A stretch of 64,000 bases of DNA from an uncultured Draconibacterium sp. Lineage in GTDB: Bacteria; Bacteroidota; Bacteroidia; Bacteroidales; Prolixibacteraceae. The translations under genes were made by a program, and so were the position numbers. Below, in pieces: positions 1-64,000 of this stretch. The notes beneath the pieces were generated by a model. It was not told where the DNA came from. It did no database searches and was given only the letters and a program-made list of their open reading frames with translations. Numbering within the stretch: the first letter of the stretch is position 1; each line of letters starts with the position of its first letter. Location: the NCBI RefSeq assembly GCF_913063105.1, contig NZ_CAJXYQ010000004.1, positions 186,001-250,000 of the forward strand. Reading direction: 5' to 3'.

Positions 1-98
1 ACATTGTTTTCTACAATTGGATTTGAGAAGTTTTGAGCAAAACCTGAAAAAACCTGCCAACAAATACATGTCAGCAGTATTGTTAATTTTACTTTCAT
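1..98 (-). CDS. 5' end of a secreted protein (partial, runs off the window)
   Basis: An ATG at position 98 on the minus strand opens a frame that stays open to the window edge for 32 codons. It begins with a typical signal peptide (MKVKLTILLTCICWQVFSG, then FAQ before a probable signal peptidase I site), followed by NFSNPIVENN. The NPI motif just after the signal peptide is common at the start of GH43-type five-bladed propeller glycosidases, but too little is visible to assign a family. It lies 15 bp downstream of the DUF5060 glycosidase gene on the same strand, so it is probably the next gene of the rpiB-dhaKL operon. Confidence 0.6.
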   Translation of the reverse strand, partial: MKVKLTILLTCICWQVFSGFAQNFSNPIVENN

Positions 99-113
99 CT
101 GTTTTTGTTTAGC

Positions 114-1934
114 TTATTTTTGAAGGTAAAGCAGCCAATCCTGTTCTGATGGGCATTGGAGCTTAATTTCTTCGTTTGCTGTACTTTCGGTTATTTGCAA
201 GCTTGTTCCATTTCTTGGATTAAACCAGGTAGCAGTGTAACCTACATCGGGTAAGTTAATTTCGATATCCTCGCCGGTTTTACTGTAAACAAGGTACACC
301 TGTCCGGTTTTTGCAAACACATAATCATTCTCGGTGGCGGTAAGTTCGTTGGCATTTACCATGGTTTCAACCGGAATTTCGTTATCGTTAAAGAAATCGA
401 GCGCAATTTTACACTGGTCCCAAAACAGGTCGCGCGAACGCCACGATTCGCAGGTAAGGTCGGAATGCGGGTGTTTGTATCCGAAATACCATTCGGTGCC
501 ACAACCGCCTGCCATAAAAGTTCCCCACACCCCGTTAATTCGGGCGTCGTTATGTTCAGGGTCTTCTTCGTCGGTAATTAAGGCATGCGAGGCATCGCCC
601 GGCTCGTCAACTGCAACTACCCATTTTTTTCCGGTTTCAGCTGATGCTTTCACCCATTTATTAACGGCACTGTGTACCAGTGAAAAGTCGGCTTTATTGG
701 TTTGAACCGACAAGCCGGTAAGCGCTGAATTCTCACCAATTAGTGGCGCATAATATTTGTCGTGTTGATCGGGATAAGTATGCAAAACAACCAGACTTTT
801 ATAGGGATCATTGGCTTCAAAATAGCTGGCCATATCCTTCACCTGTTCAACGGTTTGTGTCATTTCTTCCCCCAGATTCCAGTTTAAAGCCAGGTGATGA
901 CCGTATCTTGCAATTAATTCGCGGTAGTACAATTTTCGCTCGGGTCCAACATCGCCACCATCCATTTTCTGGTCGTTTTCGTTTTCCTGTGTTTTAAAAT
1001 GCAGAAACATCCCTTTCATTTCGCCATAGGCAAAAATTTGTTCCCACTGGTCCATTTTCGACACATCAAAACGATCGTGGATGGTAAGTTCTTCCCACTG
1101 TTTCGGATTCTTTTTAACGTTGGCAGCCTTCTCGTATTCTTCGTTGCTTACTTTCAGCAAATAAGGGTAAACATTGCGGTCGTCGCCATCGGTATTAAAA
1201 GTTAAAAACGAAAATGCGTTCATTCCTTTTCCGGACAGATAATTTATGGCACCCAAAATATTTTTTCCTTTTTGTTTTTCGGGTCCCCATAAAAATGCAT
1301 CGGCATCGCTGTCGTAGTCAACGCCGTGCGCTTCCCATTTCTTCAATCGATCGCCAACATTGGGAGTGTTATCAATTTCGTAGTAAGCCAGAAAGTTTTC
1401 AGGAGCATCGGCTCCACATTTTAAAAAATACTGTCCGGTTTCAGCAAACTGCTGGTAATGCTCTCCCACATATTGTAATCGGCCATGTGCGCGCAAATCT
1501 CTTCCTGACTTGTCTGTTTTTTCAACGGTAAACGAACCTTTAGCGCCATCCATAAATCTGGCGCTTTCACCTTCGTCTTCGCTAACAGCAATTCCGGCAC
1601 CTTTTTTAAACGAAACCTCGTAATTCCACTGCCCGGTTTTGTTGGGCGAAAAATGTACACGCCATTTGTTTCCTGCATCGGCCGAGGTAAAGGCCGCCTC
1701 ACCATCGGCGGCAAAATAACCCGGAACCACAAACTGCTGTTCGTTTTGCGAGAAGGTAACTTCAAGGCGGTAGTCGGTAAACGGGTTTGGCGTTGCCGTT
1801 TCAGACGACTCAGGACCGTCAAAAGTTAAAGTAATTTTATGCCAGGTTTTTAATTCGCCTGTAATTTCTGGTTGAGTAGGCGAACACGAAAAAAGCACCA
1901 GCCCTGTCAATAAAATGATTAGAATTTGTTTCAT
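114..1934 (-). CDS. DUF5060-domain glycoside hydrolase-like lipoprotein
   Basis: A 606-residue exported lipoprotein: a hydrophobic signal with lipobox LFSC (Cys17) is followed by a DUF5060 beta-sandwich (about 30-125), a TIM-barrel-like catalytic region (about 140-510) and a C-terminal beta domain (about 515-605) resembling the putative collagen-binding domain found behind many DUF4038/DUF5060 enzymes. Candidate catalytic acids are in NLGEEM (about 353-358) and VAVDEPGD (about 440-447), placed like the acid/base and nucleophile of clan GH-A enzymes. It probably cleaves a glycoside at the cell surface or in the periplasm. It follows the TIM-barrel epimerase gene by 37 bp in the sugar-kinase operon, which suggests it supplies that pathway's substrate. 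Domain calls are from recognition; substrate is unknown. Confidence 0.75.
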   Translation of the reverse strand: MKQILIILLTGLVLFSCSPTQPEITGELKTWHKITLTFDGPESSETATPNPFTDYRLEVTFSQNEQQFVVPGYFAADGEAAFTSADAGNKWRVHFSPNKTGQWNYEVSFKKGAGIAVSEDEGESARFMDGAKGSFTVEKTDKSGRDLRAHGRLQYVGEHYQQFAETGQYFLKCGADAPENFLAYYEIDNTPNVGDRLKKWEAHGVDYDSDADAFLWGPEKQKGKNILGAINYLSGKGMNAFSFLTFNTDGDDRNVYPYLLKVSNEEYEKAANVKKNPKQWEELTIHDRFDVSKMDQWEQIFAYGEMKGMFLHFKTQENENDQKMDGGDVGPERKLYYRELIARYGHHLALNWNLGEEMTQTVEQVKDMASYFEANDPYKSLVVLHTYPDQHDKYYAPLIGENSALTGLSVQTNKADFSLVHSAVNKWVKASAETGKKWVVAVDEPGDASHALITDEEDPEHNDARINGVWGTFMAGGCGTEWYFGYKHPHSDLTCESWRSRDLFWDQCKIALDFFNDNEIPVETMVNANELTATENDYVFAKTGQVYLVYSKTGEDIEINLPDVGYTATWFNPRNGTSLQITESTANEEIKLQCPSEQDWLLYLQK

Positions 1935-1971
1935 GATTTATTAATTTTTACGATTTAGTTGTGGTCTTATT

Positions 1972-2940
1972 TTATATGCGGTAAATTTCCTTGTTTACCA
2001 TTTTCATTAAACCGTTGTAATCTTCTGCTTTCATCATTTCGCTAATTTGTTCACGGTTTAGTTTTTTTGCCAACTGGTAAACACCTTGCGTTACTTCTGA
2101 ATGACGATTGAAGAATTCGAGCACATCAAAGATACGTGGCGAGGCATCGGTGGTAAAATACTTGTTATAACCGTATTCCTGCGCCCAATACATTAGTTCA
2201 ACGTAATGCAAAAAATGACGGCTTGCACCAATTAAATCCCAATCGGCTTTGGTGTCGTTATCGTTGGTGTGGATGTATGCATCAAAACCATTTTCGTAGA
2301 TAAGCGACAGGGCCTGGGCAGGATTTTCCTGGCTTTGCAGCGAGTGTCCCATATCAAGCGTTATGCCTGTATTTTTGCATTGTACATCTTTTAACAACAG
2401 TACGCCTTTTGCAGTTGAGTCGATTTGACAATGCACACGTGTTTCGGAGAATTTGGGTTCGAGAAAAAGGGGCACTTCCGGCAAATAATCGGCAGCTTCG
2501 GCAAAGGTTTCCACCATAAAGTTCCAGGCTGTTTTATAGTTGATCTGGAAAAGCACATCGTATCCGTCGCTTAATGGGCAACAAGTTACATGTGGCGCAC
2601 CCACAGCTTTCGCAAAGTCTTTGGCTTTTTTTATCATGGCCACCGCGCGGTCGCGTATTCCTTTATCGGGGCGCGAAAGGGCTCCGGGCACCCACTCGGC
2701 TTCTTTTTTAATGTTTACGTTAATGGCGGCAAATTCCAGTTTGTATTTATCCATTAATGCCTTGGTTGCCTCTGGTCCTTCATTTTCGTACGGAAAAACC
2801 ATTTCAACTCCTGAAAAGCCTTCAATTTTCGATACAAATTCTAATTTTTGTTCGGTTGTAACCGGTGCCTGATATTCTGAGAAACGGTCCTGGGTTTTTC
2901 CCAAAAAACCGATTATAACTCCTTGTTTTATTTCTGACAT
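1972..2940 (-). CDS. TIM-barrel sugar (phosphate) isomerase/epimerase, AP-endonuclease 2 family
   Basis: About 322 residues starting MSEIKQGVIIGFLG. The fold is that of the xylose isomerase-like TIM barrel family. Likely metal ligands are the Glu in LFLEPKFSE, the Asp and His of LDMGHS, and the His in AYIHTNDND. I chose the ATG at 2940; the frame continues upstream to a TTG and another ATG (2967), but those residues look like leader. The gene lies 69 bp downstream of dhaL on the same strand. By analogy with tetrose and tetrulose pathways that pair such isomerases with DhaK-type kinases and RpiB, it probably isomerises the free or phosphorylated sugar. Exact substrate cannot be told. Confidence 0.75.
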   Translation of the reverse strand: MSEIKQGVIIGFLGKTQDRFSEYQAPVTTEQKLEFVSKIEGFSGVEMVFPYENEGPEATKALMDKYKLEFAAINVNIKKEAEWVPGALSRPDKGIRDRAVAMIKKAKDFAKAVGAPHVTCCPLSDGYDVLFQINYKTAWNFMVETFAEAADYLPEVPLFLEPKFSETRVHCQIDSTAKGVLLLKDVQCKNTGITLDMGHSLQSQENPAQALSLIYENGFDAYIHTNDNDTKADWDLIGASRHFLHYVELMYWAQEYGYNKYFTTDASPRIFDVLEFFNRHSEVTQGVYQLAKKLNREQISEMMKAEDYNGLMKMVNKEIYRI

Positions 2941-3009
2941 ATTTTTTAAATTGGTAGTTGGAGCCATGAGATGTTTTTCCTCATCTGTCTCCAATCCTTG
3001 ATTAATACT

Positions 3010-3651
3010 TTATTTTAACAATTGTGTTGATGTATCTGCCAATGTTTCCAGAAGCAGGCAGCATGAGGTTGCTCCGGCATCCAGTACTCCGCGCGAACGT
3101 TCGCCTAAACGGCTTGCCCTCCCCAATTGCGCCACCATATTTTTTGTTGAATCGCGACCTACCTTTGCAGCCGATTTCATGGCTTGCAAAGCTGTAACGA
3201 AGTCGTTGTTTTCGGCAGTCGATTTCTGATAGGCTTCAATGGCTGGCACAAGCGTATCGAGCAGGGTTTTGTCGCCAGGTTTTGCCGGCGAAATGGTTTG
3301 AATTTGAGAAAGCATTGCTTCCAGTGCTGCACCCATCTCCTTGATACCAATTTCTTCAATTCCGCTTAATTCTTTGGCAAAACCGCGGTATAACTTTCCG
3401 TACAAAGGCCCCATGGAGCCGCCAATTTTCATCATTAGTATTTTTGACAGCGTTTTGGCTGAATGGGCAAGATCGCCCGGATTTTTTTCCAGCTCCGTTT
3501 TGCATAGCTGAAAACCCTTGTTCATGTTAATTCCATGATCGCCGTCGCCAATTAAACCGTCGATATCGCTTAAATACTGCTTGTTCTCGTAAATAGCCTG
3601 AATCATATTCTCAATGATCAGCGCCCCATCTTTATTTGAAAATGTCTTCAT
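3010..3651 (-). CDS. dhaL: Dihydroxyacetone kinase-type ADP/ATP-binding subunit DhaL
   Basis: 213 residues, normal length for a stand-alone DhaL. The Mg-nucleotide signature IGDGDHGINMNKG is present near residue 36, and GGSMGPLYG and a C-terminal GATS segment match the family's helical barrel. DhaL carries the nucleotide used to phosphorylate the ketose bound covalently by DhaK. It lies 12 bp after dhaK. No DhaM, EI or HPr gene is visible, so whether the phosphate comes from ATP or from a PTS elsewhere cannot be decided here. The neighbouring rpiB and TIM-barrel genes suggest a C4 or C5 ketose rather than dihydroxyacetone as substrate; this is inference. Confidence 0.88.
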   Translation of the reverse strand: MKTFSNKDGALIIENMIQAIYENKQYLSDIDGLIGDGDHGINMNKGFQLCKTELEKNPGDLAHSAKTLSKILMMKIGGSMGPLYGKLYRGFAKELSGIEEIGIKEMGAALEAMLSQIQTISPAKPGDKTLLDTLVPAIEAYQKSTAENNDFVTALQAMKSAAKVGRDSTKNMVAQLGRASRLGERSRGVLDAGATSCCLLLETLADTSTQLLK

Positions 3652-3663
3652 TTTTTTCTGAGT

Positions 3664-4668
3664 TTACCGTTGAAACTGACGCATACCTACTGAGTCACAT
3701 TCGTAATCCATGCAAGCCTTTAACTCATCATCTAATTTCATTAATGTACAGGTTACTCCGGCCATTTCCAGCGATGTAAAGTAGTTACCCACATACGAAA
3801 TGTAAACTTTAATTCCTTTTTCTTCCAGAATTTTGGCCACATCGTTGTAAACAATGTATTGCTCCATTACGGGAGTTGATCCAAGACCAGAGATCAATAC
3901 AACCACTTCGTCGCCATTGGCAAAAGGCAAATCGGGTAAAATTACATCGCAAAACCGCTGAGCCACTTTAGCAGAAGGTTCCAGATCGCACACCTCAATG
4001 CCTGGTTCGCCGTGGTGACCAATTCCAACTTCCATTTTGCCCTCTTCAATGGTAAAGTTGGGGTGACCAACCTCTGGAATGGCGCAAGGTGCCAGGCCAA
4101 TTCCCATGCTTCGGGTATTGTTAATGGCTTTTTGTGCTACGGCAATAACTTCGTCAAGCGATCCACCCATGGCGGCTTTGGCTCCACCCACTTTCCACAT
4201 TAAAATTTCGCCGGCTACGCCTCTGCGTTTTTCTTCCTGCCCTTTGGGTGCCGATGGAACATCGTCGTTGGCCACAACTTTTTTTACCAGGATGTCATCG
4301 TCTTCGGCTTCATCCATCGCCATGGTAACGTTCATATTATCGCCGGCATAATTTCCATACAAAATGGCCACACCCTTGCCACCATCGGCGGCCTTTATGG
4401 CATCGTAAAACATTTGCGCCGGTGGCGACGAGAAAATCTCGCCACAGGCAACTGCATCAACCATATTTCGGCCAACATAACCCACAAAGGCAGGTTTATG
4501 CCCCGAGCCTCCGCCGGTTACTATTCCTACCTTGCCCTCAATTGGGGCATCTTTATATTTTATTACACGTTCGTTATCGGTTGTGGCAACCAGGTCGGAA
4601 TGCACTTTCACATAGGCTTCCAGCATTTCGTCAACCACTTTCGACGGGTCGTTTACAAATTTTTGCAT
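3664..4668 (-). CDS. dhaK: Dihydroxyacetone kinase-type substrate-binding subunit DhaK
   Basis: 334 residues, full length for the K domain. The GGGSGHKP loop (about 52-59) and the GIGHHGEPG motif, which contains the histidine that forms a hemiaminal with the substrate carbonyl, are both intact. It binds a short-chain ketose (dihydroxyacetone, erythrulose, apulose or similar). It sits 12 bp downstream of rpiB and 12 bp upstream of dhaL, giving a tight rpiB-dhaK-dhaL unit. Split DhaK and DhaL subunits with RpiB and TIM-barrel isomerases are known from tetritol and tetrulose catabolism in other bacteria, which makes L- or D-erythrulose-type substrates a reasonable guess, not a demonstrated one. 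Confidence 0.9.
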   Translation of the reverse strand: MQKFVNDPSKVVDEMLEAYVKVHSDLVATTDNERVIKYKDAPIEGKVGIVTGGGSGHKPAFVGYVGRNMVDAVACGEIFSSPPAQMFYDAIKAADGGKGVAILYGNYAGDNMNVTMAMDEAEDDDILVKKVVANDDVPSAPKGQEEKRRGVAGEILMWKVGGAKAAMGGSLDEVIAVAQKAINNTRSMGIGLAPCAIPEVGHPNFTIEEGKMEVGIGHHGEPGIEVCDLEPSAKVAQRFCDVILPDLPFANGDEVVVLISGLGSTPVMEQYIVYNDVAKILEEKGIKVYISYVGNYFTSLEMAGVTCTLMKLDDELKACMDYECDSVGMRQFQR

Positions 4669-4680
4669 GATTATATAATG

Positions 4681-5145
4681 TTATTGATTTTTTGGATGAA
4701 ATGATTCTTTTTCCAGTTCGCGCATTTGCTTCACTTTAGGTACTGAACCACCGCCTGCAAATTCAGATACCAGCCATGCATCGATAATGGTTTTTGCCAG
4801 CTCCGGACCGATTACACGTTCGCCCATGGTTATTACCTGTGCGTCGTTACTTTTACGCAGTCGTTCGGCAGAAAACACATCGTGACAAACGCCGGCATAA
4901 ACACCTTCTACCTTGTTGGCAATCATTGCCATTCCCAGTCCGGTTCCGCAAATGCTAATTCCGCGGTCGTAGTTTCCAACCTGAATTTCTTTGGCAAGAT
5001 TGAAGCCAATTTCAGGATACATTGGATTTTCTTTTCCTTCTGAATAATTCAGGTCGGTAATATCAATTCCTTTACTTTTCAAGTGGTCGAAAAGTACTTT
5101 CTTCAGGTTTACTGCTGCGTCGTCGCAATCAATACAAATTTTCAT
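4681..5145 (-). CDS. rpiB: RpiB/LacA/LacB family sugar-phosphate isomerase
   Basis: About 154 residues from MKICIDCDD; the ATG ten codons upstream (5175) would add a leader absent from the family, so 5145 is preferred. Family motifs visible are the N-terminal CIDCDDAA, GISICGTGLGMAMIAN with the catalytic-loop cysteine, CHDVFSAERLRKSNDAQ, and TMGERVIG. These enzymes interconvert aldose and ketose phosphates (ribose/ribulose 5-phosphate, allose, or tetrose phosphates in erythritol pathways). As the first gene of the rpiB-dhaKL operon it probably acts on the DhaKL product. The leader contains a 10-bp inverted repeat and a TGTATACA operator about 140 bp upstream. Confidence 0.88.
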   Translation of the reverse strand: MKICIDCDDAAVNLKKVLFDHLKSKGIDITDLNYSEGKENPMYPEIGFNLAKEIQVGNYDRGISICGTGLGMAMIANKVEGVYAGVCHDVFSAERLRKSNDAQVITMGERVIGPELAKTIIDAWLVSEFAGGGSVPKVKQMRELEKESFHPKNQ

Positions 5146-5176
5146 CTGTTTAAAATTTTTTGTTTTAATGGTCATT

Positions 5177-5242
5177 TACGAAACGGATACCATACTTATC
5201 TGCTCTTTTTCTATTACAATGTTTTGTGCCCGTTTCGTATCC
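5177..5242 (-). promoter_or_regulatory. Inverted-repeat leader upstream of rpiB
   Basis: TACGAAACGG (5177-5186) and CCGTTTCGTA (5230-5239) are perfect 10-bp inverted copies separated by 43 bases. On the minus strand they would form a stem just upstream of rpiB. The same arms also contain GGATAC and GTATCC (5185-5190 and 5237-5242), which can pair with each other instead, overlapping the first stem. Two mutually exclusive pairings in a leader could indicate post-transcriptional control or a divided operator. The function is inferred. Confidence 0.4.
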
Positions 5243-5285
5243 AAATTTTTTTCAACTCGTCACATCCAACAAGCATACTTCATAC

Positions 5286-5293
5286 TGTATACA
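5286..5293. promoter_or_regulatory. Putative GntR operator upstream of the rpiB-dhaKL operon
   Basis: The palindrome TGTATACA sits between the MFS/TIM operon end and rpiB, about 140 bp upstream of the rpiB ATG. The same core occurs twice before the GntR gene and before two other transcription units of this window. A TTTG about 10 bases upstream on the minus strand could be a -33 element, so a bound repressor would overlap the promoter. FCD-type GntR proteins commonly bind such palindromes. Confidence 0.55.
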
Positions 5294-5315
5294 TTTTGTG
5301 ACAAAAAAATTTTTC

Positions 5316-6179
5316 CTAGCGCGTAACGTGAGGCAGTTCTTTTTCCAAAAACTTCAGGCTTTCTTCAACCCAGAAATCCGGATTCTCAACAAAGCCCCCA
5401 CTGGCTTCACTTCCCATTTCAATACCGGCTACACATGGTTCGCCAAGTTTTGCGCAGTTTTCTTCAATACCCAGTTCAATACATTTATCAACATATTGTC
5501 TGAAAGGCACTGCCCCTGTTCCGAGTATGCTGTTGGTATGTGCAAAGCTTTCCGTCTCGCTAAGGTGAACGTGAATCATACGACTCTTTAACTTTTCAAG
5601 CTGTTCCGGTTCTTCACGGGTAATTACCAGGTGGCCCACATCAATATTCGGATACACATTAGGCAAGCCAATGTCTTCAACTGCTTTGGCCAGTTTGTAC
5701 GTATTGTTGCAAATAAAATAAACGTGCGGATCGAGTTCAATACCTACGAACAGGTTTTTATCGAGGCACCAGTCGGCAAATCGGCCTACATTCTCGAGCA
5801 TGTACAACCATGATTGCTCGGGAGTTACTCCCAGCTCGTACAAACCTCCTCCCCAGCAAACTAAAAGCTGACGACCACCCAATTCCATCTGAAATTCGGC
5901 GCAGGTTTTCATGTAGTCAAAAACCGCATCACGTTTTTTCTTGTCGGGATGAGCAGTATCCTTGGTAGCTACCAGCAACATTTGTGTACTGTGGATATCG
6001 TTATCTTTAACAATTCTGATGGCTTCGCGTTTTTGCGCTGCTGTCATCGTTTGCGGGTTTCCTTTTCGTATGCCCGCATATTCAATGTACTTAAAGCCAT
6101 ACTTTGCCGCCGAACGCAGCGACTCTTCCGGTCCCTTGTTTCCCACTTCGTAAACCAGGGTGTTTAATGCTAACTTCAT
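5316..6179 (-). CDS. TIM-barrel sugar (phosphate) isomerase/epimerase
   Basis: 287 residues of the xylose isomerase-like TIM-barrel family, distinct in sequence from the paralogue at 1972-2940. Probable metal-binding residues are Glu in FVGIELDPH, Asp and His in NIDVGHL, His in MIHVHLSE and Glu in AGIEMGSE. No signal peptide is seen, so it is cytoplasmic. It is the last gene of the gntR-MFS-TIM unit (44 bp after the transporter gene), so it likely acts early on the imported compound, whereas the second TIM enzyme belongs to the kinase operon. Exact reaction (isomerisation or epimerisation) is not determinable. Confidence 0.78.
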   Translation of the reverse strand: MKLALNTLVYEVGNKGPEESLRSAAKYGFKYIEYAGIRKGNPQTMTAAQKREAIRIVKDNDIHSTQMLLVATKDTAHPDKKKRDAVFDYMKTCAEFQMELGGRQLLVCWGGGLYELGVTPEQSWLYMLENVGRFADWCLDKNLFVGIELDPHVYFICNNTYKLAKAVEDIGLPNVYPNIDVGHLVITREEPEQLEKLKSRMIHVHLSETESFAHTNSILGTGAVPFRQYVDKCIELGIEENCAKLGEPCVAGIEMGSEASGGFVENPDFWVEESLKFLEKELPHVTR

Positions 6180-6223
6180 CTATTTCTTTTTATGCTTTGT
6201 TACTGTTAAAATCCGGCGAGAAC

Positions 6224-7519
6224 CTACTTTGCTTCAATACTTTTATTAGGGTTCATTAAAAACCAGGCTACAATCGACACCATACTTAATCCGGCGCAGA
6301 TATAGAAAAACATATCGTTTCCGGCCAGGGCCAGTTTGGCATCTACGCCCGATTTTATAAGGCCATCGGCTAAGTATCCAAAAGCTAAAATAGAGGTAAA
6401 AGCGCCGAGGTTACCAGCCATATTCATGGTTCCGGATACTGCACCGGCATTTTCCTTACCAATGTCGATGCAGAAGGCCCACGATGGACTCAAGGTCATA
6501 TCGGCACCAAAAATTGCCAGTGTTAAAAACAACACTTTATTGATATCGGTGCTTGCGTTGGTCATTAAAACTACACCAAGCGCAGCAAGTGAAAACCCAA
6601 CAATTGCAGGCAGTCGTCTTGACAAACTTAGATTACCTGACTTGTAAATCTTATCAACTAAAATACCTGAAACCCAATTACCAACAGCACCTCCGAGCAA
6701 TGGTGCCATGGCCCAAAAACTTGCTGCTGTACCCGAACTTTGCAAGGCTTCTTTCAAATATGGGAACATCCAGGTTAGGGTAAAATAAAAGGTAAAGTTA
6801 CTGCCAATATATTGTACCATGGCCAGTAACATATTTTTCGATTTCAGTGTTTGAAAAAAAGTAAGATTACCTTTTTTTACACCATCGTCCTGCTGACGTG
6901 TTTCTAAAATGTATTGCTTTTCTTCTGCACTTACCAGTTTCGACTCCTCAGGCGTATTGCGGAAATACAACCACCACACTAAAGCAAAAACAAGCCCAAC
7001 TGCTCCGAAAATGAAAAAACTTCCACGCCAACCCAATGCTAAAATCAAAGCAACCACAATTGGATAAGCCACAGCTCCGCCTATTCGCGAACCGGAAAAG
7101 TTGATTCCCTGAATAATACCGCGTTCTTTAACCGGGTACCATTTGTACACCACTTTGGCCAGGGTAGGAAAAGCTCCTGCTTCGCCGCCTCCAAATAAGA
7201 AACGGATTACCACCATGGATACAAAATTCCAGGCAGCACCGGTAAGCGCAGTAAGTATCGACCAAACCGTAATTATGGTTGTCATTGCCAGGCGTGGCCC
7301 TTTTTTATCGGCAAAGCGCCCTCCCGGATTTTGCATTAAAGCATAACCAAGCGTAAAAGCCGCCATAACCCATGCCCATTGGATATTACTTAGCCCGAAT
7401 TCGTCGCTAACACTCCCCTTTGCTGCTCCTATACATGCACGATCGACGTACATCAAAACAGAAATTAAAAAGGTAAAAGTTACAAGGATAAATCGTTGAG
7501 GAATGATAGTTCGTTTCAT
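6224..7519 (-). CDS. MFS transporter, anion:cation symporter (ACS)-like
   Basis: 431 residues with about 12 hydrophobic segments. The MFS loop 2-3 motif appears as GGRFADKKGPR after helix 2, and FGGGEAGAFPTLAKVVYKWYP is typical of the hexuronate/tartrate/phthalate-like ACS branch (first 20 residues suffice to see it: GGGEAGAFPTLAKVVYKW). Family members import organic anions, often sugar acids, with protons. It lies 19 bp downstream of gntR and 44 bp upstream of a TIM-barrel enzyme, so it is the probable inner-membrane importer for the pathway. ACS membership hints that the imported molecule may be acidic, but this is weak evidence. Confidence 0.85.
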   Translation of the reverse strand: MKRTIIPQRFILVTFTFLISVLMYVDRACIGAAKGSVSDEFGLSNIQWAWVMAAFTLGYALMQNPGGRFADKKGPRLAMTTIITVWSILTALTGAAWNFVSMVVIRFLFGGGEAGAFPTLAKVVYKWYPVKERGIIQGINFSGSRIGGAVAYPIVVALILALGWRGSFFIFGAVGLVFALVWWLYFRNTPEESKLVSAEEKQYILETRQQDDGVKKGNLTFFQTLKSKNMLLAMVQYIGSNFTFYFTLTWMFPYLKEALQSSGTAASFWAMAPLLGGAVGNWVSGILVDKIYKSGNLSLSRRLPAIVGFSLAALGVVLMTNASTDINKVLFLTLAIFGADMTLSPSWAFCIDIGKENAGAVSGTMNMAGNLGAFTSILAFGYLADGLIKSGVDAKLALAGNDMFFYICAGLSMVSIVAWFLMNPNKSIEAK

Positions 7520-7538
7520 TGGTTTCTAATTAATTTGG

Positions 7539-8177
7539 TTATTCATTCTTTATTTTTTCACGAATGAGTTCCTGAGTTTTTACGGAGTGTTGGCGCATTA
7601 ATTTTTCGGCCAGCGCTGCATCTTTGCTCGCAATAGCCGCTATAATAGCCAGGTGTTCGGGTAAGGTTTCTTCCGGTTCGCGAATTAAACCTCCGCGATA
7701 GGTTTGCGAAGTAATGTTTTTAACCACTTCAAATTTCTGCAGAATCTGGTTTCCGCTAATCTGCAATACTGCATTGTGAAATGCCTGGTCTGCTTCAATG
7801 TATTTTTTGAAATCTATTCTTTTCTTCCCCACAAAAGGCTTAAACAATGCATTTAAATCTTCGAGTTCGCGCGCTGAAATAATTTGTGCTGTGCGCCGTG
7901 CTGCAATACCCTCAAGAGCTTCTCTGCACTCAAAAGCATCAAGCAATTTTGCATTGTCTATTTCGGTAACATAAAATCCTCTGCGGGGCAAATTTTCCAC
8001 GAGCATCTCATTTTCAAGCATTTGAAATGCTTTATGCAAGGGCATGCGACTTACCCCAAACATGGCAGCAATTTGTTCCTGAACCAGTTTTTCTCCCGGC
8101 TCAAATTCATTCGCCAATATCATGGTTTTTAGCCTTTTGTAAACTTCAAAGCTTAAATCAGTATGCTTAATTTTCAT
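7539..8177 (-). CDS. GntR-family transcriptional regulator, FCD (FadR C-terminal) type
   Basis: About 212 residues from MKIKHTDLSFEVYK. The frame extends upstream to a TTG inside the operator, so the ATG at 8177 is chosen. Residues 10-75 form the winged helix (LVQEQIAAMFGVSRMPL with the recognition helix). The rest is an all-helical FCD effector domain with the expected Asp/His metal-ligand pattern (EADQAFHNAV, LPEHLAI, RQHSVKT). It heads the operon with the MFS transporter and a TIM enzyme. A perfect palindrome lies 12 bp upstream of its start codon and another about 100 bp upstream, so it probably represses itself and the whole locus until a pathway intermediate binds. Confidence 0.88.
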   Translation of the reverse strand: MKIKHTDLSFEVYKRLKTMILANEFEPGEKLVQEQIAAMFGVSRMPLHKAFQMLENEMLVENLPRRGFYVTEIDNAKLLDAFECREALEGIAARRTAQIISARELEDLNALFKPFVGKKRIDFKKYIEADQAFHNAVLQISGNQILQKFEVVKNITSQTYRGGLIREPEETLPEHLAIIAAIASKDAALAEKLMRQHSVKTQELIREKIKNE

Positions 8178-8189
8178 CGTTATGTTGTT

Positions 8190-8203
8190 TTTTGTATACA
8201 AAA
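8190..8203. promoter_or_regulatory. Putative GntR autoregulatory operator 1
   Basis: TTTTGTATACAAAA is a perfect 14-bp palindrome ending 12 bp before the gntR ATG. It would cover the ribosome entry or promoter-proximal region of the regulator's own transcript. It is the longest and best version of the palindrome in the window. Confidence 0.65.
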
Positions 8204-8277
8204 GCTAAAAGTACTATTAATTACCAACTTTAATGATAGTTCATTGTTTTTCTACGGTTTTTCAAAGATATATATTT

Positions 8278-8287
8278 TTGTATACAA
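8278..8287. promoter_or_regulatory. Putative GntR autoregulatory operator 2
   Basis: TTGTATACAA, a perfect 10-bp palindrome centred 86 bp from operator 1, close to eight helical turns. Two sites on the same helix face upstream of an autoregulated gene would permit cooperative binding or looping. This is inferred from spacing only. Confidence 0.6.
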
Positions 8288-8491
8288 TATTCATTATACC
8301 ACTCACTTTTTATTTAATTGAAAATACGGAGTCGGAATCTACTATACCAAAACACTGATAAACAAACTGATAGAAAGTCAAAAAAAATACTTAAAAAAAA
8401 GGAAACACAAAAGTTGTGCGATACGATTAATGCATACCGCTAATTTTTAAGAAAGTGTTTTAACACAAAAAAACATTTGTTAGCCCAGATT

Positions 8492-9784
8492 TTATCCTTT
8501 AAAAACTTTATGAGTTTTAATATAATCCGGATCAATACGAATACCCAAACCGGCACCCAATGGTGCTTTAATTATTCCATTTTCGCACTTAAACGCTCCG
8601 TTCTTACTTTCTATTGGAATAATATTTCCATTAGCATCGGGGGTTTGGAACATTTTAAATTCGTGGTATTTGTATATTGAAGGACAAACCGAAACCATAT
8701 GAAGCATGTATAAAAACCCAAAACCTCCGCGTGAAATATGTGGCGTTATTTTTAAACCTGCTGCTTTCACCATATTGGCTACCTGCATGGTTCGAATCAT
8801 GCCGCCGTAGTAAAATAAATCGGGCTGCAGAATTTGAAACACCTGGTTACCAATCAGATATCTAAATGCATGCACTCCTATTTCCTCCTCGCCTCCAGCC
8901 ATTTTTATATCAAGCGCACGTTCTACCTGTTTTTGCTCTTCGTACCAGTCCCAGGGCACCGGTTCTTCCCAGAAATCGTAATTATATTCCTCCAGAATTT
9001 TTCCAAGCCGGATGGCCTCTTTTACTCCATATGAGCCGTTTCCGTCAATGGCCAATACCATTTCGTCGCCCCAGAATTCGCGAGCCATACGAATGAGTTT
9101 CTCTGTTCTTCCGGGCGCATTATCCCTGTCTAAGCCAAGATTATCGCCGGTTCCGGCTCTGAGCTTAATAGCTTTTGCCTGAGTTTCCACTACATCTTTA
9201 TGCATGAGTTCGATTGAAACTTCAGGTTCTTTTTGCCTGAAATCGGCCAAATGATGGCCGAGGTAAATATGAATCTCAGGATTTATTACATCTCCTATTA
9301 ATTGCCCGGCCGGTTTATCAGCAATATTCCCTAACATATCGAGAATAGCAAACTCAATACCAGCTACATGAACATTTAATGGAATACCTTGTCGCTTTAC
9401 ATTTTTTTCAACGGCGTTAAAAATCAGCTGGTCGAGATGGCGTGCATCCTGGCCTACAAAATGTCGGGCAAGTACTTTGGGTACCATCGGATAACTTACC
9501 TGTGCGATAAACGGATGACCTGCGGAAAGGCCTTCAGCACCATCGGTTGACCTTACCCGATACAAACAATTGTCTTTTAACAACAAAAGCTCAACAGATT
9601 CGATAATAACCGGATGCGAAAAAAGTTCGCGTTTTAATACGGGTAGTTTTAATGCTTCATCCAGCAAAGAATAATCGGTGATTTTGCCTGCCCAACTGTT
9701 CTGTGTTTTGCAAGACGATGGTAATATGGAAGCTGCACCTGCCAGGGCAGCGCCTGCAATAAAATTTCTTCTGTTGGTTTTCAT
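8492..9784 (-). CDS. Exported mandelate racemase/muconate-lactonizing enzyme-family dehydratase
   Basis: 430 residues of the enolase superfamily, MR subgroup. The N-terminus has a twin-arginine motif (NRRNF), a hydrophobic stretch and a lipobox-like LPSSC (Cys25), suggesting a Tat-exported lipoprotein, which is unusual for the superfamily. Active-site features: KLRAG after strand 2 (Lys of the KxK/R motif), AIDGNGSY (metal Asp), FWEEPVP (metal Glu), AGGEEE (metal Glu), LQPDLFYYGG and ITPHISRGG, the last two supplying the Asp/His dyad. Such enzymes dehydrate or epimerise sugar acids. It is the last gene of the FAD oxidoreductase-DUF1593 operon, 8 bp after DUF1593. A sugar acid made outside the cytoplasm would be its natural substrate. 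Confidence 0.82.
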   Translation of the reverse strand: MKTNRRNFIAGAALAGAASILPSSCKTQNSWAGKITDYSLLDEALKLPVLKRELFSHPVIIESVELLLLKDNCLYRVRSTDGAEGLSAGHPFIAQVSYPMVPKVLARHFVGQDARHLDQLIFNAVEKNVKRQGIPLNVHVAGIEFAILDMLGNIADKPAGQLIGDVINPEIHIYLGHHLADFRQKEPEVSIELMHKDVVETQAKAIKLRAGTGDNLGLDRDNAPGRTEKLIRMAREFWGDEMVLAIDGNGSYGVKEAIRLGKILEEYNYDFWEEPVPWDWYEEQKQVERALDIKMAGGEEEIGVHAFRYLIGNQVFQILQPDLFYYGGMIRTMQVANMVKAAGLKITPHISRGGFGFLYMLHMVSVCPSIYKYHEFKMFQTPDANGNIIPIESKNGAFKCENGIIKAPLGAGLGIRIDPDYIKTHKVFKG

Positions 9785-9792
9785 AGTTTCGC

Positions 9793-11295
9793 TTACTCAA
9801 CGTTAATTACAATTCTGCGGTAATCAAACAAGGAAGCAATTTCATTTTTATCCTGCACTTCCAGAATAATATGAATCTCTTTTTCCTTGGCATCTTTCGG
9901 CACAACGAAATTAAAGGTCTGATTCTCTGCATTTTTTAGTTCCAGCTTCTCGGGATAGGTACCAGCTTCAGCATAACACCACCACAAAAACTCCAGCTCA
10001 TCGCCATCGGGATCAGAAGAAGCAGAGCCATCCAATAAAATTTGCTCGCCCGGTTTCGCATTCAAAAACACAATCCGATTAGACCTGTCGCCATTTACTG
10101 CTGCATTCGGATTATGATTTGCCTTTTCAAAAGGTTGTAAACACCAGTCCATGCGGCACTGAAAGTCGTTAAAAAAGGCCCTTCTGAATCGCCAAACAGG
10201 TGTAAACCAGTCGTTAAATTCCTTACCGGTTTCAGGATTCACCCATTGGTCTTCAGCTTCGATAAACATATAAAAATCGCCATATTCTTTCTCATCAACA
10301 TTTACACTGGTATGTTTCGACCAGAAATTCTTCACTTTCTCTTTGGTGAATCTACCACTCCAGCCTCCCCAATGCGGATGTTCAATATCATATAATCCTT
10401 TGTTGCACAAGCCTAACCAGGGAATGGTTCCTCCACCTTCAAGAAATGTAACGTGTCCGTTATCGAACTGCCGAAGCGGAAAATACCTGCCAAAAGCACC
10501 ATGGTTGGCAATAATGTGTTGTAAGGCCCACTGGTGCTGTCCAATAGAACTGTATTCGTATTCGCCCCAGGTGTGCGGACCTAAACGACTTCGGTCACCT
10601 TTATTATCGGCAATGCCATCGTTAGCTGGCCCACCGTAGCAATAGGTTTGATAGTTGCTTCTAATCCAATTAATTTCAGGGTATTGAGCACATATCCAGG
10701 CTCCGGCATTATCTTGTGCACCATTTTCATAAACCCGTAGTTTTGAAATAAACCGAGCGAGCTCGGCGGCAGAATGCGCCTTTTCGTAGTCTTTTATGGC
10801 CTGTGCCAAGGTATTTGACCCTGCATTTACCACAATATAGACCGGGCGCGGGTCGTCTTTTTCAACAACTCTGATAATTAAATCGGAACCCGGAGAAGAC
10901 AATCCTTCGCCGGTACTTTCAATACCATAACCGGGTTGCCCGGTGCGCACCAGATTTGTCAGAAATTCGGGTTCGGGATAACCATCGGCATGTTTTTGCA
11001 GATTCTTATAAACTTTTGAATACCCTTGTATCAGGTGATGAAATAACTCGGGATGCAGCACCTGCCTGTACGGATTTTTTGATGCCGGTTGCAGGTATTT
11101 TCCGGAAACCGCCACCAGTCCCTCCAAATCAAACTCGTTGCAATACATTAGCATGTGCATCATTTGCTGTTCTTCGTCGGGTTCGTTACCCATATCAGCA
11201 AGAATAAGCAAGCGAGTTTTTTCAGAAGAATTCTGTTGGGCATGTGCAATAACTGTAAATAAGAACAAGAAAATTAGTATGGTTTTGATTTTCAT
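9793..11295 (-). CDS. Secreted DUF1593 (nucleoside hydrolase-like) protein
   Basis: About 500 residues from MKIKTILIFLFLFTVIAHAQ, a clear signal peptide; the frame is open further upstream but this ATG at 11295 is the sensible start. The mature N-terminus carries LLILADMGNEPDEEQ, an Asp-rich motif typical of DUF1593 (PF07632), which resembles the calcium-binding site of inosine-uridine nucleoside hydrolases. The C-terminal part (about 400-500) contains a cadherin/PKD-like beta domain with DGSASSDPDGDELEFLWW. It may hydrolyse an N- or O-glycosidic bond outside the cytoplasm; no activity is firmly known to me. It sits between the FAD oxidoreductase (88 bp) and the dehydratase (8 bp). Confidence 0.8.
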   Translation of the reverse strand: MKIKTILIFLFLFTVIAHAQQNSSEKTRLLILADMGNEPDEEQQMMHMLMYCNEFDLEGLVAVSGKYLQPASKNPYRQVLHPELFHHLIQGYSKVYKNLQKHADGYPEPEFLTNLVRTGQPGYGIESTGEGLSSPGSDLIIRVVEKDDPRPVYIVVNAGSNTLAQAIKDYEKAHSAAELARFISKLRVYENGAQDNAGAWICAQYPEINWIRSNYQTYCYGGPANDGIADNKGDRSRLGPHTWGEYEYSSIGQHQWALQHIIANHGAFGRYFPLRQFDNGHVTFLEGGGTIPWLGLCNKGLYDIEHPHWGGWSGRFTKEKVKNFWSKHTSVNVDEKEYGDFYMFIEAEDQWVNPETGKEFNDWFTPVWRFRRAFFNDFQCRMDWCLQPFEKANHNPNAAVNGDRSNRIVFLNAKPGEQILLDGSASSDPDGDELEFLWWCYAEAGTYPEKLELKNAENQTFNFVVPKDAKEKEIHIILEVQDKNEIASLFDYRRIVINVE

Positions 11296-11325
11296 TGGAA
11301 TTAGAATTTTAGTTGAAAAACATAA

Positions 11326-11371
11326 GCACCCAGTCCGTGTCTCTCCACCAATGAAGCAGGAACGTGGGTGC
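11326..11371 (-). other. Intercistronic inverted repeat between FAD oxidoreductase and DUF1593 genes
   Basis: GCACCCA (11326-11332) and TGGGTGC (11365-11371) are inverted copies flanking 32 bases in the 88-bp gap between two co-oriented genes. No T run follows, so it is not a clear terminator. It could be an mRNA-stabilising stem within the operon, or chance. Confidence 0.3.
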
Positions 11372-11383
11372 CGCAAGGATGAT

Positions 11384-12853
11384 TTATTTTTCGAAATAAA
11401 CGCCGCCTTTTTCAAGGGCTTTTCGGAGAGTTTTATAAGGTAAAGTCCGCGAGTTAAAGCCATTTAAAGCACACAGCGCGGCAGCTGTACCACTGGCTTG
11501 CCCTTGCCCCATACAGCTAACCGTATTGCGTGTAGACATGTGTGCCCGGTGGTCTGAAGTAATCATCATTCCCGATACATACAAATTATCAAGACCTTTT
11601 ACACAAAGTGCACGGTAAGGAATTCCGTAGCTGCCACCATTGGCCACCTGCAAGCGCGGTGCCATATCGTGAAAACCATAAACAAACACATCATCATCAA
11701 AATGAACGCCATTAATTACATCTTCGTGTGAAATATCGTAATCGCAACTTATTAATCGGCCGCGCCGGATAACAAGTGAGGGAGCGGTGCGGGTCATAAA
11801 TGTTTTTTCGAATCCGGGAATATGCTCGCGGAAAAGCTCTACCCCTTTTTTCATTCGTTTGCGCAACTCCAACTCTGCTTTAGCTACGGTATCGCGGTCG
11901 GTAGGACTTTTATCAAGCTTCATGTTCATTTTAATAAACATGAGGTAGTTGTCTTGAGTGGTAGTGGAAATTGCTGACAGTCCGATTTTACGCGCCCCTT
12001 TAATAAACTCCTCAGGATAGCCCTGCGAGCCTTCAGCTCCTATCCGGATAATTCTTCCCGGCTCTCCGCTGCGCACACCATAAGCCAGTTGATGCACAGC
12101 ATCCCTATCGGCCAGAAATTTATAGTATTTTTCAATGTCAACATTACCAAGGCCCATGCTATTTACCACAGCATAATCGTTGGGTTCGGTAAAATCGGCT
12201 CCGGCGTGGGCTGCTAAATCAGCATATCCGGTACAATCCACAAACGATTTTGCAAAAATTACTTCGCGGCCCGAGCGACTTTCCAGAATAGCTCCTTTTA
12301 CCACGCTTCCTTCAACAACTGCAGCGGCCAACAAGGTATTTACACAAACATAAACACCCGCTTCGTCGAGCATTTCATGGGCATTTAGTTTATACAGTTC
12401 CGTATCAATTGCGGTACATACCGAGTCGTATTCAAAATGTTTTTCCATTTCTGCATAACCCGTTGCGCCGCCCATTGCCGTTAAACGGTCGACCATTTCA
12501 GCCGGGATACCGCGCACCAGCTGGCGTTTCTCAACACCCGGAAAAGCTTTCCACAGGTTGTAAAAGCTGTGTAAAGCAGTTCCGCCTTCAACGGCAATAC
12601 CTCCAACATAGCCTTTGTTTTCTACCAGAATTGTTTTGGCGCCCTGGCGTGCAGCAGCAATGGCACAAATTACTCCGGCCGTACCACCACCGGCCACCAG
12701 CACATCAAACTCACGTGCCGGAAGTTTTTTAGCTTCTTCGTTAAAAAATCCGGGTTCAGGAATTGCTCCCTGGTTATTCGACCATGCTGGTTTCCCTGCT
12801 AGAAGGCCCAAACCAAGGGCTCCGGTAGTTTTGTAAAAGTCTCTTCGTTTCAT
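11384..12853 (-). CDS. Tat-exported FAD-dependent oxidoreductase
   Basis: 489 residues. A twin-arginine start (MKRRDFYKTTGALGLGLLAG) indicates Tat export of a pre-folded flavoprotein. The Rossmann FAD motif VAGGGTAGVICAIAAA lies near residue 52 with the acidic end of strand 2 at LVENKGYVGG. The architecture is that of the FAD_oxidored family (PF12831), common in Bacteroidota and Planctomycetes carbohydrate loci. It probably oxidises a sugar or sugar derivative outside the cytoplasm with an unknown electron acceptor. As first gene of the operon with DUF1593 and the dehydratase, its promoter region contains a TTGTATACAA palindrome only 25 bp before the start codon. Confidence 0.8.
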   Translation of the reverse strand: MKRRDFYKTTGALGLGLLAGKPAWSNNQGAIPEPGFFNEEAKKLPAREFDVLVAGGGTAGVICAIAAARQGAKTILVENKGYVGGIAVEGGTALHSFYNLWKAFPGVEKRQLVRGIPAEMVDRLTAMGGATGYAEMEKHFEYDSVCTAIDTELYKLNAHEMLDEAGVYVCVNTLLAAAVVEGSVVKGAILESRSGREVIFAKSFVDCTGYADLAAHAGADFTEPNDYAVVNSMGLGNVDIEKYYKFLADRDAVHQLAYGVRSGEPGRIIRIGAEGSQGYPEEFIKGARKIGLSAISTTTQDNYLMFIKMNMKLDKSPTDRDTVAKAELELRKRMKKGVELFREHIPGFEKTFMTRTAPSLVIRRGRLISCDYDISHEDVINGVHFDDDVFVYGFHDMAPRLQVANGGSYGIPYRALCVKGLDNLYVSGMMITSDHRAHMSTRNTVSCMGQGQASGTAAALCALNGFNSRTLPYKTLRKALEKGGVYFEK

Positions 12854-12878
12854 TTTAGTTTAGATTGATTTTTTGAAT

Positions 12879-12890
12879 ATTGTATACAAT
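12879..12890. promoter_or_regulatory. Putative GntR operator upstream of the exported-enzyme operon
   Basis: ATTGTATACAAT is a perfect 12-bp palindrome located 25 bp before the ATG of the FAD oxidoreductase. It shares its 10-bp core with both sites in front of gntR, which links this operon of exported enzymes to the same regulator. Confidence 0.6.
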
Positions 12891-12951
12891 GACAAGATAC
12901 AAAACTTAAACGAAAATAAATTGAGACAAACAAATTTGAAATGATTTTAGA

Positions 12952-13582
12952 TTACCACTCAACCACTTGCGGGGTATAAGTTGGCCCAGAGGAATGGATG
13001 TTTCCCGCTTCGTCAAACCAAATGGGGTCGATTACCAATTTAGGCACACCATCTTCCTGAATACCGTGACACGAAAGCCAGCAACGCACAAATTTTGCCA
13101 TCGTCGTCTTCAAAAAATGTAAGGTCATTGCCGTTACAAAGTGGCTTATTTTCCGTAACAACCGTATTAGGGCCTTAAATATTATCAGCGACTACATAGC
13201 CTGTATGCTGACCATACAAAACACAAACTATCGTTTCTGCAATTAAACAGAGCATAGTATTTTACTCCTATTTTTTGTATTTCAGGTGCCCATAAAAGGC
13301 GATGTTATCATTTATCTATCGCAGAACGTTTAAGCATATAGTCCATAAACACCCAATTCAGTAAGTCTTTTTATTTATACAAAACCATGCCCGGGTTCAG
13401 GTTTCCGTCAGTTTCCTGCCGTGGTCAATGCGGATGTGATGTTCCGGTTAAATACCACCAATCGCCATCGCGCAGTACCTGGCAATCGTGCAGCCCGTTT
13501 GGGTCGATACCGTTTGAAATTGGATTTTGGTATTCGAAAGTTTGTTTTTTTTTTGATTGCAGGCAAAAAGCACAACCACCAT
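12952..13582 (-). pseudogene. Decayed GH43-like glycosidase gene (lipoprotein)
   Basis: Reading the minus strand from an ATG at 13582 gives MVVVLFACNQ, a lipobox-like end of a signal peptide, then a run of ten A bases where the frame slips. In the next frame come YQNPISNGIDPNGLHDCQV, RDGDWWYLTGTSHPH, an in-frame TGA in place of an expected Trp, PRQETDGNLNPGMVLYK, a TAA, KDLLNWVFMDYM, TGA-TAA, then LLWAPEIQKIG and KYYALFNCRNDS. Two more frame changes follow, with GQHTGYVVADNI and PLCNGNDLTFFEDDDGK, and finally HGIQEDGVPKLVIDP up to a stop at 12952. The order and motifs (WAPEI, CRNDS) match GH43-type propeller enzymes. At least three frameshifts and five stop codons show it is dead, and the C-terminal half appears missing. 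Confidence 0.85.
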
Positions 13583-14048
13583 TGTTCTATCAGTATTACG
13601 TTCCGTTTAAAATTTTCAAGTTAACAATAGTTTACTTTAAAATTTGAGAATGGATGGAATCGCTCCGCTCTTATGTCTACTTTTTTAATCAAACTTGTTT
13701 TTTAATCTATGATTTAAAAAGTTCATGTTCATTTCATCTGTTTAAAATTTTTTGATTTCTGAATGTTCAAAATCCCGATACATCGGGACAGGAACTCACA
13801 TAAATTTTAATCATTCTCTTTTGTGAATTTAGAATGAGGAAAGTTCATGTTCGCTTCATCTGATTATTGTTAATAGTTTTTAAAGGTATCTGATGTAACT
13901 CGCGATGAATTAAACTTTGTTTCAGATATAGATTCACAAAATAAAATCCATGCTTGTTTTAGCAGTAACAGTTTTAATCTGCACCAAAAATAACCTGACA
14001 CGTTGCCGAGCTTTTGTTTTGGGGTGTTTTTGTTTTGTTTAAATGCAC
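13583..14048. other. Non-coding stretch beyond the GH43 pseudogene
   Basis: No convincing gene is seen here. The stretch is AT-rich and contains the small imperfect palindrome CCCGATACATCGGG (about 13773-13786), a degenerate duplicated leader-like sequence (listed separately), and no TGTATACA site. It looks like decayed sequence joined to the ruined glycosidase gene. Confidence 0.5.
13718..13862. repeat. Two copies of a 23-bp leader-like sequence
   Basis: A 23-bp sequence beginning AAAGTTCATGTTC and ending TTCATCTG occurs at 13718-13740 and 13840-13862 with two mismatches. On the minus strand each ends in CAGATGAA, like a start codon region. The sequence running on from the first copy, TTCATCTGTTTAAAATTTTT, is identical to the sequence covering the rpiB start codon and leader (around 5143-5162). 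These look like remnants of duplicated 5' gene ends. Confidence 0.4.
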
Positions 14049-14085
14049 ATCAGCGACAAACAGAAAAATTTTGTTTGTCGCTGAT
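14049..14085. terminator. Strong hairpin downstream of the sulfatase gene
   Basis: ATCAGCGACAAAC (14049-14061) and GTTTGTCGCTGAT (14073-14085) form a perfect 13-bp stem with an 11-base loop, 15 bp beyond the sulfatase stop codon. No long T run follows on the minus strand, so it may protect the 3' end of the mRNA rather than terminate by itself. Confidence 0.5.
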
Positions 14086-14099
14086 ATAAGTACAAGTTG

Positions 14100-15656
14100 C
14101 TATTTCAACTTCAGGTTTTGTACATTGGAGTATTCTTTTCCGCGAATGCGCTCAAATTCAGCAATAAGTTCTTCCAATATTTCAGGGTTTTCGTCTGCTA
14201 CGTTTTTTTGCTGGCTAATGTCGCTGCTTAAATCGTACAATTGCCATTCCATTTCGTTGCCCAATTCAATATTAACCTGGGTATTTATTTTGGCACCTTT
14301 GTAGGGAGGAATCAGGGCCCAGTTTCCGCTGCGCATGGCGGTGCGGCTTGTGGCTTCCAATATCAACGATTGACGACCTTCGTCGCTGTTACCCATCATT
14401 ACATCAAGCAAAGGCTCGCTGTCCATTGATTGTGCATCGCTACCTACCAATTCTGCTAAGGAGGCTAAAATATCCACCTGACAAACCAAGGCATCTGATA
14501 CTTTTGGTTGTATTTTACCTTTCCAGTAAGTTATAAACGGTACACGGGTTCCGGCTTGAAACAAGCTGTATTTACCTCCGCGCAATGCACCGGCAGGTTT
14601 ATGATCGCCTAATTTCTCAACAGCATCATCATAGTAACCGTCATTAAGTACAGGGCCGTTGTCGCTCGAAAAAATAATCAAAGTATTCTCCAACACTCCT
14701 TCTTCTTCCAATGTTTTCATAAATTCACCCAAACACCAGTCGGCTTCAACAATTACATCGCCTCGCGGACCCATTCCGGATGTTCCTTCAAATCGTGGAT
14801 GTGGCGTACGCGGAACATGAGGCTGTTGCATAGTGTAAACCAAGAAGAATGGCTCATTTTTATGTGCTTTTACATACGCCTGAGCTTTAGCAAGAAAATG
14901 ATCGGCCATATCAACATCTTTCCAACGTGCCGCTTCGCCGCCTTTCATGTAACCAATGCGCGGAATACCGTTAATAATGGTATTGTTATGGCCATGATGC
15001 CACATCTGGTATGTACACAATTCGGGATTTTCTTTACCTGTCGGCTGTCCCTCAAAGTTATTTTGATAATCAATTTCAATCGGATCATTTTTATCCAGGC
15101 CATCAACATATCCGTTATCGATGTACACTGTTGGTACGCGGTCTTGGGTAGCTGCCATAATGTAGGCATCATCAAAACCAACTTCGTTTGGCCCGGGTTT
15201 TACATGTTCATTCCAGTCGACCACGCCTGAACCTAAACCAAGGTGCCATTTCCCTACAATACCGGTATGGTAGCCTTTTTCTTTAAATATTTTTGGAATG
15301 GTTACCTGCGCGGTATCGATAATTAGAGGTGCTGTTCCGGGTAAAATTTTAGCCTGGTCGTTTCTCCACGGATAAACACCGGTTAGCAGGCCATATCGAC
15401 TGGGCGTGCAGGTAGCCGACGTGGCATGTCCATCGGTAAAACGTACTCCGCCTTCTGCCAATTTATCGAAATTTGGTGTTTTTAATTCGGTTGCTCCGTA
15501 TGCGCCCATGTCTCCGTACCCCAAATCATCCATATAAATAATCACCACATTTGGTTTTTCGTCTGACTGCGCATCGGTTTTCTGCGTTTTGCTCTGGCAT
15601 CCTACCAACAGGCCAATTCCCACAAGTAATGATGCAATAATACCGGTTCTTTTCAT
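14100..15656 (-). CDS. S1-family sulfatase, lipoprotein
   Basis: 518 residues. The signal peptide ends in a lipobox (LLVGC, Cys20). The formylglycine signature is CTPSR (Cys83-Arg87) in SATCTPSRYGLLTG, and the metal site begins with MDDLGYGDMG. IVGKWHLG and FSSDNGP are further S1 sulfatase landmarks. The Cys must be converted to formylglycine by an anaerobic maturase or FGE encoded elsewhere. It would desulfate a polysaccharide, oligosaccharide or small sulfated sugar in the periplasm or at the surface; the S1 subfamily cannot be told here. It stands alone between the GH43 pseudogene and the recombinase remnant, with no GntR operator upstream. Confidence 0.9.
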   Translation of the reverse strand: MKRTGIIASLLVGIGLLVGCQSKTQKTDAQSDEKPNVVIIYMDDLGYGDMGAYGATELKTPNFDKLAEGGVRFTDGHATSATCTPSRYGLLTGVYPWRNDQAKILPGTAPLIIDTAQVTIPKIFKEKGYHTGIVGKWHLGLGSGVVDWNEHVKPGPNEVGFDDAYIMAATQDRVPTVYIDNGYVDGLDKNDPIEIDYQNNFEGQPTGKENPELCTYQMWHHGHNNTIINGIPRIGYMKGGEAARWKDVDMADHFLAKAQAYVKAHKNEPFFLVYTMQQPHVPRTPHPRFEGTSGMGPRGDVIVEADWCLGEFMKTLEEEGVLENTLIIFSSDNGPVLNDGYYDDAVEKLGDHKPAGALRGGKYSLFQAGTRVPFITYWKGKIQPKVSDALVCQVDILASLAELVGSDAQSMDSEPLLDVMMGNSDEGRQSLILEATSRTAMRSGNWALIPPYKGAKINTQVNIELGNEMEWQLYDLSSDISQQKNVADENPEILEELIAEFERIRGKEYSNVQNLKLK

Positions 15657-15921
15657 TCGTATAAATTTTATTAAGTTGATTTTGATTTTACGCTGCCAAA
15701 ATTACCGCTTTTTTGAAAAGTTTAAGTGGTAAAATTATTCATAAAAAGGGTGCTATTTAATTAAAATCGGTATTATTTGCAGTAAAACTACCTATTTTGT
15801 TTAAAACGTAAATAAGCTGGCATGTCTATTTCAAGCTTCAAATTCATCCAATTTATTAGATGAATTAAAGCAATGGGAACATGGATTTCACAGGCGCTAT
15901 CGTCCCTGTAAACTTCTATTC
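15657..15921. other. Non-coding region upstream of the sulfatase
   Basis: AT-rich sequence that should carry the sulfatase promoter. No gene, TGTATACA site or clear repeat was seen. The stretch 15840-15921 adjoins the recombinase remnant and may derive from the lost mobile element. Confidence 0.4.
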
Positions 15922-15955
15922 CTTTCAATCCCCATCTAAGTCTGACTTATTTAAC
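15922..15955 (-). repeat. Solo CRISPR-repeat-like sequence
   Basis: On the minus strand this 34-base stretch starts GTTAAATAAGTCAGAC and ends GGGGATTGAAAG. A GTT start and an ATTGAAAG 3' end are typical of type I and type III CRISPR repeats. Only one copy exists and no cas gene is present, so at most it is an orphan or relic. It abuts the recombinase remnant, which suggests lost mobile DNA. Resemblance by chance is possible. Confidence 0.25.
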
Positions 15956-16184
15956 CAACCGGCATCCATTTTTTCGCCACTCCTATATCCGTTATAGAAA
16001 TCGTGGTTGCCTTCTTTGTATTTATGGCTGAAGGTATTTGGTATTTGCTCTTAGTAAATGGATAATGTTCCCGTGGCGAGAAACCAACATCGATCGCTTG
16101 ATTTATTATCGTCCTCAGATTTCGAAGATAAATTCCTGATGTTGCAATAGACTTTTTATTTGCCACCATCCAGGCCACAACCAA
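15951..16184 (-). pseudogene. Fragment of a Bacteroidota-type tyrosine recombinase
   Basis: The 77-codon frame contains YLRNLRTIINQAIDVGF and YPFTKSKYQIPSAINTKKA. These match the end of the SAM-like core-binding domain of Bacteroides-type integrases, where a segment of the form YPFxxxKYQIPxxxNxKKA precedes the catalytic domain. The catalytic domain (RHRHY residues) and the N-terminal arm are absent, and the ends read into unrelated sequence. It is therefore a relic of an integrated element. The stop of this fragment overlaps the CRISPR-repeat-like sequence, and the next gene ends only 3 bp away. Confidence 0.7.
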
Positions 16185-16187
16185 GTA

Positions 16188-17072
16188 CTAAACGCCTGAT
16201 ATTCGTTCTAAAGCCAACATTAAAGCGTGAGTACCCAGCTTTCCATGGCCCTGCGCCTGAACAGCAAGATACAGTTGTTTTACCAATGCAAGCCCCGGCA
16301 AGGAAAGTCCCATTTGCTCGGCTTCCTTTAACGCAATACCCATATCTTTAATAAAATGTTCTACAAAAAATCCGGGGTCGAAATTTCGATTTACCATACG
16401 TGGAGCGAGATTATCCAGGGTCCAACATCCGGCTGCCCCGCCACTTATAGATGATAACATCGTTGGCAAATCAAGACCGGCTTTATGGCCATATAACAAC
16501 GATTCGCAAACGCCAATCATTGTTCCGGCAATAGTTATCTGATTGCACATTTTTGTGTGCTGTCCCGATCCGGCTTTTCCCTGGAAAACAATTTGTTTCC
16601 CCATTAGTTCAAGTAAAGGCAGCACTTTATCAAAAGTTGCTTTATCGCCTCCTGCCATTATTGAAAGGGTTGCATTTTTTGCCCCCACATCGCCTCCCGA
16701 AACCGGAGCATCAAGGGCATTGGCTCCACGGGCTTTTGCTGCTTTGTATATTTCAACGGCCAAACTCGGTTCTGTTGTTGTCATATCAACAAGTATGGCA
16801 GCAGGTTTTGCCTGTTCCAGTATTCCTTTTTCGCCGAAATATACTTCGTGTACATCTTTCGGAAAGCCAACAATTGTAAATACCACATCTGAAACTGCCG
16901 CAACATCAGCCGGGCTATCAGCCCAATTCACACCACTTTTTAGCAGTTTTTCAGCCTTGCTTTTTGTACGGGAAAAAACTGTGCACTTATAACCGGCACT
17001 ATTTAAGTGGCCCAACATTGAGGTACCCATAACCCCGGTACCAATCCAACCAATCGACAGATTCTGTTTCAT
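16188..17072 (-). CDS. 3-hydroxyisobutyrate/2-hydroxy-3-oxopropionate dehydrogenase-family oxidoreductase
   Basis: 294 residues of the beta-hydroxyacid dehydrogenase family. The NAD(P)-binding loop is [17 protein letters not shown] near the N-terminus. The substrate loop [20 protein letters not shown], the catalytic Lys region [12 protein letters not shown] and the helix [10 protein letters not shown] are all present. It reduces semialdehydes such as tartronate or succinate semialdehyde, or oxidises 3-hydroxyacids. It could serve sugar-acid breakdown upstream in the window, but no shared operator was found, so the link is weak. The gene stands alone with about 525 bp of non-coding DNA upstream. 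Confidence 0.85.
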
Positions 17073-17540
17073 AACGATGCTTTAAGTGCAGCCAAAACTA
17101 CAGCTTTACAAACATTTGACAAAATTCAAAAAGCCAAAATTACGATGTTCTAACCTTCTATGAACTATGTAAAACGGTAACAGACTCCAGCACCAGAAGA
17201 CCATCTTATGTTAACTATTGATTAATTTTTCTGAATGTGAAATACCTTATTCAAAACCAGACCTCACCATTTTTATTCTTATAAACTGGTTCTATAAAAG
17301 CTTGTTTGCCGATAAACAGAGCCCTGATAACTTTTTAAAATACATAAACAACTGCTACTCAAAACACTCAATTACAACACTTAGCAAACAATTAGTTTTT
17401 AAACAATTCAGATAATTAGTTATATTTAGCCCGAATCTTTCGCATAGATTTATTATTAAAAACGGGGAACAGATGCTGACTGGACTCCGTTTTTTTTGCC
17501 TAAACAATCACAATTTTTCAAAATCTCAGGTATTGGGAAG
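17073..17540. other. Non-coding gap with a possible small RNA
   Basis: This gap upstream of the hydroxyacid dehydrogenase gene contains no convincing gene; the short open frames lack codon structure. A hairpin with a T run reads on the plus strand (listed separately), with the promoter-like TATATTTAG about 40 bases before it, so a short plus-strand RNA is possible. Confidence 0.35.
17459..17497 (+). terminator. Orphan terminator-like hairpin
   Basis: AAAACGG (17459-17465) pairs with CCGTTTT (17487-17493), followed by more T on the plus strand. No plus-strand gene precedes it. It could end a small RNA, or act weakly on the minus strand, where the stem is also followed by a T-rich stretch. Confidence 0.4.
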
Positions 17541-17583
17541 GAAAAAAAAACCTTCAGATTAACTCCGAAGGTTCCTTTTTTTA
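17541..17583. terminator. Terminator downstream of the fumarase gene
   Basis: AACCTTC (17549-17555) and GAAGGTT (17567-17573) form a stem with T runs in both directions. It lies just after the fumarase stop codon on the minus strand, so it is most likely that gene's Rho-independent terminator. Confidence 0.75.
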
Positions 17584-17597
17584 AACGTACAAATAGT

Positions 17598-19202
17598 TTA
17601 TAATTCTTTAAAGAAATCGTTGCCTTTATCATCAACTATAATAAATGCGGGGAAATTCTCGACTCGAATTTTGCGAACGGCTTCCATTCCCAAATCTTCA
17701 AAATCAACTACTTCAACCGATTTGATGCTGTTTTTTGCCAAAATAGCTGCTGGTCCGCCAATCGATCCTAAATAGAACCCGCCATGTTTTTTACACGCAT
17801 CGGTTACGGCCTGCGAGCGGTTTCCTTTTGCCAGCATAATCATCGAGCCACCATGGCTTTGGAACTCGTCAACATAAGGATCCATACGCCCGGCAGTGGT
17901 TGGACCAAAACTACCTGATGCCATTCCTTTTGGTGTTTTTGCAGGGCCGGCATAATAAACCGGGTGATTTTTAAAATACTCGGGCATTGGCTTGCCCTCA
18001 TCGAGCATTTGCTTTATTTGAGCATGTGCAATATCGCGTGCAACAATTAATGTTCCACTTAAGTTAAGCCGGGTTTTTGTTGGATATTTCGTTAATTCGG
18101 CCAATACCTTATCCATTCCCTGGTCCAGATCAATATCAATTGCCGGACTCATTGATGGCGCCTTCGCTGGTAGGAAGCGGGCCGGATTTTTTTCCAGTTG
18201 CTCAAGGAAAATACCTTCTTTTGTAATTTTGGCTTTAATGTTACGGTCGGCACTGCAGCTAACACCCAAACCTACCGGGCACGACGCTGCGTGACGTGGT
18301 AAGCGAATAACACGCACATCGTGAACAAAGTATTTACCACCAAACTGAGCTCCAACACCACTCTCCTGGCAAATTTTTGTAACTTTTTCTTCCCATTCCA
18401 AATCACGGAAAGCCTGGCCGCCTTCGTTACCTTCGGTTGGTAGGTTATCGTAATAACCTGCCGATGCTTTTTTTACTGTTGCCAGAGTTGCCTCGGCTGA
18501 AGTTCCGCCAATTACCAAAGCCAGGTGATAAGGAGGACATGCTGATGTTCCTAAATCCATAATCTTTTCCTGAACAAATTTGGTAAGGTTTTCTTCGGTT
18601 AAAAGCGACTTCGTTTGTTGATATAAAAATGTTTTATTTCCGGAGCCACCACCTTTGGTAATAAACAAGAATTCGTACTTATTTCCCTGCTCAGCATAAA
18701 TATCAATTTGCGCAGGTAGGTTTGTTCCGGTATTCTTTTCTTTGGTCATGGTAAACGGAACCACTTGCGAGTAGCGCAAATTCTTATCGGCGTAGGTTGA
18801 AAAAATCCCTTTTGACAGCATTTCGGCATCGTTTGCTCCGGTATACACATCTTCACCTTTTTTACCAATAACTATTGCTGTACCGGTATCCTGGCAAGTG
18901 GGCAGTTCTCCTTCGGCCGAAACTGCCTGGTTCATCAACATGGTATGAGCCACAAACTTATCGTTATCTGTTGCTTCCGGGTCTTCCAGAATTTTAGCCA
19001 GTTTTTCGAGGTGAGCAGCCCTAAGGTAAAACGACACATCGTTAAAAGCTTCTTTTGCCAGCTCTTCAAGTCCCTGTGGATCTACTTTCAGCAATTCGCG
19101 CCCATCAACCTCTACTGTCGACACATAATCTTTGGTTATACAACGATATTCGGTATCGTCTTTTAAAATTGGAAATGGTTTTTGATATTTAAATTCTGCC
19201 AT
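17598..19202 (-). CDS. Fumarate hydratase, class I (iron-sulfur)
   Basis: 534 residues, the length of single-chain class I fumarases (FumA/FumB type). Cysteines expected to bind the 4Fe-4S cluster are seen in [20 protein letters not shown] and the [18 protein letters not shown] region. The C-terminal beta domain includes [16 protein letters not shown] and [14 protein letters not shown]. It interconverts fumarate and malate in the cytoplasm, in the TCA cycle or, in anaerobes, in the reductive branch to succinate. The oxygen-labile class I enzyme fits an anaerobic or microaerophilic lifestyle. It is a single-gene unit with its own terminator. Confidence 0.95.
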
Positions 19203-19381
19203 TGTAAAATCGGTTAAATTAATTTTCGATCAAAGATAAAACTATTCGCTGGTTTCTATTTTTTTTTACCTGCAATCCTTAAAAATTTTAAATTCAATAC
19301 AGATTGGTTTATTAAAAAATCGTTGTTAATATCATTCACTAATTTAAAATCATTCTATCATTTTTGAATACGACAAACCAT

Positions 19382-19389
19382 TACATTTG
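19382..19389 (+). promoter_or_regulatory. Bacteroidota-type -7 element (TAnnTTTG)
   Basis: TACATTTG matches the Bacteroidota primary sigma -7 consensus exactly, with a TTTTTG 15 bases upstream that may serve as the -33 element. The next gene starts at 19410, giving a very short 5' leader. Confidence 0.5.
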
Positions 19390-19409
19390 CCGCCAGATAT
19401 AAAAACAAG

Positions 19410-20651
19410 ATGAAGGTTATGGGTTTTGGGGTTTTGTGCACATTGGCACATGGCCTCCTGTGGGTATTAACTTTAATGCCTGTCAATTTACAAGCTTCTT
19501 GTTATCCCTTCGTCTCCCAGTCATTTCAGAATGAAGCAGCTATGCCTGCCGCAGCAAACGATACTTTTTTGCTGGCCGCAGGTTGTGGCAACAACCAGGT
19601 TTCGGGCAACTTGCTTATCAACGATAGTTTTTTACCCGATTCGGCATGGATAAGTCACATCGAATATCCTGAAACAGGTAATTTCTCGTGTGGCCCCCTG
19701 GGTGATTTTATCTATAAAAATACAATTAATTTTCGGGGAGAAATTACCTTAAACTACCGCCTAAGCTGCATCAGTAACCCGGAATATTACGCTGAGGCAC
19801 AATTAACCATTTTTGTTGAAGACGATAACGATTGCGACAATGTTGTAAACAGTATTGACGTGGATGACGACAATGATGGAATTCTGGATGTTCATGAAGG
19901 TGACCAATCAGTAGATTCGGACAACGACGGTATTCCGGATTGTTATGATATAGATTCGGACAACGATGGTATTACCGATTTTACTGAATGGCAGACCGAA
20001 GGGCAATGCGCAAGTTTATTACTATGCGATAACAATTGCGATGGCTGGGACGACGCATTTGACCCTGCCGAAGGAGGAATGTACTACGAACAGGTTGATA
20101 CCGACAGGGATGGAATCCCTGATTTTTTAGATACAGACTCGGATAACGACGGCATTTCAGATTTTATTGAAGCTTTTGATGTGCTAAACAATGGCGAGCC
20201 GGAGCTAAAAATGCAAAACCTCGATTACGACGGTGATGGCCTTGATAACAGCTGCGACACGTTAAACCGCGAACTATCGATGCGCAATCCAATGGGAAGC
20301 TGTAGCCCCTTACCCGACCATAACCAGAACAATATTAGAGATTGGCGCGACCCCATAAACTACCGGGCCGAAACTGACCCCCAGGATGCTAAAACCGCAG
20401 AAAACGGATTGCTCATTTTCCCCAACCCTGTATTAGATTACTGTACAATAAAAATACCAGCAGAAGCACACCATTCCGAAGTGCCTTATTCCTTAAAAAT
20501 ATTTGACTCGAAAGGCACGCTTATTCAACTTGAATTGCTATACCAGGAAGAACACCACTTGCCACTATCGCACTTAAAAGGAGGCATTTATATTATTCGA
20601 GTAAAAGCAGGTGCCACAAGCTGGACTACACGCATCAGCAAAATCAATTAG
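19410..20651 (+). CDS. Secreted calcium-repeat protein with type IX secretion sorting domain
   Basis: 413 residues. An N-terminal hydrophobic signal is followed by a beta-rich region (about 45-145), then repeated DxDxDG calcium loops of the thrombospondin type 3 kind (VDDDNDGILD, DSDNDGIPD, DSDNDGITD, DTDRDGIPD, DSDNDGISD, DYDGDGLD; about 145-285). A C-terminal Por/type IX secretion sorting domain (about 335-413) contains IFPNPVLDYCTI and GGIYIIRVKAG. The protein should be exported by Sec, crossed over the outer membrane by T9SS and anchored to the surface. The middle calcium repeats are probably structural. There is no catalytic domain, so an adhesin-like or matrix role is a guess. Confidence 0.85.
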   Translation: MKVMGFGVLCTLAHGLLWVLTLMPVNLQASCYPFVSQSFQNEAAMPAAANDTFLLAAGCGNNQVSGNLLINDSFLPDSAWISHIEYPETGNFSCGPLGDFIYKNTINFRGEITLNYRLSCISNPEYYAEAQLTIFVEDDNDCDNVVNSIDVDDDNDGILDVHEGDQSVDSDNDGIPDCYDIDSDNDGITDFTEWQTEGQCASLLLCDNNCDGWDDAFDPAEGGMYYEQVDTDRDGIPDFLDTDSDNDGISDFIEAFDVLNNGEPELKMQNLDYDGDGLDNSCDTLNRELSMRNPMGSCSPLPDHNQNNIRDWRDPINYRAETDPQDAKTAENGLLIFPNPVLDYCTIKIPAEAHHSEVPYSLKIFDSKGTLIQLELLYQEEHHLPLSHLKGGIYIIRVKAGATSWTTRISKIN

Positions 20652-20743
20652 TTAATGCCAAACCTCTCGAAGCCACAATTATTTTGCACAAGTATTTGGT
20701 TTGTATTACATACTTGTTTAATTTTACAACCAAATTAAACCAC

Positions 20744-21364
20744 ATGAAATCAAGTACTTTAAACCAGGAAATGAGTGACAGCGAACTACTAAAAACACTA
20801 AAAACTGCTGTCACTACCTCAAAACGTTCGTTGTACCAGGATGGAATTCTGCTCATTCTCTGGGGAGCAAATTTTACCATTGGTTTTTTACTGAATTATT
20901 ACAAATCAGCTCACCTGCTTGTTTGGTGGGAAAGAAATATTATTGACACCTTAAACATTTTGGCTGGCATTGGTTTAATAGGGTTTACCGCTTATTATTT
21001 ATTTTTGCGCAAACCTAAATACCGCACCTATACAGCTATTTCAACACGTTTTGTTTGGCTGGGCATAATTATCGCCCATAACTTAAATGTTATTGTTACC
21101 AAAAGCTATTTACAAGAAGTTAGTTTTGCACTAATTCATCCGCTTCAGATGGTGTTAATTGGTTTTGCCCTATTTGTTACCGGCGGAATTTACAGATACA
21201 CTTTACTTTCCATAAGTGGCGCTGCAATGTGGATTGCCGCCGTGTTGTGTGCCCATGTAGAACTGACCGACCAATACCTGATTCGAGCTATCGCAAACTT
21301 CATTTGTTTTGTGATTCCGGGGATTTTAATGTATATGCAAAGTAAAAAAACGGTTCATGTTTAA
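20744..21364 (+). CDS. Integral membrane protein of unknown function
   Basis: About 206 residues from MKSSTLNQEMSDSELLKTLK; the frame extends upstream to a TTG, but the ATG at 20744 is preferred. A soluble N-terminal helix precedes about six hydrophobic segments. I do not recognise a named family. Its stop codon overlaps the start of the next gene, a winged-helix regulator, by 8 bp. Such membrane protein plus PF13601-type wHTH pairs recur in Bacteroidota, so the two are likely translationally coupled and act together, perhaps in stress or envelope sensing. That role is inference. Confidence 0.65.
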   Translation: MKSSTLNQEMSDSELLKTLKTAVTTSKRSLYQDGILLILWGANFTIGFLLNYYKSAHLLVWWERNIIDTLNILAGIGLIGFTAYYLFLRKPKYRTYTAISTRFVWLGIIIAHNLNVIVTKSYLQEVSFALIHPLQMVLIGFALFVTGGIYRYTLLSISGAAMWIAAVLCAHVELTDQYLIRAIANFICFVIPGILMYMQSKKTVHV

Positions 21365-21653
21365 AGCGCTCGACCCTTTACTTCATTCGCAAGTTAGGCT
21401 GGCCATAACCACTATCCTCATTAATGTTAAATCGGCCGAATTTTCGTATTTACTCGAAAACATCGAAACCTCTAAAGGAAATCTCAGTTTCCAGATTACA
21501 AAGCTAAAAGAGGAGGGCTACATCAGGGTTAAAAAATCCTTCAGAAAAAATTACCCGCTTACAACCGTAAGTATTACTCCCAAAGGAATTGAAGCCTATG
21601 AAAACTACATTGATGCCATTTCTGAATATTTCAAAAAATCAGGAAAAATATAA
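21357..21653 (+). CDS. Winged-helix transcriptional regulator (MarR/ArsR-like, PF13601 type)
   Basis: 98 residues, essentially a single winged-helix domain. Helices LHSQVRLAITTILIN and FSYLLENIETSKGNLSFQI contain the recognition helix, and the wing is in IRVKKSFRKNYPLTTVSITP. It resembles the winged helix DNA-binding domain family that usually starts with LDPLLHSxxRLxI. No sensor domain is attached. It overlaps the upstream membrane protein gene by 8 bp, so it probably regulates that small operon. Confidence 0.8.
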   Translation: MFKALDPLLHSQVRLAITTILINVKSAEFSYLLENIETSKGNLSFQITKLKEEGYIRVKKSFRKNYPLTTVSITPKGIEAYENYIDAISEYFKKSGKI

Positions 21654-21814
21654 CCACCTGTCCTTTTGCCAATTCGTAAATACCTGAACAAACTTTGTGG
21701 TTTTTCATTAGAATCAGAGTAGGTAAAAAGGTCAATTTAGAGAAATGCAGCCGCTAATGCCGGAATTTGGTCAGGATTAACTATTTTGGCTTATTCGCTA
21801 AATAGTCAAAAAAA

Positions 21815-23824
21815 ATGAAAACAAAACAATTCCTCGTTTCTCTGCTACTTTTTGCGTATATTTTTCCAACGCAGGCTGAAGTTAAGCTTCCCAAAATTTT
21901 CAGTTCTAACATGGTTTTGCAACAGGGTATGGAAGTTCCGGTTTGGGGCTGGGCAACCGCAGGCGAAACGGTTACAATTCAACTAACTACATCAGCATCA
22001 TCTGACAATGAGAATTCCGGAGAGGCCGTGAAACAAACCATACTGATTGCCCATAACAACGCCATTGCCGACAGTAACGGAAAATGGACAACCAAACTGC
22101 CGGCACAAGCATACGGTGGGCCTTACACGCTAAGTATAAAAGGCGAAAACACGATTAATTTTACAAATGTAATGATTGGTGAAGTTTGGGTATGCTCGGG
22201 CCAGTCGAACATGGAATGGCCACTGGCACAGGCCAAAAATGCTGAAAAAGAAATAGCTGCAGCCAAAAACTCTAACATTCGCTTGTTTTCGGTACCCAAG
22301 CGTGTGGCACAGTTTCCGGAAGAGGATTTGGAAGCCGGAGAATGGATGGAATGCACACCTCAAACGGCACATAATTTTTCGGCCGTCGGGTATTTCTTTG
22401 GCCGTTCGTTAGCTGAACAGCTTAACGTGCCTATTGGTTTAATTCACACCTCGTGGGGCGGCACGGTTGCCGAAACCTGGACCAGCGCAAAAACCATTGC
22501 CAACGATCCGGATTTTAAAGCTCCGCTTACCGAGTTGCAGCAACTAAACGTGGAAGAATACAAAAAAAACAAGGAGGCTGAAATTCGAAAAATTCTGGGT
22601 GGAGAAATTCCTTTGGAAGACGAAGGAATGGTGAATGGACAACCTATTTACTCAGCACCGGAGTTAAACGACGAAACCTGGAGCTCGATAAAATCACCCG
22701 GATTATGGGAAGAACAAGGATATGTAAATATTGATGGAATTGGCTGGTACCGTAAGGAATTAAACCTCAACCAGGAACAAACACAGGTGAACCTCAATCT
22801 GCATTTAGGTAAAATTGACGATTCGGATATTACTTTCCTTAACGGAATAGAAGTTGGAAAAACAGAAAACCAATACAACAAAGACCGGGTGTATACCATT
22901 GATAAAAAATATTTAAAGCCCGGAAAAAACATGATTGTGGTGCGGGTAAACGATACCGGTGGCGGTGGCGGTATGTGGGGAGCACCTGAAGATCAGTACG
23001 TGGCAATTGGGAAAGAAAAAATAGATCTTTCGGGTAACTGGAAATTTAAAATTTCAAAAGCAGTTATGCAAGGTTTTGATTTAGGCCCCAACGCCTATCC
23101 TACTCTGCTGTTTAACGGCATGATACACCCCATAATTCCGTATGGTATAAAAGGAGCAATCTGGTACCAGGGTGAGTCAAATGCCAGCCGGGCCCTACAA
23201 TACCGGCGTGTTTTTCCGAACCTTATAAACGATTGGCGAACGCAGTGGAATCAGGGCCAATTTCCTTTTCTTTTTGTGCAACTGGCCAACTACATGAAAG
23301 CCACACAACAGCCCGAAGAAAGTGAATGGGCCGAGTTACGCGAAGCCCAGAGTTTGACCTTAGAACTACCCAATACAGGAATGGCATCGGCCATTGATAT
23401 TGGTGAAGCCGACGACATCCACCCCCGCAACAAACAAGACGTAGGCAATAGGCTGGCCTTAAACGCCTTAAAAACGGCTTATAATAAAGAACTGGTGCAC
23501 ACGGGCCCTACCTATCAATCGGTTGAATTTAAAGATGGAAAAGCCTATATTTCTTTTAAAGATACCGGCGATGGGCTTGCTGTAAAAGACAAATACGGCT
23601 ATGTAAAAGCTTTCACAATTGCAGGGGATGATCGGAAGTTTTACTGGGCCAAAGCAGAAATTATAAATAAAAATACGGTGGTTGTTTATTCTTATGCCGT
23701 AAAAAATCCGGTTGCAGTGCGGTTTGGCTGGGCCAATAATCCTGATGATATTAACCTGTATAACCTCAACGAATTACCGGCGAATCCTTTCAGAACAGAT
23801 AGCTGGCCAGGAATTACAAAGTAA
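21815..23824 (+). CDS. Sialate O-acetylesterase-type SGNH esterase
   Basis: 669 residues with a signal peptide (cleavage about residue 21, FPTQA-EV). An N-terminal beta domain is followed by the SGNH block I serine in CSGQSNMEW (GQSNM at 129-133). A jelly-roll-like insertion follows (about 270-410, IGWYRKELNLNQEQ to NDTGGGGGMWG), then IWYQGESNA and the DDIHPRNK motif holding the catalytic Asp/His. This layout is standard for Bacteroidota sialate 9-O-acetylesterases and related polysaccharide acetylesterases. It removes acetyl groups from sialic acid or from plant or algal glycans in the periplasm. It lies 87 bp before a TonB receptor gene. Confidence 0.88.
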   Translation: MKTKQFLVSLLLFAYIFPTQAEVKLPKIFSSNMVLQQGMEVPVWGWATAGETVTIQLTTSASSDNENSGEAVKQTILIAHNNAIADSNGKWTTKLPAQAYGGPYTLSIKGENTINFTNVMIGEVWVCSGQSNMEWPLAQAKNAEKEIAAAKNSNIRLFSVPKRVAQFPEEDLEAGEWMECTPQTAHNFSAVGYFFGRSLAEQLNVPIGLIHTSWGGTVAETWTSAKTIANDPDFKAPLTELQQLNVEEYKKNKEAEIRKILGGEIPLEDEGMVNGQPIYSAPELNDETWSSIKSPGLWEEQGYVNIDGIGWYRKELNLNQEQTQVNLNLHLGKIDDSDITFLNGIEVGKTENQYNKDRVYTIDKKYLKPGKNMIVVRVNDTGGGGGMWGAPEDQYVAIGKEKIDLSGNWKFKISKAVMQGFDLGPNAYPTLLFNGMIHPIIPYGIKGAIWYQGESNASRALQYRRVFPNLINDWRTQWNQGQFPFLFVQLANYMKATQQPEESEWAELREAQSLTLELPNTGMASAIDIGEADDIHPRNKQDVGNRLALNALKTAYNKELVHTGPTYQSVEFKDGKAYISFKDTGDGLAVKDKYGYVKAFTIAGDDRKFYWAKAEIINKNTVVVYSYAVKNPVAVRFGWANNPDDINLYNLNELPANPFRTDSWPGITK

Positions 23825-23911
23825 ATTGAGAATTAAATTGTTTTGAGCACACAATTAATTTATCAATATAAAGTTGATTATAAAACGTGTTTGCCTAGCT
23901 TTGTGCCAATT

Positions 23912-26320
23912 ATGAGAAACTTTACCATTCTATTTTTTTTACTGCTTACCGAGCTAATAACTTTTGCTCAAAGCAACAATGCAACCTTAAAGGGTATTAT
24001 TAAAGACCAAAATGGAATACCGGTTGATATGGTAAATGTGGTACTGAAAGAATACCCAACCCTTGGAACCACAACAAATGCAAAAGGTGAATTCTTATTG
24101 CGAATTCCGGCCCGTAAAAACCTAACTGTTATCTTCACCTCACTGGGGTACCAAACATTTCAAGATTCGGTTTTTGCCCAGCGCGAAGAAACAATTATAA
24201 AAAACATCGAACTTCCGGAGAAGAACCTTGAATTGGCAGAAATAATTGTACGCGAACAACGCCGCAATGGAGGTAGCATTGTTAGTCTCGATCCTAAAAT
24301 TATTAATTCTATTTCAAGCGCATCAGGTGGTATCGAGGCGGGATTAAAAACACTGCCCGGTGTTTCGTCCAATAACGAATTAAGCTCGCAATACACCGTT
24401 CGAGGTGGTAATTTCGACGAAAACCTGGTTTACGTAAACGATGTGGAGGTATACCGCCCTTTTCTTATTCGGTCGGGGCAACAAGAAGGCCTGAGCTTTG
24501 TAAACAGCGATATGGTTTCAACCATCGATTTTTCAGCCGGCGGTTTTAACGCAAAATATGGCGATAAAATGTCGTCGGTTCTTGATATTAAATACCGGAA
24601 ACCCAGCGATTTTCAGGGCTCCGCATCCGTAAGTATGCTCGGGGCAACTGCCCATTTCGAAGATGTAGCATTAAACGGCAAACTCTCGCACATTTCAGGC
24701 ATCCGTTATAAAACCAACCGATACATCCTGGGCAGCCTCGACGAACAAGGGGAGTACGATCCGCGTTTTCTCGATTTCCAAACTTATATTACCTATCAAT
24801 TCAACGAGAAACTCGACTTGTCGTTTTTGGGTAACGTGGCACAAAACGAATATAATTTTATACCACAAACACGCGAAACAACATTTGGCACCTGGCAAAA
24901 TCCGTTAAACACCAAAATTTATTTCGACGGACAGGAACAAGACGATTTTCAGACCTATTTAGGAGCAATTACGGCCAACTACCACCCCAATCCAAACTTG
25001 AACTTAAAATTTATCGTTTCGGCCTACCACGCCAAAGAAAACGAAACTTACGATATTCAGGGGCAATATTACCTCAACCAATTGGAAAGAAATATGGGTT
25101 CTGAAGAATTTGGCGACAGTTCGTTAAACCTGGGTGTAGGCACTTTTATCAACCACACCAGAAACACGCTGGATGCCACCGTTTACAGTATTTCGCACAA
25201 AGGTGCCTGGAATTCCGAAAATCACCTGATGAACTGGGGGCTTAAATTTCAACACGAAAAAATAAACGACGAACTGAACGAATGGATCTACCGCGATTCG
25301 GCCGGTTATTCCATTCCTTATTCTGATGAGCAAGTTCTGCTGTATTACACATTGAACGCCAAAAATAAAATAAGTTCGAACCGGGTAACAGCATTTTTGC
25401 AGGACAGCTGGAGTGTGCCGGTAAACAGTGGCGATTTGTATTTAACTGGTGGTGTTCGTTTTAATTTCTGGGATTTCAACAACGAGTTGCTGATAAGCCC
25501 TCGCGCCACCTTAAGTTATTTTCCACAGTGGGAAAAGAAAATGTCCTTTCGCTTGTCGGCAGGAATGTACCACCAGTCGCCATTTTTCAAAGAATTAAAA
25601 AAGAGCGACGGCTATATTAATTACGATTCAAAAGCCCAACGATCATTTCAATTGGTTGGAGGTACTGATCTGCTTTTTACGGCCTGGGACCGCCCATTCC
25701 GATTTACCACCGAAGCTTATTACAAACACATGAGCCGACTTGTACCCTACCAGGTTGACAATGTTAGAATACGCTACCTTGCCGAACAGGAAGCAACCGG
25801 TTATGCAACCGGCATTGATTTGAAAATAAACGGCGAATTTGTAAGTGGCTTGCAATCGTGGGCAAGTTTATCGTTTCTTCAAACTGAAGAAGATATTAAG
25901 GGAGACGGACATGGGATGATTCCGCGCCCAACCGACCAGTGGATGAATTTCAGCTTGTTTTTTCAGGATTACCTGCCCGGCAACCCCACCTATAAAATGC
26001 AGCTATCAGGCTTTTACGGCGCACGACTGCCTACCGGCCCACCAAATGGAGAACGCTACCAGGATGTTTTTCGCATGCCCTCGTACCGTCGTATCGACCT
26101 TGGCTTTTCAAAAGTTTTTATTAGCCCTGCAAATCGCTCCAACTCGGCGCTATTCAAGCACATTACCGATATGTGGCTGAGTTTGGAGGTTTTCAATATT
26201 CTCAACATTAACAACACCATTTCGTACTTTTGGGTGTCGAGTATTTATGGCGACCAATATGCCGTACCTAATTACCTCACTTCCAGAAAATTCAACTTAA
26301 AACTTACAATTAAATTTTAA
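23912..26320 (+). CDS. TonB-dependent outer-membrane receptor with carboxypeptidase-like domain
   Basis: About 802 residues from MRNFTILFFLLL. The ATG at 23912 begins a proper signal peptide, unlike the upstream in-frame start. A CarboxypepD_reg-like domain (about 20-100) contains GIIKDQNGIPVDMVNV and TNAKGEFLLRIP. The plug (about 125-240) contains GIEAGLKTLPGVSS and YTVRGGNFDENLVYVNDVEV. The remainder is a long beta-barrel ending FNLKLTIKF, a classic outer-membrane C-terminus. No SusD gene is adjacent, so it is a SusC-relative or siderophore/peptide-type receptor rather than part of a standard PUL. The ligand is unknown. Confidence 0.88.
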   Translation: MRNFTILFFLLLTELITFAQSNNATLKGIIKDQNGIPVDMVNVVLKEYPTLGTTTNAKGEFLLRIPARKNLTVIFTSLGYQTFQDSVFAQREETIIKNIELPEKNLELAEIIVREQRRNGGSIVSLDPKIINSISSASGGIEAGLKTLPGVSSNNELSSQYTVRGGNFDENLVYVNDVEVYRPFLIRSGQQEGLSFVNSDMVSTIDFSAGGFNAKYGDKMSSVLDIKYRKPSDFQGSASVSMLGATAHFEDVALNGKLSHISGIRYKTNRYILGSLDEQGEYDPRFLDFQTYITYQFNEKLDLSFLGNVAQNEYNFIPQTRETTFGTWQNPLNTKIYFDGQEQDDFQTYLGAITANYHPNPNLNLKFIVSAYHAKENETYDIQGQYYLNQLERNMGSEEFGDSSLNLGVGTFINHTRNTLDATVYSISHKGAWNSENHLMNWGLKFQHEKINDELNEWIYRDSAGYSIPYSDEQVLLYYTLNAKNKISSNRVTAFLQDSWSVPVNSGDLYLTGGVRFNFWDFNNELLISPRATLSYFPQWEKKMSFRLSAGMYHQSPFFKELKKSDGYINYDSKAQRSFQLVGGTDLLFTAWDRPFRFTTEAYYKHMSRLVPYQVDNVRIRYLAEQEATGYATGIDLKINGEFVSGLQSWASLSFLQTEEDIKGDGHGMIPRPTDQWMNFSLFFQDYLPGNPTYKMQLSGFYGARLPTGPPNGERYQDVFRMPSYRRIDLGFSKVFISPANRSNSALFKHITDMWLSLEVFNILNINNTISYFWVSSIYGDQYAVPNYLTSRKFNLKLTIKF

Positions 26321-26415
26321 GCTATAATTTTCTAAAATAATGTTTTGAATGTTTAAACATTATTAAAACTGCCGCCTTGCACAAGTTGCTTTCCAGATGT
26401 TGATTGGTAAACAAT

Positions 26416-26423
26416 TACCTTTG
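26416..26423 (+). promoter_or_regulatory. Bacteroidota-type -7 element upstream of the PhzF gene
   Basis: TACCTTTG fits TAnnTTTG and lies 22 bp before the PhzF gene start. A well-spaced -33 TTTG is not obvious. Confidence 0.4.
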
Positions 26424-26445
26424 CGATACAATTTAATTGCTATTT

Positions 26446-27231
26446 ATGATGCTAACAATTTACCAGGTTGACGCTTTTGCTGAAAAAGTTTTTGAAGGAA
26501 ACCCGGCGGCCGTTATTCCCTTAAGCGAATGGTTACCCGATGCTACCATGCAAAAAATTGCGATGGAACACAACCTTTCTGAAACGGCCTTTTTTGTTCA
26601 GCAAAACGAATGCTTCCATATCCGCTGGTTTACGCCGGAGTCGGAAGTAGATTTGTGCGGCCACGCTACCCTGGCTGCTGCACATGTTTTGTTCGAGCAT
26701 TTGCAGCATACTTCATCAAGCATTTGTTTTCAATCAAGAAGCGGAAACTTAAGCGTAAAAAAAGAAGGAGACTTATTGGTTTTAAATTTCCCTGTATCGG
26801 AAGTAGAGGCAAAATACATTCCAACAGGTTTGAAAACAGCCTTTAATATTCATCCTATCGAGTGTTTTAAAGGCCGCGAAGACCTGATGCTGGTGTTTAA
26901 AAATGAAAATGACATAAGACAACTGCAAGCCGATTTTCAGAAAATACTTGAAGCCAGCAAACGGGGAATAATCTGCACCGCAAAATCTGATGACGTTGAT
27001 TTTGTTTCGCGCTTTTTTGCTCCGGCAGTTGGCATAAATGAAGATCCGGTTACTGGCTCGGCACACACCATGCTTATTCCGTACTGGGCCAAACAACTTA
27101 ATAAAACTACCCTTGTGGCCAAACAATTATCAAAAAGGGGTGGCATTTTATATTGCAAACACCTCGACAACCGCGTTGAAATTGGCGGAAAAGCGGTTAC
27201 TTACCTTGTAGGCAAAATCAATATTCAGTAA
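26446..27231 (+). CDS. PhzF family isomerase
   Basis: About 261 residues. Start at ATG 26446 or the next codon (MLTIYQVDAFAE is the usual family opening). The catalytic Glu lies in HNLSETAFF, and the family motifs DLCGHATLAAAHVLF and EDPVTGSAHTMLIPYW are intact. PhzF proteins are double hotdog-like epimerase-fold enzymes. Outside phenazine clusters they are broadly distributed with unclear substrates. There is no phenazine gene here, so it is a stand-alone isomerase of unknown role. Confidence 0.9.
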   Translation: MMLTIYQVDAFAEKVFEGNPAAVIPLSEWLPDATMQKIAMEHNLSETAFFVQQNECFHIRWFTPESEVDLCGHATLAAAHVLFEHLQHTSSSICFQSRSGNLSVKKEGDLLVLNFPVSEVEAKYIPTGLKTAFNIHPIECFKGREDLMLVFKNENDIRQLQADFQKILEASKRGIICTAKSDDVDFVSRFFAPAVGINEDPVTGSAHTMLIPYWAKQLNKTTLVAKQLSKRGGILYCKHLDNRVEIGGKAVTYLVGKINIQ

Positions 27232-27393
27232 ACGCTTCATTCGAAACAAATCAATTTTTCAACCGATAATAATAATTTGATCAATATCAGGTTTTATAAA
27301 GAATTACCGTTGATTATTGAGATTTTGATTTATTATAGTCGTATATTTTAAAAAAGAAAACAGTAACCCACATTATTAATAACTTCATTTTAT

Positions 27394-28098
27394 ATGAACG
27401 ATCCTTTTGGTTTAGCCATTAAAGAATTTTATGAACGGGGAAAAGCTCCTCAAATAAATGTTGATTCGAACTACACCGAAGGCGAAGAAATTGCGCCATC
27501 CTATTTTTTCAGAAATGAAAAAGAACTGCCACGAATTGAAAAAACAGCATTAAAAAATTGCAAAGGAAAAATTTTGGATGTAGGCGCTGCAGCTGGATGC
27601 CACTCGCTTATTCTGCAAAAAAAAGGATACAATGTAACTGCGCTGGAAAAATCGGAACTGGCAGCTGAGGTGATGAAAAAACAAGGCATTGTTAAAGTTG
27701 TTCATGCCGATATTTTCGATTACCATGAAAAACAGTTTAATACCATTCTTTTGCTGATGAACGGAACGGGTATTGGTGGAAACATTAGTGGATTAAAAAA
27801 GCTGCTGGCTCATTTAAAAAGTCTTTTGCTCGATGGTGGTCAGATTTTAATCGATTCGTCGGATATAAAATACCTTTTTGAAGAAGAAGACGGCTCGAAA
27901 TGGGTTGATCTGGGATCTACCAGCTATTACGGCGAGATGCAATACGAAGTTAGCTTCCGGAAATCATCGGTAAAATTCGACTGGTTGTTTGTTGACTTCA
28001 ACACCCTGCAATTAGTTGCCAATGAAACAGGATTAAGTTGCAAACTAGTTGAAAAAGGCGACCACTTTGATTATTTAGCTCAGCTAAAACTGCAATAG
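27394..28098 (+). CDS. Class I SAM-dependent methyltransferase
   Basis: 234 residues. The SAM-binding motif I is ILDVGAAAGCHSLILQKKG (about 64-82), with the acidic residue of motif II in VTALEKSE and motif III near IFDYHEKQFN. ILLLMNGTGIGGN resembles post-motif III of small-molecule methyltransferases. The substrate cannot be predicted. It stands alone, 162 bp after the PhzF gene on the same strand. Confidence 0.8.
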   Translation: MNDPFGLAIKEFYERGKAPQINVDSNYTEGEEIAPSYFFRNEKELPRIEKTALKNCKGKILDVGAAAGCHSLILQKKGYNVTALEKSELAAEVMKKQGIVKVVHADIFDYHEKQFNTILLLMNGTGIGGNISGLKKLLAHLKSLLLDGGQILIDSSDIKYLFEEEDGSKWVDLGSTSYYGEMQYEVSFRKSSVKFDWLFVDFNTLQLVANETGLSCKLVEKGDHFDYLAQLKLQ

Positions 28099-28310
28099 GC
28101 GGCTGTTTAAACAAAAAAATGACCAAAGCTGTAGCCTGTAATCCAATCTCTGAATGTTAGTGAAATCACAAAAGACCATTCGCAAATCGAGCGAGTAATT
28201 TCGCAGAGTATTTTATGCCGTTTGCAGAATAATTCCGATGGTTTACAGATATAATTTCGGTATTTTCTGTCGTTTACATAATTTGGGGAAAGATTTAAAC
28301 AGAAAACAAC

Positions 28311-28529
28311 ATGAAAGCTCTTATCCTCATCTCTTCCATTTTTTACATTCTTGGTTTAAAAATCAGTAACAAAATCGACATCGTAAAAAAAAGTAATCCG
28401 GTTGATAAAATCATCTCGCACAAAGTTCAGTCTTCAGAGCCCGACAAAACTGCAAAGTTTGAGCAGGAAGAAAAAGAAGCGGATGAAAACGAAGAAAAAC
28501 AACCGGCAGTTAACAACACGATGGAATAG
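28311..28529 (+). CDS. Small membrane-anchored hypothetical protein
   Basis: 72 residues: an N-terminal hydrophobic segment (MKALILISSIFYILGL) followed by a charged, Glu/Lys-rich tail (QEEKEADENEEKQ) that is likely disordered. It is followed by a good Rho-independent terminator, which supports real expression. No family is recognised. The hydrophobic stretch could be a signal peptide or an anchor. Confidence 0.5.
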   Translation: MKALILISSIFYILGLKISNKIDIVKKSNPVDKIISHKVQSSEPDKTAKFEQEEKEADENEEKQPAVNNTME

Positions 28530-28580
28530 CAGTACAACCATCGCTACTGGTTAAGCGTATAAAATTATTAAGCAGAAAAA

Positions 28581-28617
28581 CAGGAAATCATTTTTATGGT
28601 TTCCTGTTTTTGTTTTT
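28581..28617 (+). terminator. Rho-independent terminator after the small hypothetical gene
   Basis: CAGGAAA (28581-28587) pairs with TTTCCTG (28600-28606), followed by a T-rich tail on the plus strand. Confidence 0.75.
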
Positions 28618-28655
28618 TGTACATTCGGTGAAAAGTTGCTAAAGATTGCTTTTAA

Positions 28656-29462
28656 ATGAATTGCCAAATTACATCCAACGATATTCGTGTAAAAAGCTGG
28701 GAAGAATTAACTCAGGAAGTATACCATGACTCGTGGAAACCCAGCCTCGGCCGTTTCAGGTCGGATTTTGCCTTTCGGGGATTGTCAGATTGCAACTACC
28801 GATTAGAGAATAGTTTCCTTCGCAATTGCGGCAATCGCCCGGAGCTGGAATACCATATGCTTCGGAATTTTAGAAAATATGCCCGAATCGATGATTTTTC
28901 GTTAGCCAACACGCAGCTGCGAGCCTTGGTACTGGCGCAACATCATGGCCTGGCAACCCGCCTGCTCGACTGGACTTACTCGCCATTTATTGCCATGCAC
29001 TTTGCCACATCAAACACCGAAAAATACCACATTGACGGTGTGATTTGGAAAGTAGACTTTGTGCAGGTAAACCGCCTGATACCGGAACCCTTAAACGCTT
29101 TGCTTACGCTCGAAAAATGCAATGCTTTTACCGTTGAAATGCTTGAGTCGGTTTTTCCATCGCTGCAAAAACTCGATGAAACCATTGGAAGCGGCCACGC
29201 TTTGTTTTTTGAGCCACCTTCAATCGATGACCGTATTGTAAACCAGTTTGCACTGTTCTCGGTAATGACCAGTGCCACCGCTGTTCTCGACAAATGGCTA
29301 AACAAACACCCTGAAGTGTACCGTCGGATTATTATTCCGGCCAGTTTAAAATGGGAAATTCGCGATAAGCTGGATCAGGCAAACATCACCGAACGAGTAC
29401 TTTTCCCCGGACTTGATGGGCTGGCCAGCTGGCTAAAAAGACACTATCGCCCGAAAATCTGA
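28656..29462 (+). CDS. FRG-domain protein
   Basis: 268 residues. The FRG signature FAFRGLSDCNYRLENSFLR (about 38-56) gives the domain its name. The second conserved block is LAQHHGLATRLLDWTYSPF (about 92-110). Some FRG proteins are found near phage-defence and toxin modules and the domain has been linked to NAD-related enzymatic folds, but many are solitary and uncharacterised. Here the neighbours are a small hypothetical and an aldo/keto reductase. No toxin-antitoxin partner is obvious. A strong terminator isolates it from the upstream gene. Confidence 0.8.
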   Translation: MNCQITSNDIRVKSWEELTQEVYHDSWKPSLGRFRSDFAFRGLSDCNYRLENSFLRNCGNRPELEYHMLRNFRKYARIDDFSLANTQLRALVLAQHHGLATRLLDWTYSPFIAMHFATSNTEKYHIDGVIWKVDFVQVNRLIPEPLNALLTLEKCNAFTVEMLESVFPSLQKLDETIGSGHALFFEPPSIDDRIVNQFALFSVMTSATAVLDKWLNKHPEVYRRIIIPASLKWEIRDKLDQANITERVLFPGLDGLASWLKRHYRPKI

Positions 29463-29491
29463 TTTTTCGTTTTCAATCTCCGCATATATTT

Positions 29492-29499
29492 TGTATACA
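29492..29499. promoter_or_regulatory. Putative GntR operator upstream of the aldo/keto reductase
   Basis: TGTATACA within TTTTGTATACATTTTT, 82 bp before the reductase start. It shares the core palindrome with the gntR, rpiB and FAD operon sites about 20 kb away, suggesting a distant regulon member. Confidence 0.45.
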
Positions 29500-29581
29500 T
29501 TTTTATATCTTTAGAACTGAATTTCAACAATTCTTTCTGTTTGCTGTTTTTAACTTGAACCAATCCATAAGATCTGATATC

Positions 29582-30496
29582 ATGTCGAAATTTCAATTAA
29601 ATCGTCGAAAATTTTTAGCTGCTCTCGGAATGGGAACAGCACATGTAATGTTCTCAAATCCTTTATATGCCAGAACTTATCCATCACGAAGTTTAAATCC
29701 TTTTCAACTGGTTAATCTTGGTAAATCGGGCATTAAAACTACGCTGTTAGGCATGGGCACCGGTGTACATGCCACCAACCGCACAAGTTTTCTTACACGA
29801 CAAGATAAAACAAGCAGTATAGACTTGCTTTTGCATGCTTATGAAAAAGGCATCCGGTATTTTGATTTAGCCGACACCTACGGAACACACGGTTTATTTG
29901 CCGAGGCCATGTCAAAAATGAAGCGCGAAGAACTCACCATTACAACTAAAATATGGACGCGATCAGGTGGCATTCCCGAAAAAGAACGCCCCAACGCTGA
30001 CCTCGTTGTTGACCGTTTCAGAAAGGAATTAAAAACCGATTATATCGATCTTGTTCAAATTCATTGTATGGTTGATGAAGACTGGACAGAAACCCTGAAA
30101 CCCCAAATGGAAATCCTGTCGAAACTAAAAGACCAGGGAATAATAAAAGCTCATGGTGTTTCAGTACATTCACTCGATGCCATGAAAGCGGTGGTAAAAA
30201 GCCCCTGGGTTGATGTATTGCATGCCCGAATAAATCCTTACGGAATTGCCATGGACAAACCTGATCCGCAGGAAGTAGTTGAAGTAATACAGCAGCTACA
30301 CCAGGCAGGAAAAGGTGTTATTGGCATGAAACTGGTTGGCAATGGAAAATTACGCGACGATAGCGAAAAAATTGATAACACCCTGCGCTTTGTTTTGGGG
30401 CTGGGATGTGTTGACAATATGATAATTGGCTTTGAAAACAAAGAACAGATTGACAATTACATTTTGCGCGTTGAAAAGGCACTAAAGGAATTGTAA
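29582..30496 (+). CDS. Tat-exported aldo/keto reductase
   Basis: 304 residues from MSKFQLNRRKFLAALG, with the twin-arginine motif NRRKFL. The ATG at 29582 is chosen over an upstream TTG because it places the Tat motif properly. AKR catalytic residues are visible: Asp and Tyr in YFDLADTYGTHG, Lys in ITTKIW and His in LVQIHCM. The family reduces aldehydes or ketones with NAD(P)H; Tat-exported members are frequent in Bacteroidota carbohydrate loci. The TGTATACA site upstream suggests control by the GntR regulator of the first region. Confidence 0.85.
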   Translation: MSKFQLNRRKFLAALGMGTAHVMFSNPLYARTYPSRSLNPFQLVNLGKSGIKTTLLGMGTGVHATNRTSFLTRQDKTSSIDLLLHAYEKGIRYFDLADTYGTHGLFAEAMSKMKREELTITTKIWTRSGGIPEKERPNADLVVDRFRKELKTDYIDLVQIHCMVDEDWTETLKPQMEILSKLKDQGIIKAHGVSVHSLDAMKAVVKSPWVDVLHARINPYGIAMDKPDPQEVVEVIQQLHQAGKGVIGMKLVGNGKLRDDSEKIDNTLRFVLGLGCVDNMIIGFENKEQIDNYILRVEKALKEL

Positions 30497-30681
30497 GGCG
30501 AACTTAAAAACACCTCTTTAGCTATAACTTGATGAGCTTTTTACCGATGAAACGATATTACTTGCCCCTAAAACAAACCAATGTTAAGAAATTAAAAACT
30601 GACAATACCTTTAATTTCAACAACTTACACCCCAAGGCTTTTAAATAACCAATGTTCAGAACAATTGGAAGAGATTCGGCT

Positions 30682-30689
30682 TACTTTTG
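30682..30689 (+). promoter_or_regulatory. Bacteroidota-type -7 element upstream of the SulP gene
   Basis: TACTTTTG matches TAnnTTTG and ends 20 bp before the SulP start codon, giving a short leader. The -33 element is not clear. Confidence 0.4.
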
Positions 30690-30709
30690 CACGACATTTC
30701 TTTAATACA

Positions 30710-32350
30710 ATGAATTCAGTTTTTAAGCCCAAACTATTTACATTGCTGCGTGCCGGTGTAAGTAGTAAACAAATTAGTTCAGATGTTTTGGCCGGAATTG
30801 TGGTTGGAATTGTTGCCCTACCGCTGGCCATTGCATTTGCCGTTGCCTCAGGTGTTTCGCCCGACAAAGGCCTTATTACAGCCGTAGTGGCCGGGTTCCT
30901 TATTTCGTTTTTTGGAGGCAGTAGGGTTCAGATTGGCGGACCAACAGGCGCTTTTATTATAATTGTGTACGGCATTGTTGAACATTACGGTATTAATGGT
31001 TTAATAATTTCTACCATTATGGCCGGCATTTTACTAGTTCTTTTTGGTTTATTAAAACTGGGTACACTTCTGAAATTTATTCCTCATCCGCTTATTGTTG
31101 GATTTACCAGTGGCATTGCTCTTGTTATTTTTTCTACACAAATAAAAGATGCATTGGGTTTGACAATTTCAGAACTACCGTCTGACTTTATTGGCAAGTG
31201 GAACGTTTATTTCAACCAGTTAAGCACAATAAATCTGACGGCATTTTTTGTTACTGCTGTCACCATATTCATTACACTTTTTACGGGTAAAATAACCAAA
31301 AAAGTACCTGGCTCATTTGTTGCAATTATCCTTGTTACCGTTGTTGTTCAGCTCTTTCACCTACCTGTAGCAACAATTGAAACCTATTTTGGAGAAATCA
31401 GTAACTCCTTTCAGTTTTGCATCCCAACAGTAAAGCTCTCCGAACTACAAAATTACCTTGAACCTGCCCTTACTATAGCCTTGCTCGGAGGCATCGAGTC
31501 TTTACTCTCTGCAGTTGTTGCCGATGGTATGATAAGTGGAAAACACCGTTCGAACACCGAATTAATAGCGCAGGGCATTGCTAATATTGTTACTCCATTT
31601 TTTGGAGGCATTCCTGCAACCGGAGCCATTGCCCGTACAGCCACCAATATTAAAAACGGGGGGCGCACTCCCATTGCCGGCATAACCCACGCAATTACCT
31701 TGTTGCTTATTATGCTATTTCTGGGAAAATGGGCCAAATTAATTCCAATGTCGTGCCTCGCCGGAATATTAATAATTGTAGCTTATAACATGAGTGAATG
31801 GCGTTCGTTTGTTGCCATACTTAAAGGTTCTGTTTTTGATATTATTGTACTGGTAACCACTTTCCTTCTTACAGTTTTGGTTGACCTTACTGTTGCCATT
31901 GAAATTGGGGTAGTTTTGTCGGCCGTTTTATTTATGAAACGTATGTCGGACATTAGCGAAAAACGCATCAACAATGTAGTTGATACCGATGTAATTGAAG
32001 ATTACTCGCTGTTGCCCAAAGGGGTTTCGGTATACGAAATTAGTGGCCCAATGTTTTTTGCCTCTGCACGTCGTTATTCCGAAGTTATCCTGGAAATTGG
32101 ACAAAGTTGCTCGATATTAATTTTACGAATGCGCCATGTTTCCTTTATTGATGAAACCGGAATGCAAAACCTGCAAAGTTCGCTACGCATCCTGCAGGAC
32201 CGTGGGGTAAGAATTATTCTATCGGGTGTTAACAAAGAGTTACAGTCAAATCTCGAGAAACGAATAAAAGCAAAAATACTATCTAAAACAGAAATTGAAG
32301 ATTCCTTCGAAAATGCACTAAAAAGGGCTACTCCAACTAAAAAAAGTTAA
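30710..32350 (+). CDS. SulP-family inorganic anion transporter with STAS domain
   Basis: About 546 residues from MNSVFKPKLF (ATG 30710; the upstream extension is dismissed). The N-terminal two thirds hold about 10-14 hydrophobic segments, with GIVVGIVALPLAIAFAVASG in the first core helix and FGGSRVQIGGPTGAFIII, the SLC26/SulP core motifs. A C-terminal STAS domain (about 435-535) includes LILRMRHVSFIDETGMQ. These carriers move sulfate, bicarbonate or related anions across the inner membrane. Its stop codon shares the palindromic TTAA with the stop of the convergent next gene. Confidence 0.9.
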   Translation: MNSVFKPKLFTLLRAGVSSKQISSDVLAGIVVGIVALPLAIAFAVASGVSPDKGLITAVVAGFLISFFGGSRVQIGGPTGAFIIIVYGIVEHYGINGLIISTIMAGILLVLFGLLKLGTLLKFIPHPLIVGFTSGIALVIFSTQIKDALGLTISELPSDFIGKWNVYFNQLSTINLTAFFVTAVTIFITLFTGKITKKVPGSFVAIILVTVVVQLFHLPVATIETYFGEISNSFQFCIPTVKLSELQNYLEPALTIALLGGIESLLSAVVADGMISGKHRSNTELIAQGIANIVTPFFGGIPATGAIARTATNIKNGGRTPIAGITHAITLLLIMLFLGKWAKLIPMSCLAGILIIVAYNMSEWRSFVAILKGSVFDIIVLVTTFLLTVLVDLTVAIEIGVVLSAVLFMKRMSDISEKRINNVVDTDVIEDYSLLPKGVSVYEISGPMFFASARRYSEVILEIGQSCSILILRMRHVSFIDETGMQNLQSSLRILQDRGVRIILSGVNKELQSNLEKRIKAKILSKTEIEDSFENALKRATPTKKS

Positions 32351-33393
32351 AGAAAAACAGTTCGCTTTTCAGCATTACTTTTTACACATGCCTCCATTAT
32401 TTTCAGTACCTCCAATGCTTCTTCAGGTTTAACAAGCAGCTCCTTATTTTTGCGTAGCGCATCAAAAATATTGGTGTAAAAAATGCGGTAATCGCCCGGA
32501 AGAGTCTCAACTAATTCTTCAACCTGTTCATCATTTTCATTGTACACCAGGGTACCCCACCAATCGGCATCTTCTTTGCCCCAATCCTCTCCTTCAGGCA
32601 AATTTCCGGCTTTAAGCAAATCTTCCTGCCCGTCTAATCCCGATTTATAAAAGGTACCGTATTCTCCGTGAATGGTGTATCGTGGACCAGGATCCAAAAC
32701 GAGGTAAGAGCATTTTAAAAGTGCAGAAAAATTATCGTAATCGAGACGAATATCATAATAATCAGTTACTTTACCGGCGGTACGTACAACTTTAAGATGT
32801 GCCGTCACAGCTTTGGGGATACCAAACAAAACAAAAGCCTGATCGATCATATGCGAGCCCAGGTTATACAAAACCCCACTAAACTCATCTGGCTCTTCCT
32901 TCCAGGTATCAGCTGTTATCTCCGTTCGGTAACGATCGTAATGCGACTCAAACTCTACCAAGCGGCCAAAACGGGCTTCTTTAATTACTTTTTGTACGGT
33001 TCTGAAATCGCCGTCCCACCTTCGGTTCTGATAAACTGTAAACAGTAAATTTTGTGATTTTGCCAGGTTAATTAATTCTTGCAGCTGACTGCTTTTCTGA
33101 GCTGCAGGTTTTTCCACAACCACATGTTTTCCTGCATTAAAAGCCTGTTTTACCATTTCATAATGAAACTCATCGGGTGTATTTACCACAACAAGTTCAA
33201 CCTCCTCGTCAGCTAATAATTCTTCATAAGTACGCACAATTCGGGCATTGGGAAACATACTCTGCGACAAAGTCTTGCTGCGTTCCAGTATTAATTTTAC
33301 CCTAAAATTGCTATCTACTTTTAACGTTGGCCCATGAAACACCTGCCCCGACATGCCGAACGATGCTATTGCTACTACTACCTGCTTTTCCAC
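32347..33393 (-). CDS. Gfo/Idh/MocA-family oxidoreductase
   Basis: 348 residues with a GTG start (33393); in-frame stops immediately upstream rule out an ATG. The nucleotide-binding motif is degenerate (VAIASFGMSGQVFHGP). EKPAAQKSSQL includes the family's EKP motif (Lys near the active site) and NLGSHMIDQAF carries the usual His. It is cytoplasmic, without a signal. It likely oxidises or reduces a sugar or sugar alcohol with NAD(P). It converges on the SulP gene with a 4-bp stop overlap, so nothing separates their 3' ends. Confidence 0.85.
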   Translation of the reverse strand: MEKQVVVAIASFGMSGQVFHGPTLKVDSNFRVKLILERSKTLSQSMFPNARIVRTYEELLADEEVELVVVNTPDEFHYEMVKQAFNAGKHVVVEKPAAQKSSQLQELINLAKSQNLLFTVYQNRRWDGDFRTVQKVIKEARFGRLVEFESHYDRYRTEITADTWKEEPDEFSGVLYNLGSHMIDQAFVLFGIPKAVTAHLKVVRTAGKVTDYYDIRLDYDNFSALLKCSYLVLDPGPRYTIHGEYGTFYKSGLDGQEDLLKAGNLPEGEDWGKEDADWWGTLVYNENDEQVEELVETLPGDYRIFYTNIFDALRKNKELLVKPEEALEVLKIMEACVKSNAEKRTVFL

Positions 33394-33757
33394 TTCGTTA
33401 TTTTATTAATTATTCGATAAAACCGGTTTTTACGTGTACCTATAAAATAAAAACCTAACACTATTTAAAGATACATATGTATTTATGAATTCAACAATTT
33501 CTCCTGTGTATCTTTAAAATTTTTCATTTAAAAATAAACAAATAGGCCTCATTCTCAAAAGTTGCTGAAAAACATCTGAGAATCATTGTATTGTATAACA
33601 CATTAACTTCTATTCCACAAAATTTGATTGTAAATTGCTAAAGCAAAAAGGCATCAAGAGCGGCTGAACTGAACCAGTTGACAAAACAAATCCACCATAA
33701 TGGAGAACAGTATACATCATTTCAAAATATGGCATTTAAACTTACAATCCTAATCGT
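33394..33757. other. Divergent intergenic region
   Basis: This 364-bp gap separates the Gfo/Idh/MocA gene (minus) and the cytidylate kinase-like gene (plus), so it should hold two divergent promoters. AGTATACA at about 33710 is one base from the GntR core but not a perfect palindrome. No gene was seen. Confidence 0.5.
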
Positions 33758-34480
33758 ATGAAAAATTTCCTGCAAAGCTATTTACTAAACAACAAATGTG
33801 TAAACCTGGAAACCGGGGATTATCCGGGGCCGTTTTTAACCATATCTCGTCAGGCGGGCTGCTCGGCCAAGCGCATTGCCATTAAGCTTTCAAAAATTTT
33901 AACCGGTTACAGTTACATGGCAGAAACAAAAACCGACGTAGAATGGAGATGGGTTGACAAAGATTTATTCTCAGCAGTTGTAAACGAAATGATTCAGGAA
34001 ATAAATGCAGATGAGTTTGAAGACGCGGAAGAAGCCATACTTTTTTTAAAAGAAGTAGGAAGAGCCTTTTCTGATGAAACTATTTATGATATTTCTGATC
34101 AGAAACTAATTGAAACTCTGAAAGGTATTATTTGCAGACTCGCCTACCAGGGACGAACAATAATTGTTGGTCGCTCATCGGGTGCCATTTTAAAAGATGT
34201 CCCGAACAAACTGAATATTAGACTTGAAGCCCCAACCGACTGGCGAATAAACCGGATGATGCAAATAAAAGAAATGACCCGGTTAGAGGCAACAAATTAC
34301 ATTAACGAGGCCGATAAAAAACGTGATGCTTTTATTGAAAAAATTATTGGAAGAAAAGCTGAAAACAATGATTTTGATGTAATTTTCAACTATGCCTCGC
34401 TGGAAGACGACCAGATTGTGGATGCAGTGATAAATATTTTAAGAAATAAAAAAATAATAGCCCAGCACCACGAAATTTAA
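33758..34480 (+). CDS. Cytidylate kinase-like family protein
   Basis: 240 residues of the cytidylate kinase-like family (PF13189). The phosphate-binding loop reads ISRQAGCSAKRIAIKLS, a variant of the usual P-loop that keeps the Lys. Further features are a short LID-like Arg region (IIVGRSSGAIL, RLEAPTDWRINRMM). These proteins resemble CMP kinase, but the nucleotide substrate is unproven. It is followed by a terminator-like hairpin (34564-34597), so it forms a single-gene unit. Confidence 0.8.
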   Translation: MKNFLQSYLLNNKCVNLETGDYPGPFLTISRQAGCSAKRIAIKLSKILTGYSYMAETKTDVEWRWVDKDLFSAVVNEMIQEINADEFEDAEEAILFLKEVGRAFSDETIYDISDQKLIETLKGIICRLAYQGRTIIVGRSSGAILKDVPNKLNIRLEAPTDWRINRMMQIKEMTRLEATNYINEADKKRDAFIEKIIGRKAENNDFDVIFNYASLEDDQIVDAVINILRNKKIIAQHHEI

Positions 34481-34810
34481 TTTATTAACTATTTTTGATA
34501 CCATTAGAATGATTAAAAACGTCTTCTGAAATACAGAAAGACATAAATTAAATCTCACCTTACCAAGGCCTTTCAATTGAAGGGTCTTGTTTTTTTTCGG
34601 TTTTTAATAAAAAAACAACATCTTTTTAGTGATAATCTAATAATTAGTACGTTACTTTGAACAAAGATTTTAATTCGTATGCAAACATATTTTGTGATTT
34701 TCCGTTTTAAACTCTGAAGCGTTCTTTATTTTAAACAAAAATTATTGGATAAAACAAGCGGCTAATGCCGCCAATTTTACATTTATACATTTATTTTTTT
34801 CTATTTTTTT
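34481..34810. other. Intergenic region with terminator and 5' hairpin
   Basis: About 330 bp between the cytidylate kinase-like gene and the RNA-binding protein gene. Besides the terminator at 34564-34597 it contains GCGGCTAATGCCGC (34758-34771), a 5-bp stem with a TAAT loop about 40 bp before the start codon. The long AT-rich leader could mediate cold or RNA-structure control of the RNA-binding protein, as in other cold-induced RRM genes. No gene was seen. Confidence 0.4.
34564..34597 (+). terminator. Terminator after the cytidylate kinase-like gene
   Basis: CAAGGCCTTTCAA pairs, with two mismatches, with TTGAAGGGTCTTG, followed by eight T residues on the plus strand. Confidence 0.75.
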
Positions 34811-35242
34811 ATGAATTTATTTGTTGCAAGGTTAGATTCATCGATTACCGGTGACGACCTAAATGAACTCTTCTCTGCTCATGGAGAAGTTGCATCTGCC
34901 AAAGTTATTTTTGACAGAGAAACGGGAAACTCAAAATGTTTTGGTTTTGTTGAAATGCCAAACGACGAAGAAGCTAATGCTGCTATTGCTGCGTTAAACG
35001 AAAGCGAATTAGAAGGTAAAGAGATTGTAGTAAAGGAAGCCAATCCTCCACAGGAACGTCCACGTCGTGATTTTAATCGTGGCGGCGGCGGTGGCTACAA
35101 CCGCGGTGGCGGTGGTGGTTACAACCGTGGCGGCGGTGGTGGTGGCGACCGCAGAGGCGGCGGTGGTTACGACCGTCGGGGCGGCGGCGACCGCAGAGGC
35201 GGTGGCGGTGGTTACAACCGCGACCGTAACGATCGCTGGTAA
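34811..35242 (+). CDS. RRM RNA-binding protein with glycine-rich tail
   Basis: 143 residues. One RRM domain (about 1-80) has RNP2 LFVARL and RNP1 KCFGFVEM, so the aromatic RNA-contact residues are present. The tail (about 85-143) is a Gly/Arg repeat of the form YNRGGGGG and DRRGGGG, an RGG-box-like disordered region. Such proteins are typical of Bacteroidota and cyanobacteria and often act as cold-induced RNA chaperones. It is terminated by a hairpin that also serves the convergent glycosylasparaginase gene. Confidence 0.9.
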   Translation: MNLFVARLDSSITGDDLNELFSAHGEVASAKVIFDRETGNSKCFGFVEMPNDEEANAAIAALNESELEGKEIVVKEANPPQERPRRDFNRGGGGGYNRGGGGGYNRGGGGGGDRRGGGGYDRRGGGDRRGGGGGYNRDRNDRW

Positions 35243-35266
35243 GCTTCCGGAAAGATATTCAAAAGA

Positions 35267-35297
35267 GGGTGTTCGTTTTTTACGAACACCTTTTTTT
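35267..35297. terminator. Terminator between the RRM gene and the asparaginase gene
   Basis: GGTGTTCG (35268-35275) and CGAACACC (35283-35290) form a perfect stem, followed by seven T. The T run overlaps the stop codon of the convergent gene. It can act for plus-strand transcripts. Confidence 0.8.
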
Positions 35298-36291
35298 ATA
35301 ATTTCTTAAACCAGGCCTCGGCCTCTACCAATTCTGTTTTTTCGGCGGTTTTTACAGCATAATTAAATCCCGGCTGCATACAAAACGATCCGTATTCTCC
35401 TTTGGTGTTTAAGGCAATGTAACCAATCTGATGTTTCTCGTAATCAGGTATTTTTCGGGCAATACGCCGAACTGATTCTTCACAGGCTTTTTTAGGTGAT
35501 TTTCCCTGACGCATAAATTCCACCACTAAAAACGAACCCAGCGTTTTCATTACCAGTTCGCCCGATCCGGTTGCTGTAGCACCTCCTACTTCTCCATCAA
35601 CAAACAAACCGGCTCCAATAATCGGAGAGTCTCCTACCCTGCCAGGCATTTTATACCCCATGCCGCTGGTAGTGCAAGCACCTGAAATTCGTCCTTCTTC
35701 GTCAATAGCCAGCATACCAATGGTGTCGTGGTTATCTTCTGTTACATTTTCAATATTAATTCTATTACTGAATTCGCTTTGTTCTTTTTTCCACTTTTTC
35801 CACTCTGCTTTACGTGCTTTGGTTAAGAGTTTTTCTTTTTCAAAACCATTATCAAGGGCAAATTTAAGTGCTCCTTTTCCGCTTAACATTACATGTGGTG
35901 TTTTCTCCATTACCAAGCGCGCCACCGATACTGGATGTTTAATATGCTGCAGATAAGTAACACTTCCGGCACGTCCTTTTTCATCCATAATACAGGCATC
36001 CAGGGTAACTTTACCGCTTGCGTCAGGAATTCCGCCCTTGCCAACGGTAATTACATTCGGATCCGCTTCAGGAACACGAACGCCAGCTTCAACTGCATCA
36101 AGCGAGTGGCCTCCCTTTTTTAATATGTTCCAGGCAGCTTCGTTAGCCGCCATCCCATGGTTCCAGGTTGATATTACAAGTGGAAATTTATTGGCATTAC
36201 TAAAAACAGTGGTTGCAGACACACGCGAACAGAGACCTGCTCCGCACAACAACACCGAACCTTTTGCCAAAAACGAGCGTCGAGAAATCAT
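35296..36291 (-). CDS. N(4)-(beta-N-acetylglucosaminyl)-L-asparaginase (glycosylasparaginase), Tat-exported
   Basis: 331 residues of the Ntn-hydrolase type 2 asparaginases. The twin-arginine start is MISRRSFLAKGSVLL. The autocleavage site lies in DNHDTIGMLA, where the Thr becomes the nucleophile. Other motifs are STWNHGMAANEAAW, RVGDSPIIGAGLFVD and ATGSGELVM. The mature enzyme cleaves the GlcNAc-Asn bond of N-glycoproteins, or possibly L-asparagine. Tat export suggests periplasmic use on host or environmental glycoproteins. It converges with the RRM gene. Confidence 0.88.
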   Translation of the reverse strand: MISRRSFLAKGSVLLCGAGLCSRVSATTVFSNANKFPLVISTWNHGMAANEAAWNILKKGGHSLDAVEAGVRVPEADPNVITVGKGGIPDASGKVTLDACIMDEKGRAGSVTYLQHIKHPVSVARLVMEKTPHVMLSGKGALKFALDNGFEKEKLLTKARKAEWKKWKKEQSEFSNRINIENVTEDNHDTIGMLAIDEEGRISGACTTSGMGYKMPGRVGDSPIIGAGLFVDGEVGGATATGSGELVMKTLGSFLVVEFMRQGKSPKKACEESVRRIARKIPDYEKHQIGYIALNTKGEYGSFCMQPGFNYAVKTAEKTELVEAEAWFKKL

Positions 36292-36384
36292 AGCTACACA
36301 ACTTTTATATTTTTTTCAAAAGTAAAAAAATATAAGCGGAAGCCCACGATCGATGGTATTAGGATTTAAAAGATATGAACACAA

Positions 36385-38181
36385 CTAATCGTTGGAAAAA
36401 TACTCCAATGTTTTTCTGTAGTTTGAAAAAACAACGGCTCGTGAAATAAATCCAAGATATTTACCATCGTCAATAACTGCCAGGTTATAACGGTTGGATG
36501 TTTCAAATTTTTCAGCCACCCTTTCCATATTATCGTTTGATGAGATATAAAACTCTGGCATAAACATCAGGTCTTTAACCATCACTTTGTCGTATAGTTC
36601 ATGCTCGAAAATAAGGTTCTTAACTTTTGATAATTTCACCATGCCTTTTAAATAACCTTCGTTATCTACAATTGGGAAAAGATTACGGTTTGAACGGGAA
36701 ATGGCCTTAACCAGATCGCGCAAACTGGCATCAGGAGAAAGAACCTCAAAATCGTTTTCAATCAGCTTCTTCACTTCCATCGAACGTAATACAGCTTTGT
36801 CTTTATGATGGGTAATCAGTTCTCCGGCTTGTGCCAAACGTTTGGTGTAAATCGAATGCGGTTCAAAACGCATAATGGTAACATAGGCCACCGTTGAGGT
36901 TATGAGTAAGGGAATAAACATACCATACCCACCGGTAAGTTCTGCAGTTAAAAATATTCCGGTTAATGGCGCATGCATTACCGCTGCCATCATTCCGGCC
37001 ATTCCGGCCAATGCAAAGTTATTCTCCGGAACTCCCAATTCAAAAAATGTATTTAACAATTTTACCAAAAAATAGCCGCCAATGGCACCAGTAAACAAAG
37101 TTGGAGCAAAAATTCCTCCGTTACCTCCGGACCCCGTTGTGGCCGACATGGCAAACACCTTAAAAATAAGTATGCCGGCTAATACCAACAATACAACATA
37201 AGGATTATCTTTCCATTGAAAGAAAATTGAATTATTGAGTAAATCCGCTCCCTGATTATTAAAAACCGAGTTTATACTGCTGTAGCCTTCTCCCCATAAA
37301 GGAGGAAAAACAAATATTAATACCCCAAGAGTAAACGCTCCCACCAACAAACGAACAAACCAGTTTTTTAAGGCCGAAAACCGACTTTCAAGCAGCATAG
37401 TTCCCCAGGTAAAATAAATGCCCAGCAAGCCGGTAAAAATGCCAACCAGAATATAAATCCAAATGGTATTAATTTCGAAAGGTGCCATTTGGGTAAAGCG
37501 CAACATTACCCCTTCGCCCATAAAAAAATACGACAAAACTGCTGCCGACACCGATGAGATTAACAAGGGAATTAGAAAGGCCATGGTAAGGTCAAGCATA
37601 AGCACTTCGAGCGTAAAAACAATCCCTGCCATAGGCGCATTAAAAATCCCTGCAATGGCTCCGGCTGCTCCGCATCCAACCATTAATGTAATGTATTTGT
37701 AGCGCAGTTTAAAAATCCGGGCTAAATTCGACCCGATTGAAGCACCGGTAAGAACAATGGGTGCCTCTGCACCTACCGATCCGCCAAAACCAATGGTTAA
37801 GGAACTGGCAATCATCGAGGAATAGGTTTTATGAGGTTTTAGCTTACTTCCTTTTTTTGAAATTGAATAAAGTATTTTTGAAACCCCATGACCGATATCG
37901 TCGCGTATTATGTAACGCACAAACAAAACCGTTAACAAAATTCCAATAAACGGATACAACAAATACAGGTAGCTGAAACTATCAACATGAATCATTTGTG
38001 TTAATTCTTCAGCCACAAAATGAATGAGGTTTTTTAACAAAAGTGCCGCTAAACCACTCAATAGCCCAACAACCAAACTTAGCAAATACAAAAAGTTCTT
38101 TTCAGAAATAGTGGCAATACGCCAGGCAACAAGTTTGTTAATAAACTTATCTATTCGAAAAAATTTAAACATGCGAAACAT
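36385..38181 (-). CDS. ClC chloride channel/transporter with CBS pair (paralogue 1)
   Basis: About 598 residues; the ATG at 38181 (or 38172) is chosen rather than the TTG before it. Chloride-path motifs: GAEAP (the gating Glu is kept, though the usual second Gly is Ala) and GGIFAPTLF. GHGVSKIL stands where GSGIP is canonical. The tail has two CBS domains (about 455-590, starting KKLIENDFEVLSPDASL), which could bind adenine nucleotides. The start overlaps the end of the upstream paralogue by about 17 bp, so translation is probably coupled. The pair probably acts in acid or chloride stress, or forms heteromers. Confidence 0.85.
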   Translation of the reverse strand: MFRMFKFFRIDKFINKLVAWRIATISEKNFLYLLSLVVGLLSGLAALLLKNLIHFVAEELTQMIHVDSFSYLYLLYPFIGILLTVLFVRYIIRDDIGHGVSKILYSISKKGSKLKPHKTYSSMIASSLTIGFGGSVGAEAPIVLTGASIGSNLARIFKLRYKYITLMVGCGAAGAIAGIFNAPMAGIVFTLEVLMLDLTMAFLIPLLISSVSAAVLSYFFMGEGVMLRFTQMAPFEINTIWIYILVGIFTGLLGIYFTWGTMLLESRFSALKNWFVRLLVGAFTLGVLIFVFPPLWGEGYSSINSVFNNQGADLLNNSIFFQWKDNPYVVLLVLAGILIFKVFAMSATTGSGGNGGIFAPTLFTGAIGGYFLVKLLNTFFELGVPENNFALAGMAGMMAAVMHAPLTGIFLTAELTGGYGMFIPLLITSTVAYVTIMRFEPHSIYTKRLAQAGELITHHKDKAVLRSMEVKKLIENDFEVLSPDASLRDLVKAISRSNRNLFPIVDNEGYLKGMVKLSKVKNLIFEHELYDKVMVKDLMFMPEFYISSNDNMERVAEKFETSNRYNLAVIDDGKYLGFISRAVVFSNYRKTLEYFSND

Positions 38182-39946
38182 CAATTATCTGTTTACGATA
38201 ACGGGTAAAAACACGGGCCCGGGAAATAAAACCAATATATTTTCCATCTTCGATGACAGCCAGATTATAGCGCCCCGACGATTCAAATTTACTGGTTACC
38301 ACCTCCATACTGTCATCCGGATCAATATGGTACTCAGGCATATACATCAGCTCTCTTATTTTTACCGTATCATACAATTCATGGTTAAAAATCATTTCTC
38401 TCACATCATCCATCTTCACCATTCCAACCATTGTTCCATCCGCCTCAACCACCGGAAATAAGTTTCGGTGATTACGCGAAATGGCCATAGTAAGATCACG
38501 CAATGTTGCATCGGGCGCCAATACCTCAAAATCAGTTTCAATTAATTTTTTTACTTCCATCAATTGCAACACATTGGCATCTTTATCGTGCGTAAGCAGT
38601 TCTTTTCGTTTTGCCAGCTGAATATGATAAACAGAGTTGGGGGTAAAGGTTCTTACAATCAGATAAGCAAAAGTTGCGGTAATCATTAAGGGAACAAAAA
38701 GTTGATACCCGCCCGAGATATCGGCAATTAAAAATATACCGGTTAGCGGTGCATGCAAAACACCTGCAATTAAACCAGCCATACCAATTAAGGCAAAGTT
38801 ATTCTCGTTAATATCCTTTATTCCCATACGTTTTACCAGCAAGGCAAAGAGCATACCCGTATTTACCCCCATAAACAAAGTTGGCGCAAAAATGCCGCCT
38901 ACTCCACCAGCACCAAAAGTTAGTGAGGTTGCAACAATTTTAAGCAATATTACGGCTACAATCAGAGCCAAAGCGGCCCACATTTCCTCTCGTAACGAAT
39001 AGAATAAACTATTATCAAAAAGGTAATTTAAATCGCCCGACAAACATTCGTTAATCGACTCATATCCTTCGCCATAGAGAGCAGGAAAAAAGAAAATAAG
39101 GGCACCAAGCCCAGTTCCTCCAATCAATAATCGTATTCGATTGTTTTTAAGTTTTTCAAAAATATCGCCAACAAATAAATATACTTTGGTAAAATAAACC
39201 GACACAAAACCGGATACGATCCCCAGTAGAATATAAAAAGGTAGATCTACCAGGGTAAAAGTTTCGATGACCTTGAATGGATAAAGTACATTCTGTCCTA
39301 AAAACAAATACGAAGTTACCACTGCTGTTGATGATGCAAGCAAAAGTGGCACCAATGAAAATACAGTAAGATCAATCATGATAACTTCTACGGCAAAAAC
39401 AATTGCAGCAATGGGGGCTTTAAAAATAGCGGCCATAGCGCCCGCACAGGCACAGGCCAGCATTAATATGGTGTTTTTATAATTAAGTCGGAATACTTTG
39501 GCCATCCACGAGCCCCAGGCCGTACCCGTGGCAACAGTAGGCCCTTCTAATCCAACCGAACCACCAAAGCCAACAGTAAGTGAGGCGGTTACAACCGACG
39601 AAAATAGATTATGGGTACTAACTTTTCCTTTTCGTTTGGAGATGCTGTGTAGTACATTGGGTATTCCGTGGCGTACTTGCGAACGAACAACAAATTTTAT
39701 GAATAAAATAGCCAGCAGGATGCCAACTACAGGTAATGCAAAATAAATATAGTTTTGTACTTCGTTGGAAATAAGGTGGTGCACCAATTGTTCGGTAATA
39801 CGAACAGTGTTTTTTATAATTACGGCTGCTATACCGGCCAACAAACCAACAACAATGCTGAGTACCGTTATAAATCCCCGTTCTCCGAGGTGTTTAAGTC
39901 TCCACCGGTGCATTCGAACCAAAATATGTTGCCTTACCTTACTCAT
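38165..39946 (-). CDS. ClC chloride channel/transporter with CBS pair (paralogue 2)
   Basis: 593 residues. The three pore motifs are RHGIPNVL (the GSGIP-position loop), GLEGP with the gating Glu, and GGIFAPTLF. About 10-12 hydrophobic segments precede two C-terminal CBS domains (about 450-590, KKLIETDFEVLAPDATL). It is the first gene of the ClC pair and its end overlaps the start of paralogue 1. The two proteins share whole-length similarity, including the CBS tails, and have diverged at the filter loops. Confidence 0.87.
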   Translation of the reverse strand: MSKVRQHILVRMHRWRLKHLGERGFITVLSIVVGLLAGIAAVIIKNTVRITEQLVHHLISNEVQNYIYFALPVVGILLAILFIKFVVRSQVRHGIPNVLHSISKRKGKVSTHNLFSSVVTASLTVGFGGSVGLEGPTVATGTAWGSWMAKVFRLNYKNTILMLACACAGAMAAIFKAPIAAIVFAVEVIMIDLTVFSLVPLLLASSTAVVTSYLFLGQNVLYPFKVIETFTLVDLPFYILLGIVSGFVSVYFTKVYLFVGDIFEKLKNNRIRLLIGGTGLGALIFFFPALYGEGYESINECLSGDLNYLFDNSLFYSLREEMWAALALIVAVILLKIVATSLTFGAGGVGGIFAPTLFMGVNTGMLFALLVKRMGIKDINENNFALIGMAGLIAGVLHAPLTGIFLIADISGGYQLFVPLMITATFAYLIVRTFTPNSVYHIQLAKRKELLTHDKDANVLQLMEVKKLIETDFEVLAPDATLRDLTMAISRNHRNLFPVVEADGTMVGMVKMDDVREMIFNHELYDTVKIRELMYMPEYHIDPDDSMEVVTSKFESSGRYNLAVIEDGKYIGFISRARVFTRYRKQIIDVSHV

Positions 39947-40040
39947 TTAACGGAGTAAAAGTAACAATAAGCTTTAGCTATTAACTATTTTTAAGGAACT
40001 AAAAAGCCAAACTTTTTGTTTAACTAACAAAATCAATTTA

Positions 40041-40907
40041 ATGGATATAAAACTAACAGGTAGCAATGGTTACGTAGGTCGACTCATTACATCGGAATTA
40101 GCGAAAAAAGGGCACTCTGCCTCAGGTATACAACGACCATTATTGTACGGGCCAGCAGATGCTTTAAGCGAAGAACTGCGCAAAACAGATGTAGTTATTA
40201 ATTTGGCAGGTGCATCAATTTTACAGCGCTGGACCGAAAAGAACCGGGAAATTATATACAATAGCCGGGTGCACACAACGCAAAACCTGGTAAAAGCAAT
40301 TAAGGCCTTACCTGCAACCGAGCGCCCCAAAAAGCTTATATCGGCATCGGCCATCGGAATTTATTCGGCCAATCAAATGCATACAGAAGAAAGCCAAAAC
40401 TTTGATGATGGTTTTCTTGGGCAGGTGGTGAAAGACTGGGAGAATGCACTCAGCGATTTACCCACAGAGGTGCGGCAAGTAATTTTTCGTTTGGGAGTGG
40501 TAATAGGCAGCAATGCTAAAACCATTAAAAATATGTTACTACCATTTCGCCTGGGTTTGGGAGCTAAAGTTGCTTCCGGAAAGCAGGCATTTCCTTTTAT
40601 TCACGAACAAGATGTTGTAAATGCATTTACCTGTGCGACAGAGCAAAATTCAATCAACGGAATATACAATCTTACTGCTCCAGCTACTATTACAAATAAA
40701 GAATTTACGCAAAGCCTGGCAGAAGTGCTAAAGCGACCGGCATTTTTTACCCTACCTGCTTTTGTGTTAAAAGCTGCTTTAGGAGAGGCTGCCCTGCTTC
40801 TTTTGGAATCACCATCCGTATCATCGGAAAAACTGTTGCAGGCAGGATTTAAATTCACCTACCCCTCGATTGACAAAGCCCTGCAAGCTATTATTTCTGA
40901 AGGCTAA
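40041..40907 (+). CDS. TIGR01777-family NAD-dependent epimerase-like protein
   Basis: 288 residues of the YfcH/SULA-like SDR family. The Rossmann loop is LTGSNGYVGRLI. VVINLAGASILQRWTEKN and YNSRVHTTQNLV are hallmark blocks of TIGR01777, as is PFIHEQDVVNAF. The usual catalytic SDR Tyr is not obvious in its classical context. These proteins are widespread; some have been linked to cell division or envelope, but the activity is unclear. It is followed by the FUSC gene 63 bp later with its own promoter. Confidence 0.85.
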   Translation: MDIKLTGSNGYVGRLITSELAKKGHSASGIQRPLLYGPADALSEELRKTDVVINLAGASILQRWTEKNREIIYNSRVHTTQNLVKAIKALPATERPKKLISASAIGIYSANQMHTEESQNFDDGFLGQVVKDWENALSDLPTEVRQVIFRLGVVIGSNAKTIKNMLLPFRLGLGAKVASGKQAFPFIHEQDVVNAFTCATEQNSINGIYNLTAPATITNKEFTQSLAEVLKRPAFFTLPAFVLKAALGEAALLLLESPSVSSEKLLQAGFKFTYPSIDKALQAIISEG

Positions 40908-40920
40908 GAATTTGGTAACG

Positions 40921-40948
40921 TTTGATACATTCACAATCATTAGCTTTG
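40921..40948 (+). promoter_or_regulatory. Promoter of the FUSC-family gene
   Basis: TTTG (40921-40924) and TAGCTTTG (40941-40948) with a 16-base spacer match the Bacteroidota -33/-7 pattern, 22 bp before the start codon. Confidence 0.5.
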
Positions 40949-40970
40949 TACTAAATTCGAGTTATTATCT

Positions 40971-43106
40971 ATGACAAATCAGAACAAAGGGCATCTTCGC
41001 TCCGGGAATAAACTTTTTAGGGAAACATTTTTGCTTCACCCCTATCGTTTATTTTCTTTACGGGCAACTGTTTCAATGGCAATTCTGGCAATTCCATTTA
41101 TTGTTGCCGGAATGCCTTTCTATGGCGTTACCCTGGCATTGGGTGCAGTTGCCGGAGCACTCTCCGAAACTGACGACCACCCCAAAGGGCGAATTAAATC
41201 TCTTTCTATTACAATTGTAAGTTTTTTTATTTCAAGCTTTTGCGTAGGCTTGTTGCAAAACTACCCCTGGCTTTTGGGGGCAGGATTTGTTCTTTCCACC
41301 ATTCTTTTTATCCTTGTTGGAGGAATTGGAGAGCGCTATCGAGCCATAACTTTTGGTTCAATACTGGTTGGTATTTATGCCATGTTAGGGCTTGAGATAA
41401 GTTCTAATTGGTATTACCAGGCGCTGTTATTACCTGCCGGCGCCCTTTTTCATGGAGTTCTTTCCTTAGTATTAATAGTTAAACATCCGTGGCGATTACT
41501 TGATGAACAAATGGCAAACGGTTTCAAAGAACTATCGAAATACCTGGAAAAAAAGGCGATGCTATTCCCAAGTAATTTGCAGGAACAGGCCGGAATAAAT
41601 AAAGATCTGGCTTTGCTGAATATTAATGTAGTAAATGCATTGGAACGAATCAAAAACGTTCTAAACAATTACGAGAGAGAAGTACGCGACCCGCAGATGC
41701 TAAACACCTACCTTCAGCGCTTTATGTTACTCCAGAGCTTACACGAAAGGGCAGCTTCAACACACGACCGACACGATAAACTTGGCAACAGCACTGAACA
41801 GCTCGAAGTTATGACAGGCTTTGGTGAAATGTTGCGCCAACTGGCTGCTGCCTTGCACCGTGTTGAAGAAAATATGCTTACCGGTAAGCCTTATCATCAT
41901 CCTCAAACTCTGGAATGGATATCGTCGGCAATTGAAACCAAATTGCAGCAAATGCCGGCCAAAGAGGCACAAGACCTTATTTTGCTTCATCACAATCTTC
42001 ATCGATCGCATATTTCCTTAAAATTTCTCGATAATTTAAAAACAGGTACCGCTATTCCCCGCTTGCGAAGAGATGAAAGAACACTTTTTCAGCGTTTTAA
42101 AACACAACTTTCGCTGCGCCACCCTCGAATGCGGTATGCGATTCGTTTAAGTCTCACCTTTGCCCTGGGTTTTATTTTAGAACGTTCAATGCAGCTCGAC
42201 AAAGGAGAATGGGTAATGCTAACCAGTTTATTTGTAAGTCAAATTACCTACAGCGATACCCGCCGTCGTCTTTTTGAACGCGTTTTGGGAACAACAACCG
42301 GAATTATCATTGGAGCCGTTCTATTGCAGATATTTACAACAACGGCAGCACAGGTTTTATTAATGCTGGGGTCCTCAATGGCATTTTTTTATTGGTTACG
42401 GCGGAAATATTCTATTGCCGTAATTTTTGTAACCACTTTTGTTCTTAGTGCCTTAAACCTTATTTCAAACGATGGAGGCATAAACATACTACTCCCCCGC
42501 TTAATCGATACTGTTTTGGGGGCGGTCTTATCTTTTCTTACCATACGTTTTATTTGGCCCGGCTGGCAATACCGACGTTTCCCTGGTCTGGTTGAAAAAG
42601 CATTAGAAAAAAACAAAAGCTACATACAAGCTATTGCTAAAGAATATCAGAAACTTAGCGCCGATGATTTAAACTACCGCATTGCCAGAAGAGAGGCACA
42701 CCTTGCCGATAATGATTTGGCACAAGCCTGGAACAGCATGCGTCAGGAACCTAAAAGCAAACAGCAAAAGATTAGTAATGCACTGGAAATAACCTACCTA
42801 AACCATGCTTTGCTGTCCCACATTTCGGCCTTGGGAGCACATCGTGAAACAAACATCCTCGACTACGAAGAGAACTATGTATTTTTCGAACAAATAACAA
42901 AAAAACTGGCTGAGGCTGGAAATAGCAAACAGGAGAATACCACTGACTTGTCGGCATTGTTAATGATGTTGCAACATCAAATAAAACAAAGCGAAACAGG
43001 TTTAAAAAGACAACAGCTACGCTTATTCTACAACATTGCAGCCACCTCCTCTAAAATTATTGAAGAGTTGAATTACAGCACTAATCAACTTCATGAACGG
43101 GCATAA
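40971..43106 (+). CDS. FUSC/YccS-like integral membrane protein
   Basis: 711 residues. Two blocks of hydrophobic helices (about 25-165 and 390-525) frame a long soluble region (about 175-385), and a soluble helical C-terminus follows. This is the YccS/YhfK and aromatic-acid exporter (FUSC) architecture. Related proteins export aromatic carboxylic acids or act as envelope stress exporters. No partner membrane-fusion protein is next to it, so the substrate and direction are unknown. Confidence 0.82.
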   Translation: MTNQNKGHLRSGNKLFRETFLLHPYRLFSLRATVSMAILAIPFIVAGMPFYGVTLALGAVAGALSETDDHPKGRIKSLSITIVSFFISSFCVGLLQNYPWLLGAGFVLSTILFILVGGIGERYRAITFGSILVGIYAMLGLEISSNWYYQALLLPAGALFHGVLSLVLIVKHPWRLLDEQMANGFKELSKYLEKKAMLFPSNLQEQAGINKDLALLNINVVNALERIKNVLNNYEREVRDPQMLNTYLQRFMLLQSLHERAASTHDRHDKLGNSTEQLEVMTGFGEMLRQLAAALHRVEENMLTGKPYHHPQTLEWISSAIETKLQQMPAKEAQDLILLHHNLHRSHISLKFLDNLKTGTAIPRLRRDERTLFQRFKTQLSLRHPRMRYAIRLSLTFALGFILERSMQLDKGEWVMLTSLFVSQITYSDTRRRLFERVLGTTTGIIIGAVLLQIFTTTAAQVLLMLGSSMAFFYWLRRKYSIAVIFVTTFVLSALNLISNDGGINILLPRLIDTVLGAVLSFLTIRFIWPGWQYRRFPGLVEKALEKNKSYIQAIAKEYQKLSADDLNYRIARREAHLADNDLAQAWNSMRQEPKSKQQKISNALEITYLNHALLSHISALGAHRETNILDYEENYVFFEQITKKLAEAGNSKQENTTDLSALLMMLQHQIKQSETGLKRQQLRLFYNIAATSSKIIEELNYSTNQLHERA

Positions 43107-43135
43107 AAAAACCTTCTACCAAAAGGCAGAAGGTT
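43104..43135. terminator. Terminator downstream of pckA
   Basis: AACCTTCT (43110-43117) and AGAAGGTT (43128-43135) form a stem; on the minus strand it is followed by a T run. It lies after the pckA stop and may also act on the convergent FUSC transcript. Confidence 0.7.
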
Positions 43136-43144
43136 TATTATCTA

Positions 43145-44764
43145 TTATTCAACAACTATTTCGTCAAGTTGAGGACCTGCAGCAACCAATGCTTTTCCTT
43201 CGTCATTATCAGTGTACTTAACGAAGTTATTAATAAAGCGGCTACCCAAATCTTTTGCTTTTTCATCCCACTCAGCTGCATCAGCATAAGTATCACGAGG
43301 ATCAAGAATGTTAGTATCAACGCCTTTTAATTCAGTAGGAATTTCAAGGTTGAAGATAGGAAGGTTTTTAGTTGGTGCACCTTCGATAGAACCATCAAGA
43401 ATAGCAGTAATAATGCCCCGGGTATCTTGAATAGAGATACGTTTTCCTGTTCCGTTCCAACCTGTGTTTACAAGGTAAGCTTCAGCACCATGCTCTTCCA
43501 TTTTTTTCACTAACTCTTCACCGTATTTAGTGGGGTGCAATGATAGGAAAGCAGCACCAAAACAAGCTGAGAAAGTAGGCTGAGGAGTAGTTACTCCACG
43601 CTCAGTTCCGGCCAATTTTGCAGTAAATCCTGAAAGGAAATGATATTTGGTTTGTTCCGGAGTAAGTTTGGCAACCGGAGGCAATACACCAAATGCATCA
43701 GCAGTTAAGAAAATAACTTTTTTTGCATGACCAGCTTTTGATACTGGCTTAACAATATTATCGATGTGATAAATTGGGTAAGAAACACGTGTATTTGCAG
43801 TTACCGAACCATCGTTAAAATCGATTTTACCATTCTCGTCAACCGTTACATTTTCAAGCAAGGCATTACGCTTGATAGCTCCGTAAATTTCCGGCTCAGC
43901 TTCTTTGTCAAGGTTAATTGTTTTTGCATAACATCCACCTTCGAAATTGAAGATACCATCATCATCCCATCCGTGCTCATCGTCGCCAATTAACTGGCGA
44001 TTTGGATCGGTTGAAAGCGTTGTTTTTCCAGTACCTGAAAGACCAAAAAAGATAGCAACATCACCTTCTTTACCAACGTTAGCAGAACAGTGCATTGAAG
44101 CCATTCCTGCTTTTGGCAAATAGTAGTTCATCATTGCGAACATTCCTTTTTTCATCTCGCCACCATACCAGCTACCACCAATAACCTGCATTTTTTCTTT
44201 TAAGTTGAATACAGTGTACACTTCTGAATTCATACCAAACTCTTCCCAGCGGCTGTTGGTTGTTTTTGAAGCATTCATGGCAACAAAATCAGGTTCGCCA
44301 TAATTTTCCAATTCCTCTTTAGAAGGACGGATGAACATGTTAGTTACAAAATGCGCCTGCCATGCTACTTCCATTATGAAACGAATTTTCAAACGTGAAT
44401 TTTCATTGGCACCAAGGAAGGTATCAACTACAAATAAGCGTTTACCTGAAAGCTGCTTTGTTGTAATATCTTTTAAGTGTGCCCAGGCTTCTTCTGAAAC
44501 TTTTTTGTTATCGTTAGGAGACTCAGGAGATGTCCACCAAATATCTTGTGAAGCTTCGTTGTCTACTAAAAATTTATCCTTAGGAGAACGTCCTGTAAAT
44601 TCGCCAGTCATTACGTTAACTGCGTCAAGCTCTGTTAACTGGCCTTTTTCGAATCCTTCCAAGGCAGGATTCATTTCTTCTTCAAAAAGTTGTTCATAAG
44701 AAGGGTTGTGTACGACCTCTTGTATGTCCACAATGCCGTACTTAGTTAAATCTAATTTTGTCAT
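43145..44764 (-). CDS. pckA: Phosphoenolpyruvate carboxykinase (ATP)
   Basis: 539 residues, full length. The P-loop [13 protein letters not shown] and the metal/oxaloacetate region [19 protein letters not shown] identify the ATP-type enzyme; [10 protein letters not shown] and [14 protein letters not shown] are also conserved. It interconverts oxaloacetate and PEP with ATP. In fermentative Bacteroidota it often runs towards oxaloacetate, fixing CO2 on the way to succinate, which fits the class I fumarase here. It is a single-gene unit. Confidence 0.97.
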
Positions 44765-44947
44765 AACTACCTAATAATTAACTTAATAATACAATTTTTC
44801 GTCTACTTAATCGGTTCACAAAAATATCATTTTTTTCCAATCAGAGGGGGTATCACCAGTCTTTTAGTTTTTTTTGGGTACCAATTAAACATTTGCTTAA
44901 CAAAAGATTTCGCACCAATTCTTTTGAATTTCATCGTAATGTTATGA

Positions 44948-44982
44948 TAAAAAAAGCGCTACAAAAAAATGTAACGCTTTGA
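44948..44982 (-). terminator. Terminator downstream of xerD
   Basis: On the minus strand AAAGCGTTAC and GTAGCGCTTT form a near-perfect stem around a T-rich loop, followed by a run of T. It lies just after the xerD stop codon. Confidence 0.75.
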
Positions 44983-45002
44983 TTTATTTTAAATCGATAA
45001 AA

Positions 45003-45902
45003 CTACGACCTTGGATGAAACTGATGTATAGTCGACTTCAAATAATCTCTGTCGAGATGTGTATAAATTTCCGTAGTTAAAATCGATTCGTGTCCCAGCA
45101 TTTCCTGAACTGCGCGCAAATCGGCTCCACCGTTAATTAGGTGAGTGGCAAATGAATGCCTGAATGTATGGGGACTGATTTTTTTATCGAGTTTTACTTT
45201 TGCTGCCAGATTTTTAATTATGGTAAATATCATGACACGGCTCAATTTTCTTCCTCTGCGGTTTAAGAACAGAATATTTTCACTGTCTTTATTAACCCGC
45301 AAATTTTTTCGATAGTTGCTTAAGTACTTGTTTATTTCTTCTATTGCCCGCCCGCTTACAGGCACTAGTCGTTCCTTATCTGCTTTTCCTTCAATTTTTA
45401 TAAACCCCTGCTCAAAGAATAAGTTGGTAATTTTAAGATTAACTAATTCCGAAACCCGCAAGCCGCAGCTGTAAAGGGTTTCCAACATCGCTTTATTTCG
45501 CTGTCCCTCAGATTTTTTTAGGTCGATAGCGTTGATAAGGGTATCAATCTCTTCCATCGATAAAATATCCGGCAGCTTACGTCCTATTTTTGGCGATTCA
45601 AGCAAGGCTGTAGGATCGCTTGTTATTTTTTCTTCGATTAACAGGTACTTATAAAAGGATTTTATCCCGGAAATGGTTCTGGCTTGTGTTCTCGGACTTA
45701 CCCCTCTATCGTTTAACCATTCCACAAAACTTTTTAGCTGCTTTAAAACAACTTTATCCGGATTAACACCTTTAAAATTATTATTAAAGAAATCTTCCAG
45801 CTTGTTTATGTCGTTGATGTAGGCCGCAATTGAGTTCTGCGATAATGATTTCTCCAACTTTAAATAATTCTCGTATCCTTGTTTACATTCCTCCCATTTC
45901 AT
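45003..45902 (-). CDS. xerD: Site-specific tyrosine recombinase XerD
   Basis: 299 residues, the usual XerC/D length. An N-terminal SAM-like core-binding domain (about 5-90) precedes the catalytic domain. The active-site residues are in CGLRVSEL (Arg), HTFRHSFATHL (His, Arg), MLGHESI (His) and EIYTHLDRDYL (Tyr). It should act with FtsK, encoded 3 kb away, to resolve chromosome dimers at dif. No dif site was identified in the window. It is transcribed away from aroQ. Confidence 0.93.
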   Translation of the reverse strand: MKWEECKQGYENYLKLEKSLSQNSIAAYINDINKLEDFFNNNFKGVNPDKVVLKQLKSFVEWLNDRGVSPRTQARTISGIKSFYKYLLIEEKITSDPTALLESPKIGRKLPDILSMEEIDTLINAIDLKKSEGQRNKAMLETLYSCGLRVSELVNLKITNLFFEQGFIKIEGKADKERLVPVSGRAIEEINKYLSNYRKNLRVNKDSENILFLNRRGRKLSRVMIFTIIKNLAAKVKLDKKISPHTFRHSFATHLINGGADLRAVQEMLGHESILTTEIYTHLDRDYLKSTIHQFHPRS

Positions 45903-46042
45903 AATCTTCCAAATTAAGGTTAATTTTATGACTGTTTAAACCGCTTGTTATGTTCTCAATACTAGATTTGAACTATTTTAACAAAAAAATATTACGTTGC
46001 ATCTCGAATAAAGTTACTATAAAATAAATTAAAATTGAAATA

Positions 46043-46462
46043 ATGAAGCTCTTGATTATCAATGGACCAAATTTAAACCTGCTGGGTGTTCGGGAAAAGT
46101 CGATTTATGGAACAGAAAGTTTTAAAAGTTACTATGAACAACTAAAAAAAAGTTTCCCTGAGGCAGACTTAGGCTATTTTCAATCGAATGTTGAAGGAGA
46201 GATTATTAACACCCTACACGAGCATGGATTTTCAAGCGACGGCATAATAATCAATGCCGGTGCTTACACCCACACTTCTGTGGCTATACGCGATGCTATT
46301 GCCGGCATTAAAACACCGGTTATAGAGGTACATATATCCAACACCCTAACACGCGAAGATTTCAGGCATAAATCATTAATAGGCCCGGTATGTCAAGGAT
46401 GTATTATGGGTTTTGGTCTGGAATCATATCGATTGGCAATTCAAAGTTTTGTAAATTGCTGA
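46043..46462 (+). CDS. aroQ: Type II 3-dehydroquinate dehydratase
   Basis: 139 residues, the standard size of the dodecameric type II enzyme. Motifs are IINGPNLNLLGVREKSIYG (catalytic Tyr in the N-terminal region, flexible-loop Arg), INAGAYTHTSVAIRDA and VHISNTLTREDFRHKS (catalytic His region and Arg). It removes water from 3-dehydroquinate in the shikimate pathway in the cytoplasm. It is divergent from xerD and followed by pyk with its own promoter. Confidence 0.96.
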   Translation: MKLLIINGPNLNLLGVREKSIYGTESFKSYYEQLKKSFPEADLGYFQSNVEGEIINTLHEHGFSSDGIIINAGAYTHTSVAIRDAIAGIKTPVIEVHISNTLTREDFRHKSLIGPVCQGCIMGFGLESYRLAIQSFVNC

Positions 46463-46530
46463 AATCTGAGTTCTCTATTAAATTTAATTTGAGTTTAAAT
46501 TTTATTTAACCATAGAATCGTGTTTTATTA

Positions 46531-46538
46531 TACTTTTG
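46531..46538 (+). promoter_or_regulatory. Bacteroidota-type -7 element of pyk
   Basis: TACTTTTG matches TAnnTTTG 21 bp upstream of the pyk start codon. A TTTA-rich -33 region lies about 20 bases further upstream. AAAGGA before the ATG may act as a weak ribosome-binding site. Confidence 0.5.
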
Positions 46539-46559
46539 CCGCCTTAAAATTTTAAAGGA

Positions 46560-47978
46560 ATGAGACAGACCAAAATTGTTGCAACAATATCCGATCAGCG
46601 ATGTGATGTTGATTTTATTCAATCGCTATTTGATGCGGGAATGAACGTAGCCCGCATAAACACCGCTCATGTTACTACTGAAAGCGGTAAAATGATGGTT
46701 GATAATGTGCGTGCAGTATCAGATAAAATTGCCATTCTTGTTGACACCAAAGGCCCCGAAATCAGAACATGCCAAACCTTGTCTGATACAGTAGTTGAAC
46801 AAGGAGAATATGTAACCTTGTCCTACTCAACCGGAGTGCTGGATAATGTGAAAAACATTTGTGTAAACTACAAAGGCTTTGTTAACGATTTAAAAGTTGG
46901 AAATAAAATTCTGGTAGACGATGGAGACATTGAATTTGTTGTTGAAGAAAAACATATTCAGTATTTACTATGCAAAGTAGGCAACTCTGGTGTGGTAAAA
47001 AAACGCAAGAGTATAAATGTTCCGGGAGTAGAAATTAAATTGCCATCGTTAACTGAACGCGATATTGAGTTTATCCGCTTTGCTGTTGAAAACAAACTTG
47101 ATTTTATTGCCCATTCATTTGTTCGAAATAAAGAAGATGTTAGTGAGGTTCAAAAAATTCTGGATGATTTGAACAGTCCAATAAAAATTATCGCCAAAAT
47201 TGAGAACCTGGAAGGAGTGAACAAAATTGATGAGATATTAGAACACGCCTATGGAATAATGGTAGCTCGTGGAGACCTTGGAATTGAGTTACCGGAAGAA
47301 AAAATTCCGGCTGTTCAGCGTAACCTTGTTCGTCGCGCCATACTTCATCAGAAGCCGGTAATTATTGCCACACAAATGCTTCATACGATGATTGAACACC
47401 CACGACCAACCCGTGCGGAGGTAAGCGATGTTGCCAGTGCAATTTATATGGGTACCGACGCGGTGATGCTTAGTGGAGAAACAGCTTACGGGAAGTATCC
47501 TGTAGAAGCCATTAAAGCGATGGCCAAAATTGCCCAGGAGGTTGAACCAGATCGCGACCGACGCGAACTCACTGTTCCCTTAAAAGCTGATATTCCGGCG
47601 TACCTGGCTCAATCAGCCATTAGGGCAGCCCGCGAATTAAAACCCGATGCCATTATCACATCAACTACAACAGGCAAAACCGGACGATATCTGTCTTCGC
47701 ACCGTTCTATCTTTCCGGTATTTGTAAAATGCCATTCGCAGCGTGTTGTGCGAGAACTGGCGCTTTCTTTTGGCGTACACCCGTCATACCTGGAAACCAA
47801 AAAGAATAAAATGAAAATCCAGAAAGCGGCTGTTCAGGAACTTGTGAACGAAGGAACAATTAATCTTGACGACCTGGTTATATATGTGGGCGGACGATTT
47901 GGTGAGGATGCCGGAGCTTCATTCATCGAAATCTCAACTGCCGATAAACTATTTTTAAAACCGCAGGAACTGCGTTAG
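46560..47978 (+). CDS. pyk: Pyruvate kinase
   Basis: 472 residues, complete. Conserved parts include VARINTAH near the N-terminus, LVDTKGPEIRTC, the Mg/PEP site IAKIENLEGV, MVARGDLGIELP and ATQMLHTMIEHPRPTRAE. The last differs slightly from the textbook MLESM form. The C-terminal domain is normal length but no allosteric site can be judged by eye. It makes pyruvate and ATP from PEP and ADP. With pckA it sets the PEP branch point. It is followed by a strong terminator. Confidence 0.95.
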   Translation: MRQTKIVATISDQRCDVDFIQSLFDAGMNVARINTAHVTTESGKMMVDNVRAVSDKIAILVDTKGPEIRTCQTLSDTVVEQGEYVTLSYSTGVLDNVKNICVNYKGFVNDLKVGNKILVDDGDIEFVVEEKHIQYLLCKVGNSGVVKKRKSINVPGVEIKLPSLTERDIEFIRFAVENKLDFIAHSFVRNKEDVSEVQKILDDLNSPIKIIAKIENLEGVNKIDEILEHAYGIMVARGDLGIELPEEKIPAVQRNLVRRAILHQKPVIIATQMLHTMIEHPRPTRAEVSDVASAIYMGTDAVMLSGETAYGKYPVEAIKAMAKIAQEVEPDRDRRELTVPLKADIPAYLAQSAIRAARELKPDAIITSTTTGKTGRYLSSHRSIFPVFVKCHSQRVVRELALSFGVHPSYLETKKNKMKIQKAAVQELVNEGTINLDDLVIYVGGRFGEDAGASFIEISTADKLFLKPQELR

Positions 47979-47990
47979 ATTAACAATACT

Positions 47991-48032
47991 AAAAAAAGCC
48001 TTGTTTTAGAATTTAAAACAAGGCTTTTTTTT
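47991..48032. terminator. Bidirectional terminator between pyk and lolA
   Basis: AAGCCTTGTTTTA (47996-48008) and TAAAACAAGGCTT (48014-48026) form a perfect 13-bp stem. T runs flank it in both directions, so it should stop both convergent transcripts. Confidence 0.88.
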
Positions 48033-48044
48033 AAATACTTTTGT

Positions 48045-48698
48045 TTAACGAAAATCAATCACCTCAACATCATCGTATTTTGATGCATCAAAAATAAAAT
48101 CAGTATCCGCCAAATCAATGTTGGTATCCATTTGCTTCACCTGTATGCCATATAAATTTCCATCGGTGCTATACAAAGTTGCGGCATAAATCATCATTGT
48201 GGCTTTATCAATGGTAACTTCTATTTTTGTTACATCATATTCATCAGTATCAGGAAACAGGTTTAGCTGATATAAACTTTTTCCTTCGGCTGTTTTTTCT
48301 GCGACAAATTCAGAGCGAAAACCCCGTTCATAAATGCTAAACAACGACGAGGGATCCATAAGCTCGCTGCCTTCATCATCAATATTCGAAATTGTTACCT
48401 GATTTCCGTCTTCCATATAATTCCATATGGTTTTGCCATCAGAAAATACTTTTACGCCTAAATCGGGCAGCTGAACGGTGTATTTCTGTCCTTTAATTTT
48501 TATGGTACCGGCATTTGTTTCGTCAATTTCCATTTCTTCGTTTACCATTGAAAAAATAAAACTTGCCGACATGGCAGTTATGTTTTTTGTTTTTGCGCTA
48601 ACCTCATCCAGAATTTTTTTTGCTTTTGCATCTTGTTGCGCCCACCCCATGGTTGCTGCCAAAAACAATGCAACCATTAACAATACTCTTTTATTCAT
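48045..48698 (-). CDS. lolA: LolA-like outer-membrane lipoprotein carrier protein
   Basis: 217 residues with a Sec signal peptide (MNKRVLLMVALFLAATMGWAQ). The rest is an incomplete beta-barrel-type sequence with KVFSDGKTIWNYMEDGNQVT and LYQLNLFPDTDE, matching Bacteroidota LolA. It would ferry lipoproteins through the periplasm from LolCDE to the outer membrane. It is 16 bp downstream of ftsK on the same strand, an arrangement common in Bacteroidota, so the two are likely cotranscribed. Confidence 0.85.
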   Translation of the reverse strand: MNKRVLLMVALFLAATMGWAQQDAKAKKILDEVSAKTKNITAMSASFIFSMVNEEMEIDETNAGTIKIKGQKYTVQLPDLGVKVFSDGKTIWNYMEDGNQVTISNIDDEGSELMDPSSLFSIYERGFRSEFVAEKTAEGKSLYQLNLFPDTDEYDVTKIEVTIDKATMMIYAATLYSTDGNLYGIQVKQMDTNIDLADTDFIFDASKYDDVEVIDFR

Positions 48699-48714
48699 CT
48701 GCTTTTTGTTTTAC

Positions 48715-51162
48715 CTATAAGTTATTCAATAACTGTTCCAAACTGTATTCATCCTGTAGTAATACTTGCCGTGCTTTGCTTCCTTCGCTTGGGCCAACAA
48801 TACCGGCTGCTTCCAGCTGATCCATCAATCGTCCGGCCCGGTTATAGCCTATCGAGAATTTACGTTGTATCATCGAGGTTGATCCCATTTGATTTAAAAC
48901 CACAACACGTGCGGCATCATCAAACAATTCGTCTCTGTTTTTTAAATCTACATCTCCAGGTGCTACTTCTTCTTCGCCCACGTACTCTGGCAGCAAAAAT
49001 GCGGTTGGGTATCCTCTTTGTTCAGAAATAAAATCACAAATATTTTCCACTTCAGGTGTGTCAACAAATGCACATTGTACACGCGTCATTTCGCTTCCCT
49101 GTGCTATTAACATATCTCCCCGGCCAATTAACTGGTTTGCTCCCGGGCTATCCAAAATGGTACGCGAATCGATCATTGAAGCAACTTTAAAAGCAATTCG
49201 TGCCGGAAAGTTAGCCTTAATAACCCCGGTAATAATATTTGTTGATGGCCGTTGTGTAGCAATTACCATGTGAATTCCAACCGCCCTGGCCAACTGGGCA
49301 ATTCGCGCAATTGGCAATTCTATTTCTTTACCGGCTGTCATTATTAAATCGGCAAACTCATCAATAATAACAACAATATACGGCATATAACGGTGTCCTT
49401 TATCCGGATTCAAGCGTCGTGAAATAAACTTTTTGTTGTACTCTTTTATATTTCGCGCCTGTGCTGCCTTAAGCAAATCGTAACGTGCATCCATTTCCAC
49501 GTTTATAGAATTCAGCGTATTCTTTACTTTCTGAATATCAGTAATTACCGGCTCTTCCGCATCGGGCAGTTTGGCCAGATAATGTTTTTCAAGCACCGAA
49601 TAAATATTGAGTTCAACTTTTTTCGGATCGATAAAAACAAACTTCAATTGCGAAGGATGCTTTTTGTAGAGCAACGAAGTAATAATAACATTTATACCCA
49701 CCGACTTACCTTGACCTGTTGCACCGGCCACCAGGATGTGCGGCATTTTAACCAGGTCGAACATAAAGGTTTCGTTTGATATGGTTTTACCCAAGGCTAC
49801 CGGTAATTCGGCCGAACTTTCCTGAAATCTTTTTGACCGGATTATCGAGTGCATTGATACAGTCTCCGGGTTCTGATTGGGCACTTCAATACCAATGGTT
49901 CCGCGCCCCGGTATTGGCGCAATAATACGTATTCCGAGTGCCGCGAGGCTTAAAGCAATATCATCTTCCAGGTTTTTAATTTTAGATATGCGTACCCCGG
50001 GTGCCGGAACTATTTCGTACAAAGTAATTGTTGGACCTATGGTTGCCCTGATTTTTGTAATTTCAATTTTATAGTGTCGCAGCGTTTCAACAATTTTATT
50101 TTTATTGGCCACTAACTCTTCATTTTTTACTTCGGCATTTCCAAACTTATGGTCCTCGAGTAAATCGAGTGTTGGAAATTTAAAACTTGCCAAATCAAGT
50201 GTTGGGTCGTAATCTTCCAGCTCATCGGGTTTAATTTCATCCGATTCTTCTTCCTGGTGCTTGGGTTCTACCGTAAGTGCCAGGTCTTCCTTCTCTTTTT
50301 CCGCGAGTACCTCCACATTTCCAGCTACTTCTTCTTCCGGCTCAGGGTCGTCAATTTCAAGAATATCCTCTACAGGCTCATCCAATGGCAGGTCATCTTC
50401 TTCATCCGATTCAAAAATGGCTTTTACCACATCGTCATCGTCTTCAATAATTTTTGTTATGGCTTCTTCTCCGGCCAACTGTTCGTCAGTTTCCTGTTCA
50501 ACTTCTGAATCACCAGAATCTATTGTCCCGGTTGTTTCCTGTTTACGTTTTATAAGTTGCGACAAACGAGCATACACACCATCAAAACGCACAACCACAA
50601 TGGCTAATCCTGAAATAAACAACAGGAAAACAAGCCCTACAACACCAATAAGCGAACGTAGCCAGTTACTTAAAACAAAGCCATAATGCCCCCCCCAATA
50701 AATGGCCGATCCGGCATCGGTTTTATTAAAAAATAAGCCTAATGCCACCGAAAACCAAACTATGCATACCAGGCTGTATAAAATACTTTTAAAGAAATTG
50801 CCGGTTTTACGGCCAAGAATACGTAAGCCCGTGATGGCCAATAAATAAACAAATGCAAACGACGCCAATCCGAAACCGCCGTTCATAAGAACCTCTGAAA
50901 GATAAGCTCCCAGTTTCATTCCCTTGTTTTGTGCCTTTACCCCGGTATTAAATAAAAACTCGGACCAGCTGGAATCCATCAGGCTTTGATCGGCAGCACC
51001 ATAAAATAAAAACGACACAAAGGAAATAAGCAAATAAGCAGCCAATAACAACACAAACAAACCAAACAGAAAATACAATTTTTCATTCCTGATTAGTGAA
51101 AAACGTTTTTTTGTACGTTTCTTTTTTGCTTTAGCAGGCTTTTTCTTTGTTCTAAATGCCAT
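48715..51162 (-). CDS. ftsK: FtsK/SpoIIIE-family DNA translocase
   Basis: 815 residues. A Lys/Arg-rich N-terminus (about 1-20) precedes four membrane helices (about 30-190), then an acidic, low-complexity linker (about 200-330). The motor follows: Walker A GATGQGKSVGIN (about 480), Walker B VVIIDEFADLI and the RAVGIHMVIATQRPS region. The C-terminal gamma winged helix (about 745-800, FSIGYNRAGRLMDQLE) should read KOPS-like sequences. It pumps DNA at the septum and activates XerD. It heads the ftsK-lolA unit. Confidence 0.95.
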   Translation of the reverse strand: MAFRTKKKPAKAKKKRTKKRFSLIRNEKLYFLFGLFVLLLAAYLLISFVSFLFYGAADQSLMDSSWSEFLFNTGVKAQNKGMKLGAYLSEVLMNGGFGLASFAFVYLLAITGLRILGRKTGNFFKSILYSLVCIVWFSVALGLFFNKTDAGSAIYWGGHYGFVLSNWLRSLIGVVGLVFLLFISGLAIVVVRFDGVYARLSQLIKRKQETTGTIDSGDSEVEQETDEQLAGEEAITKIIEDDDDVVKAIFESDEEDDLPLDEPVEDILEIDDPEPEEEVAGNVEVLAEKEKEDLALTVEPKHQEEESDEIKPDELEDYDPTLDLASFKFPTLDLLEDHKFGNAEVKNEELVANKNKIVETLRHYKIEITKIRATIGPTITLYEIVPAPGVRISKIKNLEDDIALSLAALGIRIIAPIPGRGTIGIEVPNQNPETVSMHSIIRSKRFQESSAELPVALGKTISNETFMFDLVKMPHILVAGATGQGKSVGINVIITSLLYKKHPSQLKFVFIDPKKVELNIYSVLEKHYLAKLPDAEEPVITDIQKVKNTLNSINVEMDARYDLLKAAQARNIKEYNKKFISRRLNPDKGHRYMPYIVVIIDEFADLIMTAGKEIELPIARIAQLARAVGIHMVIATQRPSTNIITGVIKANFPARIAFKVASMIDSRTILDSPGANQLIGRGDMLIAQGSEMTRVQCAFVDTPEVENICDFISEQRGYPTAFLLPEYVGEEEVAPGDVDLKNRDELFDDAARVVVLNQMGSTSMIQRKFSIGYNRAGRLMDQLEAAGIVGPSEGSKARQVLLQDEYSLEQLLNNL

Positions 51163-51636
51163 GGAGATATTTTTTGATCCGGATTTTTATTTAAAATGTA
51201 TTTTTCGTTACCAATAAACTTGTAGTATCTGAGCAAATTTTCGCTAAAATCAGATTATGGCAAGTTAAATTGAACGCAAATCTAACTAAAAAAAATCAGG
51301 TAGATGTTATGCCTTCACGCTTAATACTGCAATACTTTCAAGAATAAACTGTTAACAAACCAACATATTTTTCTTGCAAATCGAAAGAAAATTAAAAAAC
51401 TGTTTTTCGATTTAATAATTCAATGCAAAAAGCCTGTTTTATAATAGCTTAAACAACAGCAAATCAGCACTGAACACATTTCTTTTTTTAAGTTGTTTTT
51501 CTAAGTTTGTTAACTGACATAAGAACTACATTTTACCAGTAAAACGTACACGAACCAAAACTTAGTGTGTTGTTTAAACATTACCAAAGTACCACAAGTT
51601 GCGTGCACGCATTGTTTAACTATTAATTCTGAACCG
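51163..51636. other. Divergent intergenic region between ftsK and arcC
   Basis: About 470 bp, AT-rich. It should carry the ftsK promoter on the minus strand and the arcC promoter on the plus strand (listed). No gene or structured RNA was recognised; the short reading frames are unconvincing. Confidence 0.5.
51506..51534 (+). promoter_or_regulatory. Promoter of the arcC-argF operon
   Basis: TTTG (51506-51509), a 17-base spacer and TACATTTT (51527-51534) fit the Bacteroidota consensus with one mismatch at the last base. The leader to the arcC start would be about 95 bases. Confidence 0.45.
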
Positions 51637-52593
51637 ATGAAAAAAAGAGCCGTTGTTGCTTTAGGCGGAAACGCCATCCTTCGTGGTGACGAAGAGGGCA
51701 CTATTGTGCAACAGGAAAAAAATGTTACCGAAACCCTTGAAAACCTCATACATTTAATAAAAGATGGCTACGAGCTGGTACTAACACATGGCAACGGACC
51801 GCAGGTTGGCAATATTTTAATGCGCAACGATGCCGGCGAGCAAATGTATGGCATAGCCCCCATGCCACTAAATATTTGTGTGGCCGACTCGCAAGGAGGA
51901 ATTGGTTTTATGATTGAACGTATGATGCGTAATGTGTTAAACAAACATGGCATCAACAAAAACGTAATTTCGATGGTTACCCTGGTTGAAATACAGGAAA
52001 ACGACCCAGCCTTTGAGGCTCCATCAAAACGTGTTGGAAAAGTATACAGCCAAGAAGAAGCCGATAAATTAAATGCTCAGAAAGGCTGGCTTTTTAAATC
52101 AACTACAAAAGGCAAAGGAGGCTTCCGCAGGGTTGTACCTTCGCCCACACCGGTTGATATTGTGAACAAAGAAATTATCAGGCAGTTGCTGGAAAACGGT
52201 AATATTGTAATTGCAGCCGGCGGTGGTGGCATCCCGGTTTACTTTGATGAAAACAAAGATGTAAGAACACTGGATGCGGTAATTGACAAGGATATGGCCT
52301 CGAGCCTGCTGGCCACAAATATTGAGGCTGATGAGCTTTACATTTTAACTGACGTAGCCTTTATTTACAAAGATTACGGACTTGAAACGCAAGAAAAACT
52401 GGAGTTTTTAAATTATGCCGATACGCAAAAACACCTTGAAAATGGTACATTTGCTGAAGGCACAATGGAACCCAAAATAAGGGCTTGCCTGAATTTTATA
52501 AAAAACGGGGGCACTAAGAGTATTATTACTGAAGCAAAAAAGCTTGAAGACAAAAGTTACGGATCAAAAATTACCATGCATTACGAAGATTAA
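51637..52593 (+). CDS. arcC: Carbamate kinase
   Basis: About 318 residues from [21 protein letters not shown]; the upstream in-frame extension is not family-like. The nucleotide/carbamate site motifs are [31 protein letters not shown] and AAGGGGIPV. The amino-acid kinase fold is full length. Working catabolically it makes ATP, CO2 and ammonia from carbamoyl phosphate and ADP. The argF gene follows 16 bp after its stop, so the pair can drive citrulline breakdown. No arcA (arginine deiminase) or arginine/ornithine antiporter is seen in the window. Confidence 0.94.
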
Positions 52594-52609
52594 CAAAATA
52601 AATACAACT

Positions 52610-53608
52610 ATGGCTTACAACGTAAAAAACAGGAACTTTTTAAAATTACTGGATTTTTCTACTCAAGAAATCAATCACCTGCTTGAGCTTTCAGAAAGTT
52701 TAAAAAAAGCAAAATACGCCGGTACAGAACAAGCATTGCTTTGTGGTAAAAATATTGCCCTTATTTTCGAAAAAGCGTCTACCCGAACTCGCTGTGCGTT
52801 TGAGGTAGCCGCCTACGACCAGGGTGCAAAAGTTACTTACCTGGGACCGTCGGGCTCGCAAATCGGACAAAAAGAATCGATGAAAGATACTGCTCGTGTT
52901 TTAGGACGGATGTACGACGGCATTGAATACCGCGGTTTTGGACAGGATATTGTTGAAGAATTAGGAAAATATGCCGGAGTACCGGTATGGAACGGCCTGA
53001 CCAATGAGTTTCACCCAACACAAATTCTGGCCGATTTTTTAACCATGAAGGAACACAGCAACAAACCGCTATCGGAAGTTAAATTCTGTTACCTTGGCGA
53101 TGCCCGTAACAATATGGGAAACTCGTTAATGGTGGGAGCTGCCAAATTAGGAATGGACTTTAGGGCAGCAGCGCCAAAAGCCTGCCAACCAACCGAAGAA
53201 CTACAGGCTCAATGCCGTAAAATTGCGGCCCAAACCGGTGGTAAAATTACAATTACTGCAGACGTAGCTACTGCGGTAAAAGATTGTGATTTTTTGTATA
53301 CCGACGTGTGGGTTTCAATGGGCGAACCAGACGAAGTATGGGAAGAACGAATTAATCTGCTACTGCCCTACCAGGTAAATAAAAAGGTCGTGGAACTTAC
53401 CGGAAATCCTCAGGTAAAGTTTCTGCACTGCCTGCCTGCATTTCATAACCGCGAAACAAAAATTGGCGAGCAGATCTATCAAAAATTTGGGCTTGAAGCA
53501 ATGGAAGTTACCGATGAAGTTTTTGAAAGCGAAGCCTCCCTGGTTTTTGATGAAGCCGAAAATCGGATGCATACCATTAAAGCTGTTATGGTAGCTACCC
53601 TTGCTTAA
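52610..53608 (+). CDS. argF: Ornithine carbamoyltransferase (probably catabolic)
   Basis: About 332 residues from [16 protein letters not shown] (ATG 52610). The carbamoyl phosphate loop is [24 protein letters not shown] and the ornithine/domain-closure HCLPAFHN are intact. STRTR is the canonical OTC form, unlike the altered loop of the N-succinyl/N-acetylornithine enzymes some Bacteroidota use for arginine synthesis. Cotranscription with carbamate kinase suggests the reverse direction: citrulline plus phosphate to ornithine plus carbamoyl phosphate. An anabolic role cannot be excluded. Confidence 0.93.
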
Positions 53609-53778
53609 ACTGAGAAGATTTATAACCGAGGCTGTTAAAACGAATGCTTTTATTGTTTATAATAAAACCCTGATCTTTCGTTTTTACAGCCTTTTTTAGC
53701 TCTTCTTTTAAAACACATTTGCAATAATCCACCACAAAAAGAAAGGTAATGAAACCATACCTCAAGTCATACAGGCTC

Positions 53779-54435
53779 TTACTTACGAGCCAAATATTTC
53801 CCAATAATAACACCAATTACCACTACCCCATAAAAATATCCTAACAGACCAAACAGCAAGGCTGTTTTTTGGGCTATTTGGGTTGCTGGTGTTATATCGC
53901 CGTAGCCAATTGATAAAATTGTTATAAAACTAAAATATATAAGGTCTGAAACATAGGCCACCCCCACTGCAATATTATTAAACGAATGGGGCTGCAGGTA
54001 TTCTATCATTGAAAAAATGAACCCACCGGTTAATCCTAAAATAATAAAACCACAAAGTACGGCAGCTATCATTCCAATATTCACTTCTTTCGAAAAAAGT
54101 ACCTGTCGGTACACGTTTACCGAAAGAAATGTAAAGTACACAATATAAGTAAGAAAGAATGCCAGTTTAGTATTGGGTATGTTCACAACCGAACTACATA
54201 ATTCGAGTGCAACAAGTAAAATAATTACCAACAAAAAGAACAGTTTTTTCCTTAGGCGGTTATGAAAAATTAGCAAACTGGCAACAACATTTTGTGCTAC
54301 CAAAAACGGAAATAAATCTAACTTGTTAACTATAAACAGATCGCCGAACAGCAAAATAAAAAAACTAAACAGTAATATTTCGAACCTGCGCAAATGTACG
54401 AGATCATAAAAGTTGTTGTGATTAGATTTAAGCAT
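53779..54435 (-). CDS. Potassium channel-like protein (two-pore-helix ion channel domain)
   Basis: 218 residues. Four to five hydrophobic segments fill the N-terminal part. The ion channel 2 domain (about 130-215) contains the K+ selectivity filter SIGYGDITPATQ, with the pore helix before it and a last transmembrane helix after. No cytoplasmic RCK/TrkA domain follows, so gating is unknown. It probably sets membrane potential or K+ leak. It is a single gene, convergent with argF. Confidence 0.85.
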   Translation of the reverse strand: MLKSNHNNFYDLVHLRRFEILLFSFFILLFGDLFIVNKLDLFPFLVAQNVVASLLIFHNRLRKKLFFLLVIILLVALELCSSVVNIPNTKLAFFLTYIVYFTFLSVNVYRQVLFSKEVNIGMIAAVLCGFIILGLTGGFIFSMIEYLQPHSFNNIAVGVAYVSDLIYFSFITILSIGYGDITPATQIAQKTALLFGLLGYFYGVVVIGVIIGKYLARK

Positions 54436-54761
54436 AAAATACTGCTGCCTTGGTTTTAAATGTAATTATAGCAAGATACAAAATTGATTATGAACCCAAT
54501 AAATACGATCGGAAAAAGCGGCAACAAAATGACTATTCCTTCTGAATTTTTATCTTTTAGGAAAACAGGACCATTTTTTTTTGGGGGGGATGCTGGTAAA
54601 AAAAATCAGTCTGAAAATTACATTGAATCTTCAGACTGACTTAATTATTTCGGACAATAAAACAATCTACAAACAATTATTTTATGCCGGAATTCCTCTG
54701 CTATTATTCACACAATATCAAGTGTTTGTACTCCTGCATCATATGAAAAATTGTTTACGCA
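54436..54761. other. Intergenic region upstream of the ion channel gene
   Basis: About 326 bp. It holds the terminator for the Gfo/Idh/MocA gene (54597-54638), a G-rich run GGGGGG near 54584-54590, and presumably the channel promoter. No gene was seen. Confidence 0.5.
54597..54638 (-). terminator. Terminator downstream of the second Gfo/Idh/MocA gene
   Basis: CAGTCTGAA (54607-54615) and TTCAGACTG (54630-54638) form a perfect 9-bp stem; on the minus strand a run of eight T follows. It lies about 125 bp beyond the stop codon of the gene at 54762-56066. Confidence 0.75.
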
Positions 54762-56066
54762 TTACAATCCTTTAAGGCTCCATGGCGAACGGTAATCTCT
54801 GGCCAGCATAGCATTTGCCTCGCTGGATGCGCCAATAAGTTTTTCCGCTTTTGGATCCCATTTTAGTTTCTCATCGGCAAGGTATGCTATTTCGCCAAGC
54901 AAGGCTACTGAAACAGCACGGTGCGCTGCCTCAACATTTGCAATAGGTTGTTGGCGAGTACGCACTCCGTTGATGAAATCGGCCCAATGGGTGCCATTGC
55001 CCGATCTGAATTTAGTTACACTTTCAGGAATTGTTACAGAAAGCAGTTTCTCGTCGCTGGCTGCCAACTTGTTGCCGCGGTTCACATGTATCCAACCTTT
55101 TTCGCCATACCAGCACACACCCATTCCGTGTTTTAATTTGTCAGCATTGGCAATATTCATATAAAGGCCATTTTCAAATTTGGCATCAATATCAAACTCA
55201 TGCGGCACATCAAAATAATCGCCTTTAGCAAACTTGGCATCAGCTTTTATTTCTGTTGGCCCGGTATGGCTCAAATCCATCGACCACATTGCAATATCGC
55301 AATGGTGACCAATCCAGTCGGTAAGTTGTCCTCCCGAATAATCCATAATCCACCGCCAGTTCCAATGACTTACGCCACGATATGGCTTTTTAGGTGCAGG
55401 CCCCAGCCATAAGTCCCAGTTCAGGCCATCGGGGACATCAATTTTTGGTGGCATACCTACTTTTTTATCAAAATTAGGTAGTCCAACTTCAATTTTTTCA
55501 ATCTCTCCAAGTACCCCACTCTGAACCAATTCGCAAGCTTTTGCAAAGTTTTCCGTACTCCGCTGCCAGCTACCGGTTTGCCAAATAATATTGTTCTCTT
55601 TAACAGCATCGGCAACAATGCGGCCTTCGCGCAACTTGCGTACCAACGGTTTTTCGCCATAAACATCTTTTTTATGATTGGCAAAGGTGCTGTACAAAAT
55701 CGCATGCCAGTGGTCGGGTACAGCAATAACTGCTGCATCAAAAGCATTCCAGGCCAACAATTCGCGATAATCTTCAAATTCTTTTTGCGAGCTTGCATGC
55801 CCCTTTTCAGTTAATTTTGCTTTTTGCTTCGCAATACGAGTAGAATCCACATCGCAAAGTGCCACACATTCAACACCTTTATCTTTCAATAAATTTAAAA
55901 GATTAGCACTTCCCATTCCGGCACATCCCACCAAAACAAGTTCAATTCTGTCGTTTGCAGCAACCGAGCCATTTCTGCCAAGGGCAGAGGCTTTAACTAT
56001 AGTTGGTACCATAATAGCACCGGAAGCACTTAACGAAAGATTTCGAATAAAATTTCTTCTTTTCAT
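54762..56066 (-). CDS. Tat-exported Gfo/Idh/MocA-family oxidoreductase
   Basis: 434 residues. The twin-arginine start is MKRRNFIRNLSLSASG. The nucleotide-binding motif is ELVLVGCAGMGSANLLNLL, followed by an acidic strand end ALCDVDS and the family EKPLVRKLREG motif. SGGQLTDWIGHHCDIAMW carries the usual C-terminal His. Exported Gfo/Idh/MocA enzymes are abundant in Bacteroidota and Planctomycetes and probably keep NAD bound. Some act on glycans with redox-neutral chemistry. The substrate is unknown. No GntR site is upstream, so it is not linked to the first locus. Confidence 0.88.
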   Translation of the reverse strand: MKRRNFIRNLSLSASGAIMVPTIVKASALGRNGSVAANDRIELVLVGCAGMGSANLLNLLKDKGVECVALCDVDSTRIAKQKAKLTEKGHASSQKEFEDYRELLAWNAFDAAVIAVPDHWHAILYSTFANHKKDVYGEKPLVRKLREGRIVADAVKENNIIWQTGSWQRSTENFAKACELVQSGVLGEIEKIEVGLPNFDKKVGMPPKIDVPDGLNWDLWLGPAPKKPYRGVSHWNWRWIMDYSGGQLTDWIGHHCDIAMWSMDLSHTGPTEIKADAKFAKGDYFDVPHEFDIDAKFENGLYMNIANADKLKHGMGVCWYGEKGWIHVNRGNKLAASDEKLLSVTIPESVTKFRSGNGTHWADFINGVRTRQQPIANVEAAHRAVSVALLGEIAYLADEKLKWDPKAEKLIGASSEANAMLARDYRSPWSLKGL

Positions 56067-56195
56067 TTGAAGCTTTATTAGATTAATAATGATTTAGGTA
56101 ATATCTGGCTTCAAATATAACAAGGTTTTTTCGAATGTCCTATTCTTGTCTGTTCTGCATTAGCATAAACCAAAAAATTTCGTTTAGGGCCGATT

Positions 56196-56855
56196 TTAGA
56201 ATAGAATCTGAGGTAGTGTTTTTATAAAGAATTTTGAATCGTTAAGTTCGTATAGCTCGGATTTCTTTTTCCAGTCAATTTCCATTTTTAACACCGGATT
56301 TACCGTTAGTATTTGAACTTGCTCTGCACTTAAAAGAGTAGCCACACCAAACATTTTTGTTAAGTTATATTGGTCCATGCCTTCAATTTCTACATCAACA
56401 CTGGTATAAAACTCGAGTTGCTGTCCTTCAAGTAAGTGCAGAGTTATTTTTGTTCCTTTTTTTAGATAACCAAAATAGCGCTCACCATCAGCAACTCTTA
56501 TATCAAAATGGTAAAGTATTTTAAGTTCGCCCAAGTGGTTTACACATTTTACTTTACAACGAATACGGCCTTGTTCTTCGCCAAAATAGCGCGAGAGCCT
56601 TTTACTCTCGGCATAAAACAGCTCCGTTTCTTCTGTTGATAATTCTTTGAGCGAATCGATTTTTAAGACTGGCTGAATTTCCGGAGAAACAGCAGCAATT
56701 TCAGTTACCGAAGATGTTAGCTTCTTTTCTTCATACTTCCAGGTACCATCATCAAATAACAACACTTTATTACCTGATTCTGTTGTAGCCCGAACTTGCG
56801 ATTTGGCAACATTTGTAAAGAAGAGTAGGAGAATGATTAAGTGTAAACGATTCAT
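56196..56855 (-). CDS. Secreted DUF3157-like protein
   Basis: 219 residues with a signal peptide (MNRLHLIILLLFFTNVAKSQ). The early mature segment ATTESGNKVLLFDDGTWKYE is the signature of Bacteroidota DUF3157-like proteins, where a short SH3-like motif recurs. The rest is beta-rich without recognised motifs. Function unknown. It is 33 bp downstream of tilS and could be cotranscribed. Confidence 0.6.
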   Translation of the reverse strand: MNRLHLIILLLFFTNVAKSQVRATTESGNKVLLFDDGTWKYEEKKLTSSVTEIAAVSPEIQPVLKIDSLKELSTEETELFYAESKRLSRYFGEEQGRIRCKVKCVNHLGELKILYHFDIRVADGERYFGYLKKGTKITLHLLEGQQLEFYTSVDVEIEGMDQYNLTKMFGVATLLSAEQVQILTVNPVLKMEIDWKKKSELYELNDSKFFIKTLPQILF

Positions 56856-56888
56856 GAGTTTTCGACTTTGTTTTTAATATTGGCAGAA

Positions 56889-58211
56889 CTAACTAATTAT
56901 AACTATTTTTAATACCTTTTTAGAATCGGGAGTTAATTTAAACCGATTATCGAGACGATACCCCATTATCCAGACAATTTTTTTCCCACTACATAAAAGC
57001 CATGTGTTTTCCTTTTTGTGCAGGGGCATTTTCTGATCAATAAAAAAGTCGCTAACTTTTTTAAATCCCGTCATCCCCAAAGGCTGAAAATAATCTCCCT
57101 GCTCCCATTTTCGGATTAACAAGGGAAACTCTACCTTATCAAAATCGATGCAAGCAACGTTATTGTCTTTCACAATAGAAAACGCCTCATAATCCATTTG
57201 TTCAACCGAAATACTCAGAGGAGCGAATAATTCGATATCGTTCTCTTCAATGTAATAAACATGCTTGTTCTCGTTTTGAATTTCAGAAACAAATAAAGCA
57301 TCGCGATCTTTTACCAAACGATGCGTTTTAGAAAAAAACTGTTTCCCCGATAAGGTTCCCAGGCTTTGATATACATCATCAACAACGCTTGCATTAAACC
57401 CAAAAACGGTTAGTATTTCCAACAAAACAGTTTTTGCGTGTCCCGATTTCTGTAGAGCTGGTATTGAAATTACTGATTGTTCGTTTTCTTTCCTCAGAAT
57501 ATTATCGATTTCAGAGTTAATGGTGGCCTCATATACTTCGTAAGCAGCTTTCAAATTCTCGACGCTGGCAATAAAATTCTTATTAAAAGCCGGATTTAGC
57601 TCCGAAAATAATGGTAGAATTTTATGTCGGAGGAAATTACGCTGATAAACCACCTCGCTATTTGATGAATCTTCGCGATAATCAATATAATTTTCGGCAG
57701 CGTATTTTTCAATGTCTTCGCGACTTGCAAACAACAGCGGACGTATGAGTTTCCCTTTTTTCTCTTTAATTCCGGTAAGTCCTTTAATTCCGGTTTTTCG
57801 TGTCAGGTTTAAAAAAAAAGTTTCAATCAAATCGTCTTGATGATGAGCAGTGGCAACCAAATCGTACTCATATTCTTTTCGAATTTGTTCAAAGAAATTA
57901 TACCGCAGTTCACGTGCGGCCATTTCTATTGAAATACCTTTTAGGGCGGCATATTCCCTGGTGTCAAAAGATTTAAAATGAGCACTTATGCCATACTTTT
58001 CAATTTCGCTGCGCACAAAGGTTTCATCTCCGTCCGATTCTGCATCCCGCAGTTTAAAATTACAATGAGCAATACCATAATTAATTCCCGAACGCTCGAA
58101 CAGATGCAGTAAAACCATGCTATCAATTCCACCACTAACTGCCAGCAGCACTTTTTGCCCTTGCTTAACCAGCTTCTTATCGTTTATATTTTGGGTGAAT
58201 AAATTGAACAT
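56889..58211 (-). CDS. tilS: tRNA(Ile)-lysidine synthase
   Basis: 440 residues. The PP-loop LAVSGGIDSMVLLHLF near the N-terminus is the ATP pyrophosphatase signature; GIAHCNFKLRDAESDGDE and ATAHHQDDLIETFFLNL are TilS-specific. The C-terminal tRNA-binding domain ends PLGMTGFKKVSDFFIDQK and NTWLLCSGKKIVWIMG. It modifies C34 of the AUA-reading tRNA-Ile to lysidine, so it is essential for decoding. It precedes the DUF3157-like gene. Confidence 0.94.
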   Translation of the reverse strand: MFNLFTQNINDKKLVKQGQKVLLAVSGGIDSMVLLHLFERSGINYGIAHCNFKLRDAESDGDETFVRSEIEKYGISAHFKSFDTREYAALKGISIEMAARELRYNFFEQIRKEYEYDLVATAHHQDDLIETFFLNLTRKTGIKGLTGIKEKKGKLIRPLLFASREDIEKYAAENYIDYREDSSNSEVVYQRNFLRHKILPLFSELNPAFNKNFIASVENLKAAYEVYEATINSEIDNILRKENEQSVISIPALQKSGHAKTVLLEILTVFGFNASVVDDVYQSLGTLSGKQFFSKTHRLVKDRDALFVSEIQNENKHVYYIEENDIELFAPLSISVEQMDYEAFSIVKDNNVACIDFDKVEFPLLIRKWEQGDYFQPLGMTGFKKVSDFFIDQKMPLHKKENTWLLCSGKKIVWIMGYRLDNRFKLTPDSKKVLKIVIIS

Positions 58212-58285
58212 GAAATTGCTCTTTCTTCAATTGTTAATAGTCTATGTTTTGTTTCCAGTAATATTTGGCAAACCTCACCACAACT

Positions 58286-59524
58286 TTAATTTGCATTTTG
58301 TTTTTTCAGTTTTCCCACAGCTTTTGCAATATTCAGGATAACCTCTACTGATTTTAGCATAGATGGAATAGGCACAAATTCAAATGGCCCGTGAAAATTA
58401 TGGCCGCCTGCAAAAATATTTGGGCAAGGCAGTCCGTCGTACGAAAGACGAGCACCATCCGTTCCTCCACGAATGGCTTTTATTTTAGGTTTAACTCCTG
58501 CATCAATCATGGCCTGTCGCGCAATATCAACAATATGCATTACCGGCTTAATTTTTTCGTGCATGTTGTAATACTGGTCTTTAAGTTCAATCTCCACAAT
58601 ATTTTCTTCGTATTCCGAATTCACCAGCTTAACTACTTCCAACAAGAGTCTTTTCTTTTCCTCAAACTTTTTGGCACAATGGTCGCGAATAAGGTAGTAC
58701 AACTCGGCCGACTCCACCCCTCCATTTAATGATAACAGGTGAAAAAATCCTTCATATTTTTCGGTATGTTCCGGACGCTGCGTTGGAGGTAACATTCCAA
58801 CAAGCTTGTGCGCCACCAACAAGGCATTTATCATTTTATTTTTGGCAGCTCCGGGATGCACACTTCGCCCCTTAATTTTAATGGTAGCCCCTGCTGCATT
58901 GAAATTTTCGAATTCCAACTCTCCAATCTCTCCGCCATCAAGCGTATAGGCAAAATCGGCTCCAAATTTTTTCACATCAAAATGGTCGGTCCCCTTTCCT
59001 ATTTCCTCATCAGGCGTAAATGCCAGACGTATTTTGCCATGTTCAAATTCATTACTATTCAGAAGAATTTCTGCAGCAGTAACAATTTCGGCTACACCAG
59101 CTTTATCATCCGCGCCTAAAAGGGTTGTACCATCTGCGGTTATAAGGTCTTGTCCTTTATAATTAAGCAATTCCGGAAACTGTTTTGGATCTATGCAAAC
59201 CTTGTTTTTTAAAAATACGGTTGAACCATCATATTTTTCAATTATTTGCGGTTCAACATTTTCTCCTGAAAAATCAGGACTGGTATCCACATGGGCAATA
59301 AAGCCTACAACAGGACAATGCTTTTTACCTTTGGCCGGAATGGTTGCAGTTACGTAACCATATTCGTCCATTTCCACTTCTTTTAATCCAATTTGCGTCA
59401 ACTCGTCAACTAATTTTCGCATAAAAACCAACTGACGGTCGGTGCTTGGGTATGTTTTACTTTTTGGATCAGAGGTGGTGTATTGTTTGGCGTAATTTAT
59501 AAATCGTTCTACTACTTTTTCCAT
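58286..59524 (-). CDS. pepT: Peptidase T (tripeptide aminopeptidase)
   Basis: 412 residues of the M20B family. Metal ligands are visible in FIAHVDTSPDFSGENV (His and Asp), LLGADDKAGVA (bridging Asp), FTPDEEIGKGTDHFD (catalytic Glu and metal Glu), TLDGGE and the late FAGGHNFHGPFEF (His). The dimerisation domain is in the middle. It releases N-terminal residues from tripeptides in the cytoplasm. It is a single-gene unit. Confidence 0.95.
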   Translation of the reverse strand: MEKVVERFINYAKQYTTSDPKSKTYPSTDRQLVFMRKLVDELTQIGLKEVEMDEYGYVTATIPAKGKKHCPVVGFIAHVDTSPDFSGENVEPQIIEKYDGSTVFLKNKVCIDPKQFPELLNYKGQDLITADGTTLLGADDKAGVAEIVTAAEILLNSNEFEHGKIRLAFTPDEEIGKGTDHFDVKKFGADFAYTLDGGEIGELEFENFNAAGATIKIKGRSVHPGAAKNKMINALLVAHKLVGMLPPTQRPEHTEKYEGFFHLLSLNGGVESAELYYLIRDHCAKKFEEKKRLLLEVVKLVNSEYEENIVEIELKDQYYNMHEKIKPVMHIVDIARQAMIDAGVKPKIKAIRGGTDGARLSYDGLPCPNIFAGGHNFHGPFEFVPIPSMLKSVEVILNIAKAVGKLKKQNAN

Positions 59525-59666
59525 TGTTTATTTTTTGTGCTTTACCAGGCAGCAACAAAGAATTGGGTTCTTTGTTTGCCGCTTTATTCATTCATTATTG
59601 TATCTCCTCCATACTTTGGAGCTACAAAATTAATTTTTTTGTATGCGAAAAAAACCTTGCTCTCTA

Positions 59667-60353
59667 TTAAATATCATCAGAATTAAAGGCAAAGCCTAAA
59701 CGTTTGCCGGTAACCATTTTCGAGTGGCTTATTTTTTGCCTCATTTGATCAACAGTTGCCATTTTTACCTGGTCGTAAACCGGCATCAGCAGGTCAAATT
59801 CGATACTGTACTGAATTGCAGTTTCAACAATTTGGCGAATAAATCCAGGTGAAATGGTGTCGTTGGCAAAATCCTTAACCACTTCGGCTGATTGCCTTTT
59901 ACCTTCAACAAAAAAATGTTTGTCTTTATTTACAAATATCCGGGCTACCAGGTAACCCAGGTCGTTCACACGGTTGTACTTAAATGAATCGGCCAAAAAG
60001 TTATAAATATTGATGACGCCACAATATGACCGCATAGAGTCTTCTTCGATGTATTTTGTTTTCCACACGGGGTGCTTGTCATCAAATTCAAACACATTGG
60101 AGTGCATACTAAAAATAAGCAAATCGCCACCTACTTTAAACTCTACCTCAAACGGTCCCCTGTCGCGGTATTCGGGTAAAGCAGCAACCGGCAGCTTCCC
60201 TTTCACCTTGGCCAGGTAATCTTTTTCAAGCCGATTAAGAACCTTTTTTAAAATAGTAAACGTTTGACGTGTATTATCGTAAACCGTTTGCTTTACTGTT
60301 GATTTTATTACCAGTGCCTCAAGAAACGAGGCTCTAACTTCTTTTTCTGTCAT
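59667..60353 (-). CDS. Conserved hypothetical protein
   Basis: About 228 residues from MTEKEVRASFLEALV; the ATG at 60353 is taken rather than a TTG three codons upstream. It is soluble, with no signal or transmembrane segment and no motif I can name. A helical N-terminus (VYDNTRQTFTILKKVL) and a beta-rich core (GPFEVEFKVGGDLLIFSMHS) are visible. It seems to be a Bacteroidota-restricted protein. It lies 142 bp from pepT and is separated from proS by a terminator and a MITE-like repeat. Confidence 0.7.
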   Translation of the reverse strand: MTEKEVRASFLEALVIKSTVKQTVYDNTRQTFTILKKVLNRLEKDYLAKVKGKLPVAALPEYRDRGPFEVEFKVGGDLLIFSMHSNVFEFDDKHPVWKTKYIEEDSMRSYCGVINIYNFLADSFKYNRVNDLGYLVARIFVNKDKHFFVEGKRQSAEVVKDFANDTISPGFIRQIVETAIQYSIEFDLLMPVYDQVKMATVDQMRQKISHSKMVTGKRLGFAFNSDDI

Positions 60354-60401
60354 TGTGTACAATTATAAACATTTAAATGTACACAAATACTCAAAAAAAA
60401 G

Positions 60402-60426
60402 AAAGCAGCCCTGTTGGGCTGCTTTT
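60402..60426. terminator. Terminator downstream of proS
   Basis: AAAGCAGCCC and GGGCTGCTTT form a 10-bp stem with a TGTT loop. On the minus strand T-rich sequence follows, so it can end the proS transcript after the MITE-like element; it also lies upstream of the hypothetical gene at 59667-60353. Confidence 0.8.
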
Positions 60427-60436
60427 ATATTTTTTT

Positions 60437-60528
60437 TGTCATTTCGACGAGCTTGCAAGGAGAAATCATTTTCAAGGCAGCAGATTAAGCTCCGTTAATT
60501 TTTAATTCTCATTGCATTCGAAATGACA
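60437..60528. mobile_element. 92-bp MITE-like element with TGTCATTTCGA ends
   Basis: The left end TGTCATTTCGACGAGC and the right end (inverted) TGTCATTTCGAATGC share an 11-bp terminal inverted repeat. The body contains GCAAGGAGAAATC. Sequences of the form TGTCATTTCGACGA followed by GGAGAAATC are a familiar dispersed repeat in Bacteroidota genomes. It carries no gene. It abuts the proS stop codon, ending exactly one base before it, and lies between proS and its terminator, so it is transcribed in the 3' untranslated region. Confidence 0.65.
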
Positions 60529-62004
60529 TTAGTAGGCTAATGCAAACAATACTCTGCGCTTTGAAGGTTTACCGGAGTAAATACAAACACCTTCCTCCGC
60601 TTCGTATTCCAGCGGCAAACATCTAATGGTTGCCTTGGTTTCGTTTTTAATGGCTTCCTCTGTTTCTGAAGTTCCATCCCAGTGCGCCGATATGAAACCA
60701 CCTTTTGTGGTAAGAATTTCTTTAAACTCTTCCCAGGTATCAGCTTTTCGTGTATTTTCAGCCCTGTAGTCCCATGCCTTCTGGAAAATATTTTTTTGAA
60801 TAGTTTCAAGCAAGTCTTCCACATATTGGTCAATATTTTCAATTGGGGTCACCTCTTTCTCCAGCGTATCACGGCGAGCCACTTCAACAGTACCATTTTC
60901 CAGGTCGCGAGGTCCCAAGGCCAAACGTACAGGTACACCTTTTAATTCGTACTCTGCAAATTTCCATCCGGGTTTACGGGTATCCCTGTCGTCGTATTTT
61001 ACCGAAATACCACGGCTTTTTAGTTTGGCAATAATTTCGTCCACTTTTTCGGTAATGGCAGCCAATTGTTCTTCCTTACGGTAAATTGGTACAATAACCA
61101 CCTGGTAAGGTGCCAATTTTGGAGGCAAAACTAATCCATTGTCATCAGAGTGCGCCATAATTAACGCTCCCATTAAACGGGTTGAAACACCCCACGATGT
61201 TGCCCAAACGTAATCTTCTTTCCCCTCTTTATTAGCAAAAGTTACATCAAAAGCCTTTGCAAAATTTTGTCCTAAAAAGTGAGAAGTTCCCGATTGCAAT
61301 GCTTTTCCGTCTTGCATTAAAGCTTCAATTGAATAGGTTTCGAGGGCGCCAGCGAAACGTTCGTTCGGCGACTTTAAACCTTTAACAACAGGAACAGCCA
61401 TAAAATTCTCGGCGAAATTGGCATAAACATTACACATCTTCTCTGTTTCTTCAATGGCCTCTTCTTTTGTTGCGTGTGCGGTGTGTCCTTCCTGCCACAA
61501 AAACTCAGCTGTACGAAGGAATAGACGTGTACGCATTTCCCAACGCACAACGTTTGCCCACTGGTTACAAAGAATTGGTAGATCGCGGTACGACTGAATC
61601 CAATTTTTATAGGTGTTCCAGATTATAGTTTCAGAAGTTGGTCGTACAATTAATTCTTCCTCAAGTTTTGCGTCGGGATCAACCACAACACCGCCATTTT
61701 CCTCATCGTTTTTTAAACGATAATGCGTTACAACTGCACATTCTTTTGCAAATCCTTCAACATGGTCGGCTTCTTTACTAAAAAAGGATTTTGGAATAAA
61801 AAGCGGAAAGTAGGCATTTACGTGTCCGGTTTCTTTAAACATGCGGTCAAGCTCGGCTTGCATTTTTTCCCAAATTGCGTAGCCATAAGGCTTAATAACC
61901 ATACATCCTCTAACAGCTGAATTCTCTGCAAGGTCTGCTTTAATTACCAAATCCTGGTACCATTGTGAATAATTCTCGCTGCGCGAAGTCAATTCTTTAG
62001 CCAT
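60529..62004 (-). CDS. proS: Prolyl-tRNA synthetase (short, archaeal/eukaryotic-like type)
   Basis: 491 residues, the size of the ProRS form without the editing insertion that bacteria of the E. coli type have. Class II motif 2 is seen in [26 protein letters not shown] (shown in two parts: VVRWEMRTR and [16 protein letters not shown]) and motif 3 in [20 protein letters not shown]. The C-terminal zinc-binding-like region ends in ALAY. It charges tRNA-Pro. It is followed by the MITE-like repeat. Confidence 0.95.
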
Positions 62005-62090
62005 AATCTAATATTTGGTATAGATTTTGTTTTAATAATTTTAAATTTTGAGCTTACAAAGAAAGTAATTATTATTGACATTAAATAAAC

Positions 62091-62095
62091 GGAGG
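62091..62095 (+). promoter_or_regulatory. Unusually strong Shine-Dalgarno sequence
   Basis: GGAGG lies 7 bases before the ATG of the aromatic-rich lipoprotein. Most genes in this window lack such a site, as expected for Bacteroidota, so this stands out. Confidence 0.6.
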
Positions 62096-62102
62096 ATACC
62101 TT

Positions 62103-63521
62103 ATGAAATCAAGATTAACATTATTAGGATTACTGGCCATTTTGCTGGGAGCCTGTACGACGGGAGGATATGTGTCAGGTACTTATTCCGACGACATCTA
62201 TTTCAATCCGGGTGAAGTTCCTCCTCCAATTGCAGTTGAGCAAGTTGTTGAACAGGAACCGGTTGAAAAATCGGCTAACACCATGATCATTAGCAACATT
62301 GAGAAAAATGATGATGGCAGCAACACCATGAACAACTACATTTTTGAAGGCACGGAAGAAGACGCTGATGTATTGCGCTACAACATGGACCAGATGGAAA
62401 TGGAAGCCAGCGATACAACAGTTTATTACAACGACGATGAGATGAAATATGTAATTAACAATTACTACGATGGCGACGAGCTGGATTACGCTTATCGTAT
62501 TCGACGTTTTCATCGTCCGTATTTTTACGACCCGTTTTATTGGGATAGCTGGTCGTATTACGATCCGTTTTACTACGACCCGTACTACTATTCATCCTGG
62601 TACTCTCCAGGTTGGAGTTTTAGCATGAGCTGGGGATGGGGATGGCCTTATTACAATTGGGGTTATCGTTATCCGTATTACAGCTGGGGATGGGGATATT
62701 ACCCACCATATTACGGAGGTGGCTGGTGGGGCTACCCGGGCTACCCAAGTCATCCCATTTATCCGGGCTACCCTAATTATGGCAGAGATTATACCTACGG
62801 ACAACGACGCTCTACCGGAACCAATGTATACAGGGGAGATTCCAACCGCAGATCGGGTTCAGCAGCAGCAGCTTCTGCAAGTAACTCCCGTAGAAGTTCA
62901 GGTGTTTCAACCAAATCGGGTAATGTATCCGACAGAAGTGCCAACAGCTCAACCCGCAGATCTACCGGAACGGCTACTACAACACGTTCTGCTACAAATA
63001 ATGCCAAAGTATTAACCGAAAGACGAAGAACAACGAGCACTACCGGTACACGTCAGGCCAGTTCTGCAAAATCGGCCACAACGCGTACACAAAGTTATAC
63101 ACGCCCGGGTTCGGTAAGTAGCAACAGAAGTTACACGCGTCCGAGCACCAGTACAAGTTCAAGCTATACAAAACCACGTGTGGTAAGTTCAGGAAGCAGT
63201 AGTCGCTCGTCAGGTTCGAGTTATTCTGCCCCAAAATCAACTTCCAATTATAACAGGTCATACCGTTCGAGCTCTACCTACAATCGCAGCTCGAGTTCGG
63301 GAAGCTCATCAAGATCTTACCGTGCTCCGTCGTCGACCAAATCGGGCAGTACTTACAAAAGTAGTTCTCCATCAAGAAGCAGTAGTAGCTACAGAAGCAG
63401 CGGCAGCAGCAGTAGTTACCGCAGCAGTGGTTCGTCAAGTGTTTCTCGCAGTTCCGGCTCTTCGTCGTCCGGTTCACGAAGCTCGGGCAGTTCTTCAAGA
63501 AGCTCAGGCGGAAGAAGATAA
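62103..63521 (+). CDS. Aromatic-rich surface lipoprotein with Ser/Arg-rich tail
   Basis: 472 residues. The lipobox is LLGAC (Cys18). A charged N-terminal domain (about 20-135) is followed by a very Tyr/Trp/Pro/Gly-rich stretch (about 135-240; DPFYWDSWSYYDPFYYDPYY is one part), then a low-complexity Ser/Arg/Gly/Thr tail (about 245-472, many RSSGSS units). No enzyme motif is present. Parts resemble sticky or silk-like structural proteins. A strong SD suggests abundant expression. It is followed 46 bp later by an outer-membrane protein gene, with which it may form an operon. Function unknown. Confidence 0.7.
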   Translation: MKSRLTLLGLLAILLGACTTGGYVSGTYSDDIYFNPGEVPPPIAVEQVVEQEPVEKSANTMIISNIEKNDDGSNTMNNYIFEGTEEDADVLRYNMDQMEMEASDTTVYYNDDEMKYVINNYYDGDELDYAYRIRRFHRPYFYDPFYWDSWSYYDPFYYDPYYYSSWYSPGWSFSMSWGWGWPYYNWGYRYPYYSWGWGYYPPYYGGGWWGYPGYPSHPIYPGYPNYGRDYTYGQRRSTGTNVYRGDSNRRSGSAAAASASNSRRSSGVSTKSGNVSDRSANSSTRRSTGTATTTRSATNNAKVLTERRRTTSTTGTRQASSAKSATTRTQSYTRPGSVSSNRSYTRPSTSTSSSYTKPRVVSSGSSSRSSGSSYSAPKSTSNYNRSYRSSSTYNRSSSSGSSSRSYRAPSSTKSGSTYKSSSPSRSSSSYRSSGSSSSYRSSGSSSVSRSSGSSSSGSRSSGSSSRSSGGRR

Positions 63522-63567
63522 AAACAGAAACAGTTACAAAGATCATTAACGACAAAAACTATTTGCC

Positions 63568-64000
63568 ATGAAGAAAAATATTAGCATTGTTTTACTGGTC
63601 CTTTTTATGCCTTTTTTTATGCAAGCTCAGGACCTGCTTGATGCACTTCGTTATTCTAATATCCAGGTCTCGGGAACAGCACGTGCAGGCGCAATGGGAA
63701 ATGCATTTGGCGCATTGGGTGGCGATTTTACATCAATAAGCATAAATCCGGCAGGACTGGGTGTTTACCGCTCATCAGAATTAACAGTAACTCCGAAATT
63801 TACCTACGGTAACATTGAAGGGAATTACATGAACACCATGATGGAAGACACCAAGTACAATTTCGCCTTAAATAATTTAAGCTATGTTACAACCATACCA
63901 ACTGCTTCACGCAGCGAAGTTGGATTGATTAGCATAAACCTGGGCATAGGTTACAATCGGCTGAAAGATTTTAACAGCAATTCGCTTTTGGGGGCATCGG
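63568..64000 (+). CDS. Outer-membrane transport protein (OMPP1/FadL-like), 5' part
   Basis: The first 144 codons are visible before the window ends. MKKNISIVLLVLFMPFFMQA is a signal peptide. The mature start ALRYSNIQVSGTARAGAMGN and AFGALGGDFTSISINPAGLG are the conserved N-terminus of Bacteroidota PorV/FadL/hemin-receptor-like barrel proteins. It probably forms a beta-barrel for hydrophobic compounds or acts in outer-membrane export. The 3' end is outside the window. It may be cotranscribed with the lipoprotein gene 46 bp upstream. Confidence 0.8.
   Translation, partial: MKKNISIVLLVLFMPFFMQAQDLLDALRYSNIQVSGTARAGAMGNAFGALGGDFTSISINPAGLGVYRSSELTVTPKFTYGNIEGNYMNTMMEDTKYNFALNNLSYVTTIPTASRSEVGLISINLGIGYNRLKDFNSNSLLGAS

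Follow-up and report, generated by a model that had tools for sequence, protein, structure and literature searches.

In Draconibacterium, a GntR regulator with an FCD domain is probably a local autorepressor, to judge from sequence comparison, and it would control both the eight-gene catabolic operon that it heads and the adjacent FAD-oxidoreductase/Sde182/dehydratase operon. This is a case of ordinary local gene control in a system without earlier study. The locus lies in a stretch of 64,000 nucleotides, analysed as a whole and called the window below. The preliminary description had proposed a wider regulon, in which five intergenic copies of the octamer TGTATACA link gntR to two operons and to a distant reductase. 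The conserved gntR leader upholds part of that proposal, whereas the reductase site is restricted to one species and the rpiB site is patchy.

The regulator and its gene row

The gntR gene heads a row that is proposed to form a single operon of eight genes:

7539–8177, minus strand: gntR, FCD-type GntR regulator (PF00392 and PF07729 above cut-off)
6224–7519, minus strand: MFS transporter (importer), second in the operon; its top NCBIfam match is a D-galactonate transporter, below cut-off
5316–6179, minus strand: TIM-barrel sugar isomerase/epimerase (PF01261), 78-99% identity in seven related loci
4681–5175, minus strand: rpiB, RpiB-type sugar-phosphate isomerase (PF02502; NCBIfam PRK05571, 161.6 bits, cut-off 135)
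3664–4668, minus strand: dhaK, DhaK-type kinase subunit (PF02733)
3010–3651, minus strand: dhaL, DhaL-type kinase subunit (PF02734; TIGR02365 above cut-off)
1972–2994, minus strand: second TIM-barrel sugar isomerase (PF01261)
114–1934, minus strand: DUF5060/collagen-binding-like protein, last gene, lipoprotein-like N-terminus by eye

The rpiB-dhaKL genes had been described as a separate operon. They are instead the downstream part of the row led by gntR and the MFS gene, and 7 of 10 related loci keep the gene set in this way.

The N-terminal winged helix of the regulator (PF00392) scores 66.2 bits against a cut-off of 27, and its C-terminal FCD domain (PF07729) 76.5 bits against 24.3. Its start is probably the ATG at 8177, since the orthologs align from the same methionine; an alternative TTG at 8201 belongs to the palindrome described below. 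The recognition helix reads SRMPLHKAF (or HRAF) in the 10 regulators that have a site, and is changed to SRTPLVKAF in one divergent ortholog without a site. Residues D130, H134, H175 and H197 are invariant in 11/11 orthologs and are putative metal ligands of the FCD domain, following the pattern of one Asp/Asn and three His in metal-binding family members (passages of PMC7797058).

Putative operators at the two operons

The following elements and genes are relevant for the two promoter regions:

8278–8287: putative operator O1, TTGTATACAA, separated by 7 bp from the -7 box that follows it
8263–8270, minus strand: predicted -7 box TATCTTTG of the gntR operon promoter, TAnnTTTG type, following the published Bacteroidetes consensus
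8192–8201: putative operator O2, TTGTATACAA, within the palindrome 8190–8203, 14 bp before the gntR ATG
12880–12889: putative operator O3, TTGTATACAA, within the palindrome 12879–12890, kept in the same-species genome G090
11384–12853, minus strand: FAD-dependent oxidoreductase (PF12831), first gene of the second operon
9793–11463, minus strand: Sde182-like protein of nucleoside-hydrolase fold (PF07632)
8492–9784, minus strand: mandelate-racemase/enolase superfamily protein, probable sugar-acid dehydratase (PF13378; NCBIfam dehydratase models all below cut-off)
5286–5293: weak octamer site internal to the operon, reading ATGTATACAG on the minus strand, in the 140 bp that separate the TIM-barrel gene from rpiB

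The exact octamer is indeed present at the five places described (5286–5293, 8193–8200, 8279–8286, 12881–12888 and 29492–29499), all of them intergenic, and the palindromes before gntR do measure 14 bp (8190–8203) and 10 bp (8278–8287); the one at 12879–12890 measures 12 bp. A sixth copy lies at 62825–62832, within an ORF of 472 aa. Six copies in the window compare with 0.80 expected, and 0 of 100 dinucleotide shuffles gave six. It is the decamer TTGTATACAA, rather than the octamer, that is informative. The full decamer is found at only three of the five sites, with two mismatches at the rpiB site and one at the reductase site.

O1 and O2 are 86 bp apart (8.2 helical turns). A palindrome of the TKGT-N2/3-ACMA type near the regulator's own gene is provided by TTGTATACAA before gntR, in the window as in relatives. 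The centre of O3 lies about 31 bp before the FAD-oxidoreductase ATG. Outside the species, the oxidoreductase gene forms part of the gntR row in G134 and lacks a site in G061, where gntR gave no match.

Genome-wide background and conservation

In the 4.93-Mb genome, 12 decamers are found against 0 for a reversed-pattern control, and 72 octamers against 16. A stretch of 4.7 kb holds three of the 12 decamers, of which two precede gntR and the third precedes the FAD-oxidoreductase operon. Such proximity has a chance of 0.0006 in simulations with uniformly placed sites, and five of 72 octamers within 24 kb a chance of 0.027, both spans having been set from the observation itself. Six of the 12 decamers overlap ORFs (for C6:294039, the overlap is limited to the opening codons of the longest ORF), and decamer numbers do not track gntR across the genus. 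Per genus genome, the median is 11 in 6 gntR-positive genomes versus 10.5 in 22 gntR-negative ones, gntR presence having been assessed in 28 of 37 genomes. Genome-wide enrichment of the decamer was therefore rejected as a sign of a regulon.

The least credible reading of the sites is chance, namely functionless AT-rich palindromes in AT-rich intergenic DNA: it could point to the nine decamers that lie in ORFs or elsewhere between genes, none of which has a decamer in the homologous DNA of G105, G124 and G134 by blastn, but the sites of the gntR locus are clustered, are preserved amid changing flanking DNA, and in many cases stand in register with a -7 box. Three of these nine are intergenic, C1:255324, C2:375542 (before a SusC-like gene) and C4:45197 (before a TIM-barrel gene), and no -7 box was found at any of the three. 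The blastn comparison covered 28 decamer loci of the 29 places in G105, G124 and G134, the 29th being the gntR site of G105, which is seen in L066. A decamer within an ORF does recur in G105 and G124 (L163, L078), so recurrence alone is no proof. Decamers elsewhere in the genome are mostly background.

Comparison with relatives, also suggested at the outset, favours the gntR leader. Eight of the 10 related loci having this regulator show the decamer there with 0-1 mismatch, exact in G090, G105, D. sediminis, G010, L048 and G089, and with one mismatch in G134 and L049; the L049 site, TTGTATAAAA, has a broken AC half and is weak. At the ninth locus, L051, the decamer precedes the next unit, and G069 is the only one without it. 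These loci share ancestry. In G010, the sole exact decamer of the genome is the one in the gntR leader (locus L085). At O2, the 18 bases TTTGTATACAAAAAACAA are invariant in the window, G090, G105 and D. sediminis. O1 is kept with one change in G105 and is lost in D. sediminis, where only O2 remains.

It is quite improbable that the sites serve another regulator, such as a different FCD protein or a global factor, and that gntR adjoins them by accident. Decamers are equally common in genomes without this gntR, and the genome encodes two other FCD genes. However, the sites accompany this gntR in relatives whose neighbouring genes otherwise differ, and no decamer, whether exact or with one mismatch, occurs in the 3.4-kb loci of the two other FCD genes. 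A companion gene gives a further argument: among its 13 copies in the genus, the three that start a gntR-locus unit have a site, and the other 10 are without one.

Register with the -7 box

The -7 box consensus follows passages of PMC7366714 and PMC4747536. A TAnnTTT[A/G] box lies 5-8 bp downstream of 9 of the 18 sites examined and of 2 of 60 control decamers (Fisher p 1e-5), this spacing range having been chosen after inspection of the leaders. The strict TAnnTTTG form is found at 6/18 sites versus 1/60 controls. Left out of the 18 were the sites of G090, which are nearly identical, and one intergenic decamer of G134 (L182:2774). The controls, scanned in both orientations, were for the most part single sites, one from each genus genome, together with the remaining sites of this genome, G105, G124 and G134; they wrongly included the true G010 site (L085), one of the two matches, which works against the result. 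No -7 box is seen at O3, at any of the three O2 sites, at either rpiB-gap site, at either L051 site or at L049.

Away from the gntR loci, the combined operator-plus-box pattern is rare. In 7 gntR-positive genomes it gives 15 matches, of which 8 belong to the gntR locus, as expected of a pattern built from those same loci. It gives 8 matches in 9 gntR-negative genomes, and the reversed pattern 17 over all 16. The predicted autoregulation of gntR and control of the FAD-oxidoreductase operon draw support from the conserved sites, from the geometry of the promoters and from the parallel change in the recognition helix.

The rpiB gap and the aldo/keto reductase

Two more elements are concerned by the wider proposal:

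29491–29500: candidate site TTGTATACAT upstream of the aldo/keto reductase, with TATCTTTA (29506–29513) at a distance of 5 bp
29582–30496, plus strand: aldo/keto reductase (PF00248)

A wide regulon of five sites, in which the regulator also controls rpiB through an internal promoter and the reductase 21 kb away, is possible but rather unlikely. The spacing between the reductase site and its -7-like box matches that of the gntR-locus sites, and gntR and the reductase are two of only three places in the genome with operator plus box. The reductase site is therefore an open candidate, rather than an established member of the regulon. However, the site (0-1 mismatch) occurs only in the two genomes of the window species, and in 0/28 ortholog leaders of other species, including the gntR-positive G105, G124 and G010. 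One of these 28, in G070 (no gntR match), holds the bare octamer as ATGTATACAT. The gene itself is found in 33/37 genus genomes, gntR or not; the leaders examined were 30 of 35 matches in these 33 genomes, two being from the window species.

At the rpiB gap, a 13-mer, ATGTATACAGTAT, is common to the window and D. sediminis, and the site is also present in the same-species G090. It is nevertheless missing from five relatives (absent from the G105 and G010 gaps, and none listed for G134, L048 and G089), and where present it has two mismatches and no -7 box.

Proposed mechanism and pathway

We infer binding, repression, looping, the class of effector and the single transcript of each operon. According to the local model, a GntR dimer would bind TTGTATACAA. 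At gntR, O1 would cover the DNA immediately preceding the -7 box and thereby block polymerase. O2, 86 bp away in the leader, could serve as a roadblock or be joined to O1 by a loop. Once the substrate is imported, an acidic sugar-derived metabolite may bind the FCD metal site, and the repressor would be released.

RpiB scores 153.1 bits with the D-erythrulose-4-P isomerase model, below its cut-off of 240. No NCBIfam model passed its cut-off for the two TIM-barrel proteins, the dehydratase, the MFS protein, the reductase or the companion, and searches against solved structures yielded only general isomerase matches. A bolder and rather unlikely reading is that Prolixibacteraceae and their relatives possess a compact catabolic system of an uncharacterised kind, whose exported oxidoreductase and dehydratase enzymes would feed the MFS importer and then intracellular DhaKL and RpiB, possibly acting on a tetrulose phosphate. 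This system would be defined by its regulator, whose operator would be portable: set at a near-fixed distance from a -7 box, it may have recruited a SusC importer or the glycosidase-like companion gene in relatives, and the genus-wide reductase 21 kb away in the present species only. The tetrulose idea draws on the below-cut-off isomerase match and on the published tetritol pathways.

Comparison with known systems

Judged by title and abstract start, none of the papers found for the decamer concerns a bacterial GntR regulator, and no report joining Draconibacterium and GntR was found. Among the matches listed for apiose or erythrulose with Bacteroides, the regulon is not reported. GntR regulators for fucose and mannose are named in the part of PMC3878776 consulted. 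The octamer together with GntR led only to PMC7797058, on a different regulator. For an FCD-type GntR protein of this bacterial group, where the searches brought up no such report, the locus offers an operator and a promoter layout that are specific and can be tested, and the effector of the regulator provides a handle on what the unassigned sugar pathway consumes. The case also shows that the sharing of an exact palindrome across a window can guide interpretation only once the genome-wide background and the relatives have been checked.

The best sequence match among solved structures is PDB 7xp0/7xp1, a probable transcriptional regulator (E 8e-25, residues 8-206). Passages of PMC4494728 give TKGT/ACMA operators for the FadR subfamily, with a 2-nt spacing in some groups, and state that G/C is avoided at site positions 6/14 when residue 40 is a Pro; we read these site positions as the K of TKGT/ACMA. 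The TTGT...ACAA of the window fits these TKGT-N2-ACMA rules. The different regulator of PMC7797058 is Atu1419 of Agrobacterium fabrum, which belongs to the VanR group of FCD GntR proteins (PDB 6Z74, 6ZA0, 6ZA3, 6ZA7 and 6ZAB) and matches the window GntR with E 6e-16. According to passages of that paper, Atu1419 controls hydroxycinnamate degradation; the outer bases are A and T in its operator and T and A in that of the window. It binds ATGTATACAT, a palindrome of 10 bp that shares its core with the window decamer and occurs twice in the protein's own control region, the two copies being separated by 190 bp. It reads the G through an Arg of helix 3 and holds a metal in its FCD domain.

Predicted operators and operon layout

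The five intergenic copies of the octamer TGTATACA, from which the preliminary description had built a five-site GntR regulon, are indeed present. The window (C4:186001-250000, on contig C4 of a 4.93-Mb genome) holds six octamers, five intergenic and one coding, versus 0.80 expected from shuffling, and three full decamers TTGTATACAA, the more informative form of the predicted operator.

Predicted sites in the window
8278-8287: decamer O1, before gntR
8192-8201: decamer O2, before gntR
12880-12889: decamer O3, before the FAD-dependent oxidoreductase gene (FADox)
5286-5293: octamer in the gap between a TIM-barrel gene and rpiB
29491-29500: candidate site before an aldo/keto reductase gene (29582-30496, plus strand)

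The whole genome contains 72 octamers and 12 decamers. In simulations with uniform site placement, three of the 12 decamers fall inside 4.7 kb with a chance of 0.0006, and five of the 72 octamers inside a 24-kb span with a chance of 0.027. Taken by itself, the octamer overstates the regulon.

The gene stretch 12853-114 of the window is encoded on the minus strand throughout.

Gene groups, in order
Upstream group (minus strand): FADox, Sde182-like protein, enolase-superfamily dehydratase
Second group (minus strand): gntR, MFS, TIM-barrel, rpiB, dhaK, dhaL, TIM-barrel, DUF5060 protein

Related genomes are denoted by G-numbers (G090 being the same species) and loci cut from such genomes by L-numbers. 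The second-group core keeps a near-identical order in seven of ten related loci (G090, G105, D. sediminis, G010, G134, L048 and G089). For this reason rpiB-dhaKL, previously taken for an operon of its own, is most plausibly assigned to the gntR operon. Elsewhere, only gntR and MFS are visible on the short contig L049, a different rpiB-like/transketolase unit follows gntR in L051, and MFS is the sole second-group gene near gntR in G069. For gntR the likely start is the ATG at 8177: ortholog alignments begin at its Met, and the longest ORF opens on a TTG that belongs to the palindrome itself. The combination of kinase, RpiB and isomerase would point to a small ketose or sugar acid as pathway substrate. 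FADox is rare, occurring in four of 140 family genomes; it bears the site in the window species and in G134 lies within the gntR row, whereas the copy in G061, a genome outside the gntR-positive set, lacks a site.

The TIM-barrel/rpiB gap also contains an imperfect 19-nt inverted repeat (5177-5239, 79% complementary, 25-nt loop), which may form a hairpin for processing or attenuation; this stretch is present in the window species and absent from G105, D. sediminis and G010.

Conservation of the sites

Conservation was followed in ten related loci with regulators 45-99% identical, D. sediminis being the closest named relative by regulator sequence (85%). Six loci have an exact decamer in the gntR-operon leader: G090, G105, D. 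sediminis, G010, L048 and G089; in G010 the gntR row is headed by a companion gene. The leaders of G134 and L049 have a one-mismatch decamer, that of G069 neither form. In L051, the stretch separating gntR from the following unit holds a decamer and a one-mismatch copy. Shuffled leaders of like make-up gave an exact decamer in 0-0.4% of trials and a one-mismatch decamer in 0.8-7.6%. At O2, the 18 bases TTTGTATACAAAAAACAA are invariant across the window, G090, G105 and D. sediminis, unlike much of the remaining leader, which has diverged. The only exact decamer of the whole G010 genome is that of the gntR locus.

The outlying sites fare differently from the gntR leader sites. The rpiB-gap octamer region, ATGTATACAGTAT, is common to the window and D. 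sediminis; the octamer is missing from this gap in G105 and G010, and none is among the sites listed for G134, L048 and G089. The reductase is found in 33 of 37 genus genomes, with its predicted site confined to the window species: none of 28 reductase leaders from other species has the site at 0-1 mismatch, one of them (G070, gntR-negative) having the octamer as ATGTATACAT. The reductase site of the window has the right operator-box geometry (see below), and the reductase may be a recent recruit to GntR control. Of the five-site proposal, the gntR and FADox operons are retained as probable targets; the rpiB-gap site is patchy and the reductase site is limited to one species. An ORF with an FRG-domain-like motif by eye (28656-29462) lies upstream of the reductase in the same orientation and ends 119 bp before the reductase ATG.

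The companion gene, without Pfam match, was counted 13 times across 12 of the 37 genus genomes. Three copies stand first in a unit of the gntR locus (D. sediminis, G010, G134), and all of these have the site, centred 47-59 bp upstream; the remaining ten lack it. Proteins of ~360 aa whose N-termini look like signal sequences form a family that accompanies the gntR operon (L045:2989-4095, L067:8902-9981, L047:8897-9976, L048:9070-10185, L069:11935-13041). By eye they resemble a glycosidase of TIM-barrel type carrying two acidic motifs, with no Pfam match for two members scanned and no NCBIfam match for one.

Exact decamers are also found at other places. Those inside dhaK of G090 (L065:5645-5654) and G134 (L182:8749-8758), where the window lacks the decamer and reads TTGTAAACAA at 3845, are probably a codon coincidence, and the ORF-internal decamers of L078 (G124 C1:1795902) and L163 (G105 C3:2561685), two gntR-positive genomes, have near-identical flanks and probably reflect coding conservation. 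In G134, an intergenic exact decamer (L182:2774-2783, contig C64) lies near the gntR row, directly downstream of an Sde182-like gene, with no clear gene behind. On another G134 contig than gntR's (C78), two operator-like sites, ATGTATACAA and TTGTATACAA, 32 bp apart (L183:9642-9683), lie upstream of what by eye is a glutamate dehydrogenase-like gene.

Promoter geometry

TAnnTTTG at -7 is described as an element of Bacteroides promoters (PMC7366714, PMC4747536). The form TAnnTTT[A/G] follows the decamer by 5-8 bp at nine of 18 sites.

Sites followed by the box
Window: O1, reductase site
G105: O1
D. sediminis: companion gene, SusC gene
G010, G134, L048, G089: one site each

It was not found at this spacing after O2 of the window, G105 and D. 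sediminis, O3, both rpiB-gap sites, both L051 copies and L049. Only two of 60 control decamers have the box, one being the true G010 site (Fisher p 1e-5, an optimistic value because the spacing range was fixed after the leaders had been inspected); the strict TAnnTTTG gives 6/18 versus 1/60. Such a spacing would place the predicted operator where RNA polymerase must bind, as expected for a repressor.

When 16 genomes were searched for the operator combined with the box, the seven gntR-positive ones yielded 15 matches, eight of these at the gntR locus (the gntR-operon leader in six genomes, two units 6-7 kb upstream in D. sediminis). The nine genomes without gntR yielded 8, and the reversed pattern 17 across all 16. 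Because the pattern was derived from the gntR loci themselves, the search contributes its rarity away from them and no more. In the window genome it occurs at three places only: at gntR, at the reductase and inside a sigma-factor-like ORF. G120 (C1:1047078) and G122 (C157:138871), both without gntR match, have one operator-plus-box sequence in common, TGTATACATAAATATATAAATTTG, perhaps the target of another regulator.

Fit between regulator and site

The recognition helix SRMPLHK/RAF is identical in the ten regulators having a predicted site; G069, where the site is absent, has SRTPLVKAF. With the conserved Arg 38 as anchor for an ungapped count, the window GntR has Glu 28 and Pro 40, while Arg 59 was placed by eye; we take this numbering, tentatively, to match FadR-subfamily positions. 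We read site positions 6/14 as the K of TKGT. These residues would fit TTGT over TGGT: in the FadR subfamily, Arg 28 and Gly 59 are described to prefer a G/C pair at these positions and Pro 40 to avoid it (PMC4494728). An extra TTGTAT-like half-site is seen by eye just upstream of several relatives' sites, and an additional half-site is described for the family in the same source.

Comparison with known systems

Judged from sequence, the data are best explained, with good probability, by an autoregulatory FCD-GntR circuit that acts locally on two neighbouring operons, the broader five-site regulon being partly supported. The spacing of O1 and O2, 86 bp (8.2 turns) in the window and 84 bp (8.0 turns) in G105, is compatible with looping; looping was shown for the FCD protein Atu1419, according to PMC7797058, whereas here we infer it from the spacing. 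The novelty lies solely in the lack of an earlier description in the literature searched. By its domain content and operator type, the system belongs to the FCD GntR subfamily and would work as its other members do.
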